A stretch of DNA of 64,000 bases from Quercus robur (Eukaryota; Streptophyta; Magnoliopsida; Fagales; Fagaceae): NCBI RefSeq assembly GCF_932294415.1, contig NC_065535.1, positions 93,016,862 through 93,080,861 on the forward strand, written 5' to 3'. The notes beneath the pieces were generated by a model that saw nothing but the letters and a program-made list of their open reading frames with translations, was not told the DNA's origin and made no database searches. Of this stretch, positions 1-64,000 are shown one piece after another. The translations under genes were made by a program, and so were the position numbers. Within the stretch, counting starts at the first letter, position 1. Every line of letters starts with the position of its first letter.

Positions 1-148
1 TTAAAACTACTAAATGACAGACGCATACAAAAATTATTATCTATGAAATGAACTCTCCATTTCAAGTGAGTCTTGACATGCGAACTCATTCGGTCATACA
101 ATACTCATGTAATTCTAGCATTCCAACAAAATCTGGTTTTTGTTTTAG

Positions 149-460
149 GCATGGAGACTATGGATTGAAGATAAGCCAATGAAACTTATAGATGAATTCT
201 TACTCTTCGACAACTCATGCACTTTATCGGAACTGTTACGATTCATTCATGTGGGTCTGTTATGTGTACAACAACGACCAGAAGATAGGCCAAACATGTC
301 ATCCGTGGTTCTAATGTTGAGCAGTGAGATTTCATTGCCCAAGCCAAGCCAGCCAGGTTTTTACACTGAAAAGGCTCCAGTTGGAGAAGATTATTCATCA
401 AGAATGCTTGAAGCGCCTTCAATAAACGAAATCACCTTTACATCATTAGAAGCAAGGTAG
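149..460 (+). CDS. S-domain receptor-like kinase, last exon (5' part outside window)
   Basis: This is the 3' end of a G-type lectin S-receptor-like serine/threonine kinase, a plasma-membrane receptor kinase. An AG acceptor at 147-148 opens the exon, which reads AWRLWIEDKPMKLIDE and then the conserved kinase-tail motif LLCVQQRPEDRPNMSSVVLML, the end of kinase subdomain XI. It closes with the family's C-terminal tail (PKPSQPGFYTEKAP, then EITFTSLEAR and a TAG stop). The frame is clean for 104 codons. The rest of the gene (S-locus lectin, PAN/EGF, transmembrane and most of the kinase) lies to the left of the window. A decayed relative of the same two tail exons lies at 57240-57767. Family is certain; the particular member cannot be told from this piece. 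Confidence 0.85.
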   Translation, partial: AWRLWIEDKPMKLIDEFLLFDNSCTLSELLRFIHVGLLCVQQRPEDRPNMSSVVLMLSSEISLPKPSQPGFYTEKAPVGEDYSSRMLEAPSINEITFTSLEAR

Positions 461-1278
461 GATAACATCACTTGAGACTTGAGAGCAAAAAGAAGTGAAC
501 GAAGAAGAAAGAAGCAAGGTGGTGTTGTTCATAACAGAGTGTGCGGTTTAATAGCTTTTGTTTAGAGGGATGGAGCTTTTACACTACAAGTTATGTGTGG
601 CAAAATTTGTGTTCATTGTAAAGTACTGCTTATTTTCTTTAGGCTAATTTTTATTACAAACTCTTAATTTAACTGAAATCATGTTTTCAAAGTACGACTT
701 CAGTTGACTTGGTGCAGTGTGTGCCACCACTCTTTTCGTTAAACCTTTTTTGATAAAAAGGGTCAGAAATATGGAACCTGACACTTTTTTGATAAACCTA
801 ATTGCAATTAGAATTATGGAATCTGACACTTTTGATGAACTGCACATCATACACATTCTCTAGAAGGAAGAAACTGGTGGCCCATAAATTATTTTCCCCA
901 CTCCCCAACATTATCAATTCCTTCATTTTTACTCCTTAATTATTGCAATAATAATAAAAGCTACTAAGTCATGATTAACTTTTTTTTCACTTTTCCTCTT
1001 GTGCCACATTTGAAGAGCTTATTTCAAATGAAACCCATTGACATGTTTATTTCCATTTTTAAAATAAAACTTCTACATTTAAGAAGCTTATTCCTGCCAA
1101 GAGCCTTGTATAGCTCAATTGGCTTTTCCTCCTAGACAACCAAAATTAACCTCCTTCCCAAATGTAAATATCAAAATAAGCTTATTCCCAATACAAAGTT
1201 GCATGGGTTTTGGCTTAAACAAGAATTAACCTCTAGTTTAGTGGTGGAGTAGAAATTTTTTTTAGAGGGGGACCAATT
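461..1278. other. 3' flank of the kinase gene, no gene seen
   Basis: AT-rich sequence following the kinase stop. It probably holds the 3' UTR (roughly to 650) and then plain intergenic DNA. I see no supported ORF or element until the solo LTR at 1279. Confidence 0.6.
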
Positions 1279-2017
1279 TGTTGGATATATTTTAACAAAT
1301 TACTTTTGTGATAAAGCAAAAAGAAACAATACACAGATCTAAAATTAAATAGTAACACAAATAGATATGATAGGCAAAAGCAATAAACAAATACGGAATA
1401 ATATAAATAGAAATCTGCAAATACTTAAAGACTCACAGACCCAATACGTGAAAGGATGAACAATGCATGAAAGGATGAACAATTGAGATCAAGTCTTATG
1501 TTTTACACAATCTCCTTAAAGCAGATTTCGCCCCTCACACTTTCACTGTGATGTTTTGAGACTTGTGGACGTCTGCCTCCCAGGATTAAATGATCTTTAG
1601 CACGAAAACGAAGCACACAAGGTCGTGCTTTGCGAACTACTCAATGCCTCTCTCTCTCTCTCTTTGACACAAAATGAATGAACAAAAATCTCACTAGGAG
1701 AGTTTTCTCTGAAAAGTTCTTTTTCATGAATGAGGAACAATGAAACTATACGTAACTTAAAACTAAAACACTGTTTCAAAGATAACTACTGTGCACAGAC
1801 TAACTGACTCAATAATAAAAATAATAAATATTATTACTAATTGGATAAGTGGGCCTAGCTCACATATGCCTAAAGCTCAACCTAATATCTAGCCCAAAGC
1901 TCATATTTTCTATTATTTCTAATGTGGGACTCAAGGATTTTCACCACTTATAATAACATATTCAAGTGAACATAGAAAACATCAATTTCTTATTCACTTC
2001 ATGCTATTTTTCCAACA
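1279..2017. mobile_element. Solo LTR, probably Ty1/copia-type (fossil)
   Basis: A 739-bp segment begins TGTTGGA and ends TCCAACA, the inverted terminal motif common in copia LTRs. It is flanked by a near-perfect 5-bp target duplication (CAATT at 1274-1278, CAGTT at 2018-2022). No internal retroelement coding sequence or second LTR lies on either side, so it looks like a solo LTR left by LTR-LTR recombination. The mismatch in the target duplication suggests it is not very recent. Family is inferred from the ends and size only. Confidence 0.7.
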
Positions 2018-3267
2018 CAGTTGAGTGTGTTCAATAAGAAATTCGAATTCAAACCTAGCTATACCAAAAACCAATTAATATCTTGGTTGAATGATAAAGT
2101 ACAATCATCATAAAAGGAAAGCCAAGACAATTTTGGTCTCTAATTTTCCTTTTTTTTTTCTTTTTCGTGTTCATGTTTGGGGTAAGAGGGATGATGGGGA
2201 AGAAACTTGTTAATTCGCTTGCTTGCTGACAAGGGAAGTCTAACCAGTCTAAGAATATCTGTTCCACTATGTCTTACTTGGATAATATCAAGAGAAAAGA
2301 ATAGCTAGAATTTTGACGGAATTGAGCTTCTATTGATTTCGCTTATATCTCTATTTCCCGACAATTTTGTATGATTGTATGTGTATGCTAGTTAGTCTAT
2401 GTTCTTCTTTCATCAAATTTGTTCTTCTAAACTTTGAGATGGTAATTCTTTAGGAGTTGCTGTTGATCAAGTTGGATGGTTGTTGAGATTGATAGCAAGG
2501 GAATCAAAGATTTTTATTACTACACTCAAAGAAAAAGTGCAAGTGACAAGCAAAGAACTCACCTTTCCCGGACTTGCTTACGATGGATGCAACAAGAACA
2601 AAATATATAACAAATGAATGTGACACACAAACAAACAAACAAAACCTTGTTCATATATATATACTACACATATAGGACCAGCAAAAAAAAAAAAAAAAAA
2701 AAAAAACCAGAAAATGAATTGAATATGCACCCAATTAGGTTCAGTCTTGAAAAAAATTGGAATGTGGTCAGGAATTAATTTCATACCATATATGATTCAT
2801 TAGTTGGATAAGTTGAGTTTGTTTTTCGCAGAATATTGCGTTCCTAGTAGTGCTTCATTCTCCTGAACGGTTGACAATTTTAACTGCCCAGACACCTACT
2901 AGTATTGCTATCAAATGCAATGCCACCCTCAGAATTTTAATCTCTGTAAACATTAACGTTGCCATAAACATTTGAGTTGACAATGTTTGATTAAAATGCA
3001 CTTTCCACCCTCTAACTTTTAGGTTCTAAATTGGTTGATTTTTTTTTTTTTTTTTTGAGTAAACGGTAATACTTATTAAAACTTGCAATTTACATTTTGT
3101 AACTATTTTAATAATATTAAAATGCCCTTCAGTAGTCACATTTATGTTGTTAACTCGCCTAAAAAATCATTTTCTCTTTCCTCTTTTTTTTCTATTATTT
3201 ATTTTTATTTTTTTGTTCTAATCAACTTTGATTTTGGGTGTGTTCACATCAAATTCTATTTTGGAGG
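2018..3267. other. Intergenic, no gene seen
   Basis: AT-rich intergenic sequence with a poly-A run near 2682-2706 and a poly-T run near 3040-3057. Short ORFs here have low-complexity products and no recognisable domain. Confidence 0.6.
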
Positions 3268-3775
3268 CAGGGGCGGAGCCAAAGCTGAAGGTTTTGGGGG
3301 GCAAAGTTTGGACTTTAAAATACATATATATATATATATATATATATTAAAAATTGCAATATTTTAGTCATTAAGAGAGAGAATTCAGGCTAATTTTGAT
3401 ATTGAGAACCCAAAAAGTGCAGTACTAGAACTTGATTTGTGTTAAAATTAAAAATCCTGTTTTTAATTGCTTATATTTTGTTTCATTCAAGTCCTCTATT
3501 CCTTGTATATATAAGCAGAGCTGCACTTTGCTTATTTATTTAATGAGAAATAATTTTCTCTCATCTTCATCTCTAAGTTTATCTTCTCATATGAGATAGC
3601 CAACAACATATATATGGGGTGTTGTGACAGCCCTGGTCATAACATGGCTCCGAGATTAAATTTTTTGGGCTAATTGAACATTAACATTAAATATACCTAT
3701 ACCTATAGAAAATGTTTTCCCCAAAATCGAGGGGGGGACATGGGCCCCCCTAGTCAAAGAGTAGCTCCATCCCTG
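3268..3775. mobile_element. Non-autonomous hAT transposon (MITE-like, 508 bp)
   Basis: The left end CAGGGGCGGAGCCA and the right end TAGCTCCATCCCTG are inverted repeats of the hAT type. They are flanked by a perfect 8-bp target duplication, TTTGGAGG, at 3260-3267 and 3776-3783; 8 bp is the hAT signature. The interior is AT-rich, holds an (AT)n run near 3323-3350 and has no transposase. The perfect target duplication suggests a fairly recent insertion. Confidence 0.9.
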
Positions 3776-4446
3776 TTTGGAGGCATCAATGACTTCACAA
3801 AAATCATGGTGAGAATTAAGAAACATCCTTCACTGAGACTTTCTAGTGATTCGAACTCAAAGTCCCAGAGATCACGTGATTTGCGTAATTTGGCGTTGAG
3901 GTCTTTGAGGACAGGATTAGGATGTTGGACTCTTGGACCCCAGAGAGGTTGGATTCATGGGCCTTATTGACAAAGACTTTTTCATATGGAGAGTATTTGC
4001 ATTAGTTATTCTAAAATATTTTGTCTATTTTAGCACAAAAATCTACTTTTTTTTTTTTTTTTAATTTTACACAATCATTTTTCAAAAGTTTGAGGTCTTT
4101 TTCATCTTGGTCTTTTACATTTCAAACTTTTCATTTTGGCCCTTCATTTTTGATTTTGTTTTCATACTGGCCATGTTATCCATTTCCGTTAGTAATACAA
4201 TGACACCTAGCATTATATGGGTGACTTGTAGACAATACTTATAGTAGATTGATACTAAATGGCCAAATTACTTACAAAAATGGCTTATATGGATAATGTG
4301 TCTTAATGAACAACATTTAGTTGGCATTTAACATACTAGATTATTGACTGAAATGAACAATATAGGTAATATGAAATCATAAACAAATTTGAAGGAGAAA
4401 AATAAAAATTTTAAAATGAAAAAATGAAAACAATTTTGAAAAATAA

Positions 4447-4868
4447 GGTTATGTTTGGTAACGGTTTTTGTTTTTTATTTTCAAAAACTTGTTCCTGAGA
4501 ATATAAAGAAAAAAAAAATTTCTTGTATTTTTTAAATAAAAAGCATGTTTGGTTAGCTAAAATTAAAAAAATAGTTTAAAAAAATAGAAAATACTAAAAT
4601 ATATTTTTACTAGGATTTGAACTCTAATGCTAACTCATTAAATGAGACAGATTTATTAAATTAAATTCATGTTTTTATTTACTTTTGAAAATCAAAAACT
4701 GAAAACAACATTTTGCATATTTTCGGTTTCCTTCACAAATTGAGTTTTGAGAACAGTTTTTGTTTTCTGTCCATTTTGGATAACCAAACAAGTTTTTTAG
4801 TCTTAAAAAAATGAATATTATTTTTGAAAACAAAAAATAATGAGAGAAAATAGTTACCAAACATACCC
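4447..4868. mobile_element. Tourist-like (PIF/Harbinger-type) MITE
   Basis: The element begins GGTTATGTTTGGTAAC and ends with the inverted copy GTTACCAAACATACCC, a 15 of 16 match. A TAA trinucleotide sits on both sides (4444-4446 and 4869-4871), as expected of PIF/Harbinger target duplications. The 422-bp interior is AT-rich and non-coding. Confidence 0.75.
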
Positions 4869-5017
4869 TAAAGGTGTACTTCTTTTGTGAAGAAAACAAA
4901 TATGTATTTGAAATAACCAAAGAACTACTATTTAATTAGGTAATATTTTTACAATATGTCCGTAACAAATTATAAATGAAATTTTTGCCTACTAATAATA
5001 GTTCGTCACTTAAAAGA

Positions 5018-5445
5018 GAATACCTTCTGTCCGGAGCTGGCAGAAAAGGGTTTGTTTACGCCACCAATCAGAAGTTGCCACATCAGAAATTTAAGGAGGA
5101 AGCAGTATACTCTATCACACAGGATTGTAACTCAATTAAAACTAAAATCATCAAACACGTATCAGATCAGAAGCCCTTACCTGGAGAAACAGCAACAACG
5201 CCTAACCCATTCCATCTCCTCGTCTCCTCTGACCACCGGAGCTCCACCCCGCCGCTGGAGCCGCCACGGTGTCGTTTTGAGCCGGCGCCGACGCACCCAA
5301 CCTCAAGGTTTGTTCTAATTTCTGTTTATTGTTTGATTAGTTATTTCCCCAAAATTTATTAGGTTTCGAAATTTTGATGGGTTTGGGTTATTTTTTGGAT
5401 ATCAATCTGTTCATATTGGTATGGTTTTTGTTGATTTATATGGAT
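5018..5445 (+). repeat. Left arm of a diverged inverted repeat (tomosyn-like gene 5' region)
   Basis: This stretch, from the GAATACCTTCTGTCC motif through a CG-rich leader (AGCTCCACCCCGCCGCTGG) and the start of an intron, is repeated in inverted orientation at about 10020-10457 with roughly 90% identity by eye. It looks like the 5' untranslated exon and first-intron start of a gene. The ORFs that cross it (for example 4976-5362) resemble no family I know. It leads directly into the tomosyn-like exons at 5500-6183. Confidence 0.75.
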
Positions 5446-5499
5446 TTTTTTTTTTTTTGGTATCATCCGGCGTCGACGCACTCAACCTCAAGGTTTTGT

Positions 5500-6183
5500 T
5501 AATTTGTACTGGTGTCATCTCTCTTCAATTCCAAACCAGCATTTTACATGGTTTTGAGAAGAATGTTTTAGTGGTTGGAACAAAGGTTTCATCTGTCTTG
5601 ACTCTGGACAGTGAGACTGGAAACATGCTAACCACTAGCAGAGTTCAACCCAAGAAACCTTCAAAAGCTCAATTCATGCAGAGCTTGGGTAAGTGCTACT
5701 GGCTTCAGGTTTCATTTTTGGCAGCAATAAAAAATCTGTCATACATGTTGATATCCTTAAGTATTACTTCTTTGATGATTAGTTAATATACTCTTGAGAA
5801 CATTGAAGAATTTGACCGAAAGAATTATATTTGAATGCTTCACAGATGGGCAGGACCCAAATGCTCCAGATCTGAGCAAACGGAATTCATTGGAGGATGC
5901 CATTCCAAAGCAGTTAGTTTTGCTATGTTCTGAGAAAGCTGTGTATGTCTATTCTTTAACACACATCATTCAGGTAACCAGTGCTTTATTTATGTAGGCA
6001 ATGAGCTGGGAAACTACATAAGATCATACCTAACCTTCCCTTCTCTTTTGTTTCAGGGAGTTCAGAAGGTGCACTACAAGAAGTGTTTCAAACCTCTTCT
6101 TGTTGCTGGCCATCAACATTTTATAGTTCCTCTGATGTTAACTGGCTTATTCTCCTTTTTACCAGTGGAAAAATTCAGATAAG
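5500..6183 (+). pseudogene. Tomosyn/Lgl-like WD40 protein, three-exon fragment
   Basis: Exons at about 5500-5698, 5846-5973 and 6057-6183 have proper GT/AG borders and splice in frame to read HGFEKNVLVVGTKVSSVLTL, then MQSLDGQDPN, then LLCSEKAVYVYSLTHIIQ and GVQKVHYKK. These match the plant tomosyn-like family (Lgl-related WD40 proteins that bind SNAREs), in the region before the C-terminal SNARE-like tail. The third exon is frameshifted after KKCF: the family sequence (CCW, STFYSSSDV, LLFTSGKIQIR) continues in another frame. The first exon is truncated at its 5' side and fused to leader sequence. No start codon belongs to it. It is a gene fragment, not a working gene. A second fragment of the same gene lies inverted at 8813-8981. 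Confidence 0.75.
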
Positions 6184-8484
6184 GTGCAGGGTTTTCTTAA
6201 CCTGTATTTTCCGAGTTTCATGAATAAATTTCAGATGTGAGGAGTAACAGTTGTCATACCCTGTATTTTCTTAACCTGTATTTTCCTTAATGCTCTATGC
6301 ATGTAGTTAGCTTCCATCATGTAACATTAATCTTATACTATGTGCCTATATTGTAAATGAAAATTATGTTTTATGATAAGAAAAAACCACAAGTCATTCT
6401 TTGGCAAATCAGATTTGCTTTTTATTTGCATGTTACAACCACGTACCTTTGACATTGAGAAGCAGAATTTAGAGATTGAAGCAGCACAGGTACTTTTTGA
6501 TAGCAATAATACTTCACAGACTGTTTTGCTTGGTATCAACTTAGATTAGAGATTTGAGTATAAAATTGCATTAGTTTTGTTAGGCAAAATGACGTTGGAA
6601 AAATCACAATGCAGAAATAGGCATTCAGAATAATATGTTCTTTTCCAGCCTATAGGGAACTTTTTAATTAGGCCATGTGGTTTAGGGTTGTACTTGTTTG
6701 ATGGTTGAATTTGTGCTTTTTCTTAATTCAAGATATTTTCTAAACTCTATTTATTTATGGCTGAGACTAGCATAAACTATTCCACATCTTCCATTCTTGA
6801 AATCCTTCTCTCATTCATGTATATTTGAGGATACTTTCCATTTCAATTTAAACTTGAAACATATTTAGAACCAATGTAAAACCAAAAAAAGGTGAAAATA
6901 CCTCCATTTCATGACCATTTGGTGGTGGAAGACATTAACTTGTCCTGTCTGTCTACTTTATTGCAATGTACAAGAGTGCAAAGATTCCATAAACGATGTT
7001 TTTATTTATTTAATTTATTTTGTTGTTATTATTTTATTTTTAATGAAAGTAAATTTGTGTTTAAAATTGGCAGATGGAAGCTATGAATATCATAAATGTG
7101 CCATTATGTCTCAGATTTTGGCTTATATCTTTTGTTGAATGCTACTACTGGCCAAGAAATGAAACTTATGTACTACAAAGCACTTGAGTGATCAAAATGA
7201 AAGATGCAAGTGATGAAACTGTTATATATTGCTATGTTTGAAGGTGGGAATGACTTGTGTGAAGGGTGGAGTGGGTTAGCCAAGGAGATTGCACGAGATG
7301 CTTTGCATATAAGGATAGCTGATGCATGTATATCCATATTTGAATTGTTGATGATTAGATATAGTTGTATTTGAATATCAAATATTTGATAATGAATTGT
7401 TGATGATTAGATTATTTGTATTTAAACACTAGAGGAATAATAAGCAACGAAAAAATTGTCTAAAACTATTTTCTATCTTTCCCAGGATTGATTATCAAAT
7501 TTTATCTTTATCTATAAGAAATTCTCAGCCATATAAAATCCTTGGCTACTTTTTTTCTCTTGATAGAAATAGCAACCTAGAGCAAATATTACTTGGATAT
7601 TTTAATAGTTGTGCGGAATTTCATCTAACCAAAAGCTTTACTTACTCACTTAATGATACACAAAACCAACTAAAACTCCACTAGCATGCCTTGCACGTAA
7701 GTTTTAGTGTCCTGTCGTAATTTAGCAAAAAGGTCACCAATCACAAATTTTTTTGAAAGTTTCTAAGTTTTAGTGTCCTGCCGTGATTTACTTGAATGCC
7801 AAAGCCCTTTTGCCTTGCATATGCATTATAACATGCTTTAGCATCCTAACTTATCAAATACCATATCGAGACATGGTTCCAAATGCCTATTGCATACAAA
7901 AGGTTGATTTGAATCATTCAATGACAAGTCTAATAATTTTGATCTTCATTTATTTCTGACTCATCATGTACTAAGTCTTCCACCATATCATAAAGTGAGA
8001 TTGTTTTAGGTTCCTTATTGCTCGTACTCATATTTTCAATTCAAGTAATTTTAAATTTCAAAATAACCTATATAAAACAAAAGAGAAGAAAAATTCATAA
8101 GAAACGATTGAGAATAAATTCAAATTTTGTGCTATTACAATACCAAACTTGCCCAATTTGGCAAACTTGTTTAATTACAAACTTGTTTTAGGATACAAGT
8201 AAAGAGCAAATCCAACCACTTAATACAAAACCAAACAACCAATTTGAATTTTTAGAAGTTCAAATTAATTCCACATAAGCACAACAAAGGCATGGTACAT
8301 TTGACCACCCTGCTCAGCAACTCAATAAACTCTACATAAAACAGCTCCAACTATATCTTTAATTGCACTCTGCTACATATAGAGAGCAAATTGACATTAC
8401 AAGTAGGAGAAAATTGTAATTACAAGTAGTATAAAATTATATTTGAAGCTAAAAATATTACAATAGCTATCAAATAAATGATAC
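6184..8484. other. No gene recognised
   Basis: AT-rich sequence. A short direct duplication lies near 7325-7430 (GAATTGTTGATGATTAGAT twice). A few short open stretches (for example 6892-7138 +, and a minus-strand stretch near 7935-8031 starting MSTSNKEPKTISLYD) have no recognised homology. They may be further gene debris. Confidence 0.4.
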
Positions 8485-8559
8485 CAGCTGTGTCCCAGAG
8501 GCCTAGGTTGACGATGGAGAATTCAACAAACACAGTAAGAAAACTTGTCGAAAAGACAC
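8485..8559 (-). pseudogene. Rop/RAC small GTPase, single-exon fragment
   Basis: Read on the minus strand this 75-bp exon has an ACAG acceptor and a GTAT donor. It encodes FVEFSIVNLGLWDTAG. The VNLGLWDTAG string is the G3 (switch II) box of plant Rop/RAC GTPases, and the intron follows DTAG exactly as in Rop genes. The upstream half (VFSTSFLTV) is diverged from the usual NFSANVVV. No other Rop exon was found nearby, so this is an isolated captured or decayed exon. It is on the same strand as the tomosyn-like fragment just upstream of it. Confidence 0.6.
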
Positions 8560-8812
8560 CTGTAAAAAAAAAAAAACAAGATTCTCATTTAATTAAATTC
8601 ATTTTAGTGTTGGATTCCTAATTGAACACAAGCTCCCAAGAAAAGCAAATCCAAAAATTTAAGTCAAGGATTAAAAAAAAGAAAAAAGAAACACAAACTG
8701 AAAATTAAATAAATATGACAATATAATCGCAACGGGGCAACCTAGAAATAGTTATTTTTGCCCGCATTTAATACCTGTTTTACAAAAAGATGGAACACAT
8801 TGACTTTCTAAC

Positions 8813-8981
8813 CTGAATGCTAGAACTTCAACAAATTCTGTCTCAACCACTAAAACATTCCTCTCAAAACCATGTAAAATGCAGGTTTGGAATTGAAAAG
8901 AGAGATGACACAAGTACAAATTTCACTTGCAATGTGGTTTTGATATAATAGAGTGGGTCCTTCTATATCAATTACTGAAAC
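8813..8981 (-). pseudogene. Tomosyn/Lgl-like exon fragment, inverted copy
   Basis: Minus-strand exon with acceptor TTACAG at its 5' side and donor GTTAGA at its 3' side. It starts VSVIDIEGPTLLYQNHIASEIC, the tomosyn-like sequence just upstream of the part kept in the plus-strand copy. It then shifts frame: the nucleotides of the SLQFQTSILHGFEKNVLVV stretch are recognisable but carry an insertion. Together with the leader at 10020-10457 it forms a convergent, decayed second copy of the plus-strand fragment at 5018-6183. Confidence 0.7.
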
Positions 8982-9629
8982 CTGTAAGAAAAATGAGTTG
9001 ACATAAGCTAGATTTATGTAACAATTACATAAAACCTGATAATCAACAAAACTTAATTGAAAAACAATGAAACTAAACTCTAAAGCCTAAACAGTATAGT
9101 ATTATTAATGTGTAAAGTTGAATACAACAAACACTACAACAGAAAAGTATCACAACCAAGCCTAAAGTAAATATAGAATGTGAGTGTCAGTTGTTAAACT
9201 TTCCAATGTCACACACCCTACTTATTTGATCCTAATTCGAGAGATGAGGCAGGAGTTTTTTTACTCATGCTTTTCAGTTTTTTTTTTTTTTTGATTAAAG
9301 GCGGTGCGTTTTTTAGTAATTAGTTGAAGCTTGTTAATATTATCAATGCCATGTCAATGAAACATAATAGTTTTAAAGTCCAATCTTAACCCTGCTACTT
9401 TCTATCAAAATTTGTTCTTGAAACACTATCTAATATCATTAAATAACATATCAAGGCTCTCTACTATTTGTCAAATTAGTTTAATTGGAAAGATTTGAAC
9501 TTAAGATCTTCCCTGACCCCACTATTCAATTAATTGATACTTAATATCATTACCAATGTCTCTCTTGTTAAAGTAACTCCAAACCCAGATCACTGATCTG
9601 TCAATTTGCGCATACCTAATGTGGCAACC

Positions 9630-9696
9630 TCAACTAGATAAAATGAAACTTGCTGGGGAGATGAGTCAATGACATAAATCTGAGTTGAGTATGCAA
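9630..9696 (-). other. Possible orphan exon, unrecognised
   Basis: On the minus strand a short open stretch is bordered by CAACTCAG (acceptor-like) and GTATGC (donor-like) and reads IYVIDSSPQQVSFYLVEVATL. The product matches no family I can name. It lies inside the interval between the two inverted tomosyn arms and could be another gene fragment or chance. Confidence 0.25.
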
Positions 9697-10019
9697 TCAA
9701 CAACACATCAATAATAAAAATAAAAGGTGAGAGAAAAAAGAACGTAAACTTACATATCAAAACAGGGGATTGGGTTCTAATTAAAAGAGTTGTGTTGCTA
9801 GCTATCAACTGTGTGGAGCGAAACAGGGGATTGGGTCTTGTCTAGAGTTTCAGCACCTATCAAAACTTCATTATTGATTCTTACGCTGGGGTTGTAAGCC
9901 AGCTTGTGACAATTTCCCCTTCTTTTGAAATTGTTTCTTCAGAAAAAAAGGCTACTATAAATCATAGATAAAAAAGAGAGGTGGGTGGCCTATCACTTAA
10001 GAATCCAATCAAAACCCAT

Positions 10020-10457
10020 GAAAAAAGCAAAATCCATATAAATCAACAAAACCCATACCAATATGAACAGATTGATATCCAAAAAATAAACCAAATCCAT
10101 CAAAATTTCGAAACCTAATAAATTTTGGGAAAATAACTAATCAAACAATAAACAGAAATTAAAACAAACCTTGAGGTTGGGTGGGCGCCGGCTCAGAACG
10201 ACGCCGTGGCGACTCCAGCGGTGGGGTAGAGCTCCGGTGGTCAGAGGAGAGGAGGAGATGGAATGGGTTAGGCGTTGGTGCTGTTTCTCCAGGTAAGGGC
10301 TTCTGATCTGATACGTGTTTGATGATTTTAGTTTTAATTGAGTTATAATCCTGTGTGACAGAGTGTACTGCTTCCTCATTAAATTTCTGGCGTGGCAGTT
10401 TCTGGTTGGTGGCGTAAATAAGTCCTTTTCTGCCAGCTCCGGACAGAAGGTATTCTC
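10020..10457 (-). repeat. Right arm of the diverged inverted repeat
   Basis: Inverted counterpart of 5018-5445: the same CG-rich leader, the same CTCAAGGTTTG donor region and the same AT-rich intron start, read on the minus strand. Identity is about 90% by eye with scattered substitutions. Homology stops at GAGAATACC, a dozen bases before the putative target duplication of the large MULE (10462-10470). Confidence 0.75.
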
Positions 10458-10470
10458 CACTTAAAAAGCC

Positions 10471-10700
10471 GATTTTCGTTGCTAAATAACCCTAAAATTC
10501 TAAGTATTTCGTTAGTTGTCCTGTTACGAAACAATTTGTAATAATAGCATCTCGAGTTTCTTAAACTCGAGATCCAATTTAAAAATCGAGCTTTTAAGAC
10601 TCGTTTTTGTTGTTTTTCAGTTGCTGACATGGCGAAAGTTTCCACTTGGATAGCGAGTTTATAAAACTCGATTTTGGAAATCGAGTTTTATAAACTCGCT
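10471..10700. repeat. Left terminal inverted repeat of the large MULE, with CTCGAG hairpins
   Basis: Contains a palindrome near 10549-10572 (CTCGAGTTTCTTAAACTCGAG) and a second cluster near 10650-10700 (GCGAGTTTATAAAACTCG and AATCGAGTTTTATAAACTCG). Its 10511-10590 part matches the minus strand of 34430-34530 at roughly 70%, with the CTCGAG blocks best kept. Confidence 0.65.
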
Positions 10701-10739
10701 TTCGCTTTAACGCTTTTTTCCCTTCCCACTTAAAACAAT

Positions 10740-11006
10740 CTACAGAGACCCGTTCAAAATCTCTCAATCTCAGACACCGCTCTCTCAAACTCTCTCAAAC
10801 TCTCTCAAACTCTTCCCCTCACTGTGGAAATTTCAAAATCAACTCACTCTCTCAAACTCTCTCAAACTCTCTCAAACTCTGTCAAACTCGCCGTGCCGAA
10901 GGTGGTTCTCCCATTGAGACTCAGCCACCGAAACTGAGTTCTGCTCCCATTGACAGTGAGGCACTCAAAGTCAGTACTGCTCCCATTGAACCACCGTGCG
11001 CCTAAG
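10740..11006 (+). promoter_or_regulatory. Probable 5' leader exon of the PMD gene
   Basis: Just inside the left terminal repeat comes a pyrimidine-rich leader with several tandem CTCTCAAACT units. It ends in a good donor, CCTAAG followed by GTACTC at 11007. The PMD coding exon at 15024 is preceded by a TTGCAG acceptor, so the simplest model is a leader exon here and a 4-kb leader intron. This would place the promoter in the terminal repeat, as in MuDR. Inferred; no transcript data. Confidence 0.45.
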
Positions 11007-13034
11007 GTACTCTCTCTTTCTCGAACTCCAATCTTAGGTTTTGGAGTTTCATGATGTTTCCTATTTCGTTTTTCAATTTCGGATCTTTCTGGGTTTTGGT
11101 TGTTCATGTCATTTCAGTGAATGCATGTATATTATTCTGTTTGGTTGTTTGGGAAATTAATGTTAGCAAAACTGATTGAGCATTTGATTGGGTTTCATTA
11201 GTTTAAAAAGTGTTAATATCTGGATTACATTGATATTTAATCTAGTTTGTTGGGGTTTCATTTGATTTGTTTGTGGGTTTTGTTTGATTTGTTTGTGGGT
11301 TTTGTTTGATTTGTTTGTGTATCTTGTTTCATGGTATTTTCACTGATTTGTTTTGGGTTTGTTTTAATTTTCTGATTGTATTTTCGTTTGTGGGTTTGTA
11401 AAGCAAATTATGGGTTTGATGAAATGGTTCTATGAACGGTGTATGAGTTGTGAAGTAATAAGTGAGAATATTCATTTGAAAAAAATGAGAACTTACACCT
11501 GAAAAATAATGGAAGGAAATGGAGTCAACAATACATCTAAGAATTTTTTTTTATTGGGTTAAAAATACTCAAATCAAGCCAAGGAACGAAAGATAAAAAA
11601 ATATTAGTTGAAGAAGAGGATTATACCTGTGTTTGGAGTGTTTGGACCAAGAGCGATTCTGTGTTTTGCATCTCAGGATGAACCGGAACCTATGGATCTT
11701 ATATAACATTGGTCCACAAATCTGTTTTCTGCAATTACATTTTTAATTTTAATTTATATTTACTTATCTGGGGGAAGGGAGGGAAAAAAAGAAGAAGAGG
11801 ACGAGGATTATAAAAAAGTCTTTTTCAATTCTTAACCACCCAAAGGTTAGGAACCTCATGTGTAACTAAACATTAAGAAGTTGATGCATTCGGGTGATTG
11901 TGCAGAGGTAACACTAAGCTGAAATTAGAAGTTAGAAGTTAGAAGTTAGAAGTTAGCTGTCCACACTTACTGCACCACCAACAACATAAAATTTAGAAGT
12001 CAAACACCATCAAAGAAATCTTAAAAAGTGGGAAACAGAGTCACACCTGCAGACTTTTGAAAATAAAGTTTGATAACTACAGATCCAATGCTACAAAAAC
12101 AAAAGCAGAAAGTTATAAATCTTAAATATGTATGATAAGATTGTACAAAAAAATAATAGTAGACAATATAATTAGCCCAATAAACTCAAAGAGATGGTAC
12201 CAGAAGAGAATGTAGAGCTGTTTCAGCTTGATTTCCAAGGAAATACTGCAGAGCCATAGCAGCATGCTCCTGCAATAGGAAAATGCTAAAATAAGTAGGA
12301 AGTTTTAACCACCTGAACTAGGAGATGATTGTCAAGATTTTTCTAACATCATTGTATCTGCAAAGAAAAGAAATAACTGAAATACATTTTCACTGGCCTA
12401 CATAATCACTGAAAACATTTTCTTGATCTATATAAATATTTAAAGTCCATTATGCTCCAACCCTTCATCTGAAACTCTTTATTCCGCCCCCTACTCCACA
12501 TATTTTAAATACAATGCTATAACTCACTACTTCATTCGGGAAAGAATTAAAACTATATTGGACACACACACACACTATAAGTATCTATCAAAATGGGCAT
12601 AGGGGACAAAAACTTGGCAAGATTCAAAAGGTAGGGTAGTCGGATTACCCGTTAAGTAACCAGAGTTGTAAAATGTTACCACTATCCTTTCTTTTTCTCT
12701 TTCTTTGATAAGTATCTCTCTTTTCTTTTCTTGACAAATTAAGAAATTTGTCTAGAACAGAAACGAATTCAGCAAATAGCATGTAATTTCTACATCCTAT
12801 AAAATGATCACATTTGAAAATTTAAAAAAGCAATAAAATCCAAGAAAAAAACACAACAGATTATTGCCTAAAGCATGCAGCCAGTTTTATCATTATCCCT
12901 TCATATATTAGCCAAAAAGGCATAGCCAGATGGGTGGAAATATATTAAGAACTATCTGTCAAACAAAAAATCCATAAATAGAAAATATCATTCTTCTGTA
13001 AGTTTCACTTTCTGGAATTATTTGTGCTAGCCTT

Positions 13035-13078
<44 letters not shown>

Positions 13079-13116
13079 CTAAGGTAGAATTTTCAAAGGT
13101 GGAAAATTAGTCTCAC
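11007..13116. other. Leader-intron interval, mostly featureless
   Basis: AT-rich DNA between the leader exon and the OSCA exon. It holds T-rich stretches, an (AT)n microsatellite at about 13037-13074, and one possible minus-strand orphan exon (12201-12269). A minus-strand segment near 11630-11705 has a TATATAAG-like box followed by a CACAG/GTATAA donor and could be another captured leader. Confidence 0.4.
12201..12269 (-). other. Possible orphan exon, unrecognised
   Basis: Minus-strand 69-bp open exon with a TTGCAG acceptor and a GTACCA donor, reading EHAAMALQYFLGNQAETALH and then SLL. The reading frame, splice borders and balanced composition suggest a captured host exon. I do not recognise the family. 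It lies on the same strand as the OSCA exon 850 bp away but does not continue the OSCA sequence. Confidence 0.35.
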
Positions 13117-13393
13117 CTGTGCTGGGACCGCAACAGCTAGCCTTGCAGGAATATTCTTGGGATCAAGGATGAGGGAAAGCTGATATAAAACTGATCCAGA
13201 AAATACCGTTGCAAAGAAAATGTTCCATATTGTAAACCAAAGGACTTTGTTACATGCACTCTTTTCTATATCACTATGAGAAACATATCCTTGAATAGAT
13301 GAAAGCAACTCCATTATAGGAGGCACTATTTTCAGAAACAACTGAAGAATAAGACTGGGAAGGTATCCTGTAACTACTTCACTAACAAATGTT
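13117..13393 (-). pseudogene. OSCA/CSC1-like channel, single captured exon
   Basis: Minus-strand exon of 277 bp between a GCAG acceptor and a GTGAG donor, open throughout. It reads [18 protein letters not shown], then [20 protein letters not shown], then [19 protein letters not shown], then [16 protein letters not shown]. This is part of the transmembrane (RSN1_7TM) region of plant CSC1-like/OSCA osmosensitive calcium-permeable channels, covering two membrane helices. Both splice sites and the frame are kept. The next expected exon, starting with an SFFI-type helix, was not found. It lies within the proposed leader intron of the PMD gene on the opposite strand. An isolated exon, so a fragment. 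Confidence 0.75.
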
Positions 13394-15023
13394 CTGCCCA
13401 AAAAAAATCATAAAATTAGTACTCTGTCACCAATAGATTAAATAAAACAGGCATTAGATTTTCTCATGAAAACATTATAATAATAACAAATTAGATTCCT
13501 CTTGATTTTTAAGTTGCATATGGGCAATTAATAATATCACCAAATCACCCCAAATATTCAATAAAATATCAGCCAAAACCACTGCAGTTTTCATCCCCCA
13601 TGCCCCATGCCCAATGGTCATTTATTTTGCATGACAAAGATTATGCAATATGATAAGTTGATATATCATTCAATGATAACTAAAACTTAAGACTTGAAAC
13701 TCTCATGCTCTTCAATCTTACCAATCTCATAGCAAGCTAAATAAGTGCAATCTCCTCCTTTAAATAACACATTAGAGATAATAAAATGAAGTTAAGCCTC
13801 TCAAGGACAGACATACAAGGGGGCACCATTTCAATGTTTGTGTACCTGAGCCCCCCAGAACTAATTACACCGACAAAAAATTTCTCCCATCCCCTTGAAA
13901 TTTTCTGTATCAAGACTGCTTCAGTTTGACATAAGATGCTACAGACACCTAAACAAAGTCCCTTTACAGGATGTATAATTTATATAACGAAGCAGCTTTA
14001 CTCAAATTTTCATCAAAGGTGCCTTCTCTCAGTGATTGACCATTAAGCAGAACCAGTAAAGAAGTGTGCATTAAATTTTAGAAAGTGGAATGTAGACCAT
14101 GCAGTTCAGTAAAGAGCCTTCATTTATCAAAATAATATACCCAGCCACTCTATTTAGTGATTCTGAACTCAAATTTAATCTGAATGACAATATTTATTAT
14201 TTAAAAAGTACACAGACTGGGAACTCTGAGTAGATATCCTTAATTAATAAGAGGAAGCATTACATGGGAGAAGTACAATCATACGCCTATGAGGAAGAGT
14301 CCTGTAGAATTAAGAAAGTCATTTACTAATTACATAGAAAGTCCGGCCAACTCTCAAGCTGTCTCTTTACAGCAATAGGGCTTAGATAGGGCCTTCATTG
14401 TTGTTTGGACTACTTTAGTGAACATAAGATCAAGGGGGAATCAAGTAACCAAGTTCCTTTCAGTCAATGGCAAAAGCCAGTAAGCCACGTACAACTAAAG
14501 CTAAAATGTACTACAAAAACCAGATTCTTATTTGTGTGGTGGCAACACCATAGATATGCAAAATTCAACTATTTTAGACGTCTAAATATCCATTTATGGA
14601 CTTCAATCTAGTTATTACAATTCAATAAGGGGAAGAATCATTCTGAACCATTGTTCAACCAATTGATAAGTGGCAGGAAACATGATACTCACACAGTCCA
14701 TATATGTTCAACCAATTGATAAATAAGCATGCTAAAAGTTCATAACCAACACAAAGCAGAATTAATGAAAGTAGTCATTTTATTTGGTACAGAATTCAAT
14801 TTCTTTTAATTGTAAAAGTTTACAAAATTATTCCAACTCCAAAAAATTCATTATGTTTTTTTCTAACTTACCAATTCTAATTTCTTTGATTGCGTAAACA
14901 TCATCGATTTGCATGTTTTTTGGTATGATTGCGAACTTACGTTTTTTGAAGAAAATTCTATTTTACAGTAGCACTCCTTTGCCCCTACACTATTAATGAT
15001 CTCACAGTTGCATTGTTTGCAGT
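13394..15023. other. No gene seen before the PMD gene
   Basis: AT-rich non-coding DNA, taken to be the rest of the PMD leader intron. The minus-strand ORF at 14863-15156 overlaps the PMD first exon and shows no domain. Confidence 0.5.
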
Positions 15024-17981
15024 ATGGAGCCTCGGATTGATGAGGAGTTAGAGGTCTTGGACCCCGGTCCGCGTGAGAGGTCATTGTTGACACGACAGCC
15101 ATATCATCGATCAGAGGCCATTTGGAATGGCGAGGTGAAATTTCTAGTTCTAACAACTGCTTTAATATTTACGTTGTCTTTGATTGTTAGTTAGCAAGTT
15201 CTTTCAATGTTGTATTTCTAGTTCTAACAACCGCTATCATTTTGATCGATTTTGTAGGACTCGGGCCCACTTACGTGCCGTGGTCGCACTAAGGAGATGG
15301 CAAACATTCAGATGCAAGATAATCGAGTCATTGATATTATCAAATTGCTAAGGCTAGAAGGATTGTTTAGAGCCCCTTCAAGAGAGATAGACAATTGCCT
15401 AATATCGGCCCTAGTTGAGCGATGGCGGCCGGAGACTCATTCTTTCCATCTTCCACATGGTGAGATGACAATCACCCTAGAAGATGTGGAGGTAATTTTT
15501 GGACTTCCGATAGACGGTGACGTCTTGGTTGGGCCGACTGCTGTGGTGGATGATGGGGGTTGGAGGCGATTGTGTACGGAGTTGCTGGGTTTTACTCCGC
15601 CGAATGACAATAAAACATTGGTGGGGCAAAGAATTCTCATCAGCCGACTTGTTGAGGCCGTTGCAGCGCCATTGCCTCATGACGCAACGGAGATGCAGAT
15701 ACACCGGTATGCCCGGTGCTATATGTTAGCGCTAATAGGGGACAAACTTTTCATGGACAAGTCAGGAGATAGGGTGCATTTGATGTTCCTGGACTTCATG
15801 CGTAACCTTCGTGATCCGCCACATTATAGTTGGGGTAGTGGTTGCCTGGCCTGGTTATATAGGGAGTTGTGTCGGGCAAGCGAGAAAGGGGCATCGCAGA
15901 TTGGTGGGGCGTGCACCTTGGTCCAGTATTGGGCATGGGCAAGGTTGCCATTCTTGTGCCCGAGGATAGAGCCCCCACCTGGATGTGATTATGGCCCATG
16001 GCCATATGCTCCACTTGCATTTAAGTAAGTCTTTTCTTCATACCAAGTGTCTTCTGCAATGTACATTTTTGTGTAACTAAATTGTATTATTGTTCTTATG
16101 TTTTTTGCTTGCTTGTAATTGTAGGTGGGTGCGGGTGCCAAGCTCGAAGAGTAGACCATCCGGCATGGCCTTGGTCCACTATCGCGAGCTATTAGTTACA
16201 ATGCAACCAGAGCAGGTAATAATATTCAAAAAATTTGTTTGGTTATGATCATTTTCGTTAATAATATGATTGCTTCATCCTTTAACATATCTTTTGTTAT
16301 AATTTTAGTTTTTTTACCCTTTATATATGTATTTTCCCTTGTTTCATATTTGAAGATGCTATGATAATTGTTTTTTTTTTTTCTATCGTAGATTGTGTGG
16401 CAGCCATACGAGGCACACTTCAGCCACCTTCCTGAGTTCTGCGTTGCAGGGAGGGATATGTGGACAGCAAGGGTGCCGCTTCTGTGTTTTTGCATAGTAG
16501 AGAGACACCACCCAGACCGTGTCCTTCGACAGTTTGGCTTGGCGCAGGAGCGGCCTGACCATGTTGTCTACGATGATAGGCTGCATAAAATCGACTTACG
16601 TGGGAAGGTGGAAAGGAATTGGAGGGAGGAGCATGGACCGTATATCATTTCTTGGGAAATGAGACGACAACAAGTTTGTCGTGCACCTCCTCAGATTGGT
16701 GAGATGCCCCGCAATCATGCCTATTACGTCTGGTACCGTCCGGTCACTCGAAAGTATGTCGACCGCAACAGCGCTAAATTAGATATTATGGTAATGTGTT
16801 CTACTTACATTTGATTGCCTACTTCGTTTTACTTGAGTACATGTATGAACATAAAATCAATTTCTATGAATTTCTCAGCAAATCTGGTTTGCTTTGACTG
16901 ACATGTAATGAAATAGTTTTTGATACATATAGTATTCTAATAGAACTGTTAGTTTTGAGTAGATTCATAAGTCTTATATTATTCATTCATTAATTGATAC
17001 ATAAATGATGTTGGTTCTTTCTCCGTTTCAGATTCAAAGCCATTTAGCGCTGTTGGCGATGCTTCCTGAAGGCAGCCAAGCTCACAACCATGTCCGGCGT
17101 ATCCTAAATAATGTGGCTGGCCTTGGTGGTGGTCCTGCAGTAAATGAGCATGCAAACAATGGGGATGAGACTGAACTAGCAGCTGCTGCAACCCCAAGCA
17201 CAAGTGCAGCACCCGTAAGTACACCGACCCGTGGTCATCGTGCTACTACAAGCCCAAGCACAAGCGCAGCTAGGGGTCGTCTTCGGCCTGCTACAGCAAC
17301 CCCAAGCACAAGTGCAGTTAGGGGCCGTGGTCGGCGTGCAACAACCCCTCGGGTTGTAACTACTCTTGAGATGCCTCCACCCATCCCGCAAGCATCTCCT
17401 CAGCATGAGATCCCTTCACCCATCCCATATGCATCTCCTCAGCCCGAGGTCCCTTCACCCAGCCCACCTTCGCAGCCCAATTTCGATGTCAGTATTGACC
17501 AAAATGTGACCCCTCCTATACTCCCCGAGACACCCTCATACCCACACACTGGCTCTAGTGCACCCACTCCTGGCCTCTACATAGAGCAGGATTACCCACC
17601 TACCACATCCTCATCTGACCCTCTAGGATCTCCGGTTGGGATTGACACTGTAGAGCCACATATTGATGTACCGGACCTTAATCCCCCTCATCAGGCCTCA
17701 CCCCCACGAGGTAGACCGCAACACAGTAGAAGAGCACCCACGTGTGGGACAGGTGGACACAAAATAGGACACCGAGGCCCCGCTATGGTATGATAACTTT
17801 AATTTGAATGTAATAATATATTTTCTACTTCACTTTACTCTTACCATTATGGAGAATATTGATTGCATGCATGTAATGGAATTTGCAGCACGATGATGAC
17901 CCTAAGGTTGATGCCCCGCAGCCTCCTCCCCCACACAAACATTACACGAGGGCTAAAAAACACAAAATTGGTGAACCTTGA
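15024..17981 (+). CDS. Plant mobile domain (PMD) protein, PP7-long-form/MAIN-like, intact
   Basis: Six exons splice cleanly: 15024-15134, 15258-16024, 16125-16215, 16392-16790, 17032-17787 and 17889-17981, giving 738 aa. The N-terminus is MEPRIDEELEVLDPGPRERS. The aminotransferase-like plant mobile domain follows, about residues 45-400: IIKLLRLEGLFRAP, FHLPHGEMTITLEDV, VIFGLPIDGD, LVQYWAWARLP. A Pro/Ser/Thr-rich tail has ATPSTSA repeats and RGRG patches and ends in a basic KHYTRAKKHKIGEP. The start is the ATG one base after a TTGCAG acceptor. Families of this type are often annotated as serine/threonine phosphatase 7 long-form homologues, though no phosphatase domain is present. In Arabidopsis, PMD proteins (MAIN, MAIL1) act in transposon silencing, and PMDs also occur inside MULE and Gypsy elements. 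Here it faces a MuDR transposase within one candidate element, so a transposon-borne accessory role is likely. Confidence 0.88.
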
Positions 17982-18382
17982 GTAAGTGCCTTGAAAATTA
18001 TGTTTCATACTTTACATATTAGAAACTTTAGGATTTTAATTGACTTTCAATACATTACCATTGTAGTAAATGTTATTTTCCCTCATTTGATGATGTATGC
18101 AAATTTCTATTTATGTGTTATTCCAGGGTGGAAGTTACATTTTTGAGTTTGAAAATTTCTTAGATCTTCAAGTTTGTCGAGAGTTTGTGGGTAAGTCTCA
18201 ACTATTATGCACATTACTTATTTCAAGCTTGTTGACCTATAATTATGTGTTGTCAATCTAGTTCAAAGGTTTAGACATTCTATTAGGTCAGTGTAGTTGA
18301 TATGGATCTTCCCCTTTGTAAATGTATGAAGCAGAATAGACATTCTGTTTGGTAGTGGTCCACCTCTTGAGTTTGTAGTTTA

Positions 18383-21194
18383 AGGCATCTTCATTGAGTG
18401 ATATTACTGAACTTGTGGAAGACAGAATTGGGCAATTGGAGAGCAGGAGGATTAGTAAGAGAGCGGAGAATAAATCCTGGGCTGCTTCTATGAAGCCATT
18501 GGAGTTCGCTGAGGAGCTTGAGAAGAAGCATGCTTCTACTGGTTTGCATTGGGAAGAGGGTGCAGCTGCTCAGCCAATGAGGCTTGAGGGCGTACGGAGA
18601 GGATCAACCACATTAGGATACTTTGATCTTGATGCGGATATGCCCTTATTCAGATATGCCCTTAGTATATGGTTATCCGTTAAGATACCATTGATTGGTA
18701 ATATCTAAATTTCTTCTGTTACAGAAATCGAACATGTTAAGTGAGGAATTTGGCTTTTTATGGTAATTTCAGTATGCAAACATCTGGATGCTTAATTAAA
18801 TTGTGAAGCTTCTAAGTACATTTGCTTTTGCTATGAGCCACGTTGTAGTTACGACAGAAATAACTTTACTCAATAAACCATGCTGTTTATGTTCCAGATG
18901 TCGATGCTCGGTCTGCAAGGGGATAGGTCTCATGCCCCTGTAACTTCCATGCGCTTCAATCAGCAAGGGGACCTGCTCTTAGCTGGTTATGGTGATGGTC
19001 ATATAACTGTTTGGGATGTGCAGAGATCATCATCAGCAAAAGTTATTACTGGAGAGCATACAGCACCAGTTTTTCCCAGTTATTTCTGGGGCAGGATTCT
19101 CAGGTTACTCGTCAATTTAAAGCAGTTACTGGTGATAGTAAGGGTCTCGTTCTGTTGCATGCTTTCTCAGTTGTTCCCTTGCTCAATAGGTTCTCCATCA
19201 AAACCTAGGTAAAACGTTAGTATGCATCAATATGTGATTTATGATTGTGGCACTATGTATAATATGCTTGTGAGTTGACATCATCTCCAAACTAATGATC
19301 ATATTGTTACTTGAAATAGTGTCTTCTTGATGGACAAAAAACGGGAATTGTGCTATCAGCTTCACCGGTCCTTTTTGATGAATTCTCTGGAGGTGCTTCC
19401 CTGTCCTCTCAGGGAAACAATGCAGTTTCATCCAGCAGTCTTGGTAGTATGATGGGAGGTGTAGTAGGTGGAGATGCTGGCTGGAAACTCTTTAATGAAG
19501 GCTCTTCTTTAGCTGAAGAAGGTGTGGTCATATTTGTCACCCATCAAACTGCTCTGGTGGTATGAAGCCCTCAAATGATTGCACAAATTCCATGTACCTT
19601 TTGTCTTGTGAATTGATGTTGTTCTTCTTAGTGGTTATATCTTGTTCAAAATGTGTTAAAGCCACATTTGCATTTCATCTTTCTAAGATATGAATTTGTT
19701 ACAGAAAACGTACCTGTAGAAGCATCAGAGAGAGTCTACTTGCTCGCAATTGCTTGGGACCGAAAAGTTCAGGTTGCAAAGTTAATCAAATCAGAGCTAA
19801 AAGTATATGGGAAATGGTCTCTTGACAGTGCAGCTATAGGTGTGGCTTGGTTGGATGATCAGGTACGTATTTAGTTATTCATATATTGTTGATTTGTCTT
19901 TTGTTGTATTTAAATAGTGTTATTTAGGTTGGGTGCCTAGTAAATAATTGTAAATGCTTTGCATGTAATGAGATTTTTGTACTTGACCAGATACTGGTTG
20001 TTCTTACATCAACTGGACAACTCTGTCTGTTTGCTAAGGATGGAACTATGATTCACCAAACAAGTTTTTCTCTGGATGGTTATGGTGGAGATGATCTTGT
20101 TGCATACCATACCCACTTTATTAATATCTATGGAAATCCTGAGAAAGCTTTTCACAATTGCATAGCTGTAAGAGGAGCTTCAGTATACATCCTTGGTCCT
20201 ATGCATCTTGCTGTTTCTCGCCTTCTCCCATGGAAGGAACAGATTCAGGTTCTGTGGAAAGCGGGTGATTGGATGGGTGCACTGAACATGTCAATGACAC
20301 TTTATGATGGCCAGGCGCATGGTGTTATTGACCTTCCTAGAACCTTGGATGCTGTACAGGAGGCCATAATGCCCTACCTTGTGGAGTTGCTTTTGTCATA
20401 TGTAGATGAAGTATTTTCTTATATTTTGGTGGCATTTTGCAACCAAGTTGAGAAAATGGAACCACTGGACAACCCAAATAGTAGAAGCAGTTCTGTGCAC
20501 TCTGAAATAAAAGAGCAATACACTTGTGTTGGTGGAGTTGCTGTGGAATTCTGTGTTCATATCAAGAGGACTGACATCCTTTTTGATGAAATTTTCTCCA
20601 AGTTTGTGGCGGTACAACAGAGAGGTATCATTACATCTCTGAGTCTTCTTGTGTTGAATGCTTCAATTACTACGCAGTTTGATCTTTGATGTCCAGGTTG
20701 AAGTTCATTTTTTAAGTGAAACTTGGTAACTCAATTTGTGATAGCCGTAACTACATAACATGAGGCTAGAAAGTTTAACAAACTTTGAAGGTCAGACTGT
20801 TTGCTTAGAGAGCTTTCCTTGTGATGAAGTTTTTCTAATGCTATACTCTATTTTACCTTCGCCTTTTAAGATTGGGTTTGTTACTAGGAAGGGTGCAAGT
20901 GTTATTCAGCTCTCCTAGCACCTTGAGAGTGATGTATTCTGTGTTGACACTTTGCTAGTGCAAAATTAGGTTGAGTTAGTGTCTGCTGTGGTCTAATTGC
21001 TTGTGAAGTAAGAGCAATATATATATATATATATATAGCAGCCCTTCACTTGCGATAATTTTTCCATATTAGCAGTCCTTAGACATTACTCTTTCGGTGA
21101 TTTACCTTTTGTTTCATTACATTTTTCAGACACATTTTTTGAGCTTTTGGAACCATATATATTGAAGGACATGCTTGGATCACTGCCTCCTGAG
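18383..21194 (+). pseudogene. VPS8 (CORVET subunit) gene fragment, intron-containing
   Basis: Pieces of the vacuolar sorting protein VPS8, an endosomal CORVET tethering subunit. Approximate exons: 18383-18640 (ITELVEDRIGQLESRR, EFAEELEKKHASTGLHWEEG, TTLGYFDLDAD), 18898-19209 (MLGLQGDRSHAPVTSM, AGYGDGHITVWDVQRSS; WD40), 19320-19559, 19705-19862 (LLAIAWDRKVQVAKLI), 19991-20624 (MIHQTSFSLDGYGGDDLVAY, RLLPWKEQIQVLWKAGDWMG) and 21130-21194 (ELLEPYILKDMLGSLPPE). Damage: one frameshift in the second piece after EHTAPV, with the family sequence resuming in another frame; a TAG in place of the expected CAG at that exon's end; loss of the exons after DLDAD and after TALVV; no N- or C-terminus. Kept introns show DNA-level copying. 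It follows the PMD gene on the same strand by 400 bp. Non-functional as VPS8. Confidence 0.85.
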
Positions 21195-22687
21195 GTGCAT
21201 TGATACTGTGCACTGAAAGCAATGTTTATAATTATTCTACAATGCTTATAAGAAAGGGTGGAGGGTAAGATTGCTGGTTCAAACCCACTACTAGGTGCAT
21301 TTGTAAACTCACCAATAATAATAAAAAAAAAAGAAAAAAAAAACCTTTTATATTGCTAACTACAAATGAATTTGAATATATAGAGTTATATATCTTTATT
21401 ATTTTGTTTTTGAGAAACTAGAGCACAAATATCTGATTGTTTTGAGCCATTACTAATAGTTACAAGAGCAAAAATATTTCTTTTCCCCATTTATGTCTTT
21501 TCCTCTTGCAAATTTATTCATTCCTAAACACTATATAGATGCACATTATACATCCTTGCTAGAGTTCACAATTTTCCAGACTAGCTAAGTTAGAATCCTG
21601 GCTATATTATTTTTTAGTTTTACTTTTACCTAAAACAGAATTGGCCGGTGGTGGGGTACATGTTTGGGCTGAATAACCCCAAGTTGTCTTTAATCAGGGT
21701 TGTGAGAAGGTCTTTCCAAGCATCATGTTAAATATAAACATAGGAAACATCAATCTGTTCTTAAAATGTTTTTTTTTTTTTTTTTTTTTTTTTTTTTGTA
21801 AGTCACAGCATCCTGTGGGTCATGAACCTACAGCCATGCCATCCTCCCAGTTTTTCCTGGGAGGAGGTAATATATGAGCTAAAGCTAATTGGTTTACGAT
21901 ACATGAATTTGTTCTAAAATTAGATCAATGAAATCTAGGGAAATGGGACCACAAACTGGACCTTTAGCTTCTCTTACGAGCCTCCAGAGAGGCTACCGGG
22001 GTCTCTCCAATAAATTATTCTGTTACTCCAAGTTCTAGGGTACTGTTGATGGTGATTCTGAAGAGATGGCACTAGAGAGAGGAGTATATTTTTGGAGCAC
22101 TCATTGATTTCTCTTAGAAGCTTTACATAAGATTTTCTGTGCACTCATTGATTTCTCTTGTTAAGAGGAGTTTTAACTTAGTGAGGAGTTATCTACATAA
22201 TCGTCTCATCCATTACTTGACATTGCTTATCAAGTCATCCTTAGTTTAAATTCAATCTTTTCTTAGTCTTCTAATCCATGTGGACAATCCATGGGTCGTA
22301 GGTCAGGTCCTGTATCTAACAAGATCTAATTGTATTGTTTCTGAAATGGCATTTGGTATTGGCCTAGAATATTGTACACTTACATAAAGCGTTCGTAATT
22401 CTGTTGTGACTGAGTGACATTATGAAGATTTGTTTCCTTCTATTGCTCTAATCAGTAAGCATAGCACTAATTGCTTTTTTGCCAACTATAACATTAATAG
22501 TTTGTGATACTCTCTAATTTCATATGTTATTTTTTCAAAAACTTTCAATTTTAATTTTTTTTACAGAAAACTTCAAACATATACCATACTTTTCTTCATT
22601 TAACACTGCAATAAGAGCACTGCAGAACAGTGTAGAAGATGTATTTCTCCTTTGAAGAAAAATGTGCGAACATAGCCTAAACCGTTG
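21195..22687. other. Repeat-rich DNA with no gene
   Basis: Includes a SINE-like tail at about 21255-21345 (GGTTCAAACCC box B-like string, then an A-rich tail) and a long T run at about 21769-21797. The rest has no recognised content. Confidence 0.4.
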
Positions 22688-22930
22688 GTGTTATCAAGTG
22701 ATAAGTTTTATTAAGAAATAGACATATGTAGCCCAAGTACACAGGAAGTATACAATAAGTAACTCTAAAGGTTCAATGATCAATAAAATCTAATAAGAGA
22801 AGAAAATGAAAATAATCCTGCTGCTGTCATTGGTCATCCATTCAATTGTGGTTCCTCAAAACACCAATCTGAAATCTAAAGTGCTCGCTTCACACCTCTC
22901 AAAGCTTCTAAATTTCCTTTCTAGACAATT
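22688..22930 (-). mobile_element. L1-type LINE 3' end fragment
   Basis: Read on the minus strand, this stretch resembles the 3' end of plant L1 LINEs (GTATACTTCCTGTGTACTTG followed by TATTTCTTAATAAAACTTATCAC). Short, 5'-truncated, no intact ORF. The assignment rests on remembered L1 tail patterns and on the better L1 tail 700 bp away. Confidence 0.45.
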
Positions 22931-23079
22931 GTTAAGTTTTCTTACCTTACGTGTTTTGGACTTGTAATAGCCTTATCATGCAATTTTGTAGAATGTGCTA
23001 CTACGTTTGTGTTAGTTATGTTAGTTATGCTCTTAAGCATTTCACATTTTAAGGTCGGTAACTTTTCTTCGCTAATGGT

Positions 23080-23280
23080 TTTATCTTGCACAGAAGAAGA
23101 GAATGGAGAAACCCAATCTGGACGAATTGTAGCACGATGTTACCAGTCGTGCAGTCAAATTCATCGACTACGGCATGATGGGTGATGGTTCCAAGTCTGA
23201 AAACAAAAAAGAATTCAACACAAGTTGTTTAGGGAATTTCGCGAAGAATTTGGTCAGGAAGAGCCTGGGCGAAGGTGTAA
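23080..23280 (+). other. Possible captured exon, unrecognised
   Basis: After a CTTGCACAG acceptor-like string there is non-repetitive, exon-like sequence whose frames read RAVKFIDYGMMGDGSKSENK and, in another frame, KLFREFREEFGQEEPGRR. No family recognised. It lies between the VPS8 and TyrRS fragments inside the large MULE, so host-gene capture is plausible. Confidence 0.3.
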
Positions 23281-23639
23281 TGTTCCCTCCAAATCAACTA
23301 CTTCCTGTTTTTATTGTAGGTTAAAGCTTAGTCATTGCTTTTCGAGATGCAATTTTATTGGGTTATTACTGTGACTTTTTTGATTACAATATTATGAGAC
23401 AACAACTGTGGAATGTGGATGAGTATGATCTTCTATACAAGAAATACAAATTGTGCAATTTGGATAAGTATCACGTATCAATTAATTATATTGCAGTGAC
23501 CTCTATTTCGAAGCATACAATATATAGGCAAAGGAGAGTGATTGACCATTATATACATATTACTAATAGATTTGTAAAAAAAAATAAAAAATAAAAAATA
23601 AATTGCCACAGATTGAGAGAAAAATGGAAGAAATTTTGT

Positions 23640-23960
23640 TTTTTTTTTATAAGTAAGAAAGATATATATTAAAAGGTACCTCATGAAAACACAAGGCAGA
23701 ACAGAGAATAATCCTGGAAACAAACAAAAAATAGAGACAATGAGATAACTGAAACAAGAAAACAAACGGAGACAACAAAGAGCATATTAATTACCGAGAA
23801 GATAACTACGGAACATAGGGATAGAATCACTAGAGGTGAGTCCCCAAGCCTTAGACCAATCAATAAGAGAGGCACTAAAATAAGCGAGCAACTAGTCATC
23901 GGACTTGTCCCTATCCTGAAAAGTACGCCAATTACGCTCCCTCCAAATACACCACAATAG
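23640..23960 (-). mobile_element. L1-type LINE 3' end with poly-A
   Basis: On the minus strand the sequence reads from the zinc-binding C-terminal region of an L1 reverse-transcriptase ORF (CIWRERNW then a short gap, FSASLIDWSKAWGLTSSD) into a 3' UTR ending CTTACTTATAAAAAAAAA. It is 5'-truncated, as is usual for L1 copies. It lies inside the large MULE between captured gene fragments. Confidence 0.65.
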
Positions 23961-24059
23961 GCACACCGGAAGTAGATAAAAATGGAACAATTATTACTAA
24001 AGAATAGACTAACTTCTACGGGTAAAAACCTAAAACGCGGGGGTTTTTTTATTTAAATT

Positions 24060-24270
24060 TTTTTTCCTTTCAAGATATGCCCAGTAAAATCATGGAGAAA
24101 ATTGCTTGTAAATAATAGGCAAAATTTTAGGAATAAAAATACCGGGTAAAAACGTTTTTCTTTCCTCTTCTGTTTAAAGTTATAATTATAAAATCATATC
24201 CAAAAATGGCTTCTAAATAATAGGCAAACTTTTAGGAATAAAATTACCTAAACATGGGTTTTAAATTTTT
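24060..24270. repeat. Imperfect tandem duplication
   Basis: Two related units of roughly 120 bp each contain AAATAATAGGCAAA, TTTTAGGAATAAAA and TACC, near 24105-24150 and 24205-24255. AT-rich and non-coding. A short GGTCCTTTATGGGCTAGACT-type duplication follows at 24737-24795. Confidence 0.5.
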
Positions 24271-24811
24271 TTTTTTTTTTGCTTGAAATTGTAAAAAAAT
24301 TATCAACGCAACGTTCAAGGATCACAATTGATTAACTGAAACAATAAAAGTAATGCATTTATTTTTCACCAAAACTCTATTGGATATTGTTATCCTTAAA
24401 CATAGCAATTTATCCTTAACAATATTGCACAACTCCAAAATCCTGAATCTCAACCGTGGAACATAATAACGAATGTTAAAAAATAAATGTAAAACACAAA
24501 GATAATTTAGGATTCTAAAATCCTAAAACATTTTATTTATTTATTTTACTTGTAAATAATGGGAAACTGTGCTGGTTAGTACGCCATTTTTATTGAGAAT
24601 CTGAAATCCTAAAATTTATTCCATACTTATTGCATTATTATGTAATAACTAAATTATTTTGATTTTTCTTATTGCATGGAAGACCTATTGCATAAATTTG
24701 TTTTAAACTTTATTCCTTTAACTTCCCAAATGCAGGTCCTTTATGGGCTAGACTCTGTAGGTCTGTTATGGGCTGGACTATGAAGGTCCTTTAAATTTTA
24801 TGATTGTTTTC

Positions 24812-25146
24812 CTGGTCGATGCATGTTCTGGCGCTCATGCATACGGTGCTGAAGCAAATGCATCTTCTGCATCGAATGTTGACGAGCTTCATCAAGAAAT
24901 CTCAGTTCGTTCAGCAGTAGTCATAATTCCATTGATTATTGTGTGGACACACACACATATTCCTTGGAGTATTTTCAAGAAAATCCAAAGAGGATGTACA
25001 AGAGAAGAAGATGTTGCTGGAAAAGCTACAAGTCAAAATGAATGAAGTAGAAGCAAAGGCCAACAAGCTTAAAGTGTCATTGGAGAATCTATGTGGTATA
25101 CTAACAAGGTTTTTACGAACTATATTTTGTTTTTATTATAAATAAA
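24812..25146 (+). repeat. Left arm of a 335-bp inverted repeat, exon-like
   Basis: Starts at CCTGGTCGATGCATG and runs to TTTGTTTTTATTATAAAT. The inverted partner is at about 26478-26810, roughly 93% identical by eye. Both arms code for the same peptide: VDACSGAHAYGAEANASS, then EISVRSAVVIIPLIIVW (one membrane-like helix), then in the next frame SKEDVQEKKMLLEKLQ and EAKANKLKVSLENLCG (coiled coil). The parent protein is not recognised. A host exon set seems to have been captured and duplicated into a hairpin. Confidence 0.7.
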
Positions 25147-25147
25147 T

Positions 25148-25920
25148 GTGAACAAGTTGAGATCTGCTGGGTGTAGAGTGAAAATATGGATTGTAGATTG
25201 GTTTGCCCAGCTAACCAATAAGATGGGAGGTCAGTTGAGGAAAATTGATGTTGTTGGGCGCTACCTCATTCAGATTTGGAAGGCCGTTGGGATGGATACT
25301 GATGGAGGGAAGGTGGAGTTTCTGCGGTCGTGGAACGATAAACCGAATCAAGCTCATGAGCACTAGCCTCTTGTGATGGATATGGCACAAAGGAATACGG
25401 TTTCAAGGATAAAAACGTGAATTATGGTATGATGATTATTATTATTACTTTAATATGCTGGTCATGTAGTCGTTATTTTTACTTCTATTATATTTTGCTG
25501 CAGGTGTCGTCACATTATGGGTCGAAGTGATGAGGACGAGTTCACTGCAGCACAAATGTTCTACCCACGCATGCAATGTGCTTATGTGTGGTCTTTATTT
25601 GTTTTGCTTACTCGTAATTGACAAACATGTTACCCAGTTTACAACAAGGTCAGGAGAAGATGTCGAAAAGTGATCCACTATCTTCAACTTTTATGGAAGA
25701 TGACGAGGTAGGGTGCATGTATAGGGGTATCAAATTGCCATATAGGGGGCTACATACTGTTTTCTTTATTAGTTGCGCATAGCATAATGATACTGAAATC
25801 AACACCTAAATTCCTTAACTCTGTGCTCTACCATCTTTGTTCTGTCTATTTGTAGCGTGTAAGAGAACAGTTCAAGCATGACAATAATGCAAAAGATCTT
25901 TTGAAAAGGGTTAAGGTATG
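25148..25920 (+). pseudogene. Cytosolic tyrosyl-tRNA synthetase gene fragment
   Basis: Pieces of eukaryotic/plant-type tyrosine-tRNA ligase in order on the plus strand: 25153-25430 (LRSAGCRVKIWIVDWFAQLT, then GRYLIQIWKAVGMD and LVMDMAQRNTVSRI), 25504-25590 (CRHIMGRSDEDEFTAAQMFY then PRMQCA), 25642-25709 (LQQGQEKMSKSDPLSSTFME, with the KMSKS ATP-binding signature) and 25857-25917 (VREQFKHDNNAKDLLKRVK, the C-terminal region). GT/AG-like borders and introns remain. The HIGH-motif N-terminus and the exons between the KMSKS piece and the C-terminal piece are missing, and frames do not connect. It lies in the loop of the 335-bp inverted repeat. Non-functional as a synthetase. Confidence 0.8.
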
Positions 25921-25954
25921 GTTGATTGGCTTTTAAAATTAATTTCTTTTAATA

Positions 25955-26110
25955 ATGCGTTTTGAAAATGGTAAGAGTGAGAATTAGCAGTTGCACTACT
26001 GGTCAAGCCTTGTTGCAATGACAAGTGCCTTTCACCAAAAGAGGTTGTGGGTTCAACCTTAACCACTGAAAAACCCCACAAATATAACTAAGTTTTGTGC
26101 ACTTAGTACT
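25955..26110 (+). mobile_element. SINE-like sequence
   Basis: Contains a tRNA-like B box (GTGGGTTCAACCTTAACC) about 40 bp downstream of an A box-like string (TAGCAGTTGCACTACTGG). There is no clear poly-A or target duplication. Tentative. Confidence 0.3.
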
Positions 26111-26477
26111 ACGACGTTGCAGCCAGTTGTATTCCTTCATTGAGAAACATAGTCGTTTTAGGCAAGTATTAGATTCAATGTTTTTTAAAAAAAAACTATT
26201 ATGACATACATATTCAAAATTTCAATTGCATTGGGTTTTGATTAGAATGATTGCGTTATTTGTAGGCACAGATATCACTGTTATATCAAACCTCTGGAAG
26301 CATTGGAAGGTGAAGAGTCCAGGAAAAGAAGGCAGACCGCTTCTTCATCATGCAGGGCTTGTTCAACCTTTATCAGATCATGTTCTACTTTTTCCTACGA
26401 TATATATTTCCCATCGTCTGATTGCGCTCTAACATACCCTTATGGAAGAAAAATGTCTTCAATGATTGGAATAATTT

Positions 26478-26810
26478 ATAATAAAAACAAAATCTGAAAT
26501 GTAAAAACCTTGTCAGTATACCGCATAGATTCTCCAATGACACTTTAAGCTTGTTGGCCTTTGCTTCTGCTTCATTCATTCTGACTTGTAGCTTTTCCAG
26601 CAACATCTTCTTCTCTTGTACCTCCTCTATGTATTTTCTAGAAAATACTCCAAGGAATATGTGTGTGTGTCCACACAATAATCAATGGAATTATGACTAC
26701 TGCTGAACGAACTGAGATTTCTTGATGAAGCTCGTCAACATTCGATGCAGAAGATGCATTTGCTTCAGCACCGTATGCATGAGCGCCAGAACATGCATCG
26801 ACCAGGGAAA
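26478..26810 (-). repeat. Right arm of the 335-bp inverted repeat
   Basis: Inverted partner of 24812-25146, encoding the same helix and coiled-coil peptide on the minus strand (SLVDACSGAHAYGAEANASS; EEVQEKKMLLEKLQVRMNEA). Together the arms could fold into a long RNA hairpin with the 1.3-kb TyrRS-bearing loop. Confidence 0.7.
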
Positions 26811-27411
26811 AATTGATAAAGACAAAAATAATGTAAGTTGGATTTACATTTGATAAAGACATACATAATGAATGATAGATTTTTGTTTTTTGCATTATAT
26901 GGGAAATGTGATAAAATTATTCTGTTTGTGATTTGTATTAGGTACCATCATGACGATTTCAAAGGACCGAGTAAAGCCATCCCCAATGCCTGACAGTTGG
27001 AAGTTAAAAGGGTGGATAACTTTCTTTTCCGTGCCATTTCTTAGTGTGATTGCAAATTTTGTATAGAGCGAACAATGTATTGAGATGTGGATATTTAAGC
27101 CTTGATTGGCAGGAATTTTATGTTTTGTATATAGAGAACTATGTAGTTGATACATTTTTTGGATCAAAACCTTGTGTCTCTATTTGGTTATTTGGAGTTA
27201 AGATCATTTCACTATATTGTGAAAAGCACTCATTTGGTGTTATGGAGTGGAATAGTTTATTCAATGCAATGCATCTATAGGTTACTCATATTTAATAGTT
27301 TATTCAGAAGTTTTTCCCTTAAACAGTTATAAAAAGCTCATTTGTAGAGAAGAACAACAATTGTGACCTTTACAATTTTTAAATACAAAAAATAAACAAA
27401 TTTAAATTTCC

Positions 27412-28108
27412 AGTGGAACTCGAGTCTATGAAACTCGAGTTCCACTGGTGCCTCTCTGCCTAAACAGAGCAAAACGGAGGAAAAAAATTTCCAGTGGAAC
27501 TCGAGTCTATAAAACTCGCGAAACTTCTGGAACTCGAGTTTCATAGACTCGAGTTCCACTGGAAATGTTTTTTTTCCCCCTTGGTTTTGCTCTGTTTACT
27601 CAGAGAGGCCCAATAGGGTGCTCTGTTTTTTCCAGTGGAACTCGAGTTTCATAGACTCGAGTTCCACTGGAAAAAATTTTTCCCTTGGTTTTGCTCTGTT
27701 TACTCAGAGAGGCACAATAGGATGCTCTGTTTTTTCCAGTGGAACTCGAGTTTCATAGACTCGAGTTCCACTGGAAAAAATTTTTCCCTCGGTTTTGCTC
27801 TGTTTACTCAGAGAGGCCCAATAGGATGCTCTGTTTTTTCCAGTGGAACTCGAGTTTCATAGACTCGAGTTTTACTGGAAAAATTTTTGTCTACGTTTTG
27901 CTCTGTTTACTCAGAGAGGTCCAAGAGGCTTGCTCTGTTTTCCTCTGTTTTTCCCAGTGGAACTCGAGTTTTATAGACTCGAGTTCCAGTAGGAAATTTT
28001 TTCTCCTGGTTTTGCTCTGTTTACTCAGAGAGGTCCAAGAGGCTTGCTCTGGTTTCCTCTGTTTTTCCCAGTAGAACTCGAGTTTCAGAGACTCGAGTTC
28101 TATGGAAT
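27412..28108. repeat. Tandem array of CTCGAG palindromes
   Basis: Repeats of a unit of about 104 bp. Each carries a near-perfect 39-nt hairpin with arms CCAGTGGAACTCGAGT and ACTCGAGTTCCACTGG and a 7-nt loop TTCATAG, followed by a TTTTGCTCTGTTTACTCAGA spacer. The clearest units start near 27630, 27734 and 27838; variants lie to both sides. The array lies just beyond the 3' end of the transposase gene. Similar but shorter CTCGAG hairpins are in both terminal repeats of the large MULE. Confidence 0.8.
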
Positions 28109-28736
28109 TTTTTTTTTTTTTTTGTTTTGCTCTGTTTTCCTCTGCTCATTCCAGGAATCATTCACTGGGGAATTTTTTCTTTCATTTTTCCTGGTTATGC
28201 AGACAAACCAGAAACTGAAACGTGTGCAAGCACCAGGTGAGAAGCAAAGATAAACAAACTACGAATATAATCCATAAACCCTCATTTAGAGGCAAAGAAG
28301 CTAAGAATGTAAATACACGTACATTACATCAAACGAAACTACTGAAACTTCTACGCTCTCTGTATAAACATGGTTTTACAATGCAAAATGCAGTTACATC
28401 GCAAGAAAAGGAATTCTCAATATCAACATCCTAAACATGGCCAACCACGCTTAATTTGCAGTTCTAACCATACTATTGAAATCACAATCTTCATAGGCAT
28501 ACATTCAATAGAGATTTACAAGTACATTCAACAAAAACCAAAAAGTTCACATAGACCCAATACAACGTAGTCACTTTTCCTAACATCGGCTGTCCACACA
28601 ACAAAAACATCGTCCTTGGAAGCATGCCTGAAAAACGTAGAGTAATCACATTAGGGGAAAAGATAGTAAACATTAGGTCAACATAGAATGAACAACAAAT
28701 ATTTAACCGATGTATAAGTATTTGCCATCTACCTAC

Positions 28737-31526
28737 CTAGTGTGGAACATGACCGCTTGTGGAAGCGCCACGGGACTGCGGACATTTTCTGCGGTTATGC
28801 CCGGAAGCATGACACAGTCCACATGTCTGCTTGGACTGACTCTCTATCAAATCTGCATCCTCCCTCCGCCATCCCGGTTCTCGAACCTTATTCCTCACTC
28901 CATCCATCTCATTCCTTATTCTCGACTTCACTGGTCGACCTTTGGCCCGCAACAATGCTGGATTAGGCAACCACTTTGGCCCTATGGGATCCCTCCACAA
29001 AGCCATCGACTTAGGAACCACAAATGCATGCTCATAAGTGTTAATGGCATTGTTCAAACCATAACACGGGTGAATAAATGTGGTCGAATCAATATTTAAA
29101 TAGTCACATACTCTGATTGCATGTGAACACGGGATCCCTATGTTTTGCCATTTCCCACAACTGCATGTTCTTTCCTGTAACCGAACTTCATAACTGTGGT
29201 TTCCCCCTCCTGCACTACACGTGTTGATTTGGGTAACTATTTGAAATATCAGCTCTTCATTGCTAAATGGCTTGAGATAATGTTTCTCAGATTTGCTCTT
29301 ATTCTCATCCCACTTGGAGAAGGCATATTTACTCCATTTCTTACCCTCTGAGAACTCAAAAAGGTATTCTTTGCGACGGTCGTGGAAATAACTGACAAGT
29401 TTGTTCCAAGTGAACTCAACCAACGCGGCAATAGGAAGGCCCCGTGCACCTTTCAATACACCATTGAAGCACTCTGATATATTGGTTGTCATTGCCCCAA
29501 AACGTCTCCCACCATCATGTGACTGGGTCCACATATCCACTGACTCGCCCATTAGGTATGTGTATGGAAGATAATCTTGATTCTTTTCCTTGCCATCCTT
29601 CCCCGTCAACTTCTTCTTATTTCTAATGGCCTCAATTTCCGCCTGCTTAATGGTCTCCATTATGGAGGTAAATTTCACTGCCTGACTAGCATATCCAGCT
29701 TTCAATGCCGCTGACTTCAGAGTCGAGTTCTGAAAATGTGTGTTAAAGTTGCTAGCAACATGTCGAAGGCAATATCTATGAAATACCAGTGCTCTTCCAT
29801 CATCCCTTCTAGGCCAGTTTGCAATGGCGTTTTTGATACCGAGATGTCGGTCAGAAATTATGCAAATGCCTTCGTTAGGTATCACGCGGCCAATCGCATC
29901 TCTGAGACATTGTAAAAACCACCTCCAACTAGACCCTGACTCAGAATCCACAATAGCAAAGGCAAGAGGGAATACCTTGTTGTTAGCGTCGGTTGCCATT
30001 GCAACCAACAACTTTCCCTGATATTTACCATACAGATGAGTCCCATCAATACTGATAACCGGCTTGCAATATTTGAATCCATCAATGCTTGGACCGAAAG
30101 ACCAAAACACATAATTCAAAAATACTGTGTCATCTTCACCGGTGGATGTGGTACGATAGAACACCTGGGTAGTCGGATCCTGATCAATATATGCCATTAG
30201 CAACTTTTGCAACCTTTGATAAGACTCTTCCCAATTCCCAAACATCTTCTCAATCGCCTTTTGTTTCGCATCCCACACCTTGTAGTAAGAAGGCTTTTGT
30301 CCCTCATATTTCGACTCTATCATAGATCTGAGATGCTTAATTGGGGTAGTGTGATCCTCACATAACTTCTTAAGGATGTCATCTGCAATAAATTTACAAC
30401 TCATCATTCTACCATCATTTCGCACCCCAGTCCGTATACACGTGTGAGGACCCTTGTACACGGTGACTATCCATAGATTGTGGAACTTGGGCTTCTTGAC
30501 TACGCATACATACCACGTGCATGACTCATCAACGCATTTCGCACAAAGTTTTGTCGTGGTTGACCTACTGATCAAAAAATGTTTGTTTTCCTTGAGGGCA
30601 CACTTTGTTAATACGCGTTGCACCTCCATTTTATTGGCAAAAGTCAAGCCTTTGCACAAATTCATCCCCTCAATCCAACTAGACACAAATGGTGTCTCAA
30701 TATGTGAAGGATCAACAAAATTTTCCCAAGTATTTTCATAAAATGACAAGGCAGGTGGTGAGTACACAGGGATTGTGTCCGTAATGTTTTGGACACTAAG
30801 AACATTGTATGCATCAGGTTGACTACCGTCCAATGTCTCATCGTCATCAATGTCCCTCTCAAAGTCCCTAAAGTCCCCTTGTTCAATCCTGTCTTCAATC
30901 TCATCTCTATCGCCAAAATCTTCACCATTAATGGCAATATTTTCATCAACATAGTCATCATCATCATCCTGATCCTCGTCCTCATCATCATAATCATCAT
31001 CATTCTCATCCTCATCCTCATCCTCATGATCATCATCATCATCATCGGCATGAACATCTTCATCGGCATGAACATCAGCATGCTCTACATGTGTAAAATA
31101 CTGGTATTGAGCATCTGGAACTGTAACTTGTAAACTTGTTTGTGTTTGTTGGATTTCCTCAATACCAACTTCTGCACGTGGCTCCAACTGTATGTACAAC
31201 TCAATGTTAGTTACTTCAGGTATTCTCTCCAACTTGTCAAACATGATCTTGACATGTTTGTCTGATTCTATCGCCATGTACTTGTAATTAATCCGGTGCT
31301 TCAGGATTTCATTTGGCATGCGATAAGTAATGTGTATGTTGTGCACAGCAGGGTTCTCACACAACTCTTCCATAACCATCATCTTCAATTGATCAAGGGT
31401 CTTCAACCTACGATCAATTTGGGTATAATAGGTCTTTATACCCGGCCCTTCAAATGGCAATCCCTTGTTCGCATTGGCATTCTTCAACGGACCACCGTGG
31501 TATATGATTATATCAATTTCAGGCAT
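28737..31526 (-). CDS. MuDR-type MULE transposase, full length
   Basis: One uninterrupted 929-codon ORF. The N-terminal 120 residues are PB1-like. An acidic Asp/Glu tract covers about 154-195. Next comes a MuDR-type/WRKY-GCM1-like zinc finger (C328, C331, C336 with H361, C363). The DDE core has D494 in SIDGTHLYG, D559 in IISDRHLGI and E685 in TTNISECFNGV. A SWIM zinc finger follows (C788, C790, C800, H802), and a C-terminal CCHC knuckle (C902, C905, H910, C915). All catalytic and zinc residues are present and no frame break is seen, so the protein could be active. An acceptor CTGTAACAG lies 7 bp before the ATG, implying a leader intron that reaches 33934 near the right terminal repeat. It runs convergently toward the PMD gene, as mudrA does toward mudrB. 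High confidence in family; activity is inference. Confidence 0.93.
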   Translation of the reverse strand: MPEIDIIIYHGGPLKNANANKGLPFEGPGIKTYYTQIDRRLKTLDQLKMMVMEELCENPAVHNIHITYRMPNEILKHRINYKYMAIESDKHVKIMFDKLERIPEVTNIELYIQLEPRAEVGIEEIQQTQTSLQVTVPDAQYQYFTHVEHADVHADEDVHADDDDDDHEDEDEDENDDDYDDEDEDQDDDDDYVDENIAINGEDFGDRDEIEDRIEQGDFRDFERDIDDDETLDGSQPDAYNVLSVQNITDTIPVYSPPALSFYENTWENFVDPSHIETPFVSSWIEGMNLCKGLTFANKMEVQRVLTKCALKENKHFLISRSTTTKLCAKCVDESCTWYVCVVKKPKFHNLWIVTVYKGPHTCIRTGVRNDGRMMSCKFIADDILKKLCEDHTTPIKHLRSMIESKYEGQKPSYYKVWDAKQKAIEKMFGNWEESYQRLQKLLMAYIDQDPTTQVFYRTTSTGEDDTVFLNYVFWSFGPSIDGFKYCKPVISIDGTHLYGKYQGKLLVAMATDANNKVFPLAFAIVDSESGSSWRWFLQCLRDAIGRVIPNEGICIISDRHLGIKNAIANWPRRDDGRALVFHRYCLRHVASNFNTHFQNSTLKSAALKAGYASQAVKFTSIMETIKQAEIEAIRNKKKLTGKDGKEKNQDYLPYTYLMGESVDMWTQSHDGGRRFGAMTTNISECFNGVLKGARGLPIAALVEFTWNKLVSYFHDRRKEYLFEFSEGKKWSKYAFSKWDENKSKSEKHYLKPFSNEELIFQIVTQINTCSAGGGNHSYEVRLQERTCSCGKWQNIGIPCSHAIRVCDYLNIDSTTFIHPCYGLNNAINTYEHAFVVPKSMALWRDPIGPKWLPNPALLRAKGRPVKSRIRNEMDGVRNKVREPGWRREDADLIESQSKQTCGLCHASGHNRRKCPQSRGASTSGHVPH

Positions 31527-32499
31527 TGTGAACCTGTTACAGTCAAGTTACTATGTTAGTTAACAAATCCATCTATCCTTCCTATATACAAGAGGCTAAT
31601 TACAGCAACATGGTATGAGAGGTAAACACATGTAAAGCAAAAGATAATTGCAAACGCAATTTTTTTTAACACATACAAAATTGCAAAACATAATGGGGGA
31701 CTAAATAATTGCAAAAGATATATCATTGTAACACAAACACAGCCACATGGATGTAGTTTCCAGTGTCATGTAATACTTGCATTTTTTTCCCTTTACATTC
31801 TATGAGGAGCTGTAACATTTTCTTTGATCTTTTAAGATTCTCAATCATAATTTTATTACCTGTTACTAACTTATCATAATCGAGGGCTGTTACATTGGAA
31901 GGCTTGGTTTATCTTCATTTTTTCATGAGAATAATTTTCTTCTTCTTTATCATTATAGATGAGAGAAGACTGGCGCTTATCCTCTCTAGGTTACTATTAC
32001 AGGCTTAAAAGGTTAGAAAAAGGTTCCCTAAGCAATTGTTTTTAGAGAATAGCACAAATACTCAAGTGCCAGATGAACCCTTCTGTGTCACAGGCTCAAG
32101 GACACATCCAAGAATTCAATTTAGGGAAATTGTGGAAAGATGTGTTTCATCTCTCAATAAATTGATCAAGAGGGCAGACTGTATCTTTTCACCCACAGTT
32201 TGTACCATAGTGATGCAGCCTGAATAAGGCAGCAAATATGACGTGTTTGCTGTAAACAGCAGATAAAGGCTATAAGGCAGAAAAGGGAGTCAGTAACCCC
32301 AGAAATAAGATTAATTTTCTGTCAAAAATAGCCAGTTTTCTTCAGATTATTACTTATTTATAAGAGAAGCAATGCCTGACTAGTCAAAGACACATAATAA
32401 ATGCTAGACAGCTGACAATACATTTAGAGATTGGAGCATCAAGTGGAATTATGCTGATGTAGGATACAAGAGTCATAGATAAACTTGAAGAGGCAGTAA

Positions 32500-33290
32500 G
32501 TGATTTTTCAGTTTATTCTTGATTTCAAAATGTGGTTGATGGTTTTGAATGGACTTTTTTTGGAGTGTATGATCCTAATGCAGATGCAAATAGATAGCAG
32601 CTTTGGGAAGAATGGGCAAGGGTATATAGTTGGTTGGTGCATAGGGGAGGCTTTCAACATAATTCCTTTTCCAAGCAAAAGGATGAGCTTTAAGAACAAT
32701 GGTAAGGATGTGGCATTTTTCTGGAGTTTATTTCAGAACATAGCCTAATGGACTTACCATTGGAGGAAGGTGTTTAAACTTGGTCAAACGATCATGGTCA
32801 CCCATCAATGCCCAGGTTGGACAAATGTTTGATCTCACTAGCTTTGGAAGAACAATTTCACTATTTGAATCAGAGATTTCTTCAAAGATCATATTCAAAC
32901 TGTTTTCCCATGTTACTTGATGGTAATGATATCAACAAGGGCAAGGGCTTATTTACATTTGAAAATATGCGGTTAAGAACTGAGGGCTTTGTGGATAAAG
33001 TGAGAAATTGGTGGGGGAGTTATCACTACCATGGGTCTCTTAGTTATATATTGGCTTCGAAACTCAACTCCTTGGAAGACAATATGAGAAATAGGAGTAA
33101 GGAGACTTTTGGAGATGTGACAGTATGGAAGAAACATTTATTGGTGCTAAATGAATGGAGGAAGAGGGATGCCTGATTGTTGAAGTTTCTTTTATTCCAA
33201 AAAATATCGGGGCTTCAGATGCTAAAGATTATAGGCCGATCAGCCTTATTGGTGGCGTCTATAAGATTGTGGCTAAAGTGCTAACTACAT
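32500..33290 (+). mobile_element. L1-type LINE fragment (endonuclease end into RT start)
   Basis: Plus-strand pieces in several frames match plant L1 ORF2: GWCIGEAFNIIPFPSKRMS (endonuclease GDFN region), then a PRLDKCLISLALEEQFHYLN stretch, FPMLLDGNDI and KVRNWWGSYHYHGSLSYILA, then ASDAKDYRPISLIGGVYKIV (start of the reverse transcriptase). The piece is internally deleted between the RNWW block and the RT start, with frame changes and no intact domain. It lies in the proposed transposase leader intron. Confidence 0.75.
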
Positions 33291-33354
33291 CAATTACCTT
33301 AAATACCTTAAATAAATGCCTACATCAATTACCTTAAATAAATTAAATGGTTTA

Positions 33355-33690
33355 AATTATTTAGTTTGGACACACGCTATGATTTGAAGCAACATAAGCG
33401 ATATTGAGAGGAATATATGATTACTACATTACTGTCTGCCTTAGATTCTGATCTACATGGTTTTAAAGAGCAGATTCTTTCTAGTGAAACCCTCACTTCA
33501 GCTGCCAATGTTAATTCTCATTATTGTGCTCATGCTTAGGCCAAGGTTCTATTGAGACAACCATAGTCTTTTGCTTTAGTTTCTAGCATTGGAGGTTGTA
33601 ATAGCTTCTAGTGGTAATGGTTGTAATGGTGGATGTGGTGACAACAAGTGCTCATTTGGTGGTATGAATTGTACTAAACGTTATTGTTGG
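33355..33690 (+). mobile_element. Retroelement gag-like fragment (copia-type, fossil)
   Basis: A short, broken remnant resembling the gag region of Ty1/copia-like retrotransposons (LLSALDSDLHGFKEQILSSE and a Gly/Cys-rich CSFGGMNC patch). Several breaks; no LTRs recognised at its edges. Family assignment is from these two patches only. Confidence 0.45.
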
Positions 33691-33934
33691 GTGAATTAGT
33701 AATAAATCAAAGAAAATATAACAAATAATATATAGCTCAAATGACATGCAAGCCAATAAAAACAATGGAATTGAAATCAACAACAAAAAGATACTACAAG
33801 AAGAACATCTTATATTAGGAAAAAACATGGAGTCATTGGAAAACCCATAAAGTCATTGGGAAGTTCTCTTAGTGGCAAAACCCATACACAACTAATACCC
33901 AACTACAATAACAATCAAATCAAAAAACCCATAC

Positions 33935-34095
33935 CTGAAATATGAAATTCTTGAGAGGGAAGAGCAGTGAGAGAGGCAATGTGGTGAGTGAGAGTGAGAG
34001 GTGTGAGAGTTAGTGAGGCTAAGTGTATGGGTGAGAGTTGAGGATGCTTTGTTTTTGGGTGAGAGTTTGAAGATACTGAGTGTGGACTGAATAAT
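33935..34095 (-). promoter_or_regulatory. Probable 5' leader exon of the transposase gene
   Basis: Minus-strand pyrimidine-rich leader (repeated CTCACTCT/CTCTCAC) just inside the right terminal repeat. It ends in TTTCAG with a GTATGG donor. Its style matches the CT-rich leader beside the left terminal repeat. Inferred. Confidence 0.4.
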
Positions 34096-34159
34096 CTATT
34101 CCCAGGAAATACCTTTCAAAACTACTGTTATCTGTTTTTGACTGTGGACGGAATAGAGT

Positions 34160-34573
34160 TGTAAAATAGTTCCACCAGAACTCGAGTCTTATAGACTCGA
34201 GTTCTGTTCAAAGTTAACTACATTGTTTGGATAAGTAGATCTCGAGTCTTATAGACTCGGTTTGCGCCACGAAAAACTCGAGTCTATAAGACTCGAGATC
34301 CCTTGAAATTATTACTATTCTTATAATTAAATCTCGAGTCTTATAGACTCGGTTTGTGCCAAGCAAAACTCGAGTCTTTAAGACTCGAGATCCGCGTGGC
34401 AACTTTTGCCACCTCAGCAGTGCAGAACTAATGGAAAGCGAGTTTATGAGACTCGGTTTTTAAGTTGAATCTCGAGTTTCAAAAACTCGAGATGTTAGTT
34501 TTCTAAATTGTTTGAAAACGTGCCTAACTAACTAATTTGAATGGTTGAACGAATCTGATTTGCACAATACCTC
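34160..34573. repeat. Right terminal inverted repeat of the large MULE, with CTCGAG hairpins
   Basis: At least five palindromic CTCGAG units are present, for example GAACTCGAGTCTTATAGACT followed by CGAGTTC near 34173, ATCTCGAGTCTTATAGACTC near 34233, and CTCGAGTTTCAAAAACTCGAG at 34471-34491. The outer part, read on the minus strand, matches the left end (GTTAGTT, CAAACAATTT, AACATCTCGAGTTT). Confidence 0.65.
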
Positions 34574-34588
34574 TAAAAAGCCCCTTAA

Positions 34589-34591
<3 letters not shown>

Positions 34592-34624
<33 letters not shown>
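34592..34624. repeat. (AT)n microsatellite
   Basis: Perfect AT dinucleotide run about 33 bp long, just outside the MULE end and upstream of the cofactor A leader. Similar runs lie at about 3323-3350, 13037-13074, 21021-21038 and 47197-47216. A CT run is at about 34791-34810. Confidence 0.9.
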
Positions 34625-34628
<4 letters not shown>

Positions 34629-35345
34629 AGCCGATTATTTCTCTGGCCCAAACAGGCTCATCTCACGTGCCTCCCTCACTCTCCCTCACAAACACAGCAC
34701 AGCGGCATCTCTGTCTCTCAAATCAAATCAAACTACTCTTTCAAGTGCTCACCGGCGGTGATAATTGGCCAAGCAAGGTTAGAGGGTATCTCTCTCTCTC
34801 TCTCTCTCTTCAGTTTGATTGATTCAAGTTATGGGTATCAAGATTTAGTTCAGGACTCAAAATTATGGGTCAAATCATAAAACTTTATTGACATTTTTAA
34901 TCTGAAACTCTAGGGGCAAAAAGGGGCATAGGAAATTTTGATTTTCTCCCTTGTATCTAAGAATGAAATTAATGATTTTTAAACCATGATTTTTTGTTCA
35001 ATAAATTTGGTCCTGATACATGATTGTCTTTTAAGGAAATGTTTTTTTGTTATTATTATTATTTTGATAGGTAAGAAATGTGTAATATGTCTCAAATTAA
35101 AAGAATGTGAGCAAAGCTTAGGTACAATTTGTCGATTTCTTAGGTGCTGCAGTTTAGGTTGTCTAATTAAATTCGAAAAACATGATTGCATTAACCAATG
35201 CAGCACAAACAATGTTGTTGATAAGAACAACTAAATTCAATACAGTCATGTGTTTGAATTTAACTGAGGAACCTAAGATTCATGTAATGTGCAAAAATTC
35301 ATGTAGGGTTTTTTTTTTTTTTTCCTATGATAGGTTCAGGTTCAT

Positions 35346-37980
35346 ATGGCAACCTTAAGAAATCTGAAAATCAAGACAGGAACTTGTAAACGTATTGTTA
35401 AGGAGTTGCATTCGTATGAGAAAGAGGTTGAGAGAGAAGCTGCCAAAACAGCAGACATGAAAGAGAAAGGAGCTGACCCATACGACCTTAAGCAACAGGT
35501 ATGATATGGCAGACTAAAAATCATACTTCAGAATGCATTGTTAAAAACCTCAATTCCCTATTTGACTAAAGGAATGAGAATCTATTCATATTCGAAAGTA
35601 TCACCAACGACCTTTACGTCAAATCAGATGGCATTCTTGGTGTTTCCAATAGAGATGTTCAAGTTCAAATCCCCCCTCCCCTACGTAAAATGGATTTAAA
35701 AAGATACCTGTAGTATCCTACTTAGACGCTCTACGGTTGACCCTAATTAATATATTGAGCATCCATAGCCAATCCCAAAAAAATTGGGACTGGTACTTAT
35801 TGTTGTTGAATCCTACTTAGAAGTTCTCATTTTGTTGTATCTTTGAACAGGAAAATGTGCTTGCTGAGTCAAGGATGATGATACCTGATTGTCGCAAGCG
35901 TCTAGAGGCCTCATTAGCTGACCTGAAAGGAACTTTGGTATTGTATCATTTTTTTCTTGAGTGCTTTCTGAATATCACCTTTTTATTGCTTCCATTCTAA
36001 GCATGCCACCTTTATTATATACCAGAATACATGGTAATTTTTTCATGCTATCCCTTTCTCCATAGCTTTCAGCAGTGGGAACATATAGGGTCAGTGCTCT
36101 AAATTTGTGATTTTAATGGATTATTTCTTTTAGGACTGGATAATTAGATTACTGACACTGCCCTGCCCTTCTAACCGTGGGTTCTGGCACACGTAATTTT
36201 TTCATGCTTTCCCGTATGTTGTTTTGGGCAATAACTATGGACACAGGCAGGTTGAAGGTTAATTCAATGAGATCATCACAGTTTGTACTTCATTGCATTG
36301 ATGGTTGGGTTGTAGGGGAGAATGTTACTAATTCATGTTCTCTATGGCTTATGTACTAAGTATTGCAATAGGACTGGACAAGTAGATTACTGACTGTGGT
36401 CCACCCTTGTAGACTGGGGTTGCAAGTTGCAACACATTTAAATGGGCAGGACTCTGGGTCAAGTGATTCTTGGCAATCAAATGTGTTTTAGCATCATCAA
36501 GCTAAAGGCTTCATCTATGAGATTGTTGCAAATTATAGACTCTTTATAGCATTGACCTTTAAGACTAGAGGGCTAAGGCAAGAAGTATATGAAAAATTAT
36601 GCTTTAAATGGATTGTGACCATGGGATTACTGACTCTGGTGACTGGTGACCCTTCTAATTTGTGGGTTGTGACACATTTTGATGGGCTGAGACTCTGAAG
36701 TGATCACTTTTGTTCAGAAATGTCTTGGCAGATCAAAGGACATTAAGAATTGATCATTCTCTCAATTTACATGCCTTTATACATACTGAAGTGCATCTTC
36801 TTGATTGGTATAAGCAATGTAGCATTTTAAATTAGGTTAAAATTTTAGATTTTCTGACCAGGTTTGGTTTCTTTACAAATATATTATTGGAAGGTAAAGG
36901 TAACTCCCAAAAGTGGCCCTTTTTTCAAACTTAAGTGTGTGTCTGCCGGAAAAGGTTTCTCTCCAAACTAATTTACAGAGAAACCTGTCAAACTTTGCCG
37001 ATATCTTTTTATTGGATGATGTGAATTTTGAAAATCTAACCATTGAATTGCATGTTCTTATTATGTCCTCCATGCTTACAAAATTTCAAAAAGATCAATG
37101 ATCAATAGTGATATCATCAATTAAATGTTTAAATTTGAAGTTTTTGTGATCTAAAATTATTCATAAAAAATAAGTATATTGATCGAATAGTACATAACAT
37201 CCGATTTAAACGAAATTTGACATATGTGTGAAGAACATAAAGAACACAAAATACAATAATTAGATTTTCAAAATTCACATCCAATATAAGAGAAGTTTGA
37301 AGGGAAACCTTGTCCTAATTTTAAAAGGGCTTTGCATTGAATAACAAGGAAATTTCTTGTTTAAGTGGTTTCATCTCCAGAATATGGAGCCTACTGGTGA
37401 GCACCTCTTGATGTTTCTAAGGGAGACATCTAGAATTTAAATCCCCCTTCCCCACCTATTGAATTATCCAAAAAAAAAAATCTCCAGAATATGGAGCAAT
37501 GAATAAGATTATTTATTTAATACATGAAAGGTAGGTTTGTTTGTTTCCCACTTTTGCTTCTGACTCTTCCCTTTATGAGAGAGATGGGGAAGGATGCTGT
37601 TATACTCCATAACATTGAGTTGAAGTAGCCATTATTATTTATTTGCCAACTGAATTGCAAACTTTACAAGTGCTTTAGGGAACCAAAAGTAACAAGTTAC
37701 TGTCATGTCATGTCTAAGTACTCCTGCCTTTGCTGGTGTTTGGTACATATGCTTCGCTGTAGTTAGCCGCTAGCATGAATGTCTTTCCCCATTTATGGAG
37801 ACTCATCATTCATGTAAACGAAGGATTAGTCAATAGAGTGAACTGAGTTTTATGAAATGCATTCTGCTTCATTTTCAGGCTGAGCTGGAGGAGTCAAACC
37901 AAAAGGAAGGCATGGAGATTGAGGAAGCAAAAAGCACTATAGTGGAGGTTGAACAGTTGTTTCAAACAACTGAAGCTTAA
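35346..37980 (+). CDS. TFCA: Tubulin-folding cofactor A (TBCA), complete
   Basis: Three exons, 35346-35498, 35851-35937 and 37879-37980, encode 113 aa, the same length as Arabidopsis KIESEL/TFCA. The product starts MATLRNLKIKTGTCKRIVKE and keeps the family's helical blocks: KEVEREAAKTADMKEKGADP, then YDLKQQENVLAESRMMIPD, then RLEASLADLKGTLAELEESN. It ends EVEQLFQTTEA. It folds as a three-helix bundle that holds beta-tubulin during tubulin heterodimer assembly in the cytosol. The 5' leader begins near 34640 and is split by an intron with donor CAAG/GTTAGA at 34777-34778 and acceptor TTCAG at 35339, six bases before the ATG. All junctions are in frame. The right end of the large MULE lies only about 70 bp upstream of the apparent leader. 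Its convergent neighbour is the DUF1005 gene. Confidence 0.95.
35615..35695 (+). mobile_element. SINE-like remnant in TFCA intron 1
   Basis: Contains GTTCAAATCCCCCCTCCCC, which resembles the box B and tail of the SINE at 37391-37480. No target duplication found. Tentative. Confidence 0.3.
37391..37480 (+). mobile_element. 5'-truncated SINE with 17-18-bp target duplication, in TFCA intron 2
   Basis: A 90-bp insert ending in a poly-A run is flanked by ATCTCCAGAATATGGAGC at 37373-37390 and 37480-37497, a perfect direct repeat. The insert has the AATTTAAATCCCCCTTCCCC string seen in other plant SINE tails. Long perfect target duplications with an A-tail are diagnostic of LINE-mobilised insertion and suggest a recent event. 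Confidence 0.85.
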
Positions 37981-38269
37981 TTTTGTGTTAATGGAGGGAG
38001 TTTGACTTTATATATAAGTTGTCCTCCCATTTACAGCCAGTTTGCATGGAGTGCATCTTGATGAGATTTGGAACCTTGATTTTTTGTGAGCCTTATTAGT
38101 CTCTTTTCTGTTGTTGGTGTCTAAAAAGTTAAAAAGATAATTTTATGAATAGAATTTTCTCTTGCCAGATTTGTTTCTATTTGGCATGTTTACTTATTTT
38201 GTTTATACTATAAATCAAATGTGTTCCTTTTTGTTCCATTTTATGGGACCTGATTGAGGGACAAGAAAA

Positions 38270-38439
38270 CAATGGAAACTAACTTGGTTTACAAGAACAA
38301 CCGCAGCGACTACCTAAAGTTTTTGTATCATGTGATTTTAATTTTGATGTCAATATGTGGACAAAGCATCAGGGCTTCCTCTCTCTCAGCTGCTGATCAT
38401 GGCTTCCTTAATCTGGCTGTTGGATTAACTAGTGAGTAG
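38270..38439 (+). other. Small unrecognised ORF
   Basis: An ATG-led frame reads METNLVYKNNRSDYLKFLYH, then a hydrophobic VILILMSICG stretch. It lies in the 3' flank of the cofactor A gene, where convergent 3' UTRs are expected. Probably not a gene. Confidence 0.15.
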
Positions 38440-39359
38440 AGAGCGATTTTGAAAAAGAAAGAAAAACTGTTGGATTAGACCATAGTCTTTGAGAATACTT
38501 TCAAAATGATACCATTGATCCGCTTGGGATTAAAATTCCTGATTCTTGTGCATAGTATGATTTATGAAACCCTTCTTTCCCAATTTAGTAATTGAACAAA
38601 CCTTGGAATTCATCAAGTTCAATCAGATTTCAAGAATGTTCAAATATTATTCCCCTGTACAATGTATCTGTCCTTTTTGTAATCATTTTTGGCTGAAGAG
38701 CTGGCAGCAATAAACATTCTTCTACTTTGAACGCCTGAAAAGCAGCACAACACAATGCATTAAGCCCTTTCCTTTAGTTCAGGTGGGAAGCCCTTAGCTC
38801 AACACATCTAAGTCATACTCCATAGGAAATCAGGACAAACCATATTTCAGTTAACAAGATTTCAGTCCAAAATGCTTTTCACTTAATTCTGCTCATATTG
38901 CAATAGAGTGGACAAAACATACTCAATTTTTTTGGAAAGAACTGTAGTAAACAGGATATAAGAGAGGTTATCAATATGGATTACCCTACTCCCAGCAAGT
39001 CAACTAGTTACCTGTGTCCCAATTAGTTAAACCCTATGACAATCTGTTAATTCAGCCTTTAATAACTTTAAAAGTTTTGGGAATATCCTCTGTGGAAATA
39101 TGAACAGCAACTAAGTTCACAACTTCTGGTGGATTTTGGAAAGAAAATACCACCCCCAGAAACCCAAAAAAATGTACAAAAGCCCCAAGTGATGCATGGG
39201 CAGATTGCTCTCTTGCAATCTGTAAATACTATGCTTGAGTCAAACAATTTTTGGAAGTCAGTATCTAATTAGGGAATCCTGTACAATGCCAAATATCCCA
39301 GCAATCATAGAAAAAGTATTGTGTTCGTGGAAATTAATCATCACAATTTTCTACATACA

Positions 39360-41427
39360 TCACAAAGAATGGTGAGACCCTCTCTTGATCTTCCTACGGA
39401 AGGGCCTGCATGCCTCAATGCTGAGATCAACAGCTGCTGCAAGTGCCATGAAAATGGCAGCATCCTCCACACATGTTACATGTCGCATGGCCAGTTGTAC
39501 CAATGGCTTGCTACTCTTCCCTTCCCCTTGCACTCTACAGCTCATGACAAAACCTCCAACAGCTAAAGCCAAAGCTGCAAAGTCTCCACTGCTTTGCGGG
39601 CTTGGTATTGGACTTGCTGCTGCTGCTCGCATCTGTCTGTCAGTGTCTATGAAAAACTCCCCACCCTTTTCAGCATTGATAAAAATCTCAGACACGAGAA
39701 GCTCCCCTCCCTCTTGGCCATCAGAAAGAAGGCGAAATCGACAGCAGACAGAATCTCTGATGCCACGTTCACGCCATGCCTCAAGCTTTCCCCATGGCTG
39801 CCAACTCTCAGGCCTGCAAATATCAGGGCGAACAATTAACCAAGCTCCTGGGTTGGACCTGGCCACCCAATCACAACCTGTTGCTGGCACAAATGGAGTT
39901 GTAATAAAGGCGGCGGCAACAGCCGAGCCAGAGAGATCATGTATCTTCACCTTCCACCCCTTCCTTTCTCTTCTCTCCATCTCTAGGTCAGAACCATCAG
40001 CAGAAACTGACCAGTAAGTGCTCAATGGATCCACCTGGGGTACCCTGTCAATTCATTATCATTAATCACTATCAAAAAATTAATGTAAAACAAAAGTTCA
40101 TCCTACTCAATTACATGACTAACAGAGAAACGGAAACAAGAAAATAGTATAAAAATACTTTTCATGCACAATATTTGTCACAAAAAGCAAGAGACCCATG
40201 GTTACATTTCCCATTGTTCATTGGTGGTCAAATAGAGCATCAAGAAAGATCACTTCCTTTGCCAATTCTATTATAAGGAAGAAAAGTTTCATGCTTCTTT
40301 CACTCACAAGGTGCATGTCACCCAAAGTTCCATCTACCTTAAAGGAGTATCTCCTGAAACAGATGTAGCCAAAACTACACCATTCATAAAGCTTACCCAT
40401 CCTACAAGAATCTAAAGCTAGCAAGACCTTTTGAAAACTTAATAAGAATATTAAATTTTTCTCAAGATATCAATATTAGATACTCTCCACACTATAGATA
40501 AAACATTTGAAATGACACAATTATTAATGAAAAATAAAAAATATAATAATCTTCTTAAAATGTCCTTTACTCTTTCTTAGAAATGGAACGACTTTTAATA
40601 ATAATCTTTTCTGTATTTTTTTATTTATAAAAAGGATAATATAGAAAATGAAATATTCACTTTTGGAAAGTTTCATATATTTGGGATGACAACGGACAAC
40701 CCCAAAAATTTTTTTAAAAAAAGCTATCATAGATTTTGGCATGGAAGGTAATCCTCTTATCAAGTTTGAAGGTTTTATATGACTGATCAAAGTAGAAGAG
40801 ATCATGTAAATCATATCACCTTTCTCGACTAAACTTGCAACTGAAGATAGGCTGCTTAATGGAACCTTGAAGTTGAACTATTTGAGGACTCAATCTGGTC
40901 AAATCTTCAAACTTGAAAACGTATCTTGGATCAGGGTCCAGTTTCACTCTCAAATGAAGCTCTGCTCCTGGTCTTCCACTTTCCTGCTTGCTTTTGCCAA
41001 TACCAATCCAACCATTAAAAAGAATCACTGGCCTCCCTTCACCCCATTCAGGACCTACCTCCAGTTTAAACGTCCCAATCTGCTGCCTCTTGATGCCTAC
41101 ACCACAATGGGACCCCTTCCTTCCTGAAAAAACAGCAATCTCCAAACACGAATGACTGCTATAAAAACAGCCAGGTGCCAACAATGCGTTCAGATCAGAT
41201 TCTTCAAGATAAAAGCTCGAGGCAATGCTGTGAGAATCATGTGTAACTTCAGGAGAGGTTATTAAGGGTACTGATGTAGTCTGCACGGGAAAACCTCGAA
41301 GACGAATTTCGCATGAACATGGCGAAGAGATTGCATGAATTCCAGAATTCACAGAGTTCAAAGCTGCTCCAGGTATCCTCAGCCACAATGAGCCTATAGA
41401 CAATCTAATAAAAGCCTGAGGATCCAT
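39360..41427 (-). CDS. DUF1005 family protein (ASG1-like), complete
   Basis: Two exons, 40820-41427 and 39360-40044, encode 430 aa, the usual size for DUF1005. I chose the ATG at 41427, which starts MDPQAFIRLSIGSLWLRIPG; an upstream in-frame GTG is ignored. Family blocks are present: SPCSCEIRLRGFPVQT, GCFYSSHSCLEIAVFSGRKG, PVILFNGWIGIGK, DPRYVFKFEDL, QLQGSIKQPIFSCKFSRER. Then in exon 2 come KGWKVKIHDLSGSAVAAAFI, TPFVPATGCDWVARSNPGAW, WGKLEAWRERG, SPQSSGDFAALALAVGGFVM and a final RPFRRKIKRGS. The junction splits an AGG codon. Arabidopsis ASG1 (At5g17640) is an abiotic-stress gene of this family; the biochemical role is unknown. A leader intron is likely, with a donor ACAG/GTGAGTC near 44328 and acceptors near 41455 or 41487. 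It converges on TFCA. Confidence 0.92.
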
Positions 41428-44400
41428 TATGGTCACAAATCTTTTGCCATTGTAGATCTATTCTTAAATAGTTCAAGAACCCTGTGGCATCAGGAGACAA
41501 GTGACAATTAGGCAGCAAACAAAAACTTCCATCTATGTTATCAGGTGTTCCCATTTAATGTTCCTATTCTTGCGGTGATAATTTTAACAATTTGCAGCAA
41601 GTAAGAAATACCCTTTATTAAAAATGAAAATCTAAAACAGAGAGGTGAAGAGGAGCCATCAGAATTGTAGTTCATAAAAGTAAAATGATGATAAGCTGAT
41701 GTAGGATAAAAATAAAAAATAAAAAATAAAAGTCTTATTGCCAAACTATCAACATGTGGTCAGTTTGTTGAAAAATAGGTTACACTTTGACCAAAAGAAG
41801 AAACAGGGTTACATCATTTGTGTGGAAATATACTCATACATAGATTATTTATGTATCTAAGGGCCCATGCATTGATATGAGTTTTGTCAAACATTAGGAA
41901 TTTCTTGACCATTTGCACCAAACAAGCAGCCTATCAACTCATGCTAAATACTACTAATTTCAACAACCGAACAACAAATTACAAGGAGTAGCATCATTGA
42001 TACAGGAAAACAAGAATTTGTTGTATGGGCCTCTGTCTGAACCTCTCAATCCAATTCATTACTGGATTAATAAATGGAAATAAAGAATCAACCAGAACCG
42101 ATTAGAAAGAACACACTAACAGATTTTTAACATGCAACCAATTTTGTTCAATCAAAAGGTAACTTCTGTTTTGGCTTCTGCAAACATATGTATAAAAGAT
42201 ACTAAATGTGAACAAGATCTTGCTTTCTTGTCTGACATTCCTTTTGTTTATTGGCAACATTTAGATAGAAGAAAAGAATATGCTTAATAATTCCTTAAGA
42301 AAGAAAGATATCTTATCGAAATTAGGCACATCAGCTAGTTTCTCAAAGAAGGGAAGCTGTGTTAGAGCTAAAAATATTGATATCTAAGCAAGCTTAGAAT
42401 CAAATCAGTTTTCATCTTAGGTAAAACATTTCTTTTGACTCTTTTTGGAAGGGTTGGACTCAGCATACACGTGACTCCCCTCTTTGTCAAGATTTTCCAT
42501 GCCATAAGTGGTTCCAATATATGTCTTTTTGTTGCAGGCATCTCATAATTTTCCTTGTGGGTATTATTTATTAAAATCTAGTAGTATTGCATTAGGTACT
42601 TCCTCTGCTTGCTTTTACACCAATATCACAAAGCAGGATTATGCTTATAGTTGTTTCATTAACATTGCTTTATTTTTCACACTTTAACTGGAACTTATAT
42701 CCTATTTTGGAAGAATTGATCTTTTGCTCTTTTAAGTCTGATAACATGAGAAACTCAAATAAGCAAATGATCTAAATATGATCAGTTAAGTTGAGCTTTT
42801 AGCATAATCCATCCAAGTCCCAAACCAATAATCTCAGGACTTTCCTTTTCCTGCATTTTCTTTTCAAATAAACAGAAAATACGATTCTGAGAAATCAATT
42901 TGCACTTCAAATTATTTACAAAAGAATGACAAAATACTTATAAAATCAACAAACTTTGGAGTGGTAAGTGGGTAAGCAACCAAAACATGCCAACAAAACT
43001 CTTGCACCCAAAAGATAATTGATATAAAAGGAAGTACTATAACTATAAGCAAAAAAATTTATTCAAACCAAGGTGTTACCTGTTGGCCCACATAGAAAAA
43101 AAATAATAATAAATCCTTCAAGTTTAGCTAAGAAATGAGCAAACCACAAATGAAATCCCAACCAAAAGTAGCTCACTACTTAAGCACAAACAAAAACCAA
43201 GAGCAAACAGATAGCAACCAAAGTCAAAACCACATAATAAGCAGTTTGAAAAGAAAGAAAAGCAAAACTAGAAGATGATATGAAACTAAAACAAAACAAG
43301 AATAAATAATTAAAATAAATATATAAAAGACCCTTCAACTTACCTTTCTTCATAACAACATTTGAGAATTGGGGGCATGAGATCCTTTGACTCTCTTTCT
43401 CTGTATCTAGCTCTAAACAAAGTGTTGGGTTTGGCTCTCTAAAGTCTACAGTAAATAAAAAATAATGTGGGAATTTCAATAATAGTAATGATTGCGGGAG
43501 GGATTAGTTGAACAAACAGATACAGTTCCCAAAATGAACTTTGTATTCCATCCATAACTATTATTATAACTATTAAAGTTTTGGTAATTGAAATTAAACA
43601 ATGTCTCCTACTTACTTACGATGGGGATTATAATAACACCCTGTAGCCTGTGCACGAATCACAAGGACAACCCCACCCAAATCACACACTCTCTCTCTCT
43701 CTCTCTATGGACTTTGGCTTCAACTTCAACCAGCTCAAGAAGGCTTAAAATCCTAATTTTCAAGACATTATAGGCAAACCTCTAGTATCTACTCCATGAT
43801 AATCGTCTTTTACAGTCAGGCTAAGTCTCCAATGTAAGCGAGATTTGAACCCAATTCTTTACCAATTGAGCTAACTAAAACCCGCATAAATCTTGCTTCA
43901 CACGAGCACAATACATCTCCCCATTCTCTTAAACTAGTTATACCCACTTTCCAAAATCCTAACCAAAAACAACCCATAACAGCCCAAAACAAATAATCAG
44001 CTCCCCTCTCTCACCTTTTCCTATATGGTTCCAAAACAACACAAGCAATCACCCACCCACTCTCCACTCTCATCACAACAACCATGAACTTTTGATTTTC
44101 ACCTTCCATACAATACAAATTAAAAACGCTATTCATTCAAAGCATTTAACAAGTTCAGCTAAAGTGATCATAATTCAGATTCCTTAACTAACACATGGGA
44201 TTTTCTCAAAAACTCCCATGTCTAAAAAAAAAAAAAGAAACATAAGTACTTCATTTTTCAGCTCTAGAGTTTACACTCTTTCCCACTCATGTTTAGTTCA
44301 GTTTCAATCAAAAACAAAAAGACTCACCTGTGTTTGGTCCCAAAGCGTCGGGTCGGGTCCTTGAGGAAACAAAAGGCTAAAGGTCAAGACCGTGGCGTTG

Positions 44401-44480
44401 AGGTTTGAGCAGAAGTGGGTGAGTCAGAGAAAGAGCCAGAGCCAGAGTCATGAATGTGTCTGAGAGGAGTTGAATGAACA
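41428..44480 (-). promoter_or_regulatory. Probable DUF1005 5' leader with long intron and a short uORF
   Basis: On the minus strand a consensus donor CACAG/GTGAGTC lies at about 44328, with CG-rich leader-like sequence upstream (44330-44480). Candidate acceptors GCCACAG (near 41487) and AATAG (near 41455) follow. If the last part is in the mRNA it carries an upstream ATG at about 41447 with the five-codon frame MAKDL and a stop, 20 bp before the main ATG. The 3-kb interval otherwise shows no ORF of note. Inferred from splice consensus only. Confidence 0.4.
43790..43885 (-). mobile_element. tRNA-derived SINE remnant
   Basis: On the minus strand it reads TTAGCTCAATTGGTAAAG (A-box-like) and GGGTTCAAATCTCG (B-box-like), too close together for a real tRNA gene. 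It fits a decayed SINE head. No target duplication seen. Confidence 0.4.
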
Positions 44481-44489
44481 AGGAAGAAA

Positions 44490-46650
44490 CAGCGAAGAAA
44501 ATATAAAATGCAATAAGTAAAATATTTCACAACTGTAATGCACTCACATAATAATAATAATAATAATAATATTAGACACCTCTATTAAAAGTACAGCTCA
44601 AAATAAGAAAAAGGAATGGGTTTTAGTCCTTGTTTTAAAGACTGGACCGGTCAAATAATTGAAAATTTTTCTAGTCTTTTGTTATTATTACTCAATTGAA
44701 AATTTTTATGGTTGAATTGTTGATTTTTACCAGACCATATTAGGCTCCAGTTTCCAATGGAACCGACTAATCAAATCTAGTTTTTAAAATCATGATTTTA
44801 ATTGGCTCAACTCCTAAATTTTTTGTATTTATATACCAAGTAGTAATTATTACAGTGCAAATAGACAAGAAAAAAAAAGCATGTTCAAATTTGGTTCAAT
44901 ATTTCTTATTCAATAAACTGGAGTTTTTCTTATAAGTTGCCTTTTTTAAAAAGACACTAACTACTTAATTAACCTATTCTTCTTCAGTATATAGTAAAAA
45001 TTATGATTTTTTTTTTTACCTTTTCACAAATATATACTAATAATTAACAACTAAGTTTTTGGTTGAAATTATATTATTTGAGTTAATTAGATAAAAAAAT
45101 TTATTTATGAACTTATAAAAACTATATTCAACAACCTTGTATTGTTAATAATTATATATAATTTTACTACAAAATATATCATTTATATTATGAATAAACT
45201 ACAAATAATAATTTGATATCTTATAAATTTATTTATAAACTTACACAATCTAATTTTAAGTCTATATAAGTATATTTATACATATAAACATTTAATATTA
45301 TACTTATATATACTTTAATGGAGTCTCGTACTCACAAGCTTATTCATGAGTATATTATCATATCCAATAGTCAAATCTAAACTTATACTTGAACTTGACT
45401 CATTTACTAAATGAACAAAAATAAATAAGTTTTTTCCTAATCAAATCCTAACTATTCCTTCTAAAAAAAAAAGACCCTAAAAGTTCATAAACATCTCAAT
45501 TTATTTATAGCCTTATTAAGATAGGCCCTCTAAGTTTGTTAATTTATGTGAATTTTTGTTGTATTCCTAGTTTTATTAGTTTCATATAGATAATTTTTAT
45601 TAAAAAAAAAAAAATCCTAAGTTTGATATAAAATTCCATATGTGACTCATTCTTTTTCTGCTTATTTAAAAGACCTAGTCAATACTAAAAATATATTTCA
45701 ACTACAAAAATAGAACAACTGGGGATCCCCGTTGGAGATTAAACGAAAAAGAATCTTCTTGTTTTTGTTGAAAAAAAAAAAAGAATCTTCTTAATAATTT
45801 GGGTTACAAGGACAAAAAAAATTTGTCTTTTAGAGGCAGCCCAACGTGCGACGGGAAAGGCCCGCTTTATTTTGTCTATGAATTTTTTTTATTATTATTA
45901 TTTGTCTATGAAAATATGACTTTACTTTTTAAAAGGAAAAAGAAAAGATCTGAGTCAGTCCACAAAGGACTCCCACAAAGTACCAAAGATAGAAGAACAA
46001 GTCTCCTGCCACACAATAAATGTTACAACTCATCCTGTAGTGAGTTATGATTGGTAAATGGATGATAGTGAGTCTGTATAATAGCATCCCTCCATCAATC
46101 ATAACTTGTCATATAGGTGAGTTGTGACATTTGTTGTGCCAAAATGTGTGACACTAAACTTATACAAGATAGAAAGGCCTTTGGATTGGGTTAAGGGCCC
46201 CTAAACTTTGAGGTGCCCCTAACAAATTCCATATTTTAAGTTTCTACCAGAAAATTTTAATTAAAAAAATTTAGATTAAAAAAAAAGAAGGGAAAATTAT
46301 ATTTTAAACTCTATAATATTAGATGTAATTTAATTTTAAAAATAATAAATTACACTTTCCAATCATTCTCTTTTAATGGGGATTGATAAGGAAGAAAAAT
46401 TGTTTTACAAAAAATTATTTACTAACTCAAATGATTGAATTGAATTTTTTTTCAAGTGAATCAAATGGATTTCATATGTCTCAATCAAAATGACTTGTTA
46501 GGGAGGAGAGGTTGGAAAATAATATTTAAACTAATGCAAATATGTCCAACAATTATGAAATTGAAGAAATTTACTTGCATTAATCAAAGGGCGTGATACA
46601 AGTTACTCTTATTTACATTAAAGTAAAAGGCAGCAAAGAAATATAAATAA
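44490..46650. other. AT-rich intergenic, no gene seen
   Basis: Very AT-rich DNA with an (ATA)n-like run near 44549-44572 and many short A/T runs. The one ORF over 80 codons (45799-46050) is low complexity and matches nothing. Confidence 0.6.
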
Positions 46651-46651
46651 A

Positions 46652-46840
46652 AAGTAATGCTACAAACACAAACTATTTTACAATATTTTTACAAATTGCT
46701 AATGTGACTTTAGCATTTTTCAAATAGTTATTGTAAGTAAAAATGTGATGTTAGTAATGGACCCATATTAGAACTAGTAAGAATTTGTCACATCAATTTG
46801 TAAAAATGTTGTAAAATAGTTTGTGTCTATAGCATTACTC
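46652..46840. mobile_element. Mutator-type MITE, 189 bp
   Basis: Near-palindromic element: AAGTAATGCTACAAACACAA at the left and its inverted partner ending TATAGCATTACTC at the right, with inverted repeats of about 45 bp. It is flanked by a perfect 9-bp direct repeat ATAAATAAA (46643-46651 and 46841-46849). The GAGTAATGCTA terminus and 9-bp duplication fit small Mutator-class elements common in eudicots. Confidence 0.85.
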
Positions 46841-46910
46841 ATAAATAAAACTACAAAAACTGCGTGAATTCTAGGCTTTTGACCTTATTTTTAAAAAAAA
46901 AAAAAAAAAA

Positions 46911-47199
46911 TCTAGCAATATGTCTCTGTTTTGAAACTATTTAGGTCTCTGTCCTTGTTTTGAAACTTGATTTTCTTAAAATCGAGTTTCAATGTAAAAC
47001 TTGATTGGTTTAAAATCGAGTTATGCCAAATGAAACTTAAAAAATAAATAAATAAATTGTGGAACTCAAGTTCGTGGAGCTCGAGTTCCATTCAAGGAAC
47101 TCGATTTCATGTAACTCAAGTTTCTTTAATGGAACTCAAGCTTCCTGAACTCGAGTTTCTTGAAAGGAACTCGAGTTCATGGAACAGTTCAATAATATA

Positions 47200-47235
<36 letters not shown>

Positions 47236-47360
47236 GTTTGATCACCTATACTCGATTTTTTACAAATTGAGTTTTACATTGAAACTCGATTTTGAGAAAA
47301 TCAAGTTTCAAAATAGGGACACGAATCTAAATAGTTTCAAAACAGGGATATATTGCTAGA
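46911..47360. mobile_element. Small MULE-like element with CTCGAG hairpins
   Basis: Long inverted repeats of about 90 bp begin TCTAGCAATATGTCTCTG on the left; the right end read on the minus strand begins TCTAGCAATATATCCCTG. Both continue through TTTTGAAACTATTTAG and AAAATCGAGTTTCAATGTAAAACT. The centre carries GAACTCGAGTTC-type direct and inverted copies and an (AT)n run at 47197-47216. There is no ORF. Flanking A-runs hide any target duplication. The CTCGAG-rich design resembles the ends of the large MULE. Confidence 0.7.
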
Positions 47361-49087
47361 TTAAAAAAAATATATATATGAGGACAAAATCTCATTTGCT
47401 CCAAAAACAGCACTATTCATAGCATGAATAAAAGAAGACCAAGTTGAAATAGTATTGATGTTGACACTTGGTACTTAATTAATTCCACAACCGAAAATAG
47501 CGCAATTAACATATTTATCAATGATAATAAAGGATTATCATAGATACGAGAAAAGTCCTTTTAAATTGAGGAAAAATGGACCCATACCATTTTAGAAACG
47601 AAATCACATCACAAAATGACAAAATCAAATGCTAAACATAGATTTTCAATGCATCCAATGATCAAATCAACTCTTAAAATTAAAATAAGTACAAGCAAGA
47701 GTGCAACCCAAAAAAAAAAATATTAATTAAAAGACAATGAGAGAAGGAATGAACGAGTAATTATTAAATACTCTCAGAATACGGTAACACGATACTTCAT
47801 TCTCTCATAAGAAATCCAACTAATTAAACTTTTGGTAGTATCCATGATAAATGTAAAATATGAGAGCACTACGTCACTTACTCTAAAAATATCTAATAAT
47901 TATCTCGAGAAGGAACATACTTACCAGAGTCACCTAGAAGAAGATCGATGATTGGACAAAACTGCACTGGTCAACAATATATGGCCGGGGCTGATAATCA
48001 AATGGGATATAAAGTATAAACATATGGACAACTTTTCCCGCATGTGCATGCACGAAGCTGTGGGCTCCAAATTTGAACTACTCTGCTCTCAGGAACATGC
48101 AAAATGAGAAGGTTTTCAACAACTTATGGATAGTCTACTAAACAAAAAAAGTTGGAACATTTTAAAATTCAGAAATTGAAAGCTAAATAACAAAACTATG
48201 GGAGACATATGAGGATGTTGACTAAATACCATAGAATTCAGGTTTTTTTTAGAGAAGATATCTTATGTTTCACAGTTCACATACATGCATATCAGTTTCA
48301 TACCATTATAATTTATAACGCGCACATATTATAACCGAGAATATATATATCCGATACATAAGATTATTATTAAAATCGTTGAAGGGTTAAAAGAATTTAT
48401 TTGCTATTAGGTATCAACTAAACAAGTTATATTTTATATTCGGTAAAAAAAAAAAAAAAAAAATTATAGCAAACTAATAGCCAAAGACCAAATCAAAATA
48501 CTGATAGTCACGCAAGGACAGTCTGGCTCTGGCCTAAGCTGCTATGCCTCTTCTAAGCCAACCTACAATTTAAAAGCTTCAAAATGTTGCATGGCTTAAT
48601 TATTTCTTTGTAAAAAATATAATTTAATTTGGACCAACCATCCCACCTACTCCTTCGGTATTTTATACGGTTATCATTTCTATATCAATATTATACATCC
48701 TTCTAGACTTGATTATCTGTTTCACATAGATTTTGGTATCTTATTTACTAAAGGCAAAACGAAAAGATATAAATTCACTTATTTTTAAAAAGGTTAACTT
48801 TGTTATTTACTTAGTAAAAGGTGAGATAAAAAGCAAAAAGAGTTAATATTATCCAACACTAGTTTGAGACGTTATGTTTTCAAGTATCTCTATCATTAGG
48901 TTTGAGATAAGTATGTAGAATAAGAATGTTACGTCTTTATATTATATTAATTATCTCTAAATCCAAATGTTATGAGTTATAATTCAACTTAAAATAAAAC
49001 GTTAACCGTGAAAATGTGAAATGAACTTTCTACATTTCAAGTAAAAATACACAAATCATGTTTCTTAAAAAGACAGAATCTCTCTCT
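47361..49087. other. Intergenic, no gene seen
   Basis: AT-rich, no supported ORF or element recognised. Confidence 0.6.
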
Positions 49088-49095
49088 TTTACTTA

Positions 49096-49269
49096 GTGTG
49101 TGTTTAGATATCGCTTATTTTGCTGAAAACTGAAAATTTATTACTAAAAATAAAATAAATTTATAAGTTACTGTTCACTGCTGAAAACACTATACATGAA
49201 CAGTGTAAGAGGCATTGGTTAAAAAAAAAAGGCCAAAACGCAGATGTGTAGATGTGATCTAAACGGAGC
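49096..49269. mobile_element. Small hAT-like MITE
   Basis: 174-bp element with GTTTAGAT near both ends in inverted orientation (GTGTGTGTTTAGATATCGC at the left, GATCTAAACGGAGC at the right). It is flanked by a 7-of-8 direct repeat, TTTACTTA at 49088-49095 and TTTACTTT at 49270-49277. The inner CTGTTCACTG and CATGAACAGTG strings are inverted too. Non-coding. Confidence 0.65.
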
Positions 49270-49277
49270 TTTACTTT

Positions 49278-50786
49278 CTTTGGGCCTTGCATTTTTTGAT
49301 AGGTGTTAATTAAATAATAGATACACACCCTACTTTGGGCCTTTTTTTTAAGGGTCCAATTAATGAATACTCTTAAGGCATATATTAATTATTTATTTTA
49401 AAAAAAAATTATGAAAAATTGAAAAAGTTATCAAAAAATTAGTCATTTTTTTTTCTTAAAAAAAAAATTAAAATAGTTTATTAATACATGTTTTAGGTGC
49501 GTTAGGTAATAAAACCCTTTTTTTTAACCGGTGTCAATGTACTAATGGATATAAAGTGGCAGACCCATTTCAGCTAATCTGGGCTTTGACTTTGAGATCT
49601 GTGCCAATCATTGTAAATTTCCATGGATGATGGACCACACACACACTTATGTAATTACTTTGGGCCTTATTTATCCTAGGTTTTAATGCAATAATGGACA
49701 CACACGCACTTACTTTGGGCCCCTTCTTTTTTAATTGGTATTAATGAGAGTAATGGACAAAAACTGGTAGACCCAAAAATAGGCATGGCTATGTTCAGTT
49801 AGGCTTAGACTTGGATTCTATAGGTTGTTTGTTAGATTGTTGGCTAGGTTCGGTTTCTTATATTTGGTTGCATTCTTGAAACTTAATCCCAAAAAAATTC
49901 TGTTAATTGGCTCACGTGAAAAATCATTTGTATTTCTTGTAATTCAGAATATTTTTATGAACAAAAATTTAATTCAGGAAAATATATCTCAGATGAATTT
50001 TTTTTAGAGAAAAAAAAAAAAAACCTCAAATGGGAAAACATACCTCAAATTGAAGCTCTATGCAACTAATATGATCTAAAAATGTCATTTAAAAAATTAA
50101 AAAATTCTAACGTACATTTCAATTCCAACAAAAAAATGTTAAGAGACAAATGGATTTGAAACTATTATCTTTCACCATGCTTTCACTTTTCTTTTTTATA
50201 GGTTGTAATATAAATAATTTTGCTTTGATAGTACCATAATAAAGAAAAAGTTTTGAAAATTAAAAACTAAGTTTAGTGGCTTGCTTGAACAATGTCACAA
50301 TGTTGATAGGTAAATGAATTCCTAGATCAAGAAACGAAGTTAGTGAATCGGTATTTTGGTCAAACGAATATGAGTGAGGTGCACATACACACGAGCAAGA
50401 GCTGGCTCAGTTGTTGCTTGAGTAAGATGGTAAGTCTGCCAAGTGAGCTCATTCTTGCTTGATTAAGAAAGTTGCAAAATGTGCGTTTTGCATAATTTTG
50501 GAGGAAAAAAAAAAAAAAAAAAAGGGAAAGGAGGCTTTTTTTTTTTTTTGGTCCCTAACGACTAGGATCAACCAAAACAATATTTTAGAGAACTTATAAT
50601 TTTATATCAATCACGGTGTTATTTCAGGTTAACATTTTCAAAACGCAACTTTTCATTGATCACTAGTCATCCATATTCACTTATTTACACATTTCAATGA
50701 ATTTTAAAACTTTTTATAGACTCTGCAAACCATTAGAGTGAAATTCACAAATTCTCTAAAATTGCTATTTATATATTCAGTCTTAG
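49278..50786. other. Intergenic, no gene seen
   Basis: AT-rich with several homopolymer runs (for example A-run near 50504-50523). Short ORFs only. Confidence 0.6.
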
Positions 50787-51119
50787 TTAAATAAAGGGAT
50801 AATTACAGCAAACCCACCTGAGGTTTGGCCCGTTTACACTTTACCTACCCGTGGTTTAAAACTTATCACTTTGCCCACCTAAGGTGCCTTCCGTTAGAGA
50901 TCTGTTACCCACCTCTCCCTTTGCCGTTAGAAAAACACATTTTTAGAGAAAAACAAACATAACAAAGATCAAAAAGTTAGGGTTTTTTTTTTGCTTAAGA
51001 ACTTCGCCTTAAAACTGCATAACTCATACTCTCTCTCTTTCTTATGAATCAAATCAAAGGAAGAAGAAAAGGAGAGAGAGATCTGTGAGTGTTGTAATCT
51101 TTAAACTCTAAATCTATCA

Positions 51120-51326
51120 TTTGTTATGACAAAAGAGAGAGATAAAGAGAGTTCTTGGAGTCGGAGTCTTAGGAGAGTAATAAAAGAAAAGAAGTTGAAC
51201 ATCAACGCGATCGTGCCTTCAACTTCTGGAACCCACGGTGGCCGATCACCCGGTTTAGGCGAACCGCCACCACCTCCGCCTCCAGGTGGGCTGCCACGTG
51301 GAGGACCTAGAGCTGGACCCACGTAA
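51120..51326 (+). other. Unassigned, possibly captured, proline/glycine-rich segment
   Basis: An ATG at 51126 opens a 66-codon frame (KERDKESSWSRSLRRVIKEK, then a run of prolines and PRGGPRAGPT). It is GC-rich like the rest of the Pack-MULE cargo. No family recognised; the frame stops at the border with the transporter fragment. Confidence 0.3.
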
Positions 51327-51500
51327 TGGGTCCCATTCCAATTGAAAAACTTGCCACAAAAGCCAACAACATGATTATGCACAAAGCCAAAGCCCACGTG
51401 ATTTTACGATCAGAATGATCGATCACCATGAGCCCAGATGCCAAGGCGGCGAGTGATACCATCATCCCAGTCACACTGCTCAAAAGCAACGGGTAAGAAA
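51315..51500 (-). pseudogene. Polyol/monosaccharide transporter (MFS) exon fragment, antisense
   Basis: Minus-strand sequence reads LLLSSVTGMMVSLAALASGL, then DHSDRKITWALALCIIML and FVASFSIGMGPITWV. This is two membrane helices of plant polyol transporters (PLT family, MFS sugar porters), up to the GPITWV motif that normally continues into YSSEIFPLR. It stops there at a junction inside the Pack-MULE. It is oriented against the methyltransferase fragment that follows. Confidence 0.75.
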
Positions 51501-51521
51501 GAGCTTCACCCAGCCAACACG

Positions 51522-52062
51522 GTGCACCTCGCTGAACCCGCGTGGCAAAACGGTGTTCCTCGAGGAAGATCCGAAATGGTTCCAGACGGTTCTCAAGGAC
51601 TCGCCATACCTGAAGGCCCACACGGTCAAGTACCGAACCCAGCTTTCCCAGGCCGACCATCTCCTCTCCTCGTACCTCTCCGAACGCCTCTGCTCGCCGT
51701 CCGATGCGTACCTACGTGGCAACACGCGGTGTCGTTTGGCGCTCGAGAATCTTCCCGACGAGGTGTACGAGACGGAGTGGGATTTGATAATGATCGACGC
51801 GCCGAGAGGGTACTTCGCCGAAGTGCCAGGTAGGATGGGTGCGATTTTCTCGACGGCGGTCATGGTGAGGAACAGGAAGGGATCCGGTGTGACGCACGTG
51901 TTCCTGCACGATGTTGATCGGAGAGTAGAGAAGTCTTTTGCTGAAGAGTTTCTTTGTAGGAAGTACTTGGTTAAGGCTGTCGGGAGGCTCTGGCATTTTG
52001 AGATTCCATCTGCGGCTAATAACGCTAGTGTTGCTGGGAGTAACTCAGTTACTTTTTGCTGA
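51522..52062 (+). pseudogene. Arabinogalactan O-methyltransferase-like (DUF579) fragment
   Basis: In frame from SLNPRGKTVFLEEDPKW through HTVKYRTQLSQADHLL, LALENLPDEVYETEWDLIMI, DAPRGYFAEVPGRM, THVFLHDVDRRVEKSFAEE and FLCRKYLVKAVGRLWHFEIP to a natural C-terminus SVTFC. This matches DUF579 Golgi methyltransferases of the AGM1/AGM2 type (At1g27930-like), which methylate glucuronic acid on arabinogalactan. The C-terminal two thirds is open and well kept. The N-terminus (signal anchor and first SAM-binding motif) is absent, replaced by antisense transporter sequence. Captured inside the Pack-MULE. It is not expected to be active without its N-terminal part, but could be expressed as part of a chimeric transcript. 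Confidence 0.85.
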
Positions 52063-52840
52063 GTTTAATTTTTGGAAGACCTCTTTGGTCCACCTGATTT
52101 GGAAGTTGACGATGGTGCAGATGATGGGAGGTTGGGATTGAGAGCTGTTGGTGGTGATATAGGCTTGGAATTCGAGGGCAGATTGCTGGCGGGTCGGATT
52201 AGATCTAGGGCGCATAGGAGGACCCGAGATGAGTGGGTTTTGAGAGAAGGAAGAGGAAATATGAGTGGTGGTGGTGCCGGAGATGGAGGGAATGACGAGG
52301 GTAGTGTGGAAATTACGGGAGGAAAGGTGGGTGCAAAGCTCCATGCAAGGGTGAAGGATTGAATATATGTTTGAATAACCAATGGACAAGAGAATAGCAA
52401 TACTGTTGGTTTGTGTTTTGTTCTAAAAGAAGTTCTTAAGCAAAAAAAAAAAATCCTAACTTTTTGATCTTTGTTATGTTTGTTTTTCTCTAAAAATGTG
52501 TTTTTCTAACGGCAAAGGAAGAGGTGGGTAACAGATCTCTAACGGAAGGCACCTCAGGTGGGCAAAGTGATAAGTTTTAAACCACGGGTAGGTAAAGTGT
52601 AAACGGGCCAAACCCCAAGTGGGTTTGCTGTAATTATCCCTTAAATAAATATCCTAGAGGTGATTTGCTTATAGCATATTAGCAAACTCAATCAGTGGAA
52701 ACAAATATCATCTTTAGCAAAAAGATTTGATTGGTCCTCTACACTACAATTTTAAGTTTTACACTGATAAACTCCCAACATTCTTTCCTAATATTTCCTA
52801 CGTAAAGTTGAGTTAGACACAGACATTTATCTCTCTGTCA

Positions 52841-54916
52841 ATGCTGCATGTCCAACTCTTACGCACAACATCAACCACAATTCCAAACCCAAAACCCAAG
52901 TGCATTCTTTCCAACCTCCACTCTCACTCTCACTCTCAGTACACCAATGTTCCACCATCACAATCACAACCCAAATCCTCCACTCACTTACATGCCCTCT
53001 TAGAACCACTACTCAACCAAAACCCACCTCACATTCTCTTCTACGCACCCATTTTCCAATTCTTAACTGGCCTCAGCCTCTCCAAACTAGGCCAACAAAT
53101 CCATGCTCACTTAACCCTTCGTGGCCTCAAACCCAATTCCTACCTCGCTGCTAAGATGATAGCTATGTATGCAAGTTTTGGTCATTTTAACACTGCCATG
53201 ACTCTGTTTCAAAAAATCCATCACCCAACTGTTCGTTTATACAACTCTATACTTCGTGCTTCTGCTTTATATGGGTATTCAAAAACAGTCATTGATTTAT
53301 ATTTTAAAATGCACTCTCTTGGACTTAAAGGTGATAGCTTTACATACCCTTTTGTGCTCAAGTGTTGTGCGGACTTGTCGAGTAGTTGGATGGGGAAATG
53401 TGTTCATGGGATGAGTTTGAGACTTGGGTTGGTGTTTGATTTGTATGTTGGGACTTCCTTGATTGATATGTATGTGAAATGTGGCAAGTTGAGGGATGCT
53501 CATAAGGTGTTTGATAAAATGTCTGTGAGAGATGTTTCTTCTTGGAATGCATTGATTGCGGGGTATATGAAGGATGGGGAGATTTTTGTTGCTGAGGGTT
53601 TGTTTAGAACAATGCCTTGTAGGAATATTGTTTCTTGGACTGCTATGATATCGGGGTACACACAGAACGGATTGGCTGAGCAGGCATTGTGTTTATTTGA
53701 GGAGATGTTGAAGGAAGATTCAGAGGTGAAGCCTAATTGGGTAACAATAACGAGTGTGCTTCCTGCTTGTGCAGAGTCGTCGGGTCTTGAGCGTGGGAGA
53801 CGGATTCATGATTTTGCTAGTAAGATTGGTTTGGACTCGAATGCCTCTGTGCTGACAGCACTTGTTGCAATGTATGCTAAATGTGGAAGCCTCACTGATG
53901 CTCGTCAATGTTTTGATAGGATACGTGAAAAGAATTTGGTTACTTGGAATACGATGATAACTGCTTACACTTCCCATGGATGCGGAATGGAATGTGCATG
54001 GACTTTTGAGGACATGATCGGAGAGGGTATTCAACCGGATACCATCACATTTACAGGGTTATTATCTGGATGTGGCCATTCGGGCCTTGTTGATGTTGGC
54101 TTGAAATACTTCAACCGTATGAACACAGAACACTCCATCAAACCAAGAGTTGAACATTATGCTTGTGTTGTTGATCTTTTGGCTCGTGTAGGGCGATTGG
54201 TGGAAGCAAAAGAGCTTATTGATCAAATGCCCATGCAAGCAGGACCAAGCATATGGGGTGCATTGTTGGCTGCTTGTCGGAGCCACTGCAATTTGGAAAT
54301 TGCAGAAATTGCAGCTAGAAAGTTGTTTGTCTTAGAACCAGAAAATAGTGGGAATTATGTCCTGCTTTCAAATATGTATGCTGAAGTTGGCAAGTGGGAA
54401 GAGGTGGACAATTTGAGAGCTCTTCTAAAATTACATGGCATGAAGAAAAGTCCTGGATGCAGTTGGATGAGGTAAATGGGAAAGCCTAGTTATTTCTTGG
54501 TGGAGATGCATCTCACCCTCAAGTGAAGGAAATTTATATGTTATTGGAGGCATTGCCTGACAAGATTAAGGCAGCTAGCTAAACTCTTGACACTAGTTTT
54601 GTTTTGCATGATGTTATTCAATAGTAGAAAGAAAATCCACTGTGAAAAGTTAGCCATTGCTTTTGGGCTTTTAAACACCAGTCCTACTGTACTACTTTAT
54701 GTGACAAAAAACCTTCCAATTTGTGGAGATTGTCACACAACCGCCAAGTTTGTATAAATAATATATGGACTGGAGATAAGACTGTCTACCATGACCTTTT
54801 CCAAACCCTGTAGAAGTGGGAGCTTTATGCACTAGGTACGATAGGATAATTTTGAGGGATGTGAATCAATTTCATCAATTTACAGATGTATCTTGCTCTA
54901 TGGGGATTATTGGTAA
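52841..54916 (+). pseudogene. PLS-class PPR protein, DYW type, interrupted near the 3' end
   Basis: An open frame of 544 codons (52841-54475) starts MLHVQLLRTTS with a Ser/Thr/Asn/Gln-rich organelle-targeting-like leader. PLS pentatricopeptide repeats follow (GQQIHAHLTLRGLKPNSYLA, YVGTSLIDMYVKCGKLRDAH, NIVSWTAMISGYTQNGLAEQ, LTALVAMYAKCGSLTDARQC), then an E region ending KSPGCSWMR. The usual SWIEVNGKAH is altered: one base is missing after TGGAT near 54467, causing the early stop. In the shifted frame VNGKA is followed by a TAG, then [20 protein letters not shown]. The DYW deaminase domain is still legible downstream ([38 protein letters not shown]) and ends GDYW at 54905-54913. The protein is either a pseudogene or a shortened PLS-E protein that needs a DYW partner for RNA editing. 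No introns, as usual for the family. Confidence 0.88.
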
Positions 54917-55703
54917 TTAGCATGTTAAGAAGCATGCCAAGTCCTTAGCTTCTTATGCATTTTCTATTTACTACTTCTCTGGTGATATGTTCGAATCATA
55001 ACAGGACACTTTTGCTCAAAGTCCCAAAGTAGCTACGCAAAATTTCAAAAGTTTAGGATTCGAGTTGAACTTTTTTGCTTTGGGAACTCATGGATTTCTT
55101 GGATGCTGGCTGAAACCATGGCCCTACATTTAGGGAGCATTTTCCACATTATGTTGCTAATGGTTTTCAGGTATTGGTAGTTCTCAAACATCAGTATCTA
55201 GATTCAAGTAAATGATCTTATCTCTGGCAAAATTTCTAATATTGTTTCTTTCATTCTTTGCTGCATTAGCCTGATCTGGTGGCTTGGGAACATACACATG
55301 GAGTCCACATCCTTTATCTGTATCTTACACTCAAGAAGGTGACACTTGAAGCCAAATCATTAGTTCTTTTTGTAATATCTAATTAGTGTGCAGTCTGTAT
55401 ATTTTTTGGAGTCCACAACCTTATTTGGATCTTACATTGAAGAAGGTGACACTTGAAGCCCCTCATTAGTTCTTTCGTAATATCTAATGAGTGTGTTGTA
55501 TCTATAAATTTTATTTTTTAAAAATAAAAAAATTTAAGGGGGACGATCCTTAGTCTTGGTTTGCCAAATTATTTGATATCTAAAAGAGTATCAAAGGTTG
55601 AATATTAAGAAAGGTTTCTTCATGCCATGGCTCCAAAATTGCATTTTAATCTGTTGGTGAATACAATAATGTTCTTTATTGTAGATTAAACCTTTTTCTT
55701 TCT
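54917..55703. other. Intergenic with a tandem duplication
   Basis: Two copies of a unit of about 108 bp, 55300-55407 and 55408-55514, share GGAGTCCACA, AAGAAGGTGACACTTGAAGC and CATTAGTTCTTT, with several differences. Non-coding. Nothing else recognised. Confidence 0.7.
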
Positions 55704-56546
55704 CTGTTTGGATGTTTAAAAAAGGAGGGGGAGTAGAGTAAAAGGAGGGAGAGTAATTCATTTACCTTGTTTGGAAGTTTTTTAAGGAAGGAGGGGGAGG
55801 GGTTTGAAGAGGTTTCAACTATCTCTAACCCCTCATTTTTAATTCCCCCAAATTGGAGAGATTTGGAGGGAGAGTAGAGTAGAGAAATTATTGACCAAAT
55901 GAATTCCCCAATTTACCCTTTCTAAATTAACAAAATTACAAACCGATTATATAAAATAAATTCACATTATTATTCACGTTATTTCTCTCATCAGTCTCAA
56001 ATTTCTCTCAACTCTCTCAGCCTTGAAGACTCCGCTGCCTCTCTCTCACACAATTTCTTCCACACTTCACGTTGTTTCATGGGTTTTTTTTTTAGTTGGA
56101 TCAAATAATTATGTTCTTAAAATTGTGATTTTATTGGGTAATTTCTTATTAATTGTGATTTTGTGAGGGTAATAACATGTTATTTGTGGGTGGGTTTTGG
56201 ATCTGATTGCTTTTTTTACTTAAATTTTAAAGTTTCAAAGTATTGCTCATAACGTATTTGATAAAGTGCTTGAGTGAGTCTAGATTGTGAACTTGCATAA
56301 ATTTGTATATTGTAGCTATATATGGATATGTGTTTCTTGTTTATTTTTATTGGGTAATTTCTTGTTTTTTGTGAATGGGTTTCTGATTTGGGTTTTTTTT
56401 TTTTTTTTTTTACTAGAATTTTAAAGTTTCAAAGAGTTACTCACAATGTGTTTGATAAATTTTGGTTCCACTCTTTTACAATCATTTCAACTGTTTGATC
56501 ATTTGTACACTAATAGTGACCTGATTGCTAAACTTCCTCGATCAAG

Positions 56547-56681
56547 GCCAATGCAAAACTAGTTTATGCTTGCGAATGGAATCCCAATGCCATTGAGGCA
56601 CTCCAACACAATCCACAAGCCAATTCAGTGAGTGATCGTTGTATCGTACTTGAAGGAGATAACCAGATTACAGCACCTAAA
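56547..56681 (+). pseudogene. TYW2 (wybutosine-synthesising) exon fragment
   Basis: Plus-strand open exon reads ANAKLVYACEWNPNAIEALQ, then ANSVSDRCIVLEGDNQITAP and K, followed by a GTACGT donor. This is the SAM/aminocarboxypropyl-binding methyltransferase-fold core of TYW2, which modifies G37 of tRNA-Phe on the way to wybutosine; the ACEWNP string is characteristic. No neighbouring TYW2 exon is seen, so it is an isolated fragment. Confidence 0.75.
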
Positions 56682-57239
56682 GTACGTACATGCACTAATT
56701 TATTTTTTTAGTTAATAAATTCTAAATAGTCAAGTTGTAGCACTAGCATATCATGATTAAATTCCTATTAGGTTATTTTAAGTTAATGAAAATTTTCTTG
56801 TCTAGTGATGTAGAGAGGAAATTTTAACTGACAATGTATGTTTGAAGGTCATGACTGGTTAATAGATGTTGTCTTGTCAACTTTCCTGTGTAATGTTTGA
56901 TGAACATTTTTTTTTTTTTTTTGGATAGGTTGATGAACATTTTTAAATGCTTGATTTGAACCTAATTTGGAAGACGAATTATTATACTTAAGACGCTTCT
57001 TTTTTCTTTTTTTTTTTCTTTTTTTTTTTTATTAAGTCAAAAACTGAATTTAAGATGGAGGCAACCACAACCCACTCATAGTTACCTAAGCCAAATTCCA
57101 AGGAGATCTTCTGAGGTGTCAGTTGAATGTGTTATCTTTTGACACTTCAAATTAAATTTAGAAGCACACAGCCAATGGTTGAAACCTTTTATGGCTGGTT
57201 TGCAACAGATTGTGAAACCATCCTTTGTTGATAGAGAAT

Positions 57240-57767
57240 ACTGATGCAATGAGCTTTGGTGTATTGGTTTTAGAGATAGTGAGTGGAAAGAAGAATAGAG
57301 GATTTTATCATCCTGAATCCTGATCATGATTTCAACCTTTTAGGACATGTGAATTTGAATCAGAAGATTTTCTTTCTTCGGATTGTTAAACCAATTATTT
57401 TCTTATATCTTTTTACCTTCTATATGTTACTGTTTTCATTAATTCGGAATTTTTTTAGGCATGGAAATTATGGAACGAAAACAGGGCCATGGAACTGATG
57501 GACGCTCTGATGGAAAAGCCGATACCTGCATCAGAAGTCTTATGATGTATACAAGTCAGTCTATTGTGTGTGCAACAACACCCTGAAGACAGGCCCCCAA
57601 TCGCTTCTGTTCTTTTGATGTTGGATAGTGAGAATTCTTCACTACCTCAACCAAAACAGCCTGGATTTTACACAGAAAGGTCTATTACAGAGACTGACTC
57701 GTCATCATCAGGGATAACTCCATATACTGCAACTGAATTAACTATTACAATGTTACAGGGTAGGTAG
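57240..57767 (+). pseudogene. S-domain receptor-like kinase tail, decayed
   Basis: Two exons. 57240-57348 reads [20 protein letters not shown], then GFYHP and, after a 7-bp insertion (GAATCCT-like repeat) that shifts the frame, DHDFNLLGH before a GTGAAT donor. 57459-57767, after a TTTTAG acceptor, reads AWKLWNENRAMELMDALMEK and then PIPASEVL. An in-frame TGA at 57543-57545 stands where the family has CGA (Arg), consistent with a CpG transition. [20 protein letters not shown] and the [12 protein letters not shown] tail follow, ending LTITMLQGR with TAG. It is homologous to the live-looking tail at 149-460. The kinase N-terminal exons are missing. Confidence 0.85.
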
Positions 57768-58649
57768 CATGGTGATTAGAACTCTGTATATGTTCTTCAC
57801 AAAGCATATGTAGCTTTGTATATTCAATTTATTTTCCTCCAAAATCTAAAATGTACAAGGGTTAGGAAGATATGTATTCTTTGGTTATTTCTATGTAATT
57901 GTCAAATCTTTATTTGTTGAAAATGAAGCGATTTGGAATTGATCACAATATGCCTGTGATGGTGTGAACCGCTACCAAGCCAGTCAAAGCCTCCAAATAC
58001 TCATTCTGTGATTAGTAGGACTAGCACATCACTGACATAATGAACAAAATCACAGGCAAATTAAAGCGACCTAACAGTTTTTATCTTTTCATATGTATTG
58101 GATTTTGTCCTCTGATATTGCACCTTCAGTACAGTGGTTTAAGAAAAAAGGACTGAAGATTTTGAAGCCTTTTCAACCTATTATTTTTCTGTGCAGCTTG
58201 CAATATTTATTCCCACTGATCACAGAATAAGAATACCAAACTGGAAATCTTTAATTTCTTATAAGTCATATATTTGACAATAGTTATAGAAAGATATAGT
58301 CAACCCCTGTTTCTTGTTTTGAATAATTGTCAATTTTGTCACCTTATAGTTTATTGTCAACAAGGTTGAATACTTGGAAAGAAATTATAAGGATCATGTG
58401 TTAAAAGTCAAAATTCAAAATTCAAAATTTTGTTATATTTTTAGTAAACAAATAAACCAAACATTTTTTTCTTATTTTAATTATTATCAATGAAGGATGG
58501 TTTTTTTTTAGTATAATAAAAAAGTAGAAAAAATATTTAATCATAGACCAATGTTAATTATTTAATTCACATCAGAAAAGAAAAAAATTATCAAAAAAAA
58601 ATATTGCATGCTATAATCATAATTATTTAATATAACAAATTAATTATAG
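57768..58649. other. Non-coding, no gene seen
   Basis: AT-rich DNA after the kinase pseudogene; no recognised content. Confidence 0.6.
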
Positions 58650-59244
58650 ACCAATGTTGCAAGTCCATTTTCAAATAGGGATAAATTTGTCTATTTAAAT
58701 CATTTCCTCTCCTTTCCGTACTAATTTTTAGAACATTCAAACAAGAGGAATGGCTAATTACCCCATTCTCTCTTACTAATTTTAAAAACATCCAAACAAA
58801 GTGGAGGATAACCATTCCCCTCTACTCTTCTCCCCACTACTCTCCTCCCCTCTACTCCCCTCTACTCTCCTCCCTCTCCAAACTTCCAAACAGGCCATTA
58901 CTTTTCTATTTTTGTAATGCTTTTCCTTTTAGTTGTTCCTCTTTAAGTTTCCTCTATCTTGAGTTTGACAAGATCAATTAAGATTGAAAGCGTGTTATAG
59001 GTTCTGCTAATAAACTAGAACATCTCCTGATGTCAACACTAGGAATTAAAATCGAAATAAATTGCCTCGATCATTCTAATCGCTGCTTTAATGAGTTCTA
59101 GCAACTTTTTTTTTTTTTTTTTTTTGCTTGAATGAGCTCTAGCAATTGAGGATCAAATGGCCAAACAACAAAGTATAGGGGGACAGGCAAAGGCAACACC
59201 AACAGCAAAATTTATATCTCAAGCAAGTGATGATACAACTATAA

Positions 59245-60344
59245 GGTTGAATTTTATCAACCATCTTATTTGCTTTATTCTGTGCCAAATTTGCTTGTTT
59301 GTATTTTAGCAATTAGTAATCCTGTATTTAGGTGGGAATCATGTAAGGGTAGTGTGTAAGAGAGTGTGAAGAAATGCTTAAGATTGTGCAAAAAATTAGG
59401 GACTCGCGACTGGATCTTACAAGTAGCTCGCAGCTTGCAAGTCGCCAGAAGTTGCACACGTGCCAAGTATGCAGAGAAGCTGAACCGTCATGCCAGCTGT
59501 AGCACTACAAGACAAAAAGTCCAATTTGGCCATTCAGCTACCTCGCGGCTGGAACTCGCGGCTCAGTCAAATCGCGAGGCCAAGCTGCCAGCCAGCTCTG
59601 TTTTAAAAAACTGACTCTTCGCATTCCACTCTCACCCTAGTATATATACCCCTTATACCCATGAAATGTAGAGAGCTTCCAGAGAGAATATTGAGAGAGA
59701 AACCCTAGAGAAAAACAAAATTGACTCATCCCCAATTTTCACATAAAGACTCTTCAAATTTCTCTACTCTCACTCTCTCCATTGTTACATCCTTGAGAGG
59801 TTCATTACCAAAACTTTTTCTCATCATACCCACATCTGTGAGAAGGTCATTTGGTGTTTGGGAAGCAGTTAGGAAGGGACCAATTTCATATTGGTTGATG
59901 CTATGGTTTATAGCGGAATCCGGTAAGCTAAAGAAGAAATAGGTTCGGCGTAATCTCGTTGGAGTAGGAGCTTGGAGAGCTTAAGTATACTGGGTAGATT
60001 AGGCTTGGAGGGTCTTCTGCTGTTCATGTATTCCAACTACATTCTTTAGTGGATTATTTACCGCTTGGAGGGCAGCGGAGAGGTTTTATGCCGAGGGCTT
60101 CGGTTTCCTCTTCGATAACACATTGTGTGTTGTCCTTGTGTTTGCATCTCTCTTCCCTTAATCTTTGCCATTTAATTTCTGCTATGAATGTGATTTTATT
60201 TGGTTTAGATTATTTATCAATTTTGTATTAAGTTTATGTTCATATTCCGCACATTAATTGTTTGATATTAAGCTTGAATTGATATTTTGTTAATTGGGGG
60301 TCTAAACGTTCATAGTGTTTTATACACTAATTGAACTTTCAACA
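59245..60344. mobile_element. Solo LTR, probably copia-type (fossil)
   Basis: A segment of about 1.1 kb ends TTGAACTTTCAACA, and its left end GGTTGAATTTTATC is roughly the inverse. The middle has a CG-rich patch (GACTCGCGACTGG; GGAACTCGCGGCTC) followed by a TATATATACC box and an AGAGAGAAACCCTAGAG leader, as in a retrotransposon promoter. No internal domain or second LTR is nearby. No clear 5-bp target duplication, so it is probably fairly old. Left boundary uncertain by a few bases. Confidence 0.55.
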
Positions 60345-60610
60345 ACAATCCTTCCTGCCTTTGAATCCAGTGTTGGAAATATTTTCAGCAGAAGAGGGCT
60401 TTTAGCAATGCTGAAGTGCCCAAGTGGCTTGCAATCAGTGAAGGTGAAGACAGCATGAAAAGCATAGAAGATCTGATTGATATATTGACAGAGTTGTCAC
60501 CATTGCCTAATTGTCAGATTCCATCAAGAAACGCCATAGACGTTATTGTGAAATGCACATTAGACGTCCGTCACCTGAATTTACTTACTTTGTACAAAGA
60601 TCGTATATAA
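60345..60610 (+). other. Unrecognised exon-like ORF beside the solo LTR
   Basis: A 64-codon frame (60416-60610), extendable upstream, reads PKWLAISEGEDSMKSIEDLI, then ELSPLPNCQIPSRNAIDVIV. It ends in TAA. Composition is protein-like, but I recognise no family. The DNA just left of the LTR (59160-59243) is also open and reads SIGGQAKATPTAKFISQASD, so the LTR may have landed in a gene or gene fragment. Confidence 0.3.
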
Positions 60611-61958
60611 GGTACCATACCATCTCTTTGTTTGTTTGTTAATTACCCCCAAAAACTTGTTGTACAAGGCTTGTATGCCCAAAAACTTAAAGCGGAACAA
60701 AGTTTGGATGGCTGATAAATATATAGTTACAACCTTTTATGGTGTGGCTTGTGGGGGTGGATGAATGCAACTATGCAATGTCCCTAGATTTCATGGGGAA
60801 TAACTAGAATATTCCTTGCTTTTTTTTTTCAGACTCTGTCCTTTCCCATCATTTTTGTTAGTTATCAATCGATGAGACTTGTAATTCACAATTAACAAAT
60901 AAATTGCATTGATACTCCTTAAAACAAAAACAAGAACAAATGAATTGCATTCAGCTCAGTTAACAAATGCCTTGGTGGGCTAGTAGATCTGTCATTAGGT
61001 ATAAAATTTTATCTCCTAGGTTTGAACGAAATTTCTCTAGAAAGAGATTACACAAGAAGATTCAATGTCTCCCTTATATCTCTTTTTTATGGAATTGGAA
61101 GTGTTGATCTCTAGGATTAAAAAGGCAGCAACCACCCAGCAATGAGTTTAATTTTAAAAATGTGTAAAATCACAGGACTTAACTCATTTCTAAACAAATT
61201 ATAGTGGCCTCTCATGTTAGAGAAGATGATAGGTGACAAATTAAGTGTTTTGGTTTTCGGTGTGGAATTATGAGTAGAAATTTGGGTAACTTAGTAAGTT
61301 TCTAGAATACTAATGAGAATAATTCAGTGATATCAATTTGCTTGATAAAAGTTTATGAAGTAATTCTCATAAAGAATTTGAGAGGAGAAGATAAAGAGTA
61401 ATAGAAATAGTCTATTACTTGTTTGAATGCGTGTGCATGCGCACAACACCCTTGACAAAGTAATAGTAGTTGTTGGTGGTCTGAAACCAACAACTATTAG
61501 TAATGGTCTGAAACCAAATGCCTAGCTAGTTATAAGCTTCAAACCTTACTAAAAGAAACCTGTATGTATGTGTGTGTGGTCATAAAGCCAATTATATCTC
61601 AAATATACTGACTCTTTGATTGTGCTAAGTTATGCATTGGCATGGCCAATCTGGTATGATATTGATATATGCATTATGTTACGGACCTAACGGAATGAGT
61701 TTGTGATGCGAGCACCCTCACATGATTAGCCAACAAAGTAGTGACTAATATTGACAATAATGTGAAATCGCACAATTTGGTCAAGCTGACTGCATTATCA
61801 GTACTCGAATTTATTTATATAATTCCTCTTTATTTATCAATAAGTTTAGAGATTTCCCATTGAACAAGAAAATCTCCAATTCATACATTTATAAATTAAC
61901 TATATCATCTCTTTATTGTTCTTGGCTAAACAATTTTTTTGCCTTGGACCAATGTTGT
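60611..61958. other. Intergenic, no gene seen
   Basis: AT-rich. A SINE-like string lies near 60965-61060 (TTGGTGGGCTAGTAG then TAGGTTTGAACG). A perfect 11-bp-arm hairpin (TAGTTGTTGGT and ACCAACAACTA) lies at 61467-61496. Confidence 0.5.
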
Positions 61959-63695
61959 TTAGGCAAAAGGCCTTTGACTATAGCAATCTAAGTTGTCCCC
62001 ATAGCTTACTCCCAATATGTCACAATACCTCTTATAGAACCCGATCCTATCAGCCACCTTATCATCGGACCCATGGCCACATTCAAGCCCACCATTGATA
62101 ATGTTGGTGATTACACCATAGCCTGGGACTCGACCAGCAGATGTGTCAGCAGCAGAAGGAGTCCAGCTTCCAATGATCACATTGTGGCTAGATGGCTTGT
62201 TTGCTTGTGGGGTCATCCAAAACCATATGGCTGTCTTGAATGAAATGGTGGGGTCTGTGGCTACTAGATCTGGATTGTTTATGAGATCTGCTCCAATAGC
62301 ATTACCTGCTTGACCGTAGTTGTAGTTGCTGATAATTGTCAATGAAATAATCAAAACCTCACAGTTAATCTTTTGATAAACAAAGTTACAAACCTCTTTG
62401 AGAGAGAGAGAGAGATTATGTTAGGGATGTAATACATTTTTTTTTAACTATTGACAGAATTTGTTGTGATTGACGTAACATCATTTACATCTAAGTCCTT
62501 CGTTGATACTAATTTTATGACCACTAATTAGTATTTATGAAAAGTATTTTTTTTTCCCCTAACTTAATGACAAATTTATAAATTTATGGTTTTAAAAACT
62601 TACTGAGAGAGTTGGATAGGTCCTCGGCCATAATATTGTTTGCCAGATGCACATGGCCAATCTGTTGATGTACAATAGGTTTGCTTGTTTTCTTCGGTAA
62701 TAAAGCAATATCCCCATGCATATGGGCCATCTGGTGCACTTGACCACCCTCCTAAAAAATATATATATATTTTTTTGCAATCAAAATAAAGCCAATCCAA
62801 CAAATTAAAATAAACAGCAAGTAACTTATTATTATGTATGTTAGACAGGTTTAGAGTCTAAGTCTGAGTCCATTTTACGCGCTATAACCCTAATTGTAAT
62901 ATAATTTGTTAGTCTATTATAAAAACTAAGCCTGTATTTAGTATAACTTTAAACAAGTCTTATTTATTGGTAAGTACATATATTTGTTTTTTTCTTTTTG
63001 TGAACATACATGCTATTGAGCAAATGTTAAAGACACAACATTTTTCGCAATTATTAACTTAGTTTATTGTAGTTATCTCTGCATCCATATTGGTATAATT
63101 TTTATTATGTACCTGCAACAATCATGTCAATAGTTGTAAAAAAAATTATAAAAAATTTTGTGTGAATAGATTTTTAACATTAACAACTTCAAAAGTACTG
63201 AAACTAAGTAACTAATTAACCTTCAAAAAAAAAAAAAAGGGTAACTTATTAACCTGTGGTCTCATGAGAGGTTTGAGCTAAAAAAGCCGCAAGCTCCCTT
63301 TTACGTGTAGTGTCATCACCAGTTGTGCCAAAGCCATTGAAAGATTGGGCAGCAGCAATGAAAGCATTGTAAGTATAGAATCCATTACTTTTACATCTTG
63401 GATCGTTCCTATATTTAAGCATTTGGTCAAAAAGAGATGCGCTGATGAGGCTGCTAACATCGCCGCCGCCGCCACCACTAGGAGTAGTAGGAGATGGAGT
63501 TGTAGGGGAACCACCAGGCGAACACTGGCTTTGGCAACCATTTCCACAGTAATCATTTGTGCTGCCACACCATCCAAATTGGCTACAACATAGCCCATTT
63601 GGACATACTGCACCCCCAGCCTGTGTTCCACATTGTTCTGCTGTGGTTCCAAGCAAGAAAGCAAAGAAAAGTAGTATCAAAGAAACGAGCTTCAT
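61959..63695 (-). CDS. Class I endochitinase (hevein domain plus GH19), complete
   Basis: Three exons, 63254-63695, 62604-62751 and 61959-62328, join in frame to 319 aa. A signal peptide ([19 protein letters not shown]) leaves a mature [10 protein letters not shown]-terminus. The hevein chitin-binding domain, residues 20-58, has all eight cysteines (22, 31, 36, 37, 43, 50, 54, 58). A Pro/Thr/Ser/Gly hinge is at about 59-79, then the GH19 domain with signature [16 protein letters not shown]. The catalytic glutamates are E145 (SHETTGGW) and E167 (YCFITE), and [14 protein letters not shown] is present. It hydrolyses fungal-wall chitin. The protein ends DCYSQRPFA, lacking the short hydrophobic tail that sends many class I chitinases to the vacuole, so apoplastic secretion is likely. 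W-boxes and a TATA box lie upstream. Intron positions (ETT/G and QLS/H) match the family. Confidence 0.96.
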
Positions 63696-63761
63696 TTTCT
63701 TATCTTTAAGAGTGTGAATGCAGCAATGTGATTTATGGAAAAGAATAGCATGGGTATGTAA

Positions 63762-63770
63762 CTATATATA
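63762..63770 (-). promoter_or_regulatory. TATA box of the chitinase gene
   Basis: TATATATAG on the minus strand, about 67-75 bp upstream of the ATG at 63695, leaving a leader of about 40 bp. Position and sequence are typical. Confidence 0.7.
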
Positions 63771-63880
63771 GGATTGGTGTCATGCGTTTTCCTCTTCTAG
63801 TTAAGTCAGAAGGCACAAAATATTCCACAGATGAGCCCAAACAAGAATCAACGAAAACTTAACAGCTCATTTGTTGTGAA

Positions 63881-63931
63881 AAGTCAAAATTGGATGGCCG
63901 AGACTGACTTTCAATTTCAAAGACCTTGACC
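63881..63931 (-). promoter_or_regulatory. W-box pair upstream of the chitinase gene
   Basis: TTGACT on the minus strand (63881-63886) and TTGACC on the plus strand (63926-63931), about 190-235 bp before the ATG. W-boxes bind WRKY factors and are common in pathogen-induced chitinase promoters. Short motifs, so function is inferred. No GCC-box was seen. Confidence 0.45.
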
Positions 63932-64000
63932 GAGACTTGATAGTGGCTGAAACATGTTATTATGCCAACAATTAAAAGTTTGAAAAAAAGAGAAGTGGCT

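Follow-up and report, generated by a model that had tools for sequence, protein, structure and literature searches.

Among mobile elements of plants, the superfamily of Mutator-like elements (MULEs) produces target duplications of 8–11 bp, and terminal inverted repeats are absent in some of its groups. In maize MuDR, two genes, mudrA and mudrB, run inward from the terminal repeats. Other MULEs carry a PMD, an abbreviation that the text of Dupeyron et al. (2019, PMC6446971) does not spell out and that is taken here as plant mobile domain. According to Table 1 of that paper, PMD is found "in antisense for most" of the MULE group MUDR and is often in antisense in MUDRAVI2 MULEs. In grasses and Amborella, MULEs have been described whose transposase is joined to a PMD in one protein (Ikeda et al. 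2017, PMC5418596); in this work, MULE PMDs are inferred to be captures from host genes, and an anti-silencing activity of the captured PMDs is proposed. This idea was repeated in a 2021 review. In Arabidopsis, PMD proteins help to silence transposons (Ikeda et al. 2017; Nicolau et al. 2020), and eudicots have mainly genic PMD-C (Nicolau et al. 2020). No function shown for a transposon-borne PMD was found in the literature searched, where counter-silencing is a proposal.

Judged from its sequence, the segment 10471–34573 (24,103 bp) of the 64-kb window (the whole stretch of DNA analysed) is very probably a single Mutator-like element, named B, when anatomy and class of element are taken jointly; the proposed anatomy, considered by itself, would deserve still greater confidence. 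B is a further example of a layout already on record, PMD antisense to a MULE transposase being ordinary for plant MULEs. A dyad motif, CTCGAGT-N7-ACTCGAG, is present at both ends of the element and in a central array. The parts of B are as follows.

10462–10470, no strand: left copy of the target duplication, TAAAAAGCC, of which the first 5 bases also belong to the duplication of the neighbouring element A.
10471–10710, + strand: terminal inverted repeat of the left side, homologous from 10475 on; it contains a single dyad with no more than 2 mismatches and others that have decayed.
11007–15022, + strand: intron predicted in the leader of the PMD gene; its GT...AG was placed by eye and the positions were checked.
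13093–13401, - strand: recognised stretch of a gene fragment that derives from a host channel of HYP1/CSC1 type (Pfam RSN1_7TM, 4.6e-25; chain of HYP1, 2.2e-35).
15024–17981, + strand: PMD gene, 738 aa, with five GT-AG introns and six predicted exons (15024–15134, 15258–16024, 16125–16215, 16392–16790, 17032–17787 and 17889–17981).
18394–21200, + strand: fragment of a host VPS8 gene, broken and intron-retaining; outer limits by eye.
24797–26820, no strand: fold-back with 347-bp arms (24797–25143 and 26474–26820; 95% identity).
25178–25360, + strand: confirmed stretch of a tyrosyl-tRNA synthetase fragment in the fold-back.
27388–28137, no strand: central array made up of repeats that contain CTCGAG; it includes 8 dyads with no more than 2 mismatches.
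28737–31526, - strand: MULE transposase of 929 aa; its domains are DBD_Tnp_Mut, MULE and SWIM, and it also has a CCHC-like knuckle.
31534–33934, - strand: intron predicted in the leader of the transposase gene, which we take to hold LINE-type and Copia-type debris; ORF 32808–33176 within it has no Pfam match.
34165–34573, - strand: right terminal region; inverted-repeat homology at 34327–34553; the stretch 34181–34491 contains 6 dyads with no more than 2 mismatches.
34574–34582, no strand: right copy of the target duplication, exact match to the left copy.

The host-gene fragments, the dyads of the two ends and of the central array, and a second MULE adjoining B were absent from the preliminary description of this DNA.

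That description had placed a 9-bp repeat on either side of the element, and TAAAAAGCC indeed adjoins both ends of B exactly (9/9 bases). Within the window, it occurs on the + strand at these two sites only and on the - strand at one site. When random position pairs were drawn (20,000 draws per slack, pairs less than 1 kb apart counting as no match), the frequency of an exact 9-mer was 0 without slack, 0.075% with ±5 bases, 0.365% with ±10, 1.35% with ±20 and 2.9% with ±30. Since the homology between the ends sets in only 4 bases from one proposed terminus and 20 bases from the other, about 1% is a fair estimate of chance for the repeat by itself. A chance 9-mer, which has this frequency at 20 bases of slack, was rejected on the repeat and the end homology considered jointly.

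Alignment of the two ends revealed inverted homology, with 174 of 212 aligned bases identical (82%), or 174 of 251 columns (69%); by blastn, the ends match over 150 columns with 75% identity (E 1.2e-18). The local score of the 280-base ends reaches 126, whereas 500 first-order Markov simulations go no higher than 38. Only two of 1,981 random inverted pairs drawn from the window score higher (295 and 214), and these two stem from inverted repeats located elsewhere in the window (50.8/52.6 kb and 24.8/26.8 kb). Masking of the CTCGAG-type motifs leaves the ends with a score of 79, while the highest value among slightly fewer than 2,000 random pairs is 41. Because the ends are 69–82% alike and match poorly in their outermost 20–30 bases, the exact termini of B rest on the 9-bp repeat. 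B displays the transposase domain, the 9-bp duplication and the terminal inverted repeats by which the MULE superfamily is recognised.

The second MULE, A, is bounded by a separate pair of matched ends and by a different 9-bp duplication, CACTTAAAA. It ends 4 bases before the left duplication of B is complete, and the duplications of A and B overlap by 5 bases. This overlap, together with the chance figure of the 9-bp repeat alone, would agree with the PMD gene being an ordinary host gene enclosed by coincidental boundaries, the left one belonging to A. However, A possesses ends and a duplication of its own and the ends of B match each other far above the controls, which leaves such a coincidence extremely unlikely. 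Attribution of the left boundary to A only was also rejected on the removal of A, which leaves TAAAAAGCC whole beside B.

Between these boundaries, the preliminary description had recognised an intact MuDR-type transposase (-) and an intact six-exon PMD gene (+) running convergently inward, and this layout holds at the coordinates listed above, with both frames open. The ORF of the transposase has no internal stop and matches PF10551 (5.5e-17), PF03108 (7.5e-8) and SWIM (1.9e-7). Its residues D494, D559 and E685, placed by motif position, presumably form the catalytic triad. Searches with the transposase gave no match among solved structures up to E 0.1, seven pattern matches in viral contigs, none of them confirmed, and 346 in prokaryote genome contigs (transposase alone), again with none confirmed. 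The splice model of the PMD gene is a prediction from sequence signals, with an ATG at 15024 and a TGA ending at 17981. The predicted protein matches PF10536 (PMD) over profile positions 7–347 of 347 (2.1e-77), and this is its sole Pfam match up to E 0.1. Against solved structures it gave three weak matches (best E 0.28), and its first 446 residues gave one pattern match in viral contigs, which was not confirmed. The fold predicted without alignment for the exon-2 ORF (243 aa) has a mean pLDDT of 40 and was set aside. The predicted leaders of both genes begin just inside the terminal repeats, a feature in common with maize MuDR, and each end of B could drive inward transcription into one gene.

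Like maize MuDR, B has two genes reading inward from terminal repeats, but by Pfam match its second gene encodes a PMD protein instead of mudrB. Its ends are less alike than those of MuDR and it is several times longer. The earlier statement that PMD "takes the place of mudrB" is best taken as a statement of position, the PMD gene occupying the site that mudrB has in MuDR. B also resembles the groups MUDR (50) and MUDRAVI2 (49), as they are summarised in PMC6446971: these are plant MULEs with a 9-bp duplication, a SWIM transposase and an antisense PMD, and the inverted repeats of B (about 230 bp) lie within the listed ranges (30–320 bp for MUDR, 80–290 bp for MUDRAVI2). B differs from them by its 24 kb, its three host-gene fragments and its central dyad array, and the likeness is one of layout.

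The interior of B also contains pieces of host genes, as Pack-MULEs do, whereas the transposase lost by Pack-MULEs is present in B. These pieces were probably acquired through the capture habit of MULEs. In the VPS8 fragment, ORF 18880–19212 alone is backed by Pfam (Beta-prop_VPS8, 4.6e-9); ORFs 18394–18708 and 20048–20689 have no Pfam match, and the second of these has no PDB match either. ORF 20048–20689, the remainder and the outer limits of 18394–21200 are assigned to VPS8 by assumption. The fold-back was considered as a nested MULE and discarded, no direct repeat of at least 8 bases being found within 40 bases of its ends. Rfam gave no match in the window at gathering scores. The broken gene fragments and the retroelement-like debris in B are more in keeping with a copy that is old or slow than with one of very recent origin.

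Of the 34 CTCGAG sites of the window, 27 lie within B in three clusters. The 2 sites of the left end and the 10 of the right end bear out the CTCGAG-rich terminal repeats reported earlier; the middle cluster (15 sites at 27.4–28.1 kb) does not figure in that report. Dyad counts, which are after the fact because the consensus was derived from these same sequences, reach 18 in the window for spacing 7 and at most 2 mismatches. Of these, 15 belong to B (1 at its left end, 8 in the central array, 6 at its right end), and the other 3 to a short element of 454 bp with inverted repeats at 46.9–47.4 kb. With at most 3 mismatches and spacings of 5–9, the window contains 31, against 2, 4, 4, 1 and 8 in five simulated sequences. 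When spacings from 0 to 20 were compared (at most 2 mismatches), 18 matches were obtained at N7, 11 at N3, 9 at N18 and 0–3 elsewhere. The central array holds 10 of the 11 N3 matches and all 9 at N18, which are taken as coming from its longer palindromic units.

The cluster of the same dyads between the two genes could suggest that B results from the merging of two elements, the left one contributing PMD and the right one the transposase, the central array being an old terminus of one of them. However, once the dyads are masked, the ends still align with one another at a score of 69, whereas the array scores 20–32 against them, below the 95th percentile for either end (34 and 40, from 200 random windows). 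These percentiles served as thresholds because the random-window maxima (454 and 70) were taken as windows overlapping the ends themselves. Furthermore, TAAAAAGCC is found at the outer ends only and not at the array. The array was thus rejected as an old terminus, and a merger appears highly improbable.

In a single element B, the transposase would recognise the ends, cut and reinsert the element, and the dyads would be obvious candidate sites. MULE transposases bind in terminal repeats, and the dyads are located in both terminal repeats of B. It is rather probable that all of them, including those of the central array, are transposase sites or remnants of repeat expansion unrelated to PMD; none of the results contradicts this, but an array so far from the ends would not be needed for cutting them.

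The PMD gene could be a passenger, namely a host gene caught by the MULE and without any role for it. B carries other host pieces (HYP1, VPS8, tyrosyl-tRNA synthetase), and host-gene capture is the origin inferred for MULE PMDs by Ikeda et al. (PMC5418596). However, its frame is open over six predicted exons and encodes a full-length domain, unlike the remaining pieces, each of which is either broken or incomplete, and the recurrence of PMD in several MULE groups, as tabulated in PMC6446971, would be unexpected of a useless passenger. A passenger gene is a serious possibility, somewhat short of probable.

Alternatively, the PMD protein may be an accessory that aids the escape of the element from host silencing; the likeliest way would be interference with the MAIN/MAIL1-PP7L pathway of the host, in which two proteins share the domain. 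This role is suggested tentatively, with about the same credence as the passenger. It is not a new idea, since its application to MULE-borne PMDs dates from 2017 and the 2021 review took it up again. Like B, the MULEs presented by Ikeda et al. (PMC5418596) carry a PMD with a suggested anti-silencing role, but as part of a fusion protein, whereas B has a separate convergent gene. If the host is a eudicot and the PMD of B belongs to clade C, a transposon PMD fits uneasily with the findings of Nicolau et al. (2020).

VANDAL elements, as described in PMC5735166 and PMC10398659, are MULEs that combine an accessory gene (VANC) with tandem arrays of short motifs in noncoding DNA. The arrays of B resemble theirs, with a different motif, and the VANC-type domain, a feature of VANDAL in these sources, is not reported by Pfam profile search for either gene of B. 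It is conceivable, though unlikely, that B constitutes a two-part anti-silencing system independent of VANC, whose PMD protein would recognise the dyads, directly or via a partner, and draw the MAIN/MAIL1-PP7L machinery off the element. If so, the same dyads in the 454-bp element would let short relatives ride along.

That transposon copies of PMD counter the host copies is so far a proposal in the literature searched. With its well-defined boundaries, its two open genes and an array of motifs that can be counted, B would offer a concrete construct for testing such counter-silencing.

The Mutator-like element (MULE) B is 24,103 bp long (10471-34573), and its boundaries rest on firmer support than the author of the preliminary description, working from the sequence alone, could know. 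The features delimiting it and its two genes are as follows.

10462-10470 and 34574-34582: target duplication of B, TAAAAAGCC, 9 bp, exact
10475-10710 versus 34327-34553: inverted ends of B, homologous over about 230 bases
28737-31526, reverse strand: transposase, single open frame, 929 aa
33934-31534, reverse strand: predicted transposase leader intron (sequence signals)
15024-17981, forward strand: plant mobile domain (PMD) gene, six predicted exons, five GT-AG introns, 738 aa
11007-15022, forward strand: predicted PMD leader intron (sequence signals)

On the forward strand of the window, TAAAAAGCC occurs only at the two flanks of B, and on the reverse strand at one place; the chance of a 9-bp match alone, with 20 bases of slack, is about 1.35%. 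The two ends are identical at 174 of 212 aligned bases (174/251 columns with gaps), the match being poor in the outermost 20-30 bases. Their local score is 126, versus at most 38 across 500 simulations, and 79 versus a best control of 41 once CTCGAG-type motifs are masked. Only 2 of 1,981 random inverted window pairs scored higher, both being other inverted repeats of the window. The exact duplication and ends scoring far over simulations thus bear out the preliminary description of B as one bounded element, and the end alignment which it had proposed does reveal inverted homology.

Both genes, described earlier as intact, are open, the PMD gene across its predicted exons. The open frame of the transposase carries three Pfam domains (MuDR DNA-binding, MULE and SWIM), and D494, D559 and E685 sit in the expected motifs. 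A CCHC knuckle lies at its C-terminus (Pfam knuckle match E 0.065, under its cut-off); we assume that these residues and the knuckle play their usual roles. The predicted PMD exons give a domain match of 2.1e-77 covering nearly the whole profile (positions 7-347 of 347). Exon 5 (17170-17444) contains in-frame 48-bp and 39-bp repeats encoding a Ser/Thr/Pro-rich tail. From its sequence signals, each gene would have a CT-rich leader exon next to one end of B, followed by a long leader intron ahead of its start codon.

Between the two genes lies an array of CTCGAG-bearing repeats, and its motif, the dyad CTCGAGT-N7-ACTCGAG, recurs in a small element outside B.

27388-28137: central array, 8 dyads with up to two mismatches
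46909-47362: inverted-repeat element, 454 bp, 3 dyads with up to two mismatches

At up to two mismatches the window holds 18 dyads (left end 1, central array 8, right end 6, the 46909-47362 element 3), and at up to three mismatches with spacings of 5-9 it holds 31, where five simulated sequences gave 2, 4, 4, 1 and 8. The counts in the window are descriptive and not a test because the consensus was derived from these very sequences. The central array was also considered as an old terminus; masked alignments show in it no copy of either end of B, and it is therefore read as a motif array. Transposase binding at the dyads of the ends is the plainest guess. The 46909-47362 element, perhaps a short relative of B, scores 72 against the central array and 35-40 against the ends of B, the latter barely over background since the sole control (left end) reached 35 (n=200).

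Besides its two genes, B contains several captured pieces.

Inside the predicted PMD leader intron, reverse strand: HYP1/CSC1-type channel fragment (RSN1_7TM 4.6e-25; HYP1 chain 2.2e-35)
18880-19212, downstream of the PMD gene: ORF of a broken VPS8 fragment (Beta-prop_VPS8 4.6e-9)
24797-26820: fold-back with 347-bp arms, holding a tyrosyl-tRNA synthetase fragment (match 2e-22)

Two ORFs adjoining the VPS8 ORF, presumably further VPS8 parts, had no match in a Pfam search, and no flanking duplication was found at the fold-back. The transposase leader intron holds what we take to be LINE-like and Copia-like debris; its ORF 32808-33176 had no Pfam match. Like Pack-MULEs, B holds host-gene pieces, and it encodes a transposase; it is therefore a transposase-encoding MULE with Pack-MULE behaviour too.

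Other elements and likely host genes share the window.

5016-10457 (5007-10466 with duplications): A, second MULE-type element, directly left of B
5007-5015 and 10458-10466: target duplication of A, CACTTAAAA, 9 bp
50787-52649 with repeats: C, third MULE-type element, ends about 210 bp, 97%
50787-50795 and 52641-52649: 9-bp repeat of C, TTAAATAAA
40816-41436: DUF1005 protein, likely host gene
52841-54475: PPR protein, likely host gene, 544-aa ORF
63249-63695: class I chitinase, likely host gene

The inverted ends of A (about 445 bp) are identical at 415 of 448 columns. Its right CACTTAAAA overlaps the left TAAAAAGCC of B by five bases, and the duplication of B stays whole once A is taken out; the present sequence is compatible with A-first or B-first insertion alike. 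A holds a piece that, we assume, resembles a tomosyn/LLGL-type gene, and a Pfam search with its ORF 5421-5786 gave no match. An open IRX15/GXM fragment lies inside C (51553-52062; Pfam 3.4e-60). A small element at 46643-46850 has inverted 46-bp arms (93%) and may be flanked by a 10-bp repeat, ATAAATAAAA. Third-position GC of the PPR gene is 0.40, and overall GC is 35.6%, values that would point towards a eudicot host.

The two-gene layout of B is already documented among plant MULEs. Dupeyron et al. (2019), whose main text does not expand the letters PMD, report antisense PMD in most members of group MUDR, PMD in the majority of MUDRAVI2 (frequently antisense) and of MDR and MULE-Monocots (at times antisense), and PMD and/or DUF in half of VANDAL members (PMC6446971). 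According to Ikeda et al. (2017), PMD was first described in the context of a rice MULE, and fusions of it with the transposase of MULEs are present in several grasses and in Amborella; they proposed an anti-silencing role for PMD in MULEs (PMC5418596), a proposal restated in a 2021 review (PMC8616336). Nicolau et al. (2020) give an account of MAIN/MAIL1-PP7L and state that what eudicots contain is chiefly genic PMD-C (PMC7156037). In tea, phased siRNAs arise from PMD genes and transposase genes (PMC10673657), and in VANDAL elements the noncoding tandem repeats contain short motifs to which VANC proteins bind (PMC5735166, PMC10398659). PMD, "mobile domain" and MAIL1 are all absent from the main text of a 2026 gene-capture review (PMC13317346). 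Scans of viral and prokaryote contigs confirmed no relative. As the layout is documented for plant MULEs, the interest of B is modest; the part worth taking to the bench is an open PMD gene paired with a dyad array.
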